Shown: positions 1 to 64,000 of the stretch, piece by piece
Position numbering within the stretch: the first letter of the stretch is position 1
Layout: the number at the start of each line of letters is the position of its first letter
NCBI GenBank assembly: GCA_963971285.1
Contig: OZ020244.1
Location: 32,922,001-32,986,000 of the forward strand
From: Astropecten irregularis
Lineage: Eukaryota > Echinodermata > Asteroidea > Paxillosida > Astropectinidae
Reading direction: 5' to 3'
Length of the DNA: 64,000 bases
Made by a program: the position numbers and the translations under genes
Notes under the pieces: model-generated
What the model was told of the DNA's origin: nothing
Seen by the model: only the letters and a program-made list of their open reading frames with translations
Database searches by the model: none

Positions 1-3000
1 GTCGAACCAACTGATGCTCCAGTCGAACCAACCGATGCTCCAGTTGAACCCACTGATGCTCCAGTCGAACCAACTGATGCTCCAGTTGAGCCCACTGATG
101 CTCCAGTCGAACCCACCGATGCTCCAGTCGAACCAACTGATGCTCCAGTCGAACCAACCGATGCTCCAGTTGAACCCACTGATGCTCCAGTCGAACCAAC
201 TGACGCTCCAGTCGAACCAACCGATGCACCAGTCAAGCCCACTGATGCTCCAGTCGAACCAACTGATGCTCCAGTCGAACCCACCGATGCTCCAGTCGAG
301 CCCACTGATGCTCCAGTCGAGCCCACTGATGCTCCAGTCGAACCAACAGATGCTCCAGTTGAACCCACCGATGCTCCAGTTGAACCCACCGATGCTCCAG
401 TTGAACCCACTGATGCTCCAGTCGAACCAACTGATGCTCCAGTTGAGCCCACTGATGCTCCAGTCGAACCAACTGAAGCTCCAGTCGAACCCACTGATGC
501 CCCAGTCGAACCAACTGATGCTCCTGTCAAGCCCACTGATGCACCAGTCAAGCCCACTGATGCTCCAGTCGAACCCACTGATGCTCCAGTTGAGCCCACT
601 GATGCTCCAGTCGAACCCACCGATGCTCCGGTCGAACCAACTGATGCTCCAGTCGAACCAACCTATTATCCAGTTGAACCCACTGATGCTCCAGTCGAAC
701 CAACTGACGCTCAAGTCGAACCAACCGATGCACCAGTCAAGCCCACTGATGCTCCAGTCGAGCCCACTGATGCTCCAGTCGAACCAACAGATGCTCCAGT
801 TGAACCCACCGATGCTCCAGTTGAACCCACTCATGCTCCAGTTGAACCCACTGATGCTCCAGTCGAACCAACTGATGCTCCAGTTGAGCCCACTGATGCT
901 CCAGTCGAACCAACTGAAGCTCCAGTCGAACCCACTGATGCCCCAGTCGAACCAACTGAAGCTCCTGTCAAGTCCACTGATGCACCAGTCAAGCCCACTG
1001 ATGCTCCAGTCGAACCCACTGATGCTCCAGTTGAGCCCACTGATGCTCCAGTCGAACCCACCGATGCTCCAGTCGAACCTACTGATGCTCCAGTCGAACC
1101 AACCGATGCTCCAGTTGAACCCACTGATGCTCCAGTCGAACCAACTGACGCTCCAGTCGAACCAACTGATGCACCAGTCGAACCAACCGATGCTCCAGTC
1201 GAACCCACCGATGCTCCAGTCGAACCAACTGATGCTCCAGTCGAACCCACCGATGCTCCAGTCGAGCCCACTGTTGCTCCAGTCGAACCAACTGATGCTC
1301 CAGTCGAACCAACCGATGCTCCAGTTGAGCCCACTGATGCTCCAGTCGAACCAACTGACGCTCCAGTCGAACCAACCGATGCACCAGTCAAGCCCACTGA
1401 TGCTCCAGTCAAACCAACTGATGCTCCAGTCGAACCCACCGATGCTCCAGTCGAGCCCACTGATGCTCCAGTCGAGCCCACTGATGCTCCAGTCGAACCA
1501 ACTGATGCTCCAGTCAAACCAACAGATGCTCCAGTTGAACCCACCGATGCTCCAGTTGAACCCACTGATGCCCCAGTCGAACCAACTGATGCTCCTGCCG
1601 AGCCAATTGATCCTCCGGTCGAGCCAACTGATGCCTCTGTTAAACGAACTGATGCCCCAGTCGAACCAACTGATGCTCCAGTCAAACCAACTGATGCTCC
1701 AGTCAAACCAACCGATGCTCCAGTTGAACCCACTGATGCTCCAGTCGAACCAACTGATGCTCCTGTCAAGCCCACTGATGCACCAGTCGAACCAACTGAT
1801 GCTCCAGTTGAGCCCACTGATGCTCCAGTCGAACCAACTGAAGCTCCAGTCGAACCCACTGATGCCCCAGTCGAACCAACTGACGCTCCAGTCGAACCAA
1901 CTGATGCACCAGTCGAACCAACCGATGCACCAGTCAAGCCCACTGATGCTCCAGTCGAACCAACTGATGCTCCAGTCGAACCCACCGATGCTCCAGTCGA
2001 GCCCACTGATGCTCCAGTCGAACCAACTGATGCTCCAGTCGAACCAACCGATGCTCCAGTTGAGCCCACTGATGCTCCAGTCGAACCCACTGACGCTCCA
2101 GTCGAACCAACCGATGCACCAGTCAAGCCCACTGATGCTCCAGTCAAACCAACTGATGCTCCAGTCGAACCCACCGATGCTCCAGTCGAGCCCACTGATG
2201 CTCCAGTCGAGCCCACTGATGCTCCAGTCGAACCAACAGATGCTCCAGTTGAACCCACCGATGCTCCAGTTGAACCCACTGATGCCCCAGTCGAACCAAC
2301 TGATGCTCCTGCCGAGCCAATTGATCCTCCGGTCGAGCCAACTGATGCCTCTGTTAAACGAACTGATGCCCCAGTCGAACCAACTGATGCTCCAGTCAAA
2401 CCAACTGATGCTCCAGTCAAACCAACCGATGCTCCAGTTGAACCCACTGATGCTCCAGTCGAACCAACTGATGCTCCTGTCAAGCCCACTGATGCACCAG
2501 TCAAGCCCACTGATGCTCCAGTCGAAACCACTGATGCTCCAGTTGAGCCCACTGATGCTCCAGTCGAACCCACCGATGCTCCGGTCGAACCAACTGATGC
2601 TCCAGTCGAACCAACCGATGCCCCAGTTGAACCAACTGATGCTCCAGTCGAACCAACTGACGCTCCAGTCGAACCAACTGATGCACCAGTCGAACCAACC
2701 GATGCACCAGTCAAGCCCACTGATGCTCCAGTTGAACCAACCGATGCTCCAGTTGAACCCACTGATGCTCCAGTCGAACCAACTGACGCTCCAGTCGAAC
2801 CAACTGATGCACCAGTTGAACCCACTGATGCTCCAGTCGAGCCCACCGATGCTCCAGTCGAGCCCACTGATGCCCCAGTCGAACCAACTGATGCTCCTGT
2901 CAAGCCCACTGATGCACCAGTCAAGCCCACTGATGCTTCAGTCGAACCCACTGATGCTCCAGTTGAGCCCACTGATGCTCCAGTCGAACCCACCGATGCT

Positions 3001-6000
3001 CCAGTCGAACCAACTGATGCTCCAGTCGAACCAACCGATGCTCCAGTTGAACCCACTGATGCTCCAGTCGAACCAACTGACGCTCCAGTCGAACCAACCG
3101 ATGCACCAGTCAAGCCCACTGATGCTCCAGTTGAACCCACTGATGCTCCAGTCGAACCCACTGACGCTCCAGTCGAACCAACCGATGCACCAGTCAAGCC
3201 CACTGATGCTCCAGTCGAACCAACTGATGCTCCAGTCAAACCAACCGATGCTCCAGTTGAACCCACTGATGCTCCAGTCGAACCAACTGACGCTCCAGTC
3301 GAACCAACTGATGCACCAGTTGAACCCACTGATGCTCCAGTCGAGCCCACCGATGCTCCAGTCGAGCCCACTGATGCCCCAGTCGAACCAACTGATGCTC
3401 CTGTCAAGCCCACTGATGCACCAGTCAAGCCCACTGATGCTCCAGTCGAACCAACTGATGCTCCAGTCGAACCCACCGATGCTCCATTCGAGCCCACTGA
3501 TGCTCCAGTCGAGCCCACTGATGCTCCAGTCGAACCAACAGATGCTCCAGTTGAACCCACCGATGCTCCAGTTGAACCCACCGATGCTCCAGTTGAACCC
3601 ACTGATGCTCCAGTCGAACCAACTGATGCTCCAGTTGAGCCCACTGATGCTCCAGTCGAACCAACTGAAGCTCCAGTCGAACCCACTGATGCCCCAGTCG
3701 AACCAACTGATGCTCCTGTCAAGCCCACTGATGCACCAGTCAAGCCCACTGATGCTCCAGTCGAACCCACTGATGCTCCAGTTGAGCCCACTGATGCTCC
3801 AGTCGAACCCACCGATGCTCCGGTCGAACCAACTGACGCTCCAGTCGAACCAACTGATGCACCAGTCGAACCCACCGATGCTCCAGTCGAGCCCACTGAT
3901 GCTCCAGTCGAACCAACTGATGCTCCAGTCGAACCAACCGATGCTCCAGTTGAGCCCACTGATGCTCCAGTCGAACCCACTGACGCTCCAGTCGAACCAA
4001 CCGATGCACCAGTCAAGCCCACTGATGCTCCAGTCAAACCAACTGATGCTCCAGTCGAACCCACCGATGCTCCAGTCGAGCCCACTGATGCTCCAGTCGA
4101 GCCCACTGATGCTCCAGTCGAACCAACAGATGCTCCAGTTGAACCCACCGATGCTCCAGTTGAACCCACTGATGCCCCAGTCGAACCAACTGATGCTCCT
4201 GCCGAGCCAATTGATCCTCCGGTCGAGCCAACTGATGCCTCTGTTAAACGAACTGATGCCCCAGTCGAACCAACTGATGCTCCAGTCAAACCAACTGATG
4301 CTCCAGTCAAACCAACCGATGCTCCAGTTGAACCCACTGATGCTCCAGTCGAACCAACTGATGCTCCTGTCAAGCCCACTGATGCACCAGTCAAGCCCAC
4401 TGATGCTCCAGTCGAAACCACTGATGCTCCAGTTGAGCCCACTGATGCTCCAGTCGAACCCACCGATGCTCCGGTCGAACCAACTGATGCTCCAGTCGAA
4501 CCAACCGATGCCCCAGTTGAACCAACTGATGCTCCAGTCGAACCAACTGACGCTCCAGTCGAACCAACTGATGCACCAGTCGAACCAACCGATGCACCAG
4601 TCAAGCCCACTGATGCTCCAGTTGAACCAACCGATGCTCCAGTTGAACCCACTGATGCTCCAGTCGAACCAACTGACGCTCCAGTCGAACCAACTGATGC
4701 ACCAGTTGAACCCACTGATGCTCCAGTCGAGCCCACCGATGCTCCAGTCGAGCCCACTGATGCCCCAGTCGAACCAACTGATGCTCCTGTCAAGCCCACT
4801 GATGCACCAGTCAAGCCCACTGATGCTTCAGTCGAACCCACTGATGCTCCAGTTGAGCCCACTGATGCTCCAGTCGAACCCACCGATGCTCCAGTCGAAC
4901 CAACTGATGCTCCAGTCGAACCAACTGATGCTCCAGTCGAACCCACCGATGCTCCAGTCGAGCCCACTGATGCTCCAGTCGAGCCCACTGATGCTCCAGT
5001 CGAACCAACAGATGCTCCAGTTGAACCCACCGATGCTCCAGTTGAACCCACCGATGCTCCAGTTGAACCCACTGATGCTCCAGTCGAACCCACTGATGCC
5101 CCAGTCGAACCAACTGATGCTCCTGTCAAGCCCACTGATGCACCAGTCAAGCCCACTGATGCTCCAGTCGAACCCACTGATGCTCCAGTTGAGCCCACTG
5201 ATGCTCCAGTCGAACCCACCGATGCTCCGGTCGAACCAACTGACGCTCCAGTCGAACCAACTGATGCACCAGTCGAACCCACCGATGCTCCAGTCGAGCC
5301 CACTGATGCTCCAGTCGAACCAACTGATGCTCCAGTCGAACCAACCGATGCTCCAGTTGAGCCCACTGATGCTCCAGTCGAACCCACTGACGCTCCAGTC
5401 GAACCAACCGATGCACCAGTCAAGCCCACTGATGCTCCAGTCAAACCAACTGATGCTCCAGTCGAACCCACCGATGCTCCAGTCGAGCCCACTGATGCTC
5501 CAGTCGAGCCCACTGATGCTCCAGTCGAGCCCACTGATGCTCCAGTCGAACCAACAGATGCTCCAGTTGAACCCACCGATGCTCCAGTTGAACCCACTGA
5601 TGCCCCAGTCGAACCAACTGATGCTCCTGCCGAGCCAATTGATCCTCCGGTCGAGCCAACTGATGCCTCTGTTAAACGAACTGATGCCCCAGTCGAACCA
5701 ACTGATGCTCCAGTCAAACCAACTGATGCTCCAGTCAAACCAACCGATGCTCCAGTTGAACCCACTGATGCTCCAGTCGAACCAACTGATGCTCCTGTCA
5801 AGCCCACTGATGCACCAGTCAAGCCCACTGATGCTCCAGTCGAAACCACTGATGCTCCAGTTGAGCCCACTGATGCTCCAGTCGAACCCACCGATGCTCC
5901 GGTCGAACCAACTGATGCTCCAGTCGAACCAACCGATGCCCCAGTTGAACCAACTGATGCTCCAGTCGAACCAACTGACGCTCCAGTCGAACCAACTGAT

Positions 6001-9000
6001 GCACCAGTCGAACCAACCGATGCACCAGTCAAGCCCACTGATGCTCCAGTTGAACCAACCGATGCTCCAGTTGAACCCACTGATGCTCCAGTCGAACCAA
6101 CTGACGCTCCAGTCGAACCAACTGATGCACCAGTTGAACCCACTGATGCTCCAGTCGAGCCCACCGATGCTCCAGTCGAGCCCACTGATGCCCCAGTCGA
6201 ACCAACTGATGCTCCTGTCAAGCCCACTGATGCACCAGTCAAGCCCACTGATGCTTCAGTCGAACCCACTGATGCTCCAGTTGAGCCCACTGATGCTCCA
6301 GTCGAACCCACCGATGCTCCAGTCGAACCAACTGATGCTCCAGTCGAACCAACTGATGCTCCAGTCGAACCCACCGATGCTCCAGTCGAGCCCACTGATG
6401 CTCCAGTCGAGCCCACTGATGCTCCAGTCGAACCAACAGATGCTCCAGTTGAACCCACCGATGCTCCAGTTGAACCCACCGATGCTCCAGTTGAACCCAC
6501 TGATGCTCCAGTCGAACCAACTGATGCTCCAGTTGAGCCCACTGATGCTCCAGTCGAACCAACTGAAGCTCCAGTCGAACCCACTGATGCCCCAGTCGAA
6601 CCAACTGATGCTCCTGTCAAGCCCACTGATGCACCAGTCAAGCCCACTGATGCTCCAGTCGAACCCACTGATGCTCCAGTTGAGCCCACTGATGCTCCAG
6701 TCGAACCCACCGATGCTCCGGTCGAACCAACTGACGCTCCAGTCGAACCAACTGATGCACCAGTCGAACCCACCGATGCTCCAGTCGAGCCCACTGATGC
6801 TCCAGTCGAACCAACTGATGCTCCAGTCGAACCAACCGATGCTCCAGTTGAGCCCACTGATGCTCCAGTCGAACCCACTGACGCTCCAGTCGAACCAACC
6901 GATGCACCAGTCAAGCCCACTGATGCTCCAGTCAAACCAACTGATGCTCCAGTCGAACCCACCGATGCTCCAGTCGAGCCCACTGATGCTCCAGTCGAGC
7001 CCACTGATGCTCCAGTCGAACCAACAGATGCTCCAGTTGAACCCACCGATGCTCCAGTTGAACCCACTGATGCCCCAGTCGAACCAACTGATGCTCCTGC
7101 CGAGCCAATTGATCCTCCGGTCGAGCCAACTGATGCCTCTGTTAAACGAACTGATGCCCCAGTCGAACCAACTGATGCTCCAGTCAAACCAACTGATGCT
7201 CCAGTCAAACCAACCGATGCTCCAGTTGAACCCACTGATGCTCCAGTCGAACCAACTGATGCTCCTGTCAAGCCCACTGATGCACCAGTCAAGCCCACTG
7301 ATGCTCCAGTCGAAACCACTGATGCTCCAGTTGAGCCCACTGATGCTCCAGTCGAACCCACCGATGCTCCGGTCGAACCAACTGATGCTCCAGTCGAACC
7401 AACCGATGCCCCAGTTGAACCAACTGATGCTCCAGTCGAACCAACTGACGCTCCAGTCGAACCAACTGATGCACCAGTCGAACCAACCGATGCACCAGTC
7501 AAGCCCACTGATGCTCCAGTTGAACCAACCGATGCTCCAGTTGAACCCACTGATGCTCCAGTCGAACCAACTGACGCTCCAGTCGAACCAACTGATGCAC
7601 CAGTTGAACCCACTGATGCTCCAGTCGAGCCCACCGATGCTCCAGTCGAGCCCACTGATGCCCCAGTCGAACCAACTGATGCTCCTGTCAAGCCCACTGA
7701 TGCACCAGTCAAGCCCACTGATGCTTCAGTCGAACCCACTGATGCTCCAGTTGAGCCCACTGATGCTCCAGTCGAACCCACCGATGCTCCAGTCGAACCA
7801 ACTGATGCTCCAGTCGAACCAACCGATGCTCCAGTTGAACCCACTGATGCTCCAGTCGAACCAACTGACGCTCCAGTCGAACCAACCGATGCACCAGTCA
7901 AGCCCACTGATGCTCCAGTTGAACCCACTGATGCTCCAGTCGAACCCACTGACGCTCCAGTCGAACCAACCGATGCACCAGTCAAGCCCACTGATGCTCC
8001 AGTCGAACCAACTGATGCTCCAGTCAAACCAACCGATGCTCCAGTTGAACCCACTGATGCTCCAGTCGAACCAACTGACGCTCCAGTCGAACCAACTGAT
8101 GCACCAGTTGAACCCACTGATGCTCCAGTCGAGCCCACCGATGCTCCAGTCGAGCCCACTGATGCCCCAGTCGAACCAACTGATGCTCCTGTCAAGCCCA
8201 CTGATGCACCAGTCAAGCCCACTGATGCTCCAGTCGAACCAACTGATGCTCCAGTCGAACCCACCGATGCTCCAGTCGAGCCCACTGATGCTCCAGTCGA
8301 GCCCACTGATGCTCCAGTCGAACCAACAGATGCTCCAGTTGAACCCACCGATGCTCCAGTTGAACCCACCGATGCTCCAGTTGAACCCACTGATGCTCCA
8401 GTCGAACCAACTGATGCTCCAGTTGAGCCCACTGATGCTCCAGTCGAACCAACTGAAGCTCCAGTCGAACCCACTGATGCCCCAGTCGAACCAACTGATG
8501 CTCCTGTCAAGCCCACTGATGCACCAGTCAAGCCCACTGATGCTCCAGTCGAACCCACTGATGCTCCAGTTGAGCCCACTGATGCTCCAGTCGAACCCAC
8601 CGATGCTCCGGTCGAACCAACTGATGCTCCAGTCGAACCAACCGATGCTCCAGTTGAACCCACTGATGCTCCAGTCGAACCAACTGACGCTCAAGTCGAA
8701 CCAACCGATGCACCAGTCAAGCCCACTGATGCTCCAGTCGAGCCCACTGATGCTCCAGTCGAACCAACAGATGCTCCAGTTGAACCCACCGATGCTCCAG
8801 TTGAACCCACTCATGCTCCAGTTGAACCCACTGATGCTCCAGTCGAACCAACTGATGCTCCATTTGAGCCCACTGATGCTCCAGTCGAACCAACTGAAGC
8901 TCCAGTCGAACCAACCGATGCACCAGTCAAGCCCACTGATGCTCCAGTCAAACCAACTGATGCTCCAGTCGAACCCACCGATGCTCCAGTCGAGCCCACT

Positions 9001-12000
9001 GATGCTCCAGTCGAGCCCACTGATGCTCCAGTCGAACCAACAGATGCTCCAGTTGAACCCACCGATGCTCCAGTTGAACCCACTGATGCCCCAGTCGAAC
9101 CAACTGATGCTCCTGCCGAGCCAATTGATCCTCCGGTCGAGCCAACTGATGCCTCTGTTAAACGAACTGATGCCCCAGTCGAACCAACTGATGCTCCAGT
9201 CAAACCAACTGATGCTCCAGTCAAACCAACCGATGCTCCAGTTGAACCCACTGATGCTCCAGTCGAACCAACTGATGCTCCTGTCAAGCCCACTGATGCA
9301 CCAGTCAAGCCCACTGATGCTCCAGTCGAACCCACTGATGCTCCAGTTGAGCCCACTGATGCTCCGGTCGAACCAACTGATGCTCCGGTCGAACCAACTG
9401 ATGCTCCAGTCGAACCAACCGATGCCCCAGTTGAACCCACTGATGCTCCAGTCGAACCAACTGACGCTCCAGTCGAACCAACTGATGCACCAGTCGAACC
9501 AACCGATGCACCAGTCAAGCCCACTGATGCTCCAGTTGAACCAACCGATGCTCCAGTTGAACCCACTGACGCTCCAGTCGAACCAACTGATGCACCAGTT
9601 GAACCCACTGATGCTCCAGTCGAGCCCACCGATGCTCCAGTCGAGCCCACTGATGCCCCAGTCGAACCAACTGATGCTCCTGTCAAGCCCACTGATGCAC
9701 CAGTCAAGCCCACTGATGCTCCAGTCGAACCAACTGATGCTCCAGTCGAACCCACCGATGCTCCAGTCGAGCCCACTGATGCTCCAGTCGAGCCCACTGA
9801 TGCTCCAGTCGAACCAACCGATGCTCCAGTTGAACCCACTGATGCTCCAGTCGAACCAACTGACGCTCAAGTCGAACCAACCGATGCACCAGTCAAGCCC
9901 ACTGATGCTCCAGTCGAGCCCACTGATGCTCCAGTCGAACCAACAGATGCTCCAGTTGAACCCACCGATGCTCCAGTTGAACCCACTCATGCTCCAGTTG
10001 AACCCACTGATGCTCCAGTCGAACCAACTGATGCTCCATTTGAGCCCACTGATGCTCCAGTCGAACCAACTGAAGCTCCAGTCGAACCAACCGATGCACC
10101 AGTCAAGCCCACTGATGCTCCAGTCAAACCAACTGATGCTCCAGTCGAACCCACCGATGCTCCAGTCGAGCCCACTGATGCTCCAGTCGAGCCCACTGAT
10201 GCTCCAGTTGAACCCACCGATGCTCCAGTTGAACCCACTGATGCCCCAGTCGAACCAACTGATGCTCCTGCCGAGCCAATTGATCCTCCGGTCGAGCCAA
10301 CTGATGCCTCTGTTAAACGAACTGATGCCCCAGTCGAACCAACTGATGCTCCAGTCAAACCAACTGATGCTCCAGTCAAACCAACCGATGCTCCAGTTGA
10401 ACCCACTGATGCTCCAGTCGAACCAACTGATGCTCCTGTCAAGCCCACTGATGCACCAGTCAAGCCCACTGATGCTCCAGTCGAACCCACTGATGCTCCA
10501 GTTGAGCCCACTGATGCTCCAGTCGAACCCACCGATGCTCCGGTCGAACCAACTGATGCTCCAGTCGAACCAACCGATGCCCCAGTTGAACCCACTGATG
10601 CTCCAGTCGAACCAACTGACGCTCCAGTCGAACCAACTGATGCACCAGTCGAACCAACCGATGCACCAGTCAAGCCCACTGATGCTCCAGTTGAACCAAC
10701 CGATGCTCCAGTTGAACCCACTGATGCTCCAGTCCAACCAACTGACGCTCCAGTCGAACCAACTGATGCACCAGTTGAACCCACTGATGCTCCAGTCGAG
10801 CCCACCGATGCTCCAGTCGAGCCCACTGATGCCCCAGTCGAACCAACTGATGCTCCTGTCAAGCCCACTGATGCACCAGTCAAGCCCACTGATGCTCCAG
10901 TCGAACCAACTGATGCTCCAGTCGAACCCACCGATGCTCCAGTCGAGCCCACTGATGCTCCAGTCGAGCCCACTGATGCTCCAGTCGAACCAACAGATGC
11001 TCCAGTTGAACCCACCGATGCTCCAGTTGAACCCACCGATGCTCCAGTTGAACCCACTGATGCTCCAGTCGAACCAACTGATGCTCCTGTCAAGCCCACT
11101 GATGCACCAGTCAAGCCCACTGATGCTCCAGTCGAACCCACTGATGCTCCAGTTGAACCCACTGATGCTCCAGTCGAACCCACCGATGCTCTAGTCGAAC
11201 CAACTGATGCTCCAGTCGAACCAACCGATGCTCCAGTTGAACCCACTGATGCTCCAGTCGAACCAACTGATGCTCCAGTTGAGCCCACTGATGCTCCAGT
11301 CGAACCCACCGATGCTCCAGTCGAACCAACTGATGCTCCAGTCGAACCAACCGATGCACCAGTCAAGCCCACTGATGCTCCAGTCAAGCCCACTGATGCT
11401 CCAGTCGAGCCCACTGATGCCCCAGTCGAACCAACTGATGCTCCTGTCAAGCCCACTGATGCACCAGTCAAGCCCACTGATGCTCCAGTCGAACCAACTG
11501 ATGCTCCAGTCGAACCCACCGATGCTCCAGTCGAGCCCACTGATGCTCCAGTCGAGCCCACTGATGCTCCAGTCGAACCAACAGATGCTCCAGTTGAACC
11601 CACCGATGCTCCAGTTGAACCCACCGATGCTCCAGTTGAACCCACTGATGCTCCAGTCGAACCAACTGATGCTCCAGTTGAGCCCACTGATGCTCCAGTC
11701 GAACCAACTGAAGCTCCAGTCGAACCCACTGATGCCCCAGTCGAACCAACTGATGCTCCTGTCAAGCCCACTGATGCACCAGTCAAGCCCACTGATGCTC
11801 CAGTCGAACCCACTGATGCTCCAGTTGAGCCCACTGATGCTCCAGTCGAACCCACCGATGCTCCGGTCGAACCAACTGATGCTCCAGTCGAACCAACCGA
11901 TGCTCCAGTTGAACCCACTGATGCTCCAGTCGAACCAACTGACGCTCAAGTCGAACCAACCGATGCACCAGTCAAGCCCACTGATGCTCCAGTCGAGCCC

Positions 12001-15000
12001 ACTGATGCTCCAGTCGAACCAACAGATGCTCCAGTTGAACCCACCGATGCTCCAGTTGAACCCACTCATGCTCCAGTTGAACCCACTGATGCTCCAGTCG
12101 AACCAACTGATGCTCCATTTGAGCCCACTGATGCTCCAGTCGAACCAACTGAAGCTCCAGTCGAACCAACCGATGCACCAGTCAAGCCCACTGATGCTCC
12201 AGTCAAACCAACTGATGCTCCAGTCGAACCCACCGATGCTCCAGTCGAGCCCACTGATGCTCCAGTCGAGCCCACTGATGCTCCAGTCGAACCAACAGAT
12301 GCTCCAGTTGAACCCACCGATGCTCCAGTTGAACCCACTGATGCCCCAGTCGAACCAACTGATGCTCCTGCCGAGCCAATTGATCCTCCGGTCGAGCCAA
12401 CTGATGCCTCTGTTAAACGAACTGATGCCCCAGTCGAACCAACTGATGCTCCAGTCAAACCAACTGATGCTCCAGTCAAACCAACCGATGCTCCAGTTGA
12501 ACCCACTGATGCTCCAGTCGAACCAACTGATGCTCCTGTCAAGCCCACTGATGCACCAGTCAAGCCCACTGATGCTCCAGTCGAACCCACTGATGCTCCA
12601 GTTGAGCCCACTGATGCTCCGGTCGAACCAACTGATGCTCCGGTCGAACCAACTGATGCTCCAGTCGAACCAACCGATGCCCCAGTTGAACCCACTGATG
12701 CTCCAGTCGAACCAACTGACGCTCCAGTCGAACCAACTGATGCACCAGTCGAACCAACCGATGCACCAGTCAAGCCCACTGATGCTCCAGTTGAACCAAC
12801 CGATGCTCCAGTTGAACCCACTGACGCTCCAGTCGAACCAACTGATGCACCAGTTGAACCCACTGATGCTCCAGTCGAGCCCACCGATGCTCCAGTCGAG
12901 CCCACTGATGCCCCAGTCGAACCAACTGATGCTCCTGTCAAGCCCACTGATGCACCAGTCAAGCCCACTGATGCTCCAGTCGAACCAACTGATGCTCCAG
13001 TCGAACCCACCGATGCTCCAGTCGAGCCCACTGATGCTCCAGTCGAGCCCACTGATGCTCCAGTCGAACCAACCGATGCTCCAGTTGAACCCACTGATGC
13101 TCCAGTCGAACCAACTGACGCTCAAGTCGAACCAACCGATGCACCAGTCAAGCCCACTGATGCTCCAGTCGAGCCCACTGATGCTCCAGTCGAACCAACA
13201 GATGCTCCAGTTGAACCCACCGATGCTCCAGTTGAACCCACTCATGCTCCAGTTGAACCCACTGATGCTCCAGTCGAACCAACTGATGCTCCATTTGAGC
13301 CCACTCATGCTCCAGTCGAACCAACTGAAGCTCCAGTCGAACCAACCGATGCACCAGTCAAGCCCACTGATGCTCCAGTCAAACCAACTGATGCTCCAGT
13401 CGAACCCACCGATGCTCCAGTCGAGCCCACTGATGCTCCAGTCGAGCCCACTGATGCTCCAGTTGAACCCACCGATGCTCCAGTTGAACCCACTGATGCC
13501 CCAGTCGAACCAACTGATGCTCCTGCCGAGCCAATTGATCCTCCGGTCGAGCCAACTGATGCCTCTGTTAAACGAACTGATGCCCCAGTCGAACCAACTG
13601 ATGCTCCAGTCAAACCAACTGATGCTCCAGTCAAACCAACCGATGCTCCAGTTGAACCCACTGATGCTCCAGTCGAACCAACTGATGCTCCTGTCAAGCC
13701 CACTGATGCACCAGTCAAGCCCACTGATGCTCCAGTCGAACCCACTGATGCTCCAGTTGAGCCCACTGATGCTCCAGTCGAACCCACCGATGCTCCGGTC
13801 GAACCAACTGATGCTCCAGTCGAACCAACCGATGCCCCAGTTGAACCCACTGATGCTCCAGTCGAACCAACTGACGCTCCAGTCGAACCAACTGATGCAC
13901 CAGTCGAACCAACCGATGCACCAGTCAAGCCCACTGATGCTCCAGTTGAACCAACCGATGCTCCAGTTGAACCCACTGATGCTCCAGTCCAACCAACTGA
14001 CGCTCCAGTCGAACCAACTGATGCACCAGTTGAACCCACTGATGCTCCAGTCGAGCCCACCGATGCTCCAGTCGAGCCCACTGATGCCCCAGTCGAACCA
14101 ACTGATGCTCCTGTCAAGCCCACTGATGCACCAGTCAAGCCCACTGATGCTCCAGTCGAACCAACTGATGCTCCAGTCGAACCCACCGATGCTCCAGTCG
14201 AGCCCACTGATGCTCCAGTCGAGCCCACTGATGCTCCAGTCGAACCAACAGATGCTCCAGTTGAACCCACCGATGCTCCAGTTGAACCCACCGATGCTCC
14301 AGTTGAACCCACTGATGCTCCAGTCGAACCAACTGATGCTCCTGTCAAGCCCACTGATGCACCAGTCAAGCCCACTGATGCTCCAGTCGAACCCACTGAT
14401 GCTCCAGTTGAACCCACTGATGCTCCAGTCGAACCCACCGATGCTCTAGTCGAACCAACTGATGCTCCAGTCGAACCAACCGATGCTCCAGTTGAACCCA
14501 CTGATGCTCCAGTCGAACCAACTGATGCTCCAGTTGAGCCCACTGATGCTCCAGTCGAACCCACCGATGCTCCAGTCGAACCAACTGATGCTCCAGTCGA
14601 ACCAACCGATGCACCAGTCAAGCCCACTGATGCTCCAGTCAAGCCCACTGATGCTCCAGTCGAGCCCACTGATGCTCCAGTTGAACCCACTGATGCTCCA
14701 GTCGAGCCCACTGATGCTCCAGTCGAACCAACAGATGCTCCAGTTGAACCCACCGATGCTCCAGTTGAACCCACTCATGCTCCAGTTGAACCCACTGATG
14801 CTCCAGTCGAACCAACTGATGCTCCAGTCGAACCCACTGATGCCCCAGTCGAACCAACTGAAGCTCCTGTCAAGTCCACTGATGCACCAGTCAAGCCCAC
14901 TGATGCTCCAGTCGAACCCACTGATGCTCCAGTTGAGCCCACTGATGCTCCAGTCGAACCCACCGATGCTCCAGTCGAACCTACTGATGCTCCAGTCGAA

Positions 15001-18000
15001 CCAACCGATGCTCCAGTTGAACCCACTGATGCTCCAGTCGAACCAACTGACGCTCCAGTCGAACCAACTGATGCACCAGTCGAACCAACCGATGCTCCAG
15101 TCGAACCCACCGATGCTCCAGTCGAACCAACTGATGCTCCAGTCGAACCCACCGATGCTCCAGTCGAGCCCACTGTTGCTCCAGTCGAACCAACTGATGC
15201 TCCAGTCGAACCAACCGATGCTCCAGTTGAGCCCACTGATGCTCCAGTCGAACCAACTGACGCTCCAGTCGAACCAACCGATGCACCTGTCAAGCCCACT
15301 GATGCTCCAGTCAAACCAACTGATGCTCCAGTCGAACCCACCGATGCTCCAGTCGAGCCCACTGATGCTCCAGTCGAGCCCACTGATGCTCCAGTCGAAC
15401 CAACTGATGCTCCAGTCAAACCAACAGATGCTCCAGTTGAACCCACCGATGCTCCAGTTGAACCCACTGATGCCCCAGTCGAACCAACTGATGCTCCTGC
15501 CGAGCCAATTGATCCTCCGGTCGAGCCAACTGATGCCTCTGTTAAACGAACTGATGCCCCAGTCGAACCAACTGATGCTCCAGTCAAACCAACTGATGCT
15601 CCAGTCAAACCAACCGATGCTCCAGTTGAACCCACTGATGCTCCAGTCGAACCACCTGATGCTCCTGTCAAGCCCACTGATGCACCAGTCGAACCAACTG
15701 ATGCTCCAGTTGAGCCCACTGATGCTCCAGTCGAACCAACTGAAGCTCCAGTCGAACCCACTGATGCCCCAGTCGAACCAACTGACGCTCCAGTCGAACC
15801 AACTGATGCACCAGTCGAACCAACCGATGCACCAGTCAAGCCCACTGATGCTCCAGTCGAACCAACTGATGCTCCAGTCGAACCCACCGATGCTCCAGTC
15901 GAGCCCACTGATGCTCCAGTCGAACCAACTGATGCTCCAGTCGAACCAACCGATGCTCCAGTTGAGCCCACTGATGCTCCAGTCGAACCAACTGACGCTC
16001 CAGTCGAACCAACCGATGCACCAGTCAAGCCCACTGATGCTCCAGTCAAACCAACTGATGCTCCAGTCGAACCCACCGATGCTCCAGTCGAGCCCACTGA
16101 TGCTCCAGTCGAGCCCACTAATGCTCCAGTCGAACCAACAGATGCTCCAGTTGAACCCACCGATGCTCCAGTTGAACCCACTGATGCCCCAGTCGAACCA
16201 ACTGATGCTCCTGCCGAGCCAATTGATCCTCCGGTCGAGCCAACTGATGCCTCTGTTAAACGAACTGATGCCCCAGTCGAACCAACTGATGCTCCAGTCA
16301 AACCAACTGATGCTCCAGTCAAACCAACCGATGCTCCAGTTGAACCCACTGATGCTCCAGTCGAACCAACTGATGCTCCTGTCAAGCCCACTGATGCACC
16401 AGTCAAGCCCACTGATGCTCCAGTCGAAACCACTGATGCTCCAGTTGAGCCCGCTGATGCTCCAGTCGAACCCACCGATGCTCCGGTCGAACCAACTGAT
16501 GCTCCAGTCGAACCAACCGATGCCCCAGTTGAACCCACTGATGCTCCAGTCGAACCAACTGACGCTCCAGTCGAACCAACTGATGCACCAGTCGAACCAA
16601 CCGATGCACCAGTCAAGCCCACTGATGCTCCAGTTGAACCAACCGATGCTCCAGTTGAACCCACTGATGCTCCAGTCGAACCAACTGACGCTCCAGTCGA
16701 ACCAACTGATGCACCAGTTGAGCCCACTGATGCTCCAGTCGAGCCCACCGATGCTCCAGTCGAGCCCACTGATGCCCCAGTCGAACCAACTGATGCTCCT
16801 GTCAAGCCCACTGATGCACCAGTCAAGCCCACTGATGCTTCAGTCGAACCCACTGATGCTCCAGTTGAGCCCACTGATGCTCCAGTCGAACCCACCGATG
16901 CTCCAGTCGAACCAACTGATGCTCCAGTCGAACCAACCGATGCTCCAGTTGAACCCACTGATGCTCCAGTCGAACCAACTGACGCTCCAGTCGAACCAAC
17001 CGATGCACCAGTCAAGCCCACTGATGCTCCAGTTGAACCCACTGATGCTCCAGTCGAACCCACTGACGCTCCAGTCGAACCAACCGATGTACCAGTCAAG
17101 CCCACTGATGCTCCAGTCGAACCAACTGATGCTCCAGTCAAACCAAGCGATGCTCCAGTTGAACCCACTGATGCTCCATTTGAGCCCACTGATGCTCCAG
17201 TCGAACCAACTGAAGCTCCAGTCGAACCAACCGATGCACCAGTCAAGCCCACTGATGCTCCAGTCGAACCAACTGACGCTCCAGTCGAACCAACCGATGC
17301 ACCAGTCAAGCCCACTGATGCTCCAGTCAAACCAACTGATGCTCCAGTCGAACCCACCGATGCTCCAGTCGAGCCCACTGATGCTCCAGTCGAGCCCACT
17401 GATGCTCCAGTCGAACCAACAGATGCTCCAGTTGAACCCACCGATGCTCCAGTTGAACCCACTGATGCCCCAGTCGAACCAACTGATGCTCCTGCCGAGC
17501 CAATTGATCCTCCGGTCGAGCCAACTGATGCCTCTGTTAAACGAACTGATGCCCCAGTCGAACCAACTGATGCTCCAGTCAAACCAACTGAGGCTCCAGT
17601 CAAACCAACCGATGCTCCAGTTGAACCCACTGATGCTCCAGTCGAACCAACTGATGCTCCTGTCAAGCCCACTGATGCACCAGTCAAGCCCACTGATGCT
17701 CCAGTCGAAACCACTGATGCTCCAGTTGAGCCCACTGATGCTCCAGTCGAACCCACCGATGCTCCGGTCGAACCAACTGATGCTCCAGTCGAACCAACCG
17801 ATGCCCCAGTTGAACCCACTGATGCTCCAGTCGAACCAACTGACGCTCCAGTCGAACCAACTGATGCACCAGTCGAACCAACCGATGCACCAGTCAAGCC
17901 CACTGATGCTCCAGTTGAACCAACCGATGCTCCAGTTGAACCCACTGATGCTCCAGTCGAACCAACTGACGCTCCAGTCGAACCAACTGATGCACCAGTT

Positions 18001-21000
18001 GAACCCACTGATGCTCCAGTCGAGCCCACCGATGCTCCAGTCGAGCCCACTGATGCCCCAGTCGAACCAACTGATGCTCCTGTCAAGCCCACTGATGCAC
18101 CAGTCAAGCCCACTGATGCTTCAGTCGAACCCACTGATGCTCCAGTTGAGCCCACTGATGCTCCATTCGAACCCACCGATGCTCCAGTCGAACCAACTGA
18201 TGCTCCAGTCGAACCAACCGATGCTCCAGTTGAACCCACTGATGCTCCAGTCGAACCAACTGACGCTCCAGTCGAACCAACCGATGCACCAGTCAAGCCC
18301 ACTGATGCTCCAGTTGAACCCACTGATGCTCCAGTCGAACCCACTGACGCTCCAGTCGAACCAACCGATGTACCAGTCAAGCCCACTGATGCTCCAGTCG
18401 AACCAACTGATGCTCCAGTCAAACCAACCGATGCTCCAGTTGAACCCACTGATGCTCCAGTCGAACCAACTGACGCTCCAGTCGAACCAACTGATGCACC
18501 AGTTGAACCCACTGATGCTCCAGTCGAGCCCACCGATGCTCCAGTCGAGCCCACTGATGCCCCAGTCGAACCAACTGATGCTCCTGTCAAGCCCACTGAT
18601 GCACCAGTCAAGCCCACTGATGCTCCAGTCGAACCAACTGATGCTCCAGTCGAACCCACCGATGCTCCAGTCGAGCCCACTGATGCTCCAGTCGAGCCCA
18701 CTGATGCTCCAGTCGAACCAACAGATGCTCCAGTTGAACCCACCGATGCTCCAGTTGAACCCACCGATGCTCCAGTTGAACCCACTGATGCTCCAGTCGA
18801 ACCAACTGATGCTCCAGTTGAGCCCACTGATGCTCCAGTCGAACCAACTGAAGCTCCAGTCGAACCCACTGATGCCCCAGTCGAACCAACTGATGCTCCT
18901 GTCAAGCCCACTGATGCACCAGTCAAGCCCACTGATGCTCCAGTCGAACCCACTGATGCTCCAGTTGAGCCCACTGATGCTCCAGTCGAACCCACCGATG
19001 CTCCGGTCGAACCAACTGATGCTCCAGTCGAACCAACCGAAGCTCCAGTTGAACCCACTGATGCTCCAGTCGAACCAACTGACGCTCAAGTCGAACCAAC
19101 CGATGCACCAGTCAAGCCCACTGATGCTCCAGTCGAGCCCACTGATGCTCCAGTCGAACCAACAGATGCTCCAGTTCAACCCACCGATGCTCCAGTTGAA
19201 CCCACTCATGCTCCAGTTGAACCCACTGATGCTCCAGTCGAACCAACTGATGCTCCATTTGAGCCCACTGATGCTCCAGTCGAACCAACTGAAGCTCCAG
19301 TCGAACCAACCGATGCACCAGTCAAGCCCACTGATGCTCCAGTCAAACCAACTGATGCTCCAGTCGAACCCACCGATGCTCCAGTCGAGCCCACTGATGC
19401 TCCAGTCGAGCCCACTGATGCTCCAGTCGAACCAACAGATGCTCCAGTTGAACCCACCGATGCTCCAGTTGAACCCACTGATGCCCCAGTCGAACCAACT
19501 GATGCTCCTGCCGAGCCAATTGATCCTCCGGTCGAGCCAACTGATGCCTCTGTTAAACGAACTGATGCCCCAGTCGAACCAACTGATGCTCCAGTCAAAC
19601 CAACTGATGCTCCAGTCAAACCAACCGATGCTCCAGTTGAACCCACTGATGCTCCAGTCGAACCAACTGATGCTCCTGTCAAGCCCACTGATGCACCAGT
19701 CAAGCCCACTGATGCTCCAGTCGAACCCACTGATGCTCCAGTTGAGCCCACTGATGCTCCAGTCGAACCCACCGATGCTCCGGTCGAACCAACTGATGCT
19801 CCAGTCGAACCAACCGATGCCCCAGTTGAACCCACTGATGCTCCAGTCGAACCAACTGACGCTCCAGTCGAACCAACTGATGCACCAGTCGAACCAACCG
19901 ATGCACCAGTCAAGCCCACTGATGCTCCAGTTGAACCAACCGATGCTCCAGTTGAACCCACTGATGCTCCAGTCGAACCAACTGACGCTCCAGTCGAACC
20001 AACTGATGCACCAGTTGAACCCACTGATGCTCCAGTCGAGCCCACCGATGCTCCAGTCGAGCCCACTGATGCCCCAGTCGAACCAACTGATGCTCCTGAC
20101 AAGCCCACTGATGCACCAGTCAAGCCCACTGATGCTCCAGTCGAACCAACTGATGCTCCAGTCGAACCCACCGATGCTCCAGTCGAGCCCACTGATGCTC
20201 CAGTCGAGCCCACTGATGCTCCAGTCGAACCAACAGATGCTCCAGTTGAACCCACCGATGCTCCAGTTGAACCCACCGATGCTCCAGTTGAACCCACTGA
20301 TGCTCCAGTCGAACCAACTGATGCTCCTGTCAAGCCCACTGATGCACCAGTCAAGCCCACTGATGCTCCAGTCGAACCCACTGATGCTCCAGTTGAGCCC
20401 ACTGATGCTCCAGTCGAACCCACCGATGCTCTAGTCGAACCAACTGATGCTCCAGTCGAACCAACCGATGCTCCAGTTGAACCCACTGATGCTCCAGTCG
20501 AACCAACTGATGCTCCAGTTGAGCCCACTGATGCTCCAGTCGAACCCACCGATGCTCCAGTCGAACCAACTGATGCTCCAGTCGAACCAACCGATGCACC
20601 AGTCAAGCCCACTGATGCTCCAGTCGAGCCCACTGATGCTCCAGTCGAACCAACAGATGCTCCAGTTGAACCCACCGATGCTCCAGTTGAACCCACTCAT
20701 GCTCCAGTTGAACCCACTGATGCTCCAGTCGAACCAACTGATGCTCCATTTGAGCCCACTGATGCTCCAGTCGAACCAACTGAAGCTCCAGTCGAACCCA
20801 CTGATGCCCCAGTCGAACCAACTGAAGCTCCTGTCAAGTCCACTGATGCACCAGTCAAGCCCACTGATGCTCCAGTCGAACCCACTGATGCTCCAGTTGA
20901 GCCCACTGATGCTCCAGTCGAACCCACCGATGCTCCAGTCGAACCTACTGATGCTCCAGTCGAACCAACCGATGCTCCAGTTGAACCCACTGATGCTCCA

Positions 21001-24000
21001 GTCGAACCAACTGACGCTCCAGTCGAACCAACTGATGCACCAGTCGAACCAACCGATGCTCCAGTCGAACCCACCGATGCTCCAGTCGAACCAACTGATG
21101 CTCCAGTCGAACCCACCGATGCTCCAGTCGAGCCCACTGATGCTCCAGTCGAACCAACTGATGCTCCAGTCGAACCAACCGATGCTCCAGTTGAACCCAC
21201 TGATGCCCCAGTCGAACCAACTGAAGCTCCTGTCAAGTCCACTGATGCACCAGTCAAGCCCACTGATGCTCCAGTCGAACCCACTGATGCTCCAGTTGAG
21301 CCCACTGATGCTCCAGTCGAACCCACCGATGCTCCAGTCGAACCTACTGATGCTCCAGTCGAACCAACCGATGCTCCAGTTGAACCCACTGATGCTCCAG
21401 TCGAACCAACTGACGCTCCAGTCGAACCAACTGATGCACCAGTCGAACCAACCGATGCTCCAGTCGAACCCACCGATGCTCCAGTCGAACCAAGTGATGC
21501 TCCAGTCGAACCCACCGATGCTCCAGTCGAGCCCACTGATGCTCCAGTCGAACCAACTGATGCTCCAGTCGAACCAACCGATGCTCCAGTTGAGCCCACT
21601 GATGCTCCAGTCGAACCAACTGACGCTCCAGTCGAACCAACCGATGCACCAGTCAAGCCCACTGATGCTCCAGTCAAACCAACTGATGCTCCAGTCGAAC
21701 CCACCGATGCTCCAGTCGAGCCCACTGATGCTCCAGTCGAGCCCACTGATGCTCCAGTCGAACCAACAGATGCTCCAGTTGAACCCACCGATGCTCCAGT
21801 TGAACCCACTGATGCCCCAGTCGAACCAACTGATGCTCCTGCCGAGCCAATTGATCCTCCGGTCGAGCCAACTGATGCCTCTGTTAAACGAACTGATGCC
21901 CCAGTCGAACCAACTGATGCTCCAGTCAAACCAACTGATGCTCCAGTCAAACCAACCGATGCTCCAGTTGAACCCACTGATGCTCCAGTCGAACCAACTG
22001 ATGCTCCTGTCAAGCCCACTGATGCACCAGTCAAGCCCACTGATGCTCCAGTCGAAACACCTGATGCTCCAGTTGAGCCCACTGATGCTCCAGTCGAACC
22101 CACCGATGCTCCGGTCGAACCAACCGATGCCCCAGTTGAACCCACTGATGCTCCAGTCGAACCAACTGACGCTCCAGTCGAACCAACTGATGCACCAGTC
22201 GAACCAACCGATGCACCAGTCAAGCCCACTGATGCTCCAGTTGAACCAACCGATGCTCCAGTTGAACCCACTGATGCTCCAGTCGAACCAACTGACGCTC
22301 CAGTCGAACCAACTGATGCACTAGTTGAACCCACTGATGCTCCAGTCGAGCCCACCGATGCTCCAGTCGAGCCCACTGATGCCCCAGTCGAACCAACTGA
22401 TGCTCCTGTCAAGCCCACTGATGCACCAGTCAAGCCCACTGATGCTTCAGTCGAACCCACTGATGCTCCAGTTGAGCCCACTGATGCTCCAGTCGAACCC
22501 ACCGATGCTCCAGTCGAACCAACTGATGCTCCAGTCGAACCAACCGATGCTCCAGTTGAACCCACTGATGCTCCAGTCGAACCAACTGACGCTCCAGTCG
22601 AACCAACCGATGCACCAGTCAAGCCCACTGATGCTCCAGTTGAACCCACTGATGCTCCAGTCGAACCCACTGACGCTCCAGTCGAACCAACCGATGTACC
22701 AGTCAAGCCCACTGATGCTCCAGTCGAACCAACTGATGCTCCAGTCAAACCAACCGATGCTCCAGTTGAACCCACTGATGCTCCAGTCGAACCAACTGAC
22801 GCTCCAGTCGAACCAACTGATGCACCAGTTGAACCCACTGATGCTCCAGTCGAGCCCACCGATGCTCCAGTCGAGCCCACTGATGCTCCAGTCGAGCCCA
22901 CTGATGCTCCAGTCGAACCAACAGATGCTCCAGTTGAACCCACCGATGCTCCAGTTGAACCCACCGATGCTCCAGTTGAACCCACTGATGCTCCAGTCGA
23001 ACCAACTGATGCTCCAGTTGAGCCCACTGATGCTCCAGTCGAACCAACTGAAGCTCCAGTCGAACCCACTGATGCCCCAGTCGAACCAACTGATGCTCCA
23101 GTCGAACCAACCGATGCTCCAGTTGAACCCACTGATGCTCCAGTCGAACCAACTGATGCTCCAGTCGAACCCACTGATGCTCCAGTTGAGCCCACTGATG
23201 CTCCAGTCGAATCCACCGATGCTCTAGTCGAACCAACTGATGCTCCAGTCGAACCAACCGATGCTCCAGTTGAACCCACTGATGCTCCAGTCGAACCAAC
23301 TGATGCTCCAGTTGAGCCCACTGATGCTCCAGTCGAACCCACCGATGCTCCAGTCGAACCAACTGATGCTCCAGTCGAACCAACCGATGCACCAGTCAAG
23401 CCCACTGATGCTCCAGTCGAGCCCACTGATGCTCCAGTCGAACCAACAGATGCTCCAGTTGAACCCACCGATGCTCCAGTTGAACCCACTCATGCTCCAG
23501 TTGAACCCACTGATGCTCCAGTCGAACCAACTGATGCTCCATTTGAGCCCACTGATGCTCCAGTCGAACCAACTGAAGCTCCAGTTGAACCCACTGATGC
23601 TCCAGTCGAACCAACTGATGCTCCAGTTGAGCCCACTGATGCTCCAGTCGAACCCACCGATGCTCCGGTCGAACCAACCGATGCCCCAGTTGAACCCACT
23701 GATGCTCCAGTCGAACCAACTGACGCTCCAGTCGAACCAACTGATGCTCCAGTTGAACCCACTGATGCCCCAGTCGAACCAACTGAAGCTCCTGTCAAGT
23801 CCACTGATGCACCAGTCAAGCCCACTGATGCTCCAGTCGAACCCACTGATGCTCCAGTTGAGCCCACTGATGCTCCAGTCGAACCCACCGATGCTCCAGT
23901 CGAACCTACTGATGCTCCAGTCGAACCAACCGATGCTCCAGTTGAACCCACTGATGCTCCAGTCGAACCAACTGACGCTCCAGTCGAACCAACTGATGCA

Positions 24001-27000
24001 CCAGTCGAACCAACCGATGCTCCAGTCGAACCCACCGATGCTCCAGTCGAACCAAGTGATGCTCCAGTCGAACCCACCGATGCTCCAGTCGAGCCCACTG
24101 ATGCTCCAGTCGAACCAACTGATGCTCCAGTCGAACCAACCGATGCTCCAGTTGAGCCCACTGATGCTCCAGTCGAACCAACTGACGCTCCAGTCGAACC
24201 AACCGATGCACCAGTCAAGCCCACTGATGCTCCAGTCAAACCAACTGATGCTCCAGTCGAACCCACCGATGCTCCAGTCGAGCCCACTGATGCTCCAGTC
24301 GAGCCCACTGATGCTCCAGTCGAACCAACAGATGCTCCAGTTGAACCCACCGATGCTCCAGTTGAACCCACTGATGCCCCAGTCGAACCAACTGATGCTC
24401 CTGCCGAGCCAATTGATCCTCCGGTCGAGCCAACTGATGCCTCTGTTAAACGAACTGATGCCCCAGTCGAACCAACTGATGCTCCAGTCAAACCAACTGA
24501 TGCTCCAGTCAAACCAACCGATGCTCCAGTTGAACCCACTGATGCTCCAGTCGAACCAACTGATGCTCCTGTCAAGCCCACTGATGCACCAGTCAAGCCC
24601 ACTGATGCTCCAGTCGAAACACCTGATGCTCCAGTTGAGCCCACTGATGCTCCAGTCGAACCCACCGATGCTCCGGTCGAACCAACCGATGCCCCAGTTG
24701 AACCCACTGATGCTCCAGTCGAACCAACTGACGCTCCAGTCGAACCAACTGATGCACCAGTCGAACCAACCGATGCACCAGTCAAGCCCACTGATGCTCC
24801 AGTTGAACCAACCGATGCTCCAGTTGAACCCACTGATGCTCCAGTCGAACCAACTGACGCTCCAGTCGAACCAACTGATGCACTAGTTGAACCCACTGAT
24901 GCTCCAGTCGAGCCCACCGATGCTCCAGTCGAGCCCACTGATGCCCCAGTCGAACCAACTGATGCTCCTGTCAAGCCCACTGATGCACCAGTCAAGCCCA
25001 CTGATGCTTCAGTCGAACCCACTGATGCTCCAGTTGAGCCCACTGATGCTCCAGTCGAACCCACCGATGCTCCAGTCGAACCAACTGATGCTCCAGTCGA
25101 ACCAACCGATGCTCCAGTTGAACCCACTGATGCTCCAGTCGAACCAACTGACGCTCCAGTCGAACCAACCGATGCACCAGTCAAGCCCACTGATGCTCCA
25201 GTTGAACCCACTGATGCTCCAGTCGAACCCACTGACGCTCCAGTCGAACCAACCGATGTACCAGTCAAGCCCACTGATGCTCCAGTCGAACCAACTGATG
25301 CTCCAGTCAAACCAACCGATGCTCCAGTTGAACCCACTGATGCTCCAGTCGAACCAACTGACGCTCCAGTCGAACCAACTGATGCACCAGTTGAACCCAC
25401 TGATGCTCCAGTCGAGCCCACCGATGCTCCAGTCGAGCCCACTGATGCTCCAGTCGAGCCCACTGATGCTCCAGTCGAACCAACAGATGCTCCAGTTGAA
25501 CCCACCGATGCTCCAGTTGAACCCACCGATGCTCCAGTTGAACCCACTGATGCTCCAGTCGAACCAACTGATGCTCCAGTTGAGCCCACTGATGCTCCAG
25601 TCGAACCAACTGAAGCTCCAGTCGAACCCACTGATGCCCCAGTCGAACCAACTGATGCTCCAGTCGAACCAACCGATGCTCCAGTTGAACCCACTGATGC
25701 TCCAGTCGAACCAACTGATGCTCCAGTCGAACCCACTGATGCTCCAGTTGAGCCCACTGATGCTCCAGTCGAATCCACCGATGCTCTAGTCGAACCAACT
25801 GATGCTCCAGTCGAACCAACCGATGCTCCAGTTGAACCCACTGATGCTCCAGTCGAACCAACTGATGCTCCAGTTGAGCCCACTGATGCTCCAGTCGAAC
25901 CCACCGATGCTCCAGTCGAACCAACTGATGCTCCAGTCGAACCAACCGATGCACCAGTCAAGCCCACTGATGCTCCAGTCGAGCCCACTGATGCTCCAGT
26001 CGAACCAACAGATGCTCCAGTTGAACCCACCGATGCTCCAGTTGAACCCACTCATGCTCCAGTTGAACCCACTGATGCTCCAGTCGAACCAACTGATGCT
26101 CCATTTGAGCCCACTGATGCTCCAGTCGAACCAACTGAAGCTCCAGTTGAACCCACTGATGCTCCAGTCGAACCAACTGATGCTCCAGTTGAGCCCACTG
26201 ATGCTCCAGTCGAACCCACCGATGCTCCGGTCGAACCAACCGATGCCCCAGTTGAACCCACTGATGCTCCAGTCGAACCAACTGACGCTCCAGTCGAACC
26301 AACTGATGCACCAGTCGAACCAACCGATGCACCAGTCAAGCCCACTGATGCTCCAGTTGAACCAACCGATGCTCCAGTTGAACCCACTGATGCTCCAGTC
26401 GAACCAACTGACGCTCCAGTCGAACCAACTGATGCACTAGTTGAACCCACTGATGCTCCAGTCGAGCCCACCGATGCTCCAGTCGAGCCCACTGATGCCC
26501 CAGTCGAACCAACTGATGCTCCTGTCAAGCCCACTGATGCACCAGTCAAGCCCACTGATGCTTCAGTCGAACCCACTGATGCTCCAGTTGAGCCCACTGA
26601 TGCTCCAGTCGAACCCACCGATGCTCCAGTCGAACCAACTGATGCTCCAGTCGAACCAACCGATGCTCCAGTTGAACCCACTGATGCTCCAGTCGAACCA
26701 ACTGACGCTCCAGTCGAACCAACCGATGCACCAGTCAAGCCCACTGATGCTCCAGTTGAACCCACTGATGCTCCAGTCGAACCCACTGACGCTCCAGTCG
26801 AACCAACCGATGTACCAGTCAAGCCCACTGATGCTCCAGTCGAACCAACTGATGCTCCAGTCAAACCAACCGATGCTCCAGTTGAACCCACTGATGCTCC
26901 AGTCGAACCAACTGACGCTCCAGTCGAACCAACTGATGCACCAGTTGAACCCACTGATGCTCCAGTCGAGCCCACCGATGCTCCAGTCGAGCCCACTGAT

Positions 27001-30000
27001 GCCCCAGTCGAACCAACTGATGCTCCTGTCAAGCCCACTGATGCACCAGTCAAGCCCACTGATGCTCCAGTCGAACCAACTGATGCTCCAGTCGAACCCA
27101 CCGATGCTCCAGTCGAGCCCACTGATGCTCCAGTCGAGCCCACTGATGCTCCAGTCGAACCAACAGATGCTCCAGTTGAACCCACCGATGCTCCAGTTGA
27201 ACCCACCGATGCTCCAGTTGAACCCACTGATGCTCCAGTCGAACCAACTGATGCTCCAGTTGAGCCCACTGATGCTCCAGTCGAACCAACTGAAGCTCCA
27301 GTCGAACCCACTGATGCCCCAGTCGAACCAACTGATGCTCCAGTCGAACCAACCGATGCTCCAGTTGAACCCACTGATGCTCCAGTCGAACCAACTGATG
27401 CTCCAGTCGAACCCACTGATGCTCCAGTTGAGCCCACTGATGCTCCAGTCGAATCCACCGATGCTCTAGTCGAACCAACTGATGCTCCAGTCGAACCAAC
27501 CGATGCTCCAGTTGAACCCACTGATGCTCCAGTCGAACCAACTGATGCTCCAGTTGAGCCCACTGATGCTCCAGTCGAACCCACCGATGCTCCAGTCGAA
27601 CCAACTGATGCTCCAGTCGAACCAACCGATGCACCAGTCAAGCCCACTGATGCTCCAGTCGAGCCCACTGATGCTCCAGTCGAACCAACAGATGCTCCAG
27701 TTGAACCCACCGATGCTCCAGTTGAACCCACTCATGCTCCAGTTGAACCCACTGATGCTCCAGTCGAACCAACTGATGCTCCATTTGAGCCCACTGATGC
27801 TCCAGTCGAACCAACTGAAGCTCCAGTCGAACCCACTGATGCCCCAGTCGAACCAACTGAAGCTCCTGTCAAGTCCACTGATGCACCAGTCAAGCCCACT
27901 GATGCTCCAGTCGAACCCACTGATGCTCCAGTTGAGCCCACTGATGCTCCAGTCGAACCCACCGATGCTCCAGTCGAACCTACTGATGCTCCAGTCGAAC
28001 CAACCGATGCTCCAGTTGAACCCACTGATGCTCCAGTCGAACCAACTGACGCTCCAGTCGAACCAACTGATGCACCAGTCGAACCAACCGATGCTCCAGT
28101 CGAACCCACCGATGCTCCAGTCGAACCAACTGATGCTCCAGTCGAACCCACCGATGCTCCAGTCGAGCCCACTGATGCTCCAGTCGAACCAACTGATGCT
28201 CCAGTCGAACCAACCGATGCTCCAGTTGAACCCACTGATGCCCCAGTCGAACCAACTGAAGCTCCTGTCAAGTCCACTGATGCACCAGTCAAGCCCACTG
28301 ATGCTCCAGTCGAACCCACTGATGCTCCAGTTGAGCCCACTGATGCTCCAGTCGAACCCACCGATGCTCCAGTCGAACCTACTGATGCTCCAGTCGAACC
28401 AACCGATGCTCCAGTTGAACCCACTGATGCTCCAGTCGAACCAACTGACGCTCCAGTCGAACCAACTGATGCACCAGTCGAACCAACCGATGCTCCAGTC
28501 GAACCCACCGATGCTCCAGTCGAACCAAGTGATGCTCCAGTCGAACCCACCGATGCTCCAGTCGAGCCCACTGATGCTCCAGTCGAACCAACTGATGCTC
28601 CAGTCGAACCAACCGATGCTCCAGTTGAGCCCACTGATGCTCCAGTCGAACCAACTGACGCTCCAGTCGAACCAACCGATGCACCAGTCAAGCCCACTGA
28701 TGCTCCAGTCAAACCAACTGATGCTCCAGTCGAACCCACCGATGCTCCAGTCGAGCCCACTGATGCTCCAGTCGAGCCCACTGATGCTCCAGTCGAACCA
28801 ACAGATGCTCCAGTTGAACCCACCGATGCTCCAGTTGAACCCACTGATGCCCCAGTCGAACCAACTGATGCTCCTGCCGAGCCAATTGATCCTCCGGTCG
28901 AGCCAACTGATGCCTCTGTTAAACGAACTGATGCCCCAGTCGAACCAACTGATGCTCCAGTCAAACCAACTGATGCTCCAGTCAAACCAACCGATGCTCC
29001 AGTTGAACCCACTGATGCTCCAGTCGAACCAACTGATGCTCCTGTCAAGCCCACTGATGCACCAGTCAAGCCCACTGATGCTCCAGTCGAACCCACTGAT
29101 GCTCCAGTTGAGCCCACTGATGCTCCAGTCGAACCCACCGATGCTCCGGTCGAACCAACTGATGCTCCAGTCGAACCAACCGATGCCCCAGTTGAACCCA
29201 CTGATGCTCCAGTCGAACCAACTGACGCTCCAGTCGAACCAACTGATGCACCAGTCGAACCAACCGATGCACCAGTCAAGCCCACTGATGCTCCAGTTGA
29301 ACCAACCGATGCTCCAGTTGAACCCACTGATGCTCCAGTCGAACCAACTGACGCTCCAGTCGAACCAACTGATGCACCAGTTGAACCCACTGATGCTCCA
29401 GTCGAGCCCACCGATGCTCCAGTCGAGCCCACTGATGCCCCAGTCGAACCAACTGATGCTCCTGTCAAGCCCACTGATGCACCAGTCAAGCCCACTGATG
29501 CTCCAGTCGAACCAACTGATGCTCCAGTCGAACCCACCGATGCTCCAGTCGAGCCCACTGATGCTCCAGTCGAGCCCACTGATGCTCCAGTCGAACCAAC
29601 AGATGCTCCAGTTGAACCCACCGATGCTCCAGTTGAACCCACCGATGCTCCAGTTGAACCCACTGATGCTCCAGTCGAACCAACTGATGCTCCAGTTGAA
29701 CCCACCGATGCTCCAGTTGAACCCACTGATGCCCCAGTCGAACCAACTGATGCTCCTGTCAAGCCCACTGATGCACCAGTCAAGCCCACTGATGCTCCAG
29801 TCGAACCCACTGATGCTCCAGTTGAGCCCACTGATGCTCCAGTCGAACCCACCGATGCTCTAGTCGAACCAACTGATGCTCCAGTCGAACCAACCGATGC
29901 TCCAGTTGAACCCACTGATGCTCCAGTCGAACCAACTGATGCTCCAGTTGAGCCCACTGATGCTCCAGTCGAACCCACCGATGCTCCAGTCGAACCAACT

Positions 30001-33000
30001 GATGCTCCAGTCGAACCAACCGATGCTCCAGTTGAACCCACTCATGCTCCAGTCGAACCAACTGACGCTCCAGTCGAACCAACCGATGCACCAGTCAAGC
30101 CCACTGATGCTCCAGTCGAACCAACTGATGCTCCAGTCGAACCCACCGATGCTCCAGTCGAGCCCACTGATGCTCCAGTCGAGCCCACTGATGCTCCAGT
30201 CGAACCAACAGATGCTCCAGTTGAACCCACCGATGCTCCAGTTGAACCCACCGATGCTCCAGTTGAACCCACTGATGCTCCAGTCGAACCAACTGATGCT
30301 CCAGTTGAGCCCACTGATGCTCCAGTCGAACCAACTGAAGCTCCAGTCGAACCCACTGATGCCCCAGTCGAACCAACTGATGCTCCTGTCAAGCCCACTG
30401 ATGCACCAGTCAAGCCCACTGATGCTCCAGTCGAACCCACTGATGCTCCAGTTGAGCCCACTGATGCTCCAGTCGAACCCACCGATGCTCCGGTCGAACC
30501 AACTGATGCTCCAGTCGAACCAACCGATGCTCCAGTTGAACCCACTGATGCTCCAGTCGAACCAACTGACGCTCAAGTCGAACCAACCGATGCACCAGTC
30601 AAGCCCACTGATGCTCCAGTCGAGCCCACTGATGCTCCAGTCGAACCAACAGATGCTCCAGTTGAACCCACCGATGCTCCAGTTGAACCCACTCATGCTC
30701 CAGTTGAACCCACTGATGCTCCAGTCGAACCAACTGATGCTCCAGTTGAGCCCACTGATGCTCCAGTCGAACCAACTGAAGCTCCAGTCGAACCCACTGA
30801 TGCCCCAGTCGAACCAACTGAAGCTCCTGTCAAGTCCACTGATGCACCAGTCAAGCCCACTGATGCTCCAGTCGAACCCACTGATGCTCCAGTTGAGCCC
30901 ACTGATGCTCCAGTCGAACCCACCGATGCTCCAGTCGAACCTACTGATGCTCCAGTCGAACCAACCGATGCTCCAGTTGAACCCACTGATGCTCCAGTCG
31001 AACCAACTGACGCTCCAGTCGAACCAACTGATGCACCAGTCGAACCAACCGATGCTCCAGTCGAACCCACCGATGCTCCAGTCGAACCAACTGATGCTCC
31101 AGTCGAACCCATCGATGCTCCAGTCGAGCCCACTGATGCACCAGTCGAACCAACTGATGCTCCAGTCGAACCAACCGATGCTCCAGTTGAGCCCACTGAT
31201 GCTCCAGTCGAACCAACTGACGCTCCAGTCGAACCAACCGATGCACCAGTCAAGCCCACTGATGCTCCAGTCAAACCAACTGATGCTCCAGTCGAACCCA
31301 CCGATGCTCCAGTCGAGCCCACTGATGCTCCAGTCGAGCCCACTGATGCTCCAGTCGAACCAACCGATGCTCCAGTTGAGCCCACTGATGCTCCAGTCGA
31401 ACCAACTGACGCTCCAGTCGAACCAACTGACGCTCCAGTCGAACCAACCGATGCACCAGTCAAGCCCACTGATGCTCCAGTCGAACCAACTGATGCTCCA
31501 GTCGAACCCACCGATGCTCCAGTCGAGCCCACTGATGCTCCAGTCGAGCCCACTGATGCTCCAGTCGAACCAACAGATGCTCCAGTTGAACCCACCGATG
31601 CTCCAGTTGAACCCACCGATGCTCCAGTTGAATCCACTGATGCTCCAGTCGAACCAACTGATGCTCCAGTTGAGCCCACTGATGCTCCAGTCGAACCAAC
31701 TGAAGCTCCAGTCGAACCCACTGATGCCCCAGTCGAACCAACTGACGCTCCAGTCGAACCAACTGATGCACCAGTCGAACCAACCGATGCACCAGTCAAG
31801 CCCACTGATGCTCCAGTCGAACCAACTGATGCTCCAGTCGAACCCACCGATGCTCCAGTCGAGCCCACTGATGCTCCAGTCGAACCAACTGATGCTCCAG
31901 TCGAACCAACCGATGCTCCAGTTGAGCCCACTGATGCTCCAGTCGAACCAACTGACGCTCCAGTCGAACCAACCGATGCACCAGTCAAGCCCACTGATGC
32001 TCCAGTCGAACCAACTGATGCTCCAGTCGAACCAACCGATGCTCCAGTTGAGCCCACTGATGCTCCAGTCGAACCAACTGACGCTCCAGTCGAACCAACC
32101 GATGCACCAGTCAAGCCCACTGATGCTCCAGTCAAACCAACTGATGCTCCAGTCGAACCCACCGATGCTCCAGTCGAGCTCACTGATGCTCCAGTCGAGC
32201 CCACTGATGCTCCAGTCGAACCAACAGATGCTCCAGTCGAGCCCACTGATGCTCCAGTCGAACCCACTGATGCTCCAGTCGAACCAACTGATGCTCCAGT
32301 CGAACCAACCGATGCTCCAGTTGAGCCCACTGATGCTCCAGTCGAACCAACTGACGCTCCAGTCGAACCAACCGATGCACCAGTCGAACCCACTGATGCT
32401 CCAGTTGAGCCCACTGATGCTCCAGTCGAACCCACTGATGCTCCAGTTGAGCCCACTGATGCTCCAGTCGAACCAACCGATGCTCCAGTCGAACCAACTG
32501 ATGCCCCAGTCGAACCAACTGGTGCTCCTGCCGAGCCAATTGATCCTCCGGTCGAGCCAACTGATGCCTCTGTTAAACGAACTGATGCTCCAGTCGAGCC
32601 AATTGATCCTCCAGTCGAACCAACAGATGCTCCAGTCGAACCAACAGATGCTCCAGTCGAACCCACTGATGCCCCAGTCGAACCAACTGATGCTCCTGTC
32701 AAGCCCACTGATGCACCAGTCAAGCCCACTGATGCTCCAGTCGAACCCACTGATGCTCCAGTTGAGCCCACTGATGCTCCAGTCGAACCCACCGATGCTC
32801 CAGTCGAACCAACTGATGCTCCAGTCGAACCAACCGATGCTCCAGTTGAACCCACTGATGCTCCAGTCGAACCAACTGATGCTCCAGTCGAACCAACCGA
32901 TGCTCCAGTTGAACCCACTGATGCTCCAGTCGAACCAACTGACGCTCCAGTCGAACCAACTGATGCACCAGTCGAACCAACCGATGCACCAGTCAAGCCC

Positions 33001-36000
33001 ACTGATTTTCCAGTCGAACCAACTGATGCTCCAGTCGAACCCACCGATGCTCCAGTCGAGCCCACTGATGCTCCAGTCGAACCAACTGATGCTCCAGTCG
33101 AACCCACCGATGCTCCAGTCGAGCCCACTGATGCTCCAGTCGAGCCCACTGATGCTCCAGTCGAACCAACAGATGCTCCAGTTGAACCCACTGATGCTCC
33201 AGTTGAACCCACCGATGCTCCAGTTGAACCCACTGATACTCCAGTCGAACCAACTGATGCTCCAGTTGAGCCCACTGATGCTCCAGTCGAACCAACTGAA
33301 GCTCCAGTCGAACCCACTGATGCCCCAGTCGAGCCCACTGATGCTCCTGTCAAGCCCACTGATGCACCAGTCAAGCCCACTGATGCTCCAGTCGAACCCA
33401 CTGATGCTCCAGTTGAGCCCACTGATGCTCCAGGCGAACCCACCGATGCTCCGGTCGAACCAACTGATGCTCCAGTCGAACCAACCGATGCTCCAGTTGA
33501 ATCCACTGATGCTCCAGTTGAACCAACTGACGCTCCAGTCGAACCAACTGATGCACCAGTCGAACCAACCGATGCACCAGTCAAGCCCACTGATGCTCCA
33601 GTCGAACCAACTGATGCTCCAGTCGAACCCACCAATGCTCCAGTCGAGCCCACTGATGCTCCAGTCGAGCCCACTGATGCTCCAGTCGAACCAACTGACG
33701 CTCCAGTCGAACCAACCGATGCACCAGTCAAGCCCACTGATGCTCCAGTCGAGCCCACTGATGCTCCAGTCGAACCAACAGATGCTCCAGTTGAACCCAC
33801 TGATGCTCCAGTTGAACCCACCGATGCTCCAGTTGAACCCACTGATGCTCCAGTCGAACCAACTGATGCTCCAGTTGAGCCCACTGATGCTCCAGTCGAA
33901 CCAACTGAAGCTCCAGTCGAACCCACTGATGCCCCAGTCGAACCCACTGATGCTCCTGTCAAGCCCACTGATGCACCAGTCAAGCCCACTGATGCTCCAG
34001 TCGAACCCACTGATGCTCCAGTTGAGCCCACTGATGCTCCAGTCGAACCCACCGATGCTCCGGTCGAACCAACTGATGCTCCAGTCGAACCAACCGATGC
34101 TCCAGTTGAACCCACTGATGCTCCAGTCAAACGAACTGACGCTCCAGTCGAACCAACCGATGCACCAGTCGAACCCACTGATGCTCCAGTTGAGCCCACT
34201 GATGCTCCAGTCGAACCCACTGATGCTCCAGTTGAGCCCACTGATGCTCCAGTCGAACCAACCGATGCTCCAGTCGAACCAACTGATGCCCCAGTCGAAC
34301 CAACTGGTGCTCCTGCCGAGCCAATTGATCCTCCGGTCGAGCCAACTGATGCCTCTGTTAAACGAACTGATGCTCCAGTCGAGCCAATTGATCCTCCAGT
34401 CGAACCAACAGATGCTCCAGTCGAACCAACAGATGCTCCAGTCGAACCCACTGATGCCCCAGTCGAACCAACTGATGCTCCTGTCAAGCCCACTGATGCA
34501 CCAGTCAAGCCCACTGATGCTCCAGTCGAACCCACTGATGCTCCAGTTGAGCCCACTGATGCTCCAGTCGAACCCACCGATGCTCCAGTCGAACCAACTG
34601 ATGCTCCAGTCGAACCAACCGATGCTCCAGTTGAACCCACTGATGCTCCAGTCGAACCAACTGATGCTCCAGTCGAACCAACCGATGCTCCAGTTGAACC
34701 CACTGATGCTCCAGTCGAACCAACTGACGCTCCAGTCGAACCAACTGATGCACCAGTCGAACCAACCGATGCACCAGTCAAGCCCACTGATTTTCCAGTC
34801 GAACCAACTGATGCTCCAGTCGAACCCACCGATGCTCCAGTCGAGCCCACTGATGCTCCAGTCGAACCAACTGATGCTCCAGTCGAACCCACCGATGCTC
34901 CAGTCGAGCCCACTGATGCTCCAGTCGAGCCCACTGATGCTCCAGTCGAACCAACAGATGCTCCAGTTGAACCCACTGATGCTCCAGTTGAACCCACCGA
35001 TGCTCCAGTTGAACCCACTGATACTCCAGTCGAACCAACTGATGCTCCAGTTGAGCCCACTGATGCTCCAGTCGAACCAACTGAAGCTCCAGTCGAACCC
35101 ACTGATGCCCCAGTCGAGCCCACTGATGCTCCTGTCAAGCCCACTGATGCACCAGTCAAGCCCACTGATGCTCCAGTCGAACCCACTGATGCTCCAGTTG
35201 AGCCCACTGATGCTCCAGTCGAACCCACCGATGCTCCGGTCGAACCAACTGATGCTCCAGTCGAACCAACCGATGCTCCAGTTGAATCCACTGATGCTCC
35301 AGTTGAACCAACTGACGCTCCAGTCGAACCAACTGATGCACCAGTCGAACCAACCGATGCACCAGTCAAGCCCACTGATGCTCCAGTCGAACCAACTGAT
35401 GCTCCAGTCGAACCCACCAATGCTCCAGTCGAGCCCTCTGATGCTCCAGTCGAGCCCACTGATGCTCCAGTCGAACCAACTGACGCTCCAGTCGAACCAA
35501 CCGATGCACCAGTCAAGCCCACTGATGCTCCAGTCGAGCCCACTGATGCTCCAGTCGAACCAACAGATGCTCCAGTTGAACCCACTGATGCTCCAGTTGA
35601 ACCCACCGATGCTCCAGTTGAACCCACTGATGCTCCAGTCGAACCAACTGATGCTCCAGTTGAGCCCACTGATGCTCCAGTCGAACCAACTGAAGCTCCA
35701 GTCGAACCCACTGATGCCCCAGTCGAACCCACTGATGCTCCTGTCAAGCTCACTGATGCACCAGTTAAGCCCACTGATGCTCCAGTCGAACCCACTGATG
35801 CTCCAGTTGAGCCCACTGATGCTCCAGTCGAACCCACCGATGCTCCGGTCGAACCAACTGATGCTCCAGTCGAACCAACCGATGCTCCAGTTGAACCCAC
35901 TGATGCTCCAGTCAAACGAACTGACGCTCCAGTCGAACCAACCGATGCACCAGTCGAACCCACTGATGCTCCAGTTGAGCCCACTGATGCTCCAGTCGAA

Positions 36001-39000
36001 CCCACTGATGCTCCAGTTGAGCCCACTGATGCTCCAGTCGAACCAACCGATGCTCCAGTCGAACCAACTGATGCCCCAGTCGAACCAACTGGTGCTCCTG
36101 CCGAGCCAATTGATCCTCCGGTCGAGCCAACTGATGCCTCTGTTAAACGAACTGATGCTCCAGTCGAGCCAATTGATCCTCCAGTCGAACCAACAGATGC
36201 TCCAGTCGAACCAACAGATGCTCCAGTCGAACCCACTGATGCCCCAGTCGAACCAACTGATGCTCCTGTCAAGCCCACTGATGCACCAGTCAAGCCCACT
36301 GATGCTCCAGTCGAACCAACTGATGCTCCAGTCGAACCAACCGATGCTCCAGTTGAGCCCACTGATGCTCCAGTCGAACCAACTGACGCTCCAGTCGAAC
36401 CAACCGATGCACCAGTCAAGCCCACTGATGCTCCAGTCAAACCAACTGATGCTCCAGTCGAACCCACCGATGCTCCAGTCGAGCTCACTGATGCTCCAGT
36501 CGAGCCCACTGATGCTCCAGTCGAACCAACAGATGCTCCAGTCGAGCCCACTGATGCTCCAGTCGAACCCACTGATGCTCCAGTCGAACCAACTGATGCT
36601 CCAGTCGAACCAACCGATGCTCCAGTTGAGCCCACTGATGCTCCAGTCGAACCAACTGACGCTCCAGTCGAACCAACCGATGCACCAGTCGAACCCACTG
36701 ATGCTCCAGTTGAGCCCACTGATGCTCCAGTCGAACCCACTGATGCTCCAGTTGAGCCCACTGATGCTCCAGTCGAACCAACCGATGCTCCAGTCGAACC
36801 AACTGATGCCCCAGTCGAACCAACTGGTGCTCCTGCCGAGCCAATTGATCCTCCGGTCGAGCCAACTGATGCCTCTGTTAAACGAACTGATGCTCCAGTC
36901 GAGCCAATTGATCCTCCAGTCGAACCAACAGATGCTCCAGTCGAACCAACAGATGCTCCAGTCGAACCCACTGATGCCCCAGTCGAACCAACTGATGCTC
37001 CTGTCAAGCCCACTGATGCACCAGTCAAGCCCACTGATGCTCCAGTCGAACCCACTGATGCTCCAGTTGAGCCCACTGATGCTCCAGTCGAACCCACCGA
37101 TGCTCCAGTCGAACCAACTGATGCTCCAGTCGAACCAACCGATGCTCCAGTTGAACCCACTGATGCTCCAGTCGAACCAACTGATGCTCCAGTCGAACCA
37201 ACCGATGCTCCAGTTGAACCCACTGATGCTCCAGTCGAACCAACTGACGCTCCAGTCGAACCAACTGATGCACCAGTCGAACCAACCGATGCACCAGTCA
37301 AGCCCACTGATTTTCCAGTCGAACCAACTGATGCTCCAGTCGAACCCACCGATGCTCCAGTCGAGCCCACTGATGCTCCAGTCGAACCAACTGATGCTCC
37401 AGTCGAACCCACCGATGCTCCAGTCGAGCCCACTGATGCTCCAGTCGAGCCCACTGATGCTCCAGTCGAACCAACAGATGCTCCAGTTGAACCCACTGAT
37501 GCTCCAGTTGAACCCACCGATGCTCCAGTTGAACCCACTGATACTCCAGTCGAACCAACTGATGCTCCAGTTGAGCCCACTGATGCTCCAGTCGAACCAA
37601 CTGAAGCTCCAGTCGAACCCACTGATGCCCCAGTCGAGCCCACTGATGCTCCTGTCAAGCCCACTGATGCACCAGTCAAGCCCACTGATGCTCCAGTCGA
37701 ACCCACTGATGCTCCAGTTGAGCCCACTGATGCTCCAGTCGAACCCACCGATGCTCCGGTCGAACCAACTGATGCTCCAGTCGAACCAACCGATGCTCCA
37801 GTTGAATCCACTGATGCTCCAGTTGAACCAACTGACGCTCCAGTCGAACCAACTGATGCACCAGTCGAACCAACCGATGCACCAGTCAAGCCCACTGATG
37901 CTCCAGTCGAACCAACTGATGCTCCAGTCGAACCCACCAATGCTCCAGTCGAGCCCACTGATGCTCCAGTCGAGCCCACTGATGCTCCAGTCGAACCAAC
38001 TGACGCTCCAGTCGAACCAACCGATGCACCAGTCAAGCCCACTGATGCTCCAGTCGAGCCCACTGATGCTCCAGTCGAACCAACAGATGCTCCAGTTGAA
38101 CCCACTGATGCTCCAGTTGAACCCACCGATGCTCCAGTTGAACCCACTGATGCTCCAGTCGAACCAACTGATGCTCCAGTTGAGCCCACTGATGCTCCAG
38201 TCGAACCAACTGAAGCTCCAGTCGAACCCACTGATGCCCCAGTCGAACCCACTGATGCTCCTGTCAAGCCCACTGATGCACCAGTCAAGCCCACTGATGC
38301 TCCAGTCGAACCCACTGATGCTCCAGTTGAGCCCACTGATGCTCCAGTCGAACCCACCGATGCTCCGGTCGAACCAACTGATGCTCCAGTCGAACCAACC
38401 GATGCTCCAGTTGAACCCACTGATGCTCCAGTCAAACGAACTGACGCTCCAGTCGAACCAACCGATGCACCAGTCGAACCCACTGATGCTCCAGTTGAGC
38501 CCACTGATGCTCCAGTCGAACCCACTGATGCTCCAGTTGAGCCCACTGATGCTCCAGTCGAACCAACCGATGCTCCAGTCGAACCAACTGATGCCCCAGT
38601 CGAACCAACTGGTGCTCCTGCCGAGCCAATTGATCCTCCGGTCGAGCCAACTGATGCCTCTGTTAAACGAACTGATGCTCCAGTCGAGCCAATTGATCCT
38701 CCAGTCGAACCAACAGATGCTCCAGTCGAACCAACAGATGCTCCAGTCGAACCCACTGATGCCCCAGTCGAACCAACTGATGCTCCTGTCAAGCCCACTG
38801 ATGCACCAGTCAAGCCCACTGATGCTCCAGTCGAACCCACTGATGCTCCAGTTGAGCCCACTGATGCTCCAGTCGAACCCACCGATGCTCCAGTCGAACC
38901 AACTGATGCTCCAGTCGAACCAACCGATGCTCCAGTTGAACCCACTGATGCTCCAGTCGAACCAACTGATGCTCCAGTCGAACCAACCGATGCTCCAGTT

Positions 39001-42000
39001 GAACCCACTGATGCTCCAGTCGAACCAACTGACGCTCCAGTCGAACCAACTGATGCACCAGTCGAACCAACCGATGCACCAGTCAAGCCCACTGATTTTC
39101 CAGTCGAACCAACTGATGCTCCAGTCGAACCCACCGATGCTCCAGTCGAGCCCACTGATGCTCCAGTCGAACCAACTGATGCTCCAGTCGAACCCACCGA
39201 TGCTCCAGTCGAGCCCACTGATGCTCCAGTCGAGCCCACTGATGCTCCAGTCGAACCAACAGATGCTCCAGTTGAACCCACTGATGCTCCAGTTGAACCC
39301 ACCGATGCTCCAGTTGAACCCACTGATACTCCAGTCGAACCAACTGATGCTCCAGTTGAGCCCACTGATGCTCCAGTCGAACCAACTGAAGCTCCAGTCG
39401 AACCCACTGATGCCCCAGTCGAGCCCACTGATGCTCCTGTCAAGCCCACTGATGCACCAGTCAAGCCCACTGATGCTCCAGTCGAACCCACTGATGCTCC
39501 AGTTGAGCCCACTGATGCTCCAGTCGAACCCACCGATGCTCCGGTCGAACCAACTGATGCTCCAGTCGAACCAACCGATGCTCCAGTTGAATCCACTGAT
39601 GCTCCAGTTGAACCAACTGACGCTCCAGTCGAACCAACTGATGCACCAGTCGAACCAACCGATGCACCAGTCAAGCCCACTGATGCTCCAGTCGAACCAA
39701 CTGATGCTCCAGTCGAACCCACCAATGCTCCAGTCGAGCCCTCTGATGCTCCAGTCGAGCCCACTGATGCTCCAGTCGAACCAACTGACGCTCCAGTCGA
39801 ACCAACCGATGCACCAGTCAAGCCCACTGATGCTCCAGTCGAGCCCACTGATGCTCCAGTCGAACCAACAGATGCTCCAGTTGAACCCACTGATGCTCCA
39901 GTTGAACCCACCGATGCTCCAGTTGAACCCACTGATGCTCCAGTCGAACCAACTGATGCTCCAGTTGAGCCCACTGATGCTCCAGTCGAACCAACTGAAG
40001 CTCCAGTCGAACCCACTGATGCCCCAGTCGAACCCACTGATGCTCCTGTCAAGCTCACTGATGCACCAGTTAAGCCCACTGATGCTCCAGTCGAACCCAC
40101 TGATGCTCCAGTTGAGCCCACTGATGCTCCAGTCGAACCCACCGATGCTCCGGTCGAACCAACTGATGCTCCAGTCGAACCAACCGATGCTCCAGTTGAA
40201 CCCACTGATGCTCCAGTCAAACGAACTGACGCTCCAGTCGAACCAACCGATGCACCAGTCGAACCCACTGATGCTCCAGTTGAGCCCACTGATGCTCCAG
40301 TCGAACCCACTGATGCTCCAGTTGAGCCCACTGATGCTCCAGTCGAACCAACCGATGCTCCAGTCGAACCAACTGATGCCCCAGTCGAACCAACTGGTGC
40401 TCCTGCCGAGCCAATTGATCCTCCGGTCGAGCCAACTGATGCCTCTGTTAAACGAACTGATGCTCCAGTCGAGCCAATTGATCCTCCAGTCGAACCAACA
40501 GATGCTCCAGTCGAACCAACAGATGCTCCAGTCGAACCCACTGATGCCCCAGTCGAACCAACTGATGCTCCTGTCAAGCCCACTGATGCACCAGTCAAGC
40601 CCACTGATGCTCCAGTCGAACCCACTGATGCTCCAGTTGAGCCCACTGATGCTCCAGTCGAACCCACCGATGCTCCAGTCGAACCAACTGATGCTCCAGT
40701 CGAACCAACCGATGCTCCAGTTGAACCCACTGATGCTCCAGTCGAACCAACTGATGCTCCAGTCGAACCAACCGATGCTCCAGTTGAACCCACTGATGCT
40801 CCAGTCGAACCAACTGACGCTCCAGTCGAACCAACTGATGCACCAGTCGAACCAACCGATGCACCAGTCAAGCCCACTGATTTTCCAGTCGAACCAACTG
40901 ATGCTCCAGTCGAACCCACCGATGCTCCAGTCGAGCCCACTGATGCTCCAGTCGAACCAACTGATGCTCCTGTCAAGCTCACTGATGCACCAGTTAAGCC
41001 CACTGATGCTCCAGTCGAACCCACTGATGCTCCAGTTGAGCCCACTGATGCTCCAGTCGAACCCACCGATGCTCCGGTCGAACCAACTGATGCTCCAGTC
41101 GAACCAACCGATGCTCCAGTTGAACCCACTGATGCTCCAGTCGAACCCACTGATGCTCCAGTTGAGCCCACTGATGCTCCAGTCGAACCCACCGATGCTC
41201 CAGTCGAACCTACTGATGCTCCAGTCGAACCCACCGATTCTCCAGTCGAGCCCACTGATGTTCCAGTCGAACCAACTGATGCTCCAGTCGAACCAACCGA
41301 TGCTCCAGTTGAGCCCACTGATGCTCCAGTCGAACCAACTGACGCTCCAGTCGAACCAACTGACGCTCCAGTCGAACCAACCGATGCACCAGTCAAGCCC
41401 ACTGATGCTCCAGTCGAACCAACTGATGCTCCAGTCGAACCCACCGATGCTCCAGTCGAGCCCACTGATGCTCCAGTCGAGCCCACTGATGCTCCAGTCG
41501 AACCAACAGATGCTCCAGTTGAACCCACCGATGCTCCAGTTGAACCCACCGATGCTCCAGTTGAACCCACTGATGCTCCAGTCGAACCAACTGATGCTCC
41601 AGTTGAGCCCACTGATGCTCCAGTCGAACCAACTGAAGCTCCAGTCGAACCCACTGATGCCCCAGTCGAACCAACTGACGCTCCAGTCGAACCAACTGAT
41701 GCACCAGTCGAACCAACCGATGCACCAGTCAAGCCCACTGATGCTCCAGTCGAACCAACTGATGCTCCAGTCGAACCCACCGATGCTCCAGTCGAGCCCA
41801 CTGATGCTCCAGTCGAACCAACTGATGCTCCAGTCGAACCAACCGATGCTCCAGTTGAGCCCACTGATGCTCCAGTCGAACCAACTGACGCTCCAGTCGA
41901 ACCAACCGATGCACCAGTCAAGCCCACTGATGCTCCAGTCGAACCAACTGATGCTCCAGTCGAACCAACCGATGCTCCAGTTGAGCCCACTGATGCTCCA

Positions 42001-43009
42001 GTCGAACCAACTGACGCTCCAGTCGAACCAACCGATGCACCAGTCAAGCCCACTGATGCTCCAGTCAAACCAACTGATGCTCCAGTCGAACCCACCGATG
42101 CTCCAGTCGAGCTCACTGATGCTCCAGTCGAGCCCACTGATGCTCCAGTCGAACCAACAGATGCTCCAGTCGAGCCCACTGATGCTCCAGTCGAACCCAC
42201 TGATGCTCCAGTCGAACCAACTGATGCTCCAGTCGAACCAACCGATGCTCCAGTTGAGCCCACTGATGCTCCAGTCGAACCAACTGACGCTCCAGTCGAA
42301 CCAACCGATGCACCAGTCGAACCCACTGATGCTCCAGTTGAGCCCACTGATGCTCCAGTCGAACCCACTGATGCTCCAGTTGAGCCCACTGATGCTCCAG
42401 TCGAACCAACCGATGCTCCAGTCGAACCAACTGATGCCCCAGTCGAACCAACTGGTGCTCCTGCCGAGCCAATTGATCCTCCGGTCGAGCCAACTGATGC
42501 CTCTGTTAAACGAACTGATGCTCCAGTCGAGCCAATTGATCCTCCAGTCGAACCAACAGATGCTCCAGTCGAACCAACCGATGCTCCAGTTGAACCCACT
42601 GATGCTCCAGTCGAACCAACTGATGCTCCAGTCAAACCAACTGATGCTCCAGTCGAACCAACCGATGCTCTAGTTGAACCCACTGATGCTCCAGTCCAAC
42701 CAACTGATGCTCCAGTCGAACCAACCGATGCTCCAGTTGAACCCACTGATGCTCCAGTCGAACCAACTGACGCTCCAGTCGAACCAACCGATGCACCAGC
42801 CAAGCCCACTGATGCTCCAGTCGAACCCACTGATGCTGCAGTCGAACCCACTGATGCTCCGGTCAAGCCCACTGATGCTCCAGTTGAGCCCACTGATGCC
42901 CCGGTCGAGCCCACAGATGCTCCAGTCGAACCCACTGATGCTCCAGTCGAAGCAACTGATGCTCCTGTCAAGCCAACGGATGCCCCTGTCGTGCCCACTG
43001 ATGTACCAG
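1..43009 (+). CDS. Giant VEPTDAP-heptad stalk exon of a Kazal-domain protein (5' end outside window)
   Basis: This is a single open exon in frame +1 from the left edge to 43009. It encodes 2,048 consecutive heptads, consensus V-E-P-T-D-A-P. Common variants are E to K at position 2 (V-K-P-T-D-A-P), D to E, and rarer H, N, F, T or S changes. I saw no in-frame stop; TAG triplets such as at 11192 lie in frame +2 only. There is no in-frame Met, so the start and any signal peptide must lie upstream. Variation between units falls almost entirely on third codon positions of this frame (GTC/GTT, GAA/GAG, CCA/CCC, ACT/ACC/ACA, GAT/GAC), as expected for a translated repeat. The exon ends in the donor CCAG|GTAAGC at 43009/43010 in phase 1 and joins the Kazal exon at 43577. 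From its composition I infer a strongly acidic, disordered, extracellular stalk of about 1.45 MDa in this window alone. Its function is unknown. A pure satellite is the alternative, but the codon pattern and the splice into a Kazal domain argue against it. Confidence 0.92.
8150..14665. repeat. Tandem segmental duplication of 3,255 bp (155 heptads)
   Basis: Two adjacent copies lie at roughly 8150-11405 and 11406-14665. Singleton variants recur at exactly +3255: GCTCAAGTC at 8689/11944, CCATTTGAG at 8861/12116, a GTCCAA codon at 10732/13987, and the Leu codon CTA at 11191/14446. I noticed only rare substitutions between the copies, such as CAT for GAT near 13305, so the duplication looks recent. 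Boundaries are approximate because the underlying units are so similar. Confidence 0.82.
21181..26304. repeat. Tandem segmental duplication of 2,562 bp (122 heptads), with a partial third copy
   Basis: The blocks at about 21181-23742 and 23743-26304 match at a constant offset of 2562. Diagnostic pairs are the GAAACACCT variant at 22053/24615, the Leu codon CTAGTT at 22321/24883 and the marker module at 21841/24403. A partial further copy follows, with the same CTAGTT variant at 26437, 1,554 bp after the second. The large offset, a multiple of 21, indicates unequal exchange in register. Confidence 0.8.
31975..40584. repeat. Tandem segmental duplication of 4,305 bp (205 heptads) containing an older 1,785-bp unit
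   Basis: The two copies are about 31975-36279 and 36280-40584. Private variants recur at +4305: GAGCTCACT at 32176/36481 and GAGCCCTCT at 35431/39736. Within each copy a 1,785-bp (85-heptad) period is visible, for example marker modules at 32530/34315 and 36835/38620 and ATTTTCC (Asp-Phe-Pro) heptads. The nesting shows at least two rounds: a 1,785-bp duplication, then duplication of the whole block. A related block near 41390-42500 matches 31460-32570 at an offset of 9,933 bp. Confidence 0.82.
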
Positions 43010-43576
43010 GTAAGCCTTCTGCTTCCTCGTTTTGTTTTTTATTTTTGAGCCCTTTGAGCCCATTGTTTTTCATGTTTTTTCATGTTTTACCCCTTTAATA
43101 GCCCTTTTGACTATAATAATACAAAAGACAGCCAAATATAGGTACTGATTTTCTATGTTCTTTTCTTTTTTTCTTGTTCAAAATTCAGCACAAATATTTC
43201 ATATTTCAGAACATTCATGGTAAAAACAGAAGTATGCTACAATGCCCTACTTTAAAATGTATTGTTAGATTTGGCAGAAAAGAAAAGCCACATCTTGACA
43301 GCACACATTCTAAAGCTGTGACTTGTTTATACTACACAGAATTCTCTAATAGGTGTCATCCGCTTGCCTTCATAATTATGAAAAAAAGTCACATTTTCTA
43401 TAATTATAGCCCCACTCCTCTTTTTAAGATATGAATGTTTGTGCAGATAAACTTGTCATCCGGGAAAAGGGAAACCGTATGATAGTGTTTAATTAACATC
43501 ATTTAATTCTGAAAAGAGTCAGCATAATGTAGTGTAATGTACTCTAATTCTTCCTCTCTTTTTTAATTTTCTGCAG
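43010..43576 (+). other. Intron between the stalk exon and the Kazal exon (phase 1)
   Basis: The intron is 567 bp, from the donor GTAAGC to the acceptor TTTTCTGCAG with a T-rich tract before it. A short 86-codon ORF inside it has no recognisable features. Introns of the same phase border the Kazal exon of the downstream gene, fitting a shuffled phase-1 module. Confidence 0.88.
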
Positions 43577-43758
43577 TCACAACAGTATCGACGGTTGATG
43601 TGGATGTGTGCCGAATAGAGTGCAGTGTCGCTACCGATCCGGGGCTGGTGTGTGGTTCAGATGGCAACACTTATCCCTTTAACTGTGTCCTGGAGCTGTT
43701 GTCTTGCCTTATCCCAGAAATGAACTTAACAGTACTGTATGAGGGTCCGTGTTTTTAA
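43577..43758 (+). CDS. Last coding exon of the giant repeat protein: C-terminal Kazal domain
   Basis: The acceptor TTTTCTGCAG ends at 43576. The split codon G|TC restores the frame of the heptad exon. A linker of about ten residues (TTVSTVDVDV) leads into C-RIE-C-(9 residues)-C-GSDGNTYPFN-C-VLELLS-C-(14 residues)-C, then Phe and a TAA stop at 43756-43758. Six cysteines, the core CGSDGNTYPFNC and the terminal G-P-C are the hallmarks of a Kazal/follistatin-type serine protease inhibitor domain. In classical Kazal inhibitors the P1 residue is the second after Cys2, which here is Val. That would suggest an elastase-like target if the domain is inhibitory, but this is inference. The domain sits one residue from the C-terminus and is the only globular part of the protein in the window. 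Confidence 0.93.
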
Positions 43759-44265
43759 ATTCGGTAAATCTCAGGGATTTACATTGACCCAGACGTAAAT
43801 GGGCATTGTATGTGTAAATATAAATTTTTTGCGAAAAAAAGGACAATTTTCGGATCATACCCATTTCCTTTTATTTTCTTTTTCTAAGACATATTAATAC
43901 TCAACTTGTTTATTTTTTACCTTTTATATTCTGTGTATAAATGTAAACATTGTGTGTTCGTAGATATTAATGCTGCAGTCGTTTTTCATACTATAACAAT
44001 TGGATTATGGAATTTTTGAGGGTCTTTGTACTTTGTCCTGTTGTTTTGCCGAAAATCGTGTTTTGTGTTTGTGTATGCTTACACATTGTATGAATTAAAG
44101 GTCTTGTTTAAGCTGTGTCTTTGGCACACCCATTACTATTAATGGATTTATAGTCTGTTTGTAAAAAAAAAATCACTTATAAAATAATACTAATTCATTG
44201 CAACCAAGTATTTTGTCCACTTTGTATTTGTGGTATCTGTAATAAATAAAAATGAAAGTATAACC
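43759..44265 (+). terminator. 3' UTR and poly(A) signals of the giant repeat gene
   Basis: The T-rich 3' UTR follows the TAA. Candidate signals are ATTAAA at 44094-44099 and a double AATAAATAAA at 44241-44250. I favour the latter as the main site. No further coding sequence is visible downstream on this strand until gene 2. Confidence 0.6.
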
Positions 44266-44625
44266 GTTGAACTAAAGTTGATTTCTTTCTGGTGTTGGTG
44301 GTAAATGCATGCTTTTGATTTTTTTTTTCAACCTCTGTCTCACAGGAAATACCTGGCATACAAAAATGCAACAATTAACCCTTCCCCTTTTCAGATTAAC
44401 AAGTACCTCCCAAGGAAAAATACTGAAATTAAAAAACAGCATTTTGTTTTAAATATTTACTCCGGCTTCCTCGATGGTGCGCGTGTTATATTGAAAGTTT
44501 TTTATTCATATCCTGGGCAATTGAAGGCCGTATTTTGCCATGGCCCCTTTGACCACTTCCGGCCTCTGGTAGGTCAAGGTGAAAAAAAAGTATGATATTA
44601 CCTTTAAGAAATTGATGGAACATTT
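44266..44625. other. Intergenic sequence, no gene recognised
   Basis: A 96-codon ORF (44305-44595) shows no domain or compositional sign of coding. The segment ends with ATGATATTACCTTTAA (44592-44607), which matches the terminus of the TTAA-flanked MITE family seen at 46068, so it may be a solo end or a fragment. Confidence 0.5.
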
Positions 44626-44946
44626 CTAGGTACTAAGTAGCCTCAAATTGTGGTAGCACTTTTGTGTATTATCCCAAACAAATATTACCATATTTCCAAA
44701 AACAATTTAAGAAAAACAAAAGAAAATTCAACAAAAAAAAGTCCGACTTTTTTTTAACTGTTATTTCTCTGTGAATGGATTATGAATTATATAACCACAT
44801 AATCATTCACCAAAATACATCTCTCTCTTTTTTTCTTTTATCTTTTTTTAGTCGCATCGTAGGAAAGTGAATCTTGTTTTTGACTCTCAAATAATACCAC
44901 ATTTTCTTAAAAGTGATACCACAATTTGAAGCCACATGCTACCTAG
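44626..44946. mobile_element. Small inverted-repeat transposon (MITE), about 320 bp
   Basis: The left end reads CTAGGTACTAAGTAGCCTCA and continues AAATTGTGGTAGCACTTTT. The right end, reverse-complemented, reads CTAGGTAGCATGTGGCTTCA and continues AAATTGTGGTATCACTTTT. The terminal inverted repeats are about 40 bp and the AT-rich interior has no ORF, as expected of a non-autonomous DNA element. I could not assign a superfamily. Confidence 0.7.
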
Positions 44947-45535
44947 CAAAGCTGTTAATGGTATAAACTTCGTTTTTATGAAGTCAAACCTTAGATGTAG
45001 TGGGTGTTGAGCCTAACACATGAATAAGAGGGTTTTCATAACTTTGCTCCTTGACTATGCTGTAAAAGAAATCTTTATTATTAATATAGTTTTCAACCAA
45101 CCATTTCTCCATTGTGTTCTTTCATGTAGCCTTTGAGAAAGATCCTGCTAGGATCGAAACGCGTCAGGCCCTCATTCATTATTGTCATACTTTAGTTTGT
45201 CAAAAGACCTGGGCGGTCTTCTACAAATGTTGATGCTCATTCCATGTAATCTCTCTTGAACTTGTGGCTCCGCCCAGTTCCCCGTCACTGTCCCCAGGCG
45301 TATCTTTCCATGGCAACGTTGAAACAAGCTTAGTCCGTGATTCACTTGACTTTCCGGTTAAGTACTTCTAATTCTGATGTCGTTTCCGGTGCGCTGGTGT
45401 GGCCTATTCGGCTTGACGGTGTTGTTTCGAGAAAAGGGGGGACCGCCTCCACAATCTGTCAGTGTACTGTAGTGTATGTACTGTCAAGATAGGATTCTGC
45501 TTTCTCATGACAACACTACCCGTGATGTTTATATA
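44947..45535. other. Intergenic sequence with a GAAAC hairpin
   Basis: No gene is visible. At 45141-45165 the sequence GATCC-TGCTA-GGATC forms a perfect 5-bp hairpin followed by GAAACGCGTC. This resembles the short hairpin-GAAACG segments found in some invertebrate retroelements, but a single copy cannot be classified. Confidence 0.4.
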
Positions 45536-45883
45536 CCCCCCCCCCCCCCAAAAAAAATACATGGCATGTATTATCACCCCCCCCCCCCCCAATATTTTGA
45601 GGTTTAATGTCCTTCAAGTTTATTGTATAGAAATATCACATGATCCTTGTTGTTTTTTGTGTCTTCGCATTGAATTTATACTAATTACTATGTTTAATTC
45701 TTCTGAGTATCGTTTTTAAATGCTCTAAAATGAGACTTTCGACACTGTTTTTATTAAAAAGTCCCTGGTTTGGGAGGGGGTATCCCACCTCCCACAGCCT
45801 CCCCCTGCTCGGTCGCTTCCCTCCCTCGCATAGAACACCAAATCACCAATCACACCCCCCAATCATGAACAGAAATCGACACC
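45530..45883 (+). repeat. Poly-C-containing interspersed repeat, copy 1
   Basis: Two 14-base poly-C tracts (45536-45549 and 45577-45590) are followed by AATATTTTGAGGT, TTCAAGTTTATTGTAT, CATGATCCTTGTTGTT, GGTATCCCACCTCCCACAGC and AGAAATCGACACC. The same ordered blocks occur at 56707-57059, so this is an interspersed family. It has no ORF of note and no obvious terminal repeats. Confidence 0.75.
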
Positions 45884-46067
45884 AGTGATTGCCGTCTTCT
45901 TTGTCGGGTTATAAATTTTCTCAATTTTCTTTTCTCTCTCTCGCTTCACCGTCCATTCAAGTATCGAAAATGGTTCACTCCGAAAGAAATATAAAACTCT
46001 TAATGGACACCCTTTATACAAGCCACATTTTAGTTATGTTTTCGTATGAATTTCATGGTTTTAACAA

Positions 46068-46420
46068 TTAAAGGTAATATGATACTTTGGGTTTTGTCAT
46101 CGAATACAGATATGGCAAAAATATCACGACAGATACAGTAACAGTCATCTGTGAAGGTTTCAGTCTCATACGATGCCCACTTGTTGAGAAAACAGTGAAA
46201 AACGGCCACAGTATTTCTTAAGTCTTTTCTCTTTTATTTTAATCTTTTAAAAGATCAAAAAGATTTTCGGTCGTTGTTTTACGAATTTTTGGATGAATAC
46301 ACCATTTCAAGCGAACATTTTTTATTTTTCTACCATCACCATCTTAATACTCTGTAAGTTACACGTAAATCTGTGACATTCCCGTTTTGGTTTCCTACCA
46401 AAGTATGATACTACCTTTAA
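46068..46420. mobile_element. TTAA-flanked MITE, copy A
   Basis: The element has near-perfect terminal inverted repeats, AGGTAATATGATACTTTGG at the left and CCAAAGTATGATACTACCT at the right, each bordered by TTAA (46068-46071 and 46417-46420). The interior, about 345 bp, has no coding capacity. TTAA duplications are characteristic of piggyBac-type transposition, although these termini do not begin with the usual CCC. Related copies lie at 48143, about 50124 and about 52435. Confidence 0.78.
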
Positions 46421-46578
46421 CATTGATGGTCGTAAAAAGTACAAACGTGATGCCAATTAACCGTGTTTCCATATTAATCATAGTGAAAGTAACTGTACCA
46501 ATAACAAAACGGCGGTGACCGCCACCAATGAAGGGGGCATGACATGCAAATCTCGAACCTTGAAATTTTGTCGGACCA

Positions 46579-46760
46579 GGGCGTAGATCTGGGGGGAGTA
46601 TGGGGGGGGGTTAATTTTATTATCATGACTGTATGTATTTATGTATGTATGTATGTATTTTGTACATAAAACGTATATGGAAGTACGACCCAGCTACATT
46701 ATCATTACCCCCTCCCCCCCCCCCCCCCCCCCCCAGGTCTGAGGACGTGTCTATGCTACT
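46579..46760 (+). repeat. G/C-tract interspersed repeat, copy 1
   Basis: It begins GGCGTAGATCTGGGGGG, contains a (GTAT)n stretch (about 46628-46661) and TGGAAGTACGACC, then a 21-base poly-C tract (46714-46734), and ends GGTCTGAGGACGTGTCTA. An inverted relative with the same ordered landmarks lies at 50679-50832. Confidence 0.65.
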
Positions 46761-48142
46761 GTCGGGTGACATGGGCATTTCCGACTTCACACAGTCTTCA
46801 GTTGTCAGGCCAGGAGACGTATCGGTCGTCGCGAGTTCGCGACCCGGCCCTGTGGGAGCGGACACGGCCACGATGTGGCGGCCAGCCACGGTTACAATAC
46901 TCCTTCACCTGGGGTAACACAACGGACAAGGTGATAAAAGGAAAAAAACAATAGATTTCACCGTGCATTCCTTGAACATTTCTGTTGTTGATATTAAAGC
47001 AAACCCGGCGTACGGTTACATACTATCGTCTGTAAATCTTCACGATTTAGGGAAGATATGCTCCAGTTGTGTGTCTTATCCATGCTACCCCGTCCCCTGG
47101 CATTTACCCTTCCCCGCCATCCGCCGTCAAACTCGAGCCGTCTATTTCGATTACCTAGGTTATGTATGAGCTCCAATAACTATTCGCTAAACGTTGCCCA
47201 TACTGCGTTTAATTGGTGACATCCTGTAGGCCTAGTGCTGGTACAGCGGATTATTCATCCACAGCCAGTTTGTTTTGTGTAGGCATCCAGTGTTGTTTCC
47301 GTCAATTTTGGGAGATATTCTTGGAAACAAGTGTCTTAAATGTCAAAGAGTGGCTCCAATTATTGAAGATCAGTTATACGTTTTCTGAGGTGTTTTTAAT
47401 TACGTTGGTTTAGTATAGGACCCACTCGCCAAATCGCCAAATTCCGTTTTCCTTCCTTTACCTAAATGCAGGCTTGGTTCAAGAGAAATTTTTTTTGGGG
47501 GGGGGGGGGCTAGAAGAGCAATTTGGGTTTGTTTTTTTTTTTTTATTGGGGGGGGGGGGGGCCTAGAAGACCCAATATTTTGGGTTCTTCTTACACTTGC
47601 TTCTGTATTATTAGGGGTCGAAAAACATGCACCTATATCATACAATATGCGGTTTTGTTATGTAATTGGCGCCTAATAACTAAAAAGATCCAGTATTTTC
47701 AAGAATGTATTTTTCAATTGCATTTTTTTGGGGGGGGATAGACAATCCCCCCCCCCCCCCCGCGTTGAACCGCGCCTGCCTATATAGCGCTATAATATAG
47801 CCCTACATGCACGTCTGTACACTGTGTTTGTTTTGAAAAAAGAACATCCTTCTATACGGAAGCTTCAGACCTTTTGGAACCAACCACGGAGTGACGGCGT
47901 CTGACACAAAACTATTCATCTCTATCAACTAACTACTTCTTATTAGGCTAGCAAAATCGGAAACGAAACCTCTTAAGATGCAATGAATAGTATAACAATC
48001 AATGCTCATTCTGTGTGTTCCATGTATGATAAATGTCAGGTGTTTATGGTGATGTAAATACAATAGGCATAGTTTATGGCTTTAAGAGTTAAGACTTTCT
48101 TACGAACTTATGATATCAAAAGGATCGCAATGACACTTGGAA
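46761..48142. other. Intergenic sequence, no gene recognised
   Basis: Short ORFs here lack domains or splice context. Poly-G tracts at 47497-47509, 47548-47561 and 47730-47737 and a poly-C tract at 47747-47761 mark degenerate members of the poly-C/G repeat families. Confidence 0.5.
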
Positions 48143-48512
48143 TTAAAGGTAATATAAAACTTTGGTTTTTGTAATAAGTAATGCATATTCCTGGACATAG
48201 ATAACAAGACAGATACATGAGTAAAAGTAATCTGTGAATTACCCTTACGGGACCGACTTTTGAGAAAACAGTGAAAAACGCCCACATAATTTCTTTAGTC
48301 TTTTCACCGTTGTTTCTGATGATCTTTAAAAGATCAAACATATTTCGCCCACTATTTTTATTACTAATTTCCGGATAAATACACCATTTCAGGCAGAATA
48401 ATTTTAACGGTATGCTTCTACCAGCCCCATCTTTATACCCTGTAAGTTATAGGTAAATCTGTGAACATTGTTTTGGCTTCCTGCCAAAGTATGATACTAC
48501 ATATATCTTTAA
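48143..48512. mobile_element. TTAA-flanked MITE, copy B
   Basis: It shares the interior words of copy A (GTGAAAAACGCCCACA, CTTTAAAAGATCAAA, ATACACCATTTCA, CCAAAGTATGATACTAC) in the same orientation. It starts TTAAAGGTAATATAAAACTT and ends CTTTAA with a small insertion in the right terminus. It has no ORF. Confidence 0.75.
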
Positions 48513-48541
48513 AAGTACATGGTGCGAACAGATTATTTTTC

Positions 48542-48682
48542 AATGGGAGACTTTTCAGGACCGGTCCGTCAACAGCGCACGCGCACGAAAATGTGAGCAT
48601 GCGCGCGTTGTTTTGCGCCTGCGCTGTTGTGCCTGCGCGTGCGCTGTTGACTTGAAGACCGGTTCTCAAAAGTCTTCCATTC
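48542..48682. mobile_element. Short GC-rich foldback element
   Basis: The left arm AATGGGAGACTTTTCAGGAC, CGGTC and GTCAACAGCGCACGCGC pairs with the right arm GCGCGTGCGCTGTTGAC, GACCGG and AAAAGTCTTCCATTC. The centre is an alternating CG/TG-rich loop. It is about 140 bp with no coding capacity and lies directly downstream of MITE copy B. Confidence 0.65.
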
Positions 48683-49322
48683 AATATCTCTTGGTTAAAA
48701 AAGATCCACCTCCGAGGGATCTTCCACAAAAACATCACGGAACATTAGATGAAAGTATAACTTGGTATAAAGTAAAACAATAATTTTTGTCCGTTATCCG
48801 TTGCGTGATGTTGTAAGTCGCTCAGCTATTTTGTTTTTCTCAATCTGAAAACATCCTTGTAAATAATGTACTTTGATTCGATGTGTCGTCGCTTTGGAAA
48901 CAATTTCTAAATGTTTTGCACTCAAGAATAAAGGTGGTAGGTAATTGAATGGGCGTGGACGTGGCGGGTAATTGGGTGGGCGTGTAAGAAGAATGTTGAT
49001 AGTTTTACGAGACAGCATATTGACAGAATCAAGACTACACACCATAGCTGAAAAAGTATCATACAAAATACACATATTTTTCGGGGCCCCGACTACTCCC
49101 CCCCCCCCCCCCCCCCCCCCCCCCTCTCCTTACCCCTCAGACATCATGATTAATAATTCCTGTAGTCAGTATTTAAATTACAAATATCTTCCAGAAAGGT
49201 CATTGGATGGGTGACTAAAATCAAAGCATCGTCAGGATCCTAATATGGGTGTAGGAGGGACGCAGAAGTTGTGCCATTAGTCATCGACCCTGGCGTGTTT
49301 TGAACGGGGCCAGTTGCGTGTC
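48683..49322. other. Upstream region of the second Kazal gene
   Basis: No gene is visible. It contains a 27-base poly-C tract (49098-49124), the longest in the window. The last 200 bases lead into the TATA box and may hold regulatory sites I cannot identify. Confidence 0.45.
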
Positions 49323-49330
49323 TATATAAA
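49323..49330 (+). promoter_or_regulatory. TATA box of the second Kazal gene
   Basis: TATATAAA is followed about 28 bp downstream by TCAAGC (49351-49356), a plausible initiator. The next consensus element is the donor CAGG|GTAAGT at 49417/49418. The spacing TATA - start - short first exon is typical. Confidence 0.65.
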
Positions 49331-49351
49331 TCCCTGAACTTCGGGAGTTTT

Positions 49352-49417
49352 CAAGCATTTTTCGGAGAACTTAAATTTGTGATCACGCGCTACAATCTTC
49401 TCTCCACTGCACACAGG
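49352..49417 (+). other. Non-coding exon 1 of the second Kazal gene
   Basis: The inferred 5' UTR exon is about 66 bp, from a start near 49352 to the strong donor GTAAGTG at 49418. It has no ATG, so after splicing the first AUG is the first codon of the exon at 51229. The exact start site is inferred from the TATA spacing. Confidence 0.6.
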
Positions 49418-50123
49418 GTAAGTGTATTTTCGCTCTCCTTCCTCCATGTTTGTTTGTTGTTTTTACCTGAAGGGGCATAATTATTATTTTTATTTCCTTC
49501 TCGAACGTGACCTTGTGCCATCATTCAAATTGAAATGTATCTCATCATTTGAATGTGAAGTACAATGTAATGTAAATTTATTTCAATTGAATTCGTGCAA
49601 TTTTTTTTGTCAAAAATGTTCCTGTAGGCAAGGCCTGTAGTGTAACAGAAACACTGTGATACTGTGATACTGTGTATCATGAATGACTTGTTTCCAAGAA
49701 ATATTTACAATGATAAAAAACGGAATGTTGCAATCGGTTTGTTGTTGTTTTGGATTTTTTTCACATCTTAATTTATTTATTTTTAACTAGTTTTGTATGG
49801 AACAATTTGATTTCTTTAACGCGACTGTCATTTGAAAAAGTTTATGTAGCAACTGTTTTAAACTTATAACCGCCACTGATGCACTGTTACGTATAGGACA
49901 AGGTGGAATCGGTTTTTAATCTTTTGGTGGCATTTGTTTCCTGGTCTGTTTGTTTGTTTGTTTTCAATTGTCTAACCAACTTGTTTGTAAATGAGTTTGG
50001 ATAAATTGATGTTGTTAATTCATGAGTCATAATTAGTGTATTGCGTGGCCGTTGAATTTGCATACATGGTACATACTTAATATGTCAGTGAAACTGAAAG
50101 TAAAATCGGATGTGTGCGTTCTT

Positions 50124-50497
50124 GTCATAGGGCTTTGTATCTTGTTGCCACAAACAGTAGTAACGAGAGACCAAAACAGAAATGTTCACAGATTTACGTA
50201 TACCTTTCAGGGTATGAAGATGATGCTAGTACGGAAACCTACCGTTAAAGGGTTTTTTGCCTGAAATGGTGTATTTATCCAGAAATGAGTAAAACAACGA
50301 CCGAAAATCTTTTTGACCTTTTAAAAAATCAAAAATAAAAGAGAAAAGACTTAAGAAATACTATGGCTGTTTTCTCAAAAAGTGGGCACCGTGTGGGACT
50401 GAAATTGTCACAGATAACTATTGCTATATCTGTGTTGATAGTTTTGCACATGAATCTGTATTTCGTTGATAAAAACCAATGTATGATATTATTTTAA
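50124..50497 (-). mobile_element. TTAA-flanked MITE, copy C (reverse orientation, degenerate)
   Basis: Reverse-complement landmarks of copy A appear in order: CACAGATTTACGT, GGTATGAAGATGATGCTAG, GAAATGGTGTATTTATCC, GAAAAGACTTAAGAAATACT, AAAAGTGGGCACCGT and ATGTATGATATTATTTTAA. The terminal repeats are eroded, so it is older than copy A. Confidence 0.65.
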
Positions 50498-50678
50498 TCG
50501 GGTATACCAAACTTGAAACTATATTTCTTCGACGAGTGTTCAATGGAGTAAAGTTTTTATTTTTCAATTCACTTCACTGGCATTTAAATCAATTTCAGAT
50601 TAATATGACTGGGGCCAATTTCACGGCCGAACATTAGCACGAACATTTGCTAACCATGACATGTTTGTCTCCGGTTTA

Positions 50679-50832
50679 GTAGTGTAGACACGTCCTCAGA
50701 CCTGGGGGGTTGATCGTTGGTCGTACTTCCACATACGTTTGTGTACAAAAAAAATTTTCATATAAATAAAAAGTGAAAACCTGGGGGGGTTGCAACCCCC
50801 CTAGCCCCCCCCCCCCCCCCGGATCTACGCCC
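50679..50832 (-). repeat. G/C-tract interspersed repeat, copy 2 (inverted relative to 46579)
   Basis: Ordered landmarks GACACGTCCTCAGACC, GTCGTACTTCCACATACG, a 16-base poly-C (50805-50820) and GGATCTACGCCC mirror those of the copy at 46579-46760. An internal palindrome, GGGGGGGTTGCAACCCCCC, lies just before the poly-C. Confidence 0.62.
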
Positions 50833-50835
50833 ATG

Positions 50836-50945
50836 CTCCGGTTCGATGATCCCGCTTCCGTAAATTTGTCTTTGTTCACTTTTCAATGAGTTTACTGATT
50901 TCAAGTTAGTTTCCCTTGTGGTTGTTTGATGATTAATAAAAACCA
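50836..50945 (+). mobile_element. SINE-like fragment with a tRNA B-box-like motif, copy 1
   Basis: CGGTTCGATGATCCCGC resembles a tRNA T-arm/B box. It is followed by TTTGTTCACTTTTCA, AATGAGTTTACTGA, AGTTAGTTTCCCTTGTG and TTTGATGATTAA. The same order occurs at 60400-60535. It looks like the 3' part of a tRNA-derived SINE; the 5' half and A box are not evident. Confidence 0.5.
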
Positions 50946-51228
50946 GGATTAGCAACCAAATTTTCATGTGTTGTGTATCGCTTGTGATTGTTCTTTGGCT
51001 GCAGTTGTTCGCTGACCATGAATATCACATTTCTAATGTTGGTTTGTTTTATTGATCAAAACATTTTAAGCTAAGCATTTTTGTTGCGCTTAACAGCTCC
51101 ATGAAATTAACCCCTGTGTGGTCTTGATTCGGGTTGCAGTACATGTCCCTATTGTGAAGAACTATTAAATTTTCTCTTTTGGGTCATCGCAATAATTATA
51201 CTCACGCTTATCTTCCCTGTATCTTTAG

Positions 51229-54200
51229 ATGAGGTTCCTCGTGTTATTGTTGGTGATTGCGGTCACTTTGGCAGCGCTCTCGGATTCAGGTAAACTTACT
51301 CAAATACACTCTATATAATGCCAATCACATCGGAATATTTAAGGCCTATAGGATATACGCCGTGCTACTGCCGTGCCGAACTCAAACGATTTTACATTTT
51401 TCAAGTTTTGCACGGCAATATCACGGCGTCAATTTGGCTCGACAAATTGGTTCGGCACGGCAAGCTCATTGGCTCGACAGGATCTGCTGCGCCATCGGTA
51501 TTCGGAACGGCAGTAGCTCTACAGCCTTTTTTTTAATAATGAAAAGGCTCCGTAATGACGTCACGAAATCACACATTATTTGTCTGCTGCCCCCATTGAC
51601 GAAATTCAGACAGTTTCAATTTTGGGGTAGCTTGCGGGTTGAGCATGTTGAGAGAAAAATCATCAAGAAGACTCTCTTTCTGTGTTCAGTGTGTGAGATA
51701 AATGTTTTTTCTCATGTCAAGTAATTTAAATGTTTATAGTTCTAACAAATAAAGCGAGGTTTGTTGAGTGTTGAACATCATCTTTTAAGCTCGACCTTTT
51801 TAATGCAACTGCCGTGCTGCACTCATTTGATTCAGTTCAGCACAGCAGTGGCACGGCGTATAGTCTTTGCCTAAGTTGACAACATTATTGTTTTTAAACG
51901 ATATTTTTACACTCAAACTTAATTGTTCGAATGATTTGTATACGATTATATTCCCGTTTCTCGAAAAGACGGAGGAAGAACAGTTGATGTAATCATCTAT
52001 AAAGATTCAGAAATCATATCGTCAGTGACAGTCATTCTCAAAACTGTGTGAAACATTTCTCACTTTTTGTGTCCTCATTCTAAACACCTCTCTATTCGAT
52101 CTTTCAAGACAATTATTTTGGATCCCAAGGTTTAAATACAAATTTGATTGCTACAGTAAAATAAACTTATATTGGTGATTTATGTCTGGTACATTCTTAT
52201 ACCAAAATCTTGCCTCCATAAGATAACATTATGTGTTTGCATTGAAAGAATATCCCTGTTTTGCAATTTAAGCTTCTGTTTCTGAAGCTTCTGTTTCGTC
52301 CACAAAAATGCATTATTTTTCAAGTTTCAGTACTAGCGAACATAATAATTGAATTCCATATGCAGCACGTTTGTTCAGTATAATTTCTCGGATGCCAAGT
52401 TCTAACAAAGCAAAATTGACAATGAAAAGAAGGCGTTGAAAAGGCACTTTGGTAGCATACCCAAACAGAGATATTCAAAGATTTGCCTTTAACTTACTGC
52501 GTATGTATACAGATTGTGATGAAGATACCGTTGAAGTATATCTGCCTGAAACGTTGTATGTGTCAAGAAAATAGTAAAATCAATGACCAAAAACAATTTT
52601 GATCTTTTAAAGATCAAAACTAATGGTGACAAGAATTAAAAAATACTGTGGGCGTTTTCACTGCTTTCTCAAAATGTGCGCACCGTATGGGACTGAAAAT
52701 TTCACACAATAACTGCCACTGTACCTTATTTGATATTTTGCCCATAAATCTGCATTTCCTTGTAATGACAACAACCAAAGTATGAAATTACCTTAAAACC
52801 CCATATGTATCCACATCTCAAGTGACGTCCCCATGGGGCCGAAAACTCCAGTGAATCGCAGTGGAATGCTTCAGTGTGGTAACGACGAGAAAATCAATAA
52901 AATGGCTCCGAAGAAGAATCTGCTTTTTAATATTCTCAGTGGTACAATATCTGTCTTTACAGCCGAAGCGAAAAGATGCAAGCGAAGCTGTAAGAACAAG
53001 GGTAGGAGAGTGTGCGGGACTGATGGCAACACCTACCGGAACCTTTGCAAGCTGCAACAGACTAGGTGCAAGCAAGGCTCCAGCTCCAATCTGGCCAAGG
53101 CACATTTCGGGCCATGCACAGAAGGTGAGTATACCCGCATTGCCAGGCCGGTCGTTCCTTAACATGATGTTACCAAAATTGATGGAAACCCGGACAAATC
53201 AAAAATATATTCATACAAAAAATGGATGAATTATAGCATGGTGTCTTATTATCATAATAGGTACCACCGGGAAATGAGCATCCATTTTTGACACAACTAA
53301 TCCACGATAAGGCAGACAATTCAATAACGGTTTTTCTTTATGTCACCTGCGCCTCATGCGGTTTTTTTTTTTTAGTCGGAGAGCAATTTTTTACACACAA
53401 AAAACGACCAACCAAAAACAAACAAATGAATAGTATTTGTTTTGTTCATTATTATTTAAACAGAGGAACAAGCTGCAAACCAACAAGATGGTGAGGCTCA
53501 GGAGCAACAAGATGGCGAAGAGGGTGAGGCTCAGGAGCAACAAGACGGTCAAGATAACGACGCCCAGGAGCAACAAGATGGTCAAGATAACGACGCCCAG
53601 GAGCAACAAGATGGTCAAGATAACGACGCCCAGGAGCAACAAGATGGTCAAGATAACGACGCCCAGGAGCAACTAGATGGTCAAGATAACGACGCCCAGG
53701 AGCAACAAGATGGTCAAGATAACGACGCCCAGGAGCAACAAGATGGTCAAGATAACGACGCCCAGGAGCAACAAGATGGTCAAGATAACGACGCCCAGGA
53801 GCAACAAGATGGTCAAGATAACGACGCCCAGGAGCAACAAGATGGTCAAGATAACGACGCCCAGGAGCAACAAGATGGTCAAGATAACGACGCCCAGGAG
53901 CAACAAGATGGTCAAGATAACGATGCCCAGGAGCAACAAGATGGTCAAGATAACGACGCCCAGGAGCAACAAGATGGTCAAGATAACGACGCCCAGGATC
54001 AACAAGATGGTCAAGAAGGCGACGCCCAGGACCAGAATGGAGAGGCTGAACAAGAGGGTAATGAGGGACAAAATGGTGTGGGGGACACTGGCCCAGCTCT
54101 CCTAAAAGCTCCAGCCGCACAGTTCTTCCCGGACATCCCAGGCAGCAGTGCTGGCAGCAGTGCCGGCACCAGCAATCCTGGGAGTAGCACCGGAAGCTCA

Positions 54201-54587
54201 GATGGAAGTGACTCATCTGAAAGTGGAGAAGAATCAGAGGTCGAATCATCAAATGTAGAATCGTCCGATGTCGAATCATCAGATGTCGAATCGTCAGATG
54301 CCGAATCATCCGCCTCGAATGTTGCTTCTCAGGTGGTGTCTGAAAGCGAGGGCCAAGGCTCGGAGAGTGAGGGCTCTGAGAGTGAGGGCTCGGAGAGCGA
54401 GGGCTCTGAGAGTGAGAATGAGGGCGAGGAGAGTGAAAATGAAAGTGAGAGTGAAAGTGAGGGGTCCCCTGCCCAACAGACTGGCTCTAGTGATTATGAG
54501 AGTGATCGCGAAGGCCCTGCGAATCAGGTTGGCACCAGGTCGTCGTCGGACTATGAAGAGGAATCTGAGGAAGAAGATGACGACTGA
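51229..54587 (+). CDS. Secreted Kazal protein with Q/D-rich 11-residue repeats and Ser/Glu-rich tail
   Basis: The coding exons are 51229-51289, 52963-53124 and 53464-54587, together 1,347 nt (448 aa plus TGA). The ATG sits immediately after the acceptor TATCTTTAG. Residues 1-18 (MRFLVLLLVIAVTLAALS) form a clear signal peptide. Exon 2 encodes one Kazal domain. The last exon encodes sixteen 11-residue units, consensus Q-E-Q-Q-D-G-Q-D-N-D-A, then a Gly/Ser segment, a VESSD-type repeat, an SE/SEG-rich stretch and the acidic end EEESEEEDDD. All coding introns are phase 1. The protein is predicted to be extracellular, highly acidic and largely disordered, with many Ser-Glu and Ser-Asp sites that could be phosphorylated by secretory kinases. 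Possible roles include calcium or mineral matrix binding, mucus or protease control; these are inferences. It lies about 5.5 kb downstream of the giant Kazal gene on the same strand. Confidence 0.9.
51342..51875. mobile_element. Foldback/MITE element rich in GCCGTGC motifs
   Basis: The left arm TATACGCCGTGCTACTGCCG then TGCCGAACTCAAACG (from 51354) pairs with a right arm whose reverse complement starts TATACGCCGTGCCACTGCTG (ending 51862). Imperfect pairing extends outward to TTAAGGC and GCCTAA. The CGGCA/TGCCG motif recurs inside each arm. It has no coding capacity. Confidence 0.65.
52435..52796 (-). mobile_element. TTAA-flanked MITE, copy D (reverse orientation)
   Basis: It carries the same interior landmarks as copy C: GATGAAGATACCG, CTGAAACGTTGTATGTGTC, GATCTTTTAAAGATCAAAA, TGTGGGCGTTTTCACTG, GCGCACCGTATGGGACTG. 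The end CCAAAGTATGAAATTACCTTAA closely matches the family terminus. It lies within intron 2 of the second Kazal gene. Confidence 0.7.
52963..53124 (+). CDS. Kazal-domain exon of the second Kazal gene
   Basis: This exon is flanked by phase-1 introns on both sides, so it is a symmetric shuffling module. It encodes C-KRS-C-KNKGRRV-C-GTDGNTYRNL-C-KLQQTR-C-(15 residues)-C, the six-cysteine Kazal pattern with core VCGTDGNTYRNLC and terminal FGPC. Many Lys/Arg residues make the domain basic, in contrast to the very acidic remainder of the protein. The residue at the classical P1 position (second after Cys2) is Asn, which does not predict a standard protease target. Confidence 0.92.
53125..53463 (+). 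other. Intron 3 of the second Kazal gene
   Basis: This phase-1 intron of 339 bp runs from the donor GAAG|GTGAGT to the acceptor TATTTAAACAG. No repeats or ORFs of interest are visible in it. Confidence 0.85.
53499..54026 (+). repeat. 33-bp coding minisatellite, 16 units
   Basis: Sixteen consecutive 33-bp units (528 bp) encode Q-E-Q-Q-D-G-Q-D-N-D-A. Units 2-15 (53532-53993) are almost identical; I noticed a CTA (Leu) for CAA near 53672 and a synonymous GAT near 53923. The first (Q-E-Q-Q-D-G-E-E-G-E-A) and last (Q-D-Q-Q-D-G-Q-E-G-D-A) units are diverged, the usual edge pattern of an expanding array. The register is in frame throughout. Confidence 0.93.
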
Positions 54588-54650
54588 ACAGTCAGGGTTG
54601 ATGCTATAGTCAGGTTCAGCAAATAAACACACATAAAGACATGCATATAA
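54588..54650 (+). terminator. 3' UTR and poly(A) signal of the second Kazal gene
   Basis: AATAAA lies at 54622-54627, 35 bp after the TGA stop, with cleavage expected near 54640-54650. The 3' UTR is very short. Confidence 0.75.
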
Positions 54651-55039
54651 TCCATTAGTAATACGGGCGATTCACAATAGTGCGCCACCATGATTTTGCA
54701 ACGCGTTGGCCAATCACAATGCGTAGAATTAATTTTGTCGACAATCTGCGCATGTGGAAAGATGCCCAGTTTGTCGACAAATTGACCAACTGGTTGTTAA
54801 CTAATGGTGACCTACTATTATATGAAACGCGCGTATTGAAGTGATAAATTATTATCGCTGATGATGTATACTAAATAAAGGCTTATATTCAACTTAATAA
54901 GTAATAAGTATCACCAATTGACATTTGACAATAATGATTGGCTCAATACAATTTCACAAATCGTACAGGAAATTAGTTGTTTGTAAAAAATAATGCACTT
55001 TTTGTGCATGAAATCTTTAACTGATTATTCTCATTTCCG
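54651..55039. other. Intergenic sequence, no gene recognised
   Basis: AT-rich DNA without ORFs or repeats that I can classify. GTCGACAA and TTGTCGACAA motifs recur at 54737 and 54772. Confidence 0.45.
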
Positions 55040-56137
55040 TAATATAGGTTTTCCCGCACATTTTCAAACTCAGTGTTTTCATTAAATTTTCAAAGCAGTT
55101 AACTTCAATTTCGTCTCGGAGATTCCTAACCTTGCATACCCCGCGTTAAATTTTGTCTTCGGTCGCACAATTTGACACTTTGCCAACCAATTTGATATAT
55201 TTGCCATACATTTTGATCAAAGACTATTCAATTGCGTCGGCCGCAGTTGCCAAACGATAGAGATGAATCAATTTCGTAATTTTGCAATCAAATTCGTATA
55301 CTATTTCATTTAAATTCGTCACATGATTATATGCCGTCCTTCACTTTGTTGGGGTACGTTTCATCGTTTTATTTTTACTTTAAACGTTTCTTTCTAGTGT
55401 CTGAGGAATATTTTGTCTGACGTAGAAACATACCCGAAATGAGAATTTATTACCATGTATGATGCGCTTTTCGAAAATAATGACAGCCTATTTGAATGTG
55501 TATAATTTCAGATCGGTATTTTTGTTTTGCCGGAAAAACATATAGAGGAAAGATGGTTTTTAAAATTTGCATACCAGAAATAAGCAGGCCTATACTTCAT
55601 CATATAAGTAAAAGAAGATGTATTCGTAGTTTCACATCTTTTCGGAAAAGTCCATATCATCACTTGGTCCATGCCCAGTTTCCATTTGGATCCATTTGCC
55701 TACTGTTACGACGATTTCTGATGTTCGGAGTATAAAGTGGTGTAAGACGGTTCGGAATCATAAGAGCAAGTGAAAAAAAAATACCTGTAACCTGAAAATG
55801 GGCATACAGTGCAAGCCTATAACCTTTATCACAAAGCTGTTTGTCAGATTATCGGTTTAGTTTGAACGACAAATTCTTGAAATCGCTTGACAAAAGACCA
55901 ATTTGATCATTCATTATGTAGATGATGATCAAGTGGGACGAATTCCAGTGACATCTAACGAAATCGAATGAAAACTGACGAAACCGATTGACCATTGATC
56001 AATTCGAATGACCAATGACTAAAAATTAATTCATTGTATAGCATTGGCAAATTCCAGTCTTCTTGGGACGAAATCGAAGTCAAATGCTTAGGAAATTGAA
56101 TGAAAAAGGTTTGAAAATGTGCGGGAAAACCTATATC
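55040..56137. mobile_element. About 1.1-kb inverted-repeat element with degenerate internal AATTCG motifs
   Basis: The left terminus TATAGGTTTTCCCGCACATT then TTCAAAC (from 55043) is mirrored at the right by GTTTGAAAATGTGCGGGAAA then ACCTATA (56109-56135). The interior has many irregular copies of AATTCGT, AATTTCGT and AAATCGA motifs on both sides of the centre. The two half-element arrays are mirror-like. It has no credible ORF; the 79-codon ORF at 55496 has no domain. Confidence 0.68.
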
Positions 56138-56706
56138 ATAGTACTGCATCACAGGCACTAGGAGTACAAGTCTCCATATGGTTATGCTTTAGATTTATCT
56201 TTAACACTGAATTATAATTCTATTATTGAAAATCATAAAATGTATGTTGATATGAAGCCAGCCTCGGCATATAGACTTATTATACATTGTTTTATAAAGT
56301 CAGGTAATCCCGGTTGCATATGCGATGTGTGATGCTGAATACTCATGAAGTATGAACTGTGCTGTACTGACGATCAACTTACTGGTGACCAAGGAGAACA
56401 AGAATTAAAATTCACGGTTTCAATAAAATTAACTTTGGTATTAAGAGAATGTCACAATGCGTAAATCATTGCCTGTCTTTTTCACACCCACACCCACACA
56501 CACACAAAAAAAGTTTTAAATTTAACAAATTAGTTTTGAAAGACAAAAATTCGCCCAATATCTTGTCATTAAATAGGACTAAAACAAGCAGGAAGAATCA
56601 GCTCACGTGTTTAGACAATGTACCGCTTGGCTTGGAAGATACATTGACCAATTTCACAAACACTTTTATGTATCCCCCATATCCGGGGGGGATATGGGGG
56701 ATATAT
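56138..56706. other. Intergenic sequence, no gene recognised
   Basis: It contains a short CA-rich microsatellite (about 56483-56506) and an ATATGGGG/CCCCATAT-rich stretch before the poly-C repeat. No gene is visible. Confidence 0.45.
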
Positions 56707-57059
56707 GGGGATATATCCCCCCCCCCCCCCAATATTTGAGGTGGGGGATGGCTTGTATAATCACCCCCCCCCCCCCCCCCCCCCAATATTTTGAGGTTGG
56801 ATGCCATTCAAGTTTATTGTATATAAATATTACATGATCCTTGTTGTTGTTGTTGTTGTTGTTTTAGTCTTTGCAGTGAATTAATACTTCTGAATATCTC
56901 TAAAATGCGACTTTTCGACTCTATTTTCATTAAAAAGTCTCTGGTTTGGTAGGGGGGTATCCCACCTCCCACAGCCTCCCCGCTCGGTCGCTTCGCCGAT
57001 CCCTCGCATGACACCAATCATCCCCCCCCCCCCCCAAATCATGAAAAGAAATCGACACC
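56707..57059 (+). repeat. Poly-C-containing interspersed repeat, copy 2
   Basis: It carries the same ordered blocks as the copy at 45530-45883, with poly-C tracts at 56717-56730, 56764-56784 and 57022-57035 and an expanded (TTG)n run near 56839-56862. The orientation is the same as copy 1. Confidence 0.75.
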
Positions 57060-57064
57060 TGGCC

Positions 57065-57082
57065 GGGCCCTTTTCCAAACCT

Positions 57083-57118
<36 letters not shown>

Positions 57119-57325
57119 AGGCTCCGGCTCAGGCTCCGGCGCTGTCATCCATATGCTGAAAATGTAGGTTGTGGCTTTTCATTGAAGCTGAATCTCTGTT
57201 TTCTTGTTCAAAATAGAGTATCTACTTCCAATTCGTAACCAAAAGCCTCTATTTTGATATCTGTTATTCAAAAATGGAGTCACGAAATGGAGCCGAAGCC
57301 GGAGCCGAGGTTTGGAAAAGGCCCC
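57065..57325. mobile_element. Small foldback element carrying a (GGCTCC)n microsatellite
   Basis: The left arm GGGCCCTTTTCCAAACCTCG followed by GGCTCCGGCTCC repeats (to about 57138) pairs with the right arm GAGCCGGAGCCGAGGTTTGG then AAAAGGCCCC (57296-57325). It lies immediately after the poly-C repeat and before the transketolase exon. Confidence 0.65.
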
Positions 57326-57798
57326 AGTGGATACAACCTCTAACCTTTGCACCGGCCTATGCCCAGTTAATTGTACTAGAGTTATTCATCTGGGACTTAT
57401 GGGCCTCCGTAAAAATCGTAAGTCCGGTCGTTCAAATTTCAGAACCTGAATTACTGAGGGCGCTTTTTTAAGAGAGGTCGAGGTTGCAAGATTTTCCCAA
57501 ATCACCCATAAGCCGCATGCAAATAATTGGCTGCGGCTGTGGCTGCACGCACAAACATATGGCAGTGTTACCGATCCGGCTTGTTCGTTTTTCACTACAC
57601 GTTGTCCTCGTATTCAGGATGAAATAATGCCGCTGCACGTGTGCGAAGTAGTACCACGCCATCGCGTCGCCACCTGACTTATTAGCACAGCACATTGCAT
57701 AGCAGCCGCTGACGCTGGGTCAAAGAACCTCGTGAAAAGCTTAAGTTTCGAACAAAACTTCTCTTCAGACTTTCAGTTCTTTTGAAAGAAGCTTAAGA
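57326..57798 (+). promoter_or_regulatory. Putative promoter/5' UTR region of transketolase
   Basis: The 470 bp upstream of the transketolase ATG contain no obvious TATA box and no other gene. The last 200 bp are more GC-rich, with CGCGTCGCCACCTG and GCACGTG-like motifs. The transcription start cannot be placed. Confidence 0.4.
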
Positions 57799-57917
57799 AT
57801 GGACGCATCTGGTGAAGCATACCATCGGCCAGACAGGCAGACATTGCAAGAATTGTGTGACATCTCCAATAAACTACGTATTCACAGTATTCAGTCAACC
57901 AGTTCTGCCAATTCAGG
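57799..57917 (+). CDS. TKT: Transketolase, first coding exon (gene continues beyond the visible exons)
   Basis: ATG at 57799 opens 39 codons plus two bases, ending at the donor AGG|GTGAGT (57917/57918). The peptide contains [25 protein letters not shown] and ends ANSG. This aligns with the animal transketolase N-terminus (Y-H-K-P-D, N-R-L-R-I-S-S-I-Q), whose next residues are the conserved HPTS motif of the thiamine-diphosphate-binding region. The exon therefore stops just before that motif. Transketolase transfers two-carbon units in the cytosolic non-oxidative pentose phosphate pathway. I did not find the following exon in the remaining 6 kb, so the first intron is long or the second exon lies past the window. 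A lone retained exon is less likely because the start and the donor are both intact. Confidence 0.85.
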
Positions 57918-58443
57918 GTGAGTTAAGCTGAGACCTGAATAATAACATTATCCTGATTATGTTGAATATAACAACCATGGAGGTATATGCGTTACTCGTT
58001 AGTGTCCTGGGGGCGGATTGTGTGGTCTTTAACATGTTAAATGGTGGGCTTAAGGATGCAGACAAAGCTTACTTTCTCTTTCTTAGCCAGTCTTGAGTTA
58101 GTTGCGATGATCGTAACCCTAGGTCTGACATGGGGACTGGGACCTTAGGGTTACGAAGAAGTGTATTCAAACATTGGAGAAACTGACGCACATGGGCACA
58201 TACTCAGCAAGGGCCAACGGCCACTCGAATCATTAGTCATTACCACTTCGACAGACCTTGCCATGATCTTTCGAATGGTACCAAAAATTTTTCAAATTTA
58301 TACATTTCTTCAACCTTTTGACCTTTTTTTGTGGTGCCACCCGACGTTCGAGAACTCGTGGACTCTGCGGTCGTATTTGAACTTTGGTCAGCTGTATTTT
58401 TGTTGCCATTTTACCGCTAAACCGTCTTAGGTCGTTGAATATT
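57918..58443 (+). other. Start of transketolase intron 1, no gene recognised
   Basis: No exon resembling the next transketolase segment is visible. An 89-codon ORF (58161-58430) has no recognisable domain. Confidence 0.5.
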
Positions 58444-59302
58444 CATAGCAACGTGTGTTGGGTGTGTTGGTTGCGTATACTGAGAGCGCCACATTAATAT
58501 GCATAGAATTGCATGGTCGCCGACCGTTTGTTGTTGCATAGTCGCACACAGTGTGTGTCTGCATAGGCACATCGCGTGATGCCTGCTCCATACGTAATGT
58601 GTTGGACCAGCACATGGTTTTCATGACATCACAACTCACAAGCACTGACTTGCGCGTTGACCAATCAGCACCCAACTTGTTACAGATGCACGCAGGGTCA
58701 AAGTCTTGGTTCACGACGTTATATATTACCGGAACGTACGAACCGATTCTTCTCACTGACCCGCAAGCACGTACACATGTACACACTCTATAATAACGTC
58801 TTGGGAAACCTGTAAAGGCTGTGAGTTGCGTGCGCACCTCGTTATGTAGCGCTATGTCGTCTCCATGACGACACGCTGTTGAAAATGTATAATTACCGTC
58901 ACAGGCCGCGTAGGCCTGCATGCACAGACATGTACGTGTATGTGCCTGTCTTCGAATGCAACGCATGCGCAGTGTGTTTCCCCCCGTGTTGGGAGAGATT
59001 TTACACGATTTCCAAGACGTTATTATTGATTGCTCTGTGCGTATGTGTGTTCGGATCTGCCTGTACGTACGTGCGTGCCGGTCAGTGCGATTCGCGTATC
59101 CACACCAATAACCTCGTGAACCAAGACTAGCAGGGCCATTGTATTTTTGCAGGCACGTACGGAGCAAGCATCACACACAGTGAACGACTACACAACGACC
59201 AACGGTCGGCCATACAACATCTCCGGCGACCATGCAATTCTATGCATAATTATGTGGCGGTCTCAGTATACTCGACCAACAGACCCAACACATGTTGCTA
59301 TG
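58444..59302. mobile_element. Large foldback element, arms of about 120 bp plus imperfect inner arms
   Basis: The outer arms CATAGCAACGTGTGTTGGGT (58444) and CCCAACACATGTTGCTATG (ending 59302) are inverted copies. Pairing continues imperfectly through GCATAGAATTGCATGGTCGC on the left and its complement near 59230, through AGTCTTGGTTCACGA (about 58708) and its complement (about 59114), to TAATAACGTCTTGG (58791) and its complement near 59012. Only about 200 bp at the centre is unpaired. The long ORF across it on the minus strand (58427-59167) is a by-product of the palindrome. It lies in the presumed transketolase intron. Confidence 0.72.
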
Positions 59303-60399
59303 ATTATGATTTATGTTTTACTGCATTAATAGCGTGGGACGTTTAATGGTGCAAAGTGTAAAATATTGTTTAATAAAAAGGAGCACTGACGACATTGTAA
59401 GTAGGACTTGGAATTGACTGATTCAGTGATTGTGTTACAACGAATATTCAAATCCTCTGGTTTACAAATCCGGTACGACGAAACTAGGAATCTCGTTAAC
59501 GGATTTACAAATCCGTTGTTGCATTCAGAGATATTCACAGTCAGGTTAAAAAAGCAGTACATGTAGTTGCAGTAGTAGTAATGTATTGGTTTATAAGTTG
59601 CTGTTTGTTAGACTTGTGACAAAAACAACTTGGGCTTTATAATCATTGAAGGTGGACAGCGAGGCTAAAAACACGTCACCTGCATTCACGTTCAATCCGC
59701 TAGCACCATCTTCACTTCAGGGTTTTGGGGCACCGGTTCACATACTGCATGCAGCATTGGTCTAAACTTCTCGCTGGCGCTGGCCATAGTTTTTGTACTC
59801 AATATCAAAAATGTGGATACTGTCTACTTCCATGACTTGACAGATTTGGAAATTTGGTGCTGAAAGTAGGAATTGGATGAAAGCGGGCGTTATAAAAGGC
59901 ATATGACAGAATTTTGTTGAATACATGTAAGTAGATTCATTGCAACAATTGCATTGTAACCATTGTAACCAGTGTCTATAACTCCTCAAACGGCAACTTC
60001 CCCATGTCCAGATTTGCCCAGATTTTCTCATTTCATTTCACTTTGAAAACCTCAGACACATTCAAACTACTCAGAGCTATTAAATCAGCATTTTATAAAC
60101 CTCTATTCAGACCACTGAAAACATTGAAAGATCTTTTTCTGCAGAAAAAAAGCACAAAATCTTACGATCGTTGCAACTACAGTGTAGTACTTTTATAAAT
60201 ACCGGTAGGCCCACTGCTTTCTCTGTGAATTGTCAATTCAGTAACCAGTGCCATCACAAAGAGTTACATGTAAACACATTGGATTATGATTGGAAAAAAA
60301 CTGAGTTAATGGTTTTTCTTTGAAAAGAAATACTAAATATGGTGTCACTGCAATTTTCGTAATTTTTTTTTTTTAAGCACAGACAAAACAAACACAAAT
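59303..60399. other. No gene recognised (presumed transketolase intron)
   Basis: AT-rich sequence with only short ORFs. A perfect palindrome, AACGGATTTACAAATCCGTT, lies at 59498-59517 with a partial second copy just upstream. Confidence 0.45.
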
Positions 60400-60535
60400 C
60401 TGGAGGTCGCTGGTTGAATCCCGCTCCAGTCAGTTTTTCTTTGTTCACTTTTCATTTTTTTTCAATGACTTAAAATTAATCCAGTCAATTTCCCTTGTGA
60501 TTTTTAATTTGATAATTAAAAAAAAAACTGTTTTA
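60400..60535 (+). mobile_element. SINE-like fragment with a tRNA B-box-like motif, copy 2
   Basis: TCGCTGGTTGAATCCCGCTC resembles a tRNA T-arm. It is followed by TTTGTTCACTTTTCA, CAATGACTTAAA, CAATTTCCCTTGTGA, TTTGATAATTAA and an A-rich end. The same order is found at 50836-50945. Confidence 0.52.
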
Positions 60536-60544
60536 AAAAGTATG

Positions 60545-60827
60545 TTAATTAGGGTGTAGTGAATTTCAAAATTTGTTGAATTTCAAGTTCTGAATAGGCT
60601 AAAAGGATGTTTTGGCAATATATAAGACCTACCAGAGTGAAAAAAAAATTATCAAAAATATTTGGCCCAACCTAAAAATGGATTGAAAATTCGGTTAAAA
60701 AGTGCTGAGTCATGGTGAGTCAGCGTTTTGTTTTTTAGGTTTTTCAATAAAAGTTTCATTTCCGGTCGTGTTTTCTCAGATTTTTCTTTTGGATTTGCAG
60801 CAAGGTGACTTTGGGCAATACCTTTAA
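60545..60827. mobile_element. TTAA-bounded repeat, copy 1 of an inverted pair
   Basis: It is about 283 bp, with TTAA at 60545 and 60824. Landmarks are AGGGTGTAGTGAATTTC, GGCTAAAAGGATGTT, TATATAAGACCTACCAGAGTG, AACCTAAAAATGGATTGAAA and GGTGACTTTGGGCAATACC. The copy at 61935-62224 is the same sequence inverted. Confidence 0.75.
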
Positions 60828-60983
60828 CTTGTTTCACCGCATCCATTGATCTCCACATCATCAAGGTTGTCCATGCATATAACTTGACCACAATAGTTAC
60901 TAATCGTCTACGTCTATGAGCAACATTGGAATGTTTGGTGCAGACATACAGAGACAAAATTCTCTGTACCAATGTTAACCACT

Positions 60984-61118
60984 ATGAATGGCCGACAGGG
61001 CCTAATTGTTAGAGGGCAAGATTATCTTGATGACTACCTGACAAAGTATATAGCAAGTGTTGATTCAAACTCAGATCTTCCACAACTGCTTCAGGCAGAC
61101 ATGGAAAAGGAGGAGATG
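60984..61118 (+). CDS. Candidate first coding exon of an unidentified protein
   Basis: ATG at 60984 opens 45 codons ending at a possible donor GAGATG|GTAGGC (61118/61119, phase 0); read-through would stop at 61129. The peptide has a strongly protein-like composition, with GQDYLDDYLTKYIAS, SDLPQLLQADMEKEE and no low complexity. I do not recognise the family. Possible continuing segments are a short one after an acceptor at about 61463 (HQTFVAELHSLF) and one near 61642 (SLDQTSLPNQYQTFAKDRR), but their phases and boundaries are uncertain. The stretch lies between inverted copies of a TTAA-bounded repeat. It could be a nested gene, part of a downstream gene or a captured gene fragment. Confidence 0.38.
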
Positions 61119-61934
61119 GTAGGCCTATAGCATCAACCACAACCCAAGTGCACAGCTGCTCTTGCAGTTTTGTTCTACATGTAACTCTCCAGTAAATGAC
61201 TGACTATGGACTTGTATAGTAAAATACATCGTATAAAAACTAATCCTAACTTTCAGGAACTTTGTTTTCCTGAAAGTTACTGCTTAAATGAACAAGATCA
61301 CTGTTGTTTAAAGCTTTTTCTATGATGAATGAAGTTCCAGTCATCCTGGCAGTCAGGGAGATGTATACTTAGAGCTTTACAATTACATATGTACAGATGT
61401 CCAGAAGATGAAGATCAGACTCATAGGCCATGCGTGTAAATCTCTTATTTCTCGACCTCACAGCATCAAACATTCGTGGCTGAATTGCATTCCCTGTTTG
61501 TAAAAATTGCTTATTGTTCTTTGAAACTGCATATTAATTGGACATTTTTACAGAAGCGTGGTGCCAAATCTATATCACTTAAGCTGCTACATGAGAATAA
61601 ATCCCATTCGACACAAGCTAATTTTTTTTCTCACTTTTTCAGAGCTTATACTCTTACCAAGCCTGGACCAGACATCCCTACCAAACCAGTACCAAACATT
61701 TGCCAAGGATAGGAGGCATATATGTTTACATTATACTAGAACAGAGTAGACAGGGACTAGCATCTATTGTAGATGAAAACATTTTCCTGAAGCAGAACAT
61801 AGATGGATAGGCCTGCATGTCCTTTTAAAGTATGCACATGTGCTAAGCATAAGGACTTCAATTGATATTTAACATATTTTCTTTGATTCAAATCAATTAA
61901 AATGTATAGTTAATTAAATCATAAGTGAAACAAG
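61119..61934 (+). other. Possible intron/exon mixture downstream of the candidate exon
   Basis: It holds two weak exon-like segments (about 61464-61499 and 61642-61747) with pyrimidine-rich acceptors (CGACCTCACAG and CTCACTTTTTCAG). No clear gene model can be drawn from sequence alone. Confidence 0.3.
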
Positions 61935-62224
61935 TTAAAGGTATTGCCCAAAGTCACCTTGCTGCAAATCCAAAAGAAAAATCAGAGAAAACACGACCAG
62001 AAATTAAACTTTTATTGAAAACCTAAAAAACAATAAAATGCTTACTCACAATGACTCAGCACTATTTAACCGAATTTTCAATCCATTTTTAGGTTGGGCA
62101 AAATATTTTTGATAATTTTGTTTTCACTCTGGTAGGTCTTATATATTGCCAGAACATCCTTTTAGCCTATTCAGAGCTTCAAATTCCAGATTTTTTGAAA
62201 TTCACTACACCCTAAATTTGTTAA
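61935..62224. mobile_element. TTAA-bounded repeat, copy 2 of an inverted pair
   Basis: It is the reverse complement of the copy at 60545-60827. It begins TTAAAGGTATTGCCCAAAGT, contains CTCTGGTAGGTCTTATATA and ends ACTACACCCTAAATTTGTTAA. Several substitutions and small indels separate the copies. Together they enclose about 1.1 kb. Confidence 0.75.
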
Positions 62225-62490
62225 TATCTTCTCAATTATTTGTACTGTACATGTAGCTCTGTCATTCATTTCAGTACCAGTAAGTTGATTGGGACAAATG
62301 AAAATAGTACTGAGTTGCCTGCATCCATGCTAAATTATAATATAAACAGTTACATACAAACGTGTACAGTTGCAAACCCATGACCAGTAAAACCACCAGT
62401 AGATTTAGCATGGCACTACACAGACCCTCAACTGAAAATCTTTGGTTTTATGATGTACTGTACCCGGTGTACAGGAAATTATAACGTCTA

Positions 62491-62855
62491 AAGGCCTTTT
62501 CATACTGGACAAATCTCGGGGTTGACACGGGGTTGAAATCGGCGGCGATTCACACAGGAAAATTGGCAACCCGTTACCCGCGCCAACCCCGCGTCAACCC
62601 TGAGATTGACTTCAACCCGGGTTGAAGTAAACCCTGCTCAGGGTTGAGATTTTTCGCCCCGGGTTGAAAAAGGCAGTGTGAATTGAATCGGTTTGAGGTC
62701 GCCCCGGGTTGAAGGTGAGTTCGCGAGAGGCAAGTGTGAAACGACGCTCGGTTGAACGCGGGGTTGAAAAATCAAATTTCAACCCAGGGTGAGAATAAGT
62801 TCGCCCCGGATTGAGTTATGTGAAATTTGATTTGATTCCAGTGTGAAAAGTCCTT
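62491..62855. mobile_element. Non-autonomous DNA element packed with GGGTTGA/TCAACCC motifs
   Basis: Terminal inverted repeats AAGGCCTTTTCATACTGG (left) and CCAGTGTGAAAAGTCCTT (right) bound 365 bp. The GC-rich interior holds more than ten GGGTTGA or CAACCC motifs on both strands, several in CCCCGGGTTGA context. It has no ORF. Confidence 0.7.
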
Positions 62856-64000
62856 AAAAGGTTTAGGTGAAGATCTAAGAATCTGGAGAAGGTTTGTTTG
62901 CATTATATGACTTCCCTGAGCCTTTGAACGGAAAATGCTACAGTTAAGTACTGTCCATTATTGAAATTGACTTTCAGATGGCTTCATTATGGCGCACATA
63001 TTCTGCCCTTGCACTTTTTGCAGTAATTTCTTTTCAGGCCAGCACACTGGGCTACATCTAGCTAAAATTTACAAGCCCCTTTTTGTAGAATATATATATT
63101 TTTCTAGCCCGTAGTACGAACTAGTTACGGTAAATCATTGTACAGTTGACTCAAGTTGGAAGGGCATGCGGCCATTGGCTGAGGTGGCCATGGTTAAGAT
63201 CAGGGCCTGCTGTAGACATTTCTGGTTCTTCATCATTCAAATAACTAAAAGGGAATCTGATATTTTGTATAGGCCTATGTGATTAATTTGAAATAAGACA
63301 AAATCGGAGCTGATCTATTTTAATACATGTAAATTATGCAAATTGGTCTTGCTCTTCACTGATGTACACCATGTATTATGGCAAAATCAGAAAGTTTGTG
63401 GTAAACCTAGCTTAGAAGTGTACAGTACTGTCTAAACTCTACAGTCACTTGAATCTTGAATCACATGCAGAACAAGCTTTATGTGCACATTCTGATTGTG
63501 TGAAATTTGGAGTTCATTGGATTTGGAATCGTCTGATGTGTTTTTGGTGGTATTAAGATTTGCAGTTTCCTTGGTGATGACAGCATTTCAGGAGGAATAC
63601 ATGTAGCACTAGCAGCGTTAAATGTACTGTACAATGTATACATGTGCATTGAGCTTTCACATAGAAACTATCAGCTCTACAAAACATGGTCTTTGGAACT
63701 TTTTGGACCGCTGATATGGCTATCTATAGCAGTGGGCCAATTGTGTACACGAGCTAGAAAATCAATCATTTTGCTGTTTCCACCGCCCATATGCACAACC
63801 ATACATACTGGCCTACAGCCATTTCTGTGTTTCGCATGGGCATGAGTATGTACATGTATTTGTATACACTGTACATGTATTGATGGACGAGTGACGACGC
63901 TCCTGATAATTGTTTACGACAATTAATACACCGCTATTTCTCTGTACTGGGCCAATTGCATTTATGTTTGTTTTTCATATCATTCATAAAACATACGCGA
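62856..64000. other. No gene recognised
   Basis: AT-rich sequence with several TACATGTA-like words (for example near 63597 and 63850) and only short ORFs lacking recognisable domains. It may be intronic. Confidence 0.45.

What the first reader, a model, noticed from the sequence alone, without database searches (positions are those of the whole stretch)
1..43009. A single coding exon of at least 43 kb: 2,048 uninterrupted VEPTDAP heptads
Frame +1 is open for 43,009 bases and the 5' end is not reached. This already exceeds the largest exons commonly cited in animals (the roughly 20-kb mucin and titin-class exons). The window segment alone predicts about 14,336 residues and roughly 1.45 MDa, built almost wholly from V, E, K, P, T, D and A. 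If the chain is extended in polyproline-II form at about 0.31 nm per residue, it would span around 4.4 micrometres. Met-requiring gene callers miss it because the true frame has no Met.
Basis: partly seen in the sequence, partly recalled or inferred. Interest (0 to 1): 0.92.

Follow-up and report, generated by a model that had tools for sequence, protein, structure and literature searches.

The report
A 66-kilobase coding exon of heptads
An animal-type gene for a probably secreted protein carries one uninterrupted 66.5-kb coding exon made of 3,162 copies of a seven-residue unit between cysteine-rich Kazal domains, among the longest coding exons reported so far, and a good test case for how cells make and export a chain several micrometres long.

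Summary
Frame +1 is open over 1-43009 (2,048 heptads) and joins in frame to a Kazal exon at 43577-43758. In the window's own assembly (475.7 Mb, organism not named) the exon runs 23,485 bases further upstream: 66,495 bp, 3,162 heptads, no stop, no indel. Before it lie a signal-peptide-like exon, a clear Kazal exon and a weaker Kazal-like exon, all joined in phase 1. Predicted protein: 22,379 residues, 2.28 MDa, five coding exons.

Openness alone is weak evidence, because a 21-bp period keeps frames open (frame +2 stays open for 4,269 codons). The coding case rests on the splice junctions, the flanking domains and the synonymous bias of common unit variants; rare variants look nearly neutral.

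'Largest exon' is not supported: a 2026 preprint predicts human MUC12 alleles of up to 23,080 residues. Length depends on the assembly: a near-identical 17.6-kb duplication lies inside the array; without it the exon is still about 48.8 kb.

Best reading: a secreted, acidic, proline-rich, probably O-glycosylated disordered chain with Kazal caps, working like a mucin or Dumpy-type matrix polymer. Expression and function are untested.

The parts
1..43009 (+). 3' two thirds of the giant coding exon: 2,048 in-frame heptads (mostly VEPTDAP and VKPTDAP). The exon continues upstream to C1:32898515; the whole exon is 66,495 bp with 3,162 heptads.
43010..43576 (+). Phase-1 intron, donor gtaagc, acceptor ttttctgcag
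   Evidence: predicted from sequence; no transcript seen
43577..43758 (+). Last coding exon: linker, C-terminal Kazal domain (Kazal-C) with an NLT sequon, stop codon
   Evidence: (Kazal_2 E 6.2e-9, 36.3 bits, cut-off 22.8)
43759..44246 (+). Probable 3' UTR up to the AATAAA signal at 44241; an ATTAAA lies at 44094
   Evidence: inferred, no 3' end read seen

Best explanation
This is the repeat exon of a gene for a giant secreted protein: signal peptide, Kazal-A, a weaker Kazal-like domain (Kazal-B), a short linker, 3,162 heptads, Kazal-C. Shown from sequence: the open frame, the phase-1 junctions, the Kazal matches, the composition (28% Pro, 14% Thr, net charge -5195 in the array, no Cys). Inferred: the chain is disordered and mostly extended (polyproline-II-like), up to about 6.9 micrometres at 0.31 nm per residue; the single Thr of each heptad, almost always in a P-T-x-x-P setting, is O-glycosylated; the chain is hard for trypsin-like enzymes to cut; it acts outside the cell as a hydrated, calcium-binding polyanionic spacer or gel, in the manner of a mucin repeat exon or of Dumpy, with the disulphide-bonded Kazal domains as protease-resistant caps or binding ends. 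The array grows and is homogenised by unequal exchange in units of whole heptads, while selection has kept the heptad.
For: Five coding exons join in frame, all introns in phase 1, to 22,379 residues and 2.276 MDa. Kazal-A: Kazal_2 E 4.8e-8; Kazal-C: E 6.2e-9, and whole-sequence E 7.9e-23 to agrin, best single agrin domain 5.7e-4. Exon 1 reads MRAVVAAILCVLLVVEKVALAG with a gtaagt donor, the most hydrophobic candidate of the scan. No AGGT, GTRAG or long-pyrimidine acceptor inside the 66.5-kb exon. Unit types seen 30 times or more differ from their neighbours by 26 synonymous of 35 steps (10.7 expected, omega about 0.15); all types 64 of 149 (42.7 expected, P 0.0001). Each unit is 21 nt and differs from the consensus at 6 places at most. 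Units seen once crowd at both edges: 9 of the first 26, 10 of the last 26, 47 of 3,162 overall, as the MUC12 preprint reports for about half of human mucins (PMC13345508). Thr in P-T-x-x-P: 2,943 of 3,124; Lys before Pro: 462 of 519.
Against: No transcript, peptide or expression evidence. Unit types seen once or twice differ by 21 synonymous of 70 steps (18.7 expected, omega about 0.85, P 0.31); in the window alone 9 of 42 (11.5 expected, omega 1.39): no sign of recent constraint on single units. Kazal-B is under Pfam's cut-off (18.3 against 22.8 bits). Other ATG candidates with phase-1 donors exist in the same stretch and no signal-peptide predictor was run. The exon-2 donor is gtactg, not a strong one. 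Ser+Thr is only about 14.5%, low for a mucin, and each Thr has acidic neighbours, so glycosylation is a guess. No homologue of the unique parts was found. Array length depends on the assembly.
Confidence: 0.55

Rival explanations
1. A coding repeat whose length is inflated by the assembly: the real exon is much shorter, and the near-identical blocks are false duplications or joined haplotypes.
For: Two blocks, 11,319 bp with 2 differences and 6,405 bp with 3, repeat about 17.65 kb apart, and several further blocks of 1.5-4.3 kb have 0-1 differences. In a caddisfly silk gene noisy reads gave an assembly about 10 kb short and broken, while HiFi gave one 25.8-kb exon (PMC10018877, passages).
Against: Removing the 17.6-kb block still leaves about 48.8 kb (my subtraction). 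The array lies within a 39-Mb contig. Private units mark both edges. The pattern occurs at no other place in the assembly, so no second array was left on another contig.
Confidence: 0.3
2. A non-coding minisatellite that happens to be open: the 21-bp period, a multiple of three, keeps frames open, and nothing is translated across it.
For: Frames +2, -1 and -2 also stay open for more than 4,000 codons in places. Few single changes can make a stop in +1. Rare variants look neutral.
Against: Only +1 has no stop. Common variants are strongly synonymous in +1. The frame runs into phase-1 splice sites at both ends that join to Kazal exons. The heptad residues continue into degenerate edge units.
Confidence: 0.06
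3. A biomineral or cuticle matrix polymer: the acidic chain binds calcium and orders or inhibits mineral, with Kazal domains as in some shell matrix proteins.
For: Two acidic residues per heptad and net charge -5195. The next gene downstream pairs a Kazal domain with an acidic EQQDGQDNDA repeat and a Ser/Glu/Asp-rich tail. Kazal is mentioned in two shell-matrix papers (listing and abstracts only).
Against: Almost no phosphorylation-type motifs in the array: 13 S-x-E and 5 [ST]-x-x-[DE]. The tissue and the organism are unknown.
Confidence: 0.2

Closest known systems
Repeat exon of transmembrane and gel-forming mucins, above all human MUC12 (PMC13345508, passages and section 6 seen)
   Same: One huge uninterrupted coding exon of tandem repeats; Pro- and Thr-containing; degenerate units at the array edges; growth by whole units; comparable predicted protein size (MUC12 up to 23,080 residues).
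   Different: Ser+Thr only about 14.5% here and strongly acidic; Kazal domains, not SEA, EGF or VWD domains, were found in the flanking exons; seven-residue unit.
Drosophila Dumpy (PMC8520396, passages seen: isoforms about 23,000 residues, 2.5 MDa, Tango1-dependent export)
   Same: Giant extracellular, modular protein of nearly the same length, which shows that such a cargo can be exported.
   Different: Dumpy is membrane-anchored and EGF-rich (modules recalled); here one repeat exon makes up 99% of the protein and no anchor was found.
Heavy-chain fibroin of caddisflies and moths (PMC10018877, passages seen: 25.8-kb repeat exon)
   Same: Short first exons and one large repetitive exon, hard to assemble.
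   Different: Fibroin repeats are silk-forming; these are acidic and Pro-rich and lie between Kazal domains.
VEPTDAP stalks of bacterial and diatom proteins
   Same: Same heptad letter for letter, used as an extended linker outside the cell.
   Different: Fewer than about a dozen copies in the bacterial proteins I read; no shared domains; best taken as convergence.
Agrin and follistatin Kazal modules
   Same: Kazal-C aligns with agrin and follistatin domains over its six cysteines.
   Different: No other agrin or follistatin domain was found; the Kazal domains flank a giant repeat.

Membership tests
Kazal domain (PF07648) | Score over Pfam's curated cut-off in the flanking exons | tested here: met
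   Kazal-C 36.3 bits, Kazal-A 33.4 bits, cut-off 22.8; Kazal-B 18.3 bits, not met
Kazal-type protease inhibitor (function) | Inhibits a serine protease | not testable with these tools
   Needs an enzyme assay. The Kazal-C spacing (read by eye) resembles agrin/follistatin modules, which are not known mainly as inhibitors (recalled).
Mucin | Ser/Thr-rich repeat domain (about 40% Ser+Thr or more, threshold recalled) | tested here: not met
   Thr 14.11% and Ser 0.35% of the array
Mucin | VWD, SEA or EGF-like domain | tested here: not met
   Pfam scans of Kazal-C, of exons 1 and 2, of Kazal-B and of one 336-residue array piece gave Kazal families or nothing. Further exons outside the model cannot be ruled out.
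Mucin | Dense O-glycosylation | not testable with these tools
   P-T-x-x-P in 2,943 of 3,124 Thr is suggestive only; the preference is recalled, the one paper search on it found nothing
Mucin-like gene architecture | One large VNTR exon between short exons, edges degenerate | tested here: met
Secreted protein | N-terminal signal peptide | tested here: inconclusive
   Hydrophobic 22-residue first exon found by a hydropathy scan; no signal-peptide predictor and no RNA evidence
Largest known animal exon | Longer than any reported exon | tested here: not met
   MUC12 alleles up to 23,080 residues: comparable, order not decided

The most novel reading that the evidence does not exclude
A real, translated 66.5-kb exon giving a single 2.3-MDa secreted chain of 3,162 nearly identical heptads, nearly 7 micrometres long when extended: the first known Kazal-capped giant polyelectrolyte, a matrix polymer that is neither mucin nor silk nor Dumpy, with the longest fixed coding exon outside polymorphic human MUC12 alleles.
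Probability: 0.3. Interest if true: 0.82.

Novelty: new variant of a known kind. Interest (0 to 1): 0.64.

Why it matters
If real, one exon codes for about as many residues as the longest known MUC12 allele or Dumpy, with an almost invariant seven-residue unit and no cysteine or methionine. It offers a clean natural case for open questions: how a 67-kb reading frame is transcribed, spliced as one exon and translated without loss; how a multi-micrometre chain is exported; and how selection acts on a repeat when single units drift nearly neutrally. It also warns that open length in a tandem repeat with a period divisible by three is weak evidence of coding, and that trypsin-based proteomics would miss such a protein.

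Tried and rejected
Rejected: 'largest animal exon' (MUC12). Rejected as proof: openness alone. Considered and dropped: bacterial or diatom kinship through the shared heptad; the hits I read (15 of 46 sequences) share only the heptad.

Led nowhere: [16 protein letters not shown] and VKPTDAP in the paper library, 0 papers; giant-exon searches (listings only, 40 of 399, 25 of 32, 0 and 30 of 70 shown), apart from the MUC12 preprint; Kazal plus shell or mucin-like terms; tRNA and Rfam scans (nothing); protein homologues of the array plus Kazal-C end (1 candidate, none significant) and of the N-terminal part (38 candidates, none significant). These two negatives say little, since animals seem thinly covered in that database (my inference). 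Viral contigs: 0 matches. GFP family in the own genome as a clue to the organism: no match, and the tool itself said that this shows nothing. Cytochrome oxidase search to name the organism: not completed. Tandem repeats near five other Kazal places or stretches: no second heptad array.
Full report
OBSERVATION. Frame +1 has no stop from 1 to 43008 and reads as exactly 2,048 heptads: 1,531 VEPTDAP, 264 VKPTDAP, 41 types in all, coded by 94 distinct 21-mers. Tandem Repeats Finder sees one array at 1-43003 without indels. The coding frame ends at a gtaagc donor (43010) and continues at 43577 into VTTVSTVDVDVCRIEC...EGPCF-stop, a Kazal domain (Kazal_2, E 6.2e-9). An AATAAA signal follows at 44241.

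OPENNESS IS WEAK EVIDENCE. A 21-bp unit is seven codons long, so any frame without a stop in the unit stays open. Over 1-43008 the frames +1, +2, +3, -1, -2, -3 hold 0, 11, 1954, 20, 24 and 334 stops; +2 and -1 stay open for up to 4,269 codons and -2 for 4,104. In +1 only 1 of 63 single changes of the consensus makes a stop. For the whole array about 2.7 stops would be expected from 149 inferred steps, so none at all has a chance near 6.5% (my arithmetic).

WHAT DOES SUPPORT CODING. Each distinct unit was tied to its nearest commoner unit and the steps were counted, with transitions and transversions weighted apart; this is a simple scheme, not a tree. Over the whole array 64 of 149 steps are synonymous (42.7 expected, P 0.0001). 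For units seen 30 times or more it is 26 of 35 (10.7 expected, omega about 0.15). For units seen 3-29 times it is 17 of 44 (13.3 expected, P 0.14), and for units seen once or twice 21 of 70 (18.7 expected, P 0.31, omega about 0.85). In the window alone the rarest class gives 9 of 42 (11.5 expected, omega 1.39). So the heptad was kept over the long run, while recent changes look nearly neutral: single units may be dispensable and the average is what matters. That last step is inference.

THE WHOLE GENE. The window is C1:32922001-32986000 of an unnamed assembly of 475.7 Mb in 168 contigs; C1 is 39.04 Mb long. With 80 kb of upstream sequence the frame is open for 22,206 codons. The exon runs from an acceptor at C1:32898515 to 32965009: 66,495 bp, divisible by three, without Met or Cys. 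It holds 3,162 heptads in 22,134 residues, 124 distinct 21-mers, net charge -5195. Upstream lie exon 1, C1:32894896-32894962 (MRAVVAAILCVLLVVEKVALAG, donor gtaagt); exon 2, 32896731-32896925 (Kazal-A, E 4.8e-8); and exon 3, 32897713-32897913 (Kazal-B, found with an HMM of 11 Kazal sequences of this region at E 2.5e-4; Pfam 18.3 bits, under the 22.8 cut-off). All four introns are in phase 1 and the joined frame has one stop, the last codon: 22,379 residues, 2.276 MDa. Without exon 3 the frame also holds: 22,312 residues. Exon 1 was the most hydrophobic ATG candidate of a scan of the 14 kb upstream; two other listed candidates also have a phase-1 donor-like site. The upstream neighbour appears to end with a Kazal exon and a stop near C1:32882729, so I take the gene to start after that. 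Inside the 66.5-kb exon there is no AGGT, no GTRAG and no acceptor behind ten or more pyrimidines.

ARRAY HISTORY. Units seen only once number 47 in 3,162; 9 of the first 26 and 10 of the last 26 are such units. The window start, which lies inside the array, has 0 in its first 25. This is the edge decay expected of unequal exchange, and the MUC12 preprint reports it for about half of human mucins (PMC13345508, passages). Higher-order blocks are visible, such as repeated 85-heptad spacings in the 3' part. The largest near-identical blocks are 11,319 bp (2 differences) and 6,405 bp (3 differences), about 17.65 kb apart, together a 17.6-kb tandem duplication; it may be recent or an assembly fault. 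Without it the exon would be about 48.8 kb. The degenerate two-unit pattern matches 1,992 times in the assembly, forward strand only, and 1,992 times in the 144-kb stretch here, so there is no second array with that pattern.

SURROUNDINGS. The locus lies in a cluster of Kazal exons: 11 of the 91 Kazal_2 matches reported for the assembly (a lower bound, by the tool's own note) lie at C1:32.87-32.98 Mb, and 25 of the 91 on C1 (my count). The next gene downstream (52963-54587) pairs a Kazal domain (E 7.9e-12) with about 16 copies of an 11-residue EQQDGQDNDAQ-type unit and a Ser/Glu/Asp-rich tail. Kazal genes here seem to have picked up different low-complexity repeats, of which VEPTDAP is by far the longest that I saw.

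HOW IT MAY WORK. Per heptad there are two acidic residues (or one and a Lys), two Pro and one Thr. Disorder and a polyproline-II-like extended chain follow from composition (inference). Of 3,124 Thr, 2,943 sit in P-T-x-x-P, a setting that I recall as favourable for mucin-type O-glycosylation, though the acidic neighbours speak against it; my one paper search on this found nothing. Of 519 Lys, 462 precede Pro, and only 96 trypsin sites remain in 22,134 residues (median fragment 133), but bonds after Val or Ala without a following Pro number 3,235, so elastase-like enzymes could cut. I therefore favour a trypsin-resistant extracellular polyanion with Kazal caps. That the Kazal domains inhibit proteases is possible and untested.

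COMPARISON. [quoted passage not shown] Dumpy: isoforms of about 23,000 residues and 2.5 MDa, exported by a Tango1-dependent route (PMC8520396, passages). Caddisfly H-fibroin: one 25.8-kb repeat exon, broken in a noisier assembly (PMC10018877, passages). The heptad itself occurs in short stalks of bacterial surface proteins and diatom proteins (46 hits at E <= 0.001 among the 8,000 candidates scored; 15 sequences read), and two full units in a row were found in one of the species genomes of the genome collection, a Ruminococcus MAG (4 stretches), and in no viral contig (shorter pattern). Shared domains were not seen, so I take this as convergence. Neither the heptad nor two variants occur in the paper library; this says nothing about papers outside it.

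VERDICT. New variant of a known kind. Its true length, expression and role need reads, RNA and protein.

Noticed in passing
window 52963-54587: Downstream gene: Kazal exon (52963-53124) spliced in phase 1 to a repeat exon (53464-54587) with about 16 copies of an EQQDGQDNDAQ-type 11-residue unit and a Ser/Glu/Asp-rich tail; first exon not found.
   Followed up: partly
L015-L013 (C1:32862001-32892000), Kazal exons at C1:32869679-32882710: A run of eight Kazal exons upstream of the giant gene, with Pro/Thr-rich, Gly-rich and Asp/Glu-rich stretches between or beside them; gene borders not worked out.
   Followed up: partly
C1:32903479-32938821 (partly in the window): Near-identical 17.6-kb tandem duplication within the array, 5 differences in about 17.7 kb.
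   Followed up: partly
window 60549-62215: Inverted repeat with arms of about 290 nt (92-94% complementary) around 1.1 kb, perhaps a mobile element.
   Followed up: no
window 46115-46315, 50256-50447, 52568-52658: Dispersed related repeat in both orientations, 75-87% complementary, source unknown.
   Followed up: no
P0003, P0004 and other hits: The exact VEPTDAP heptad recurs as a short stalk in bacterial surface proteins and diatom proteins; looks convergent.
   Followed up: partly
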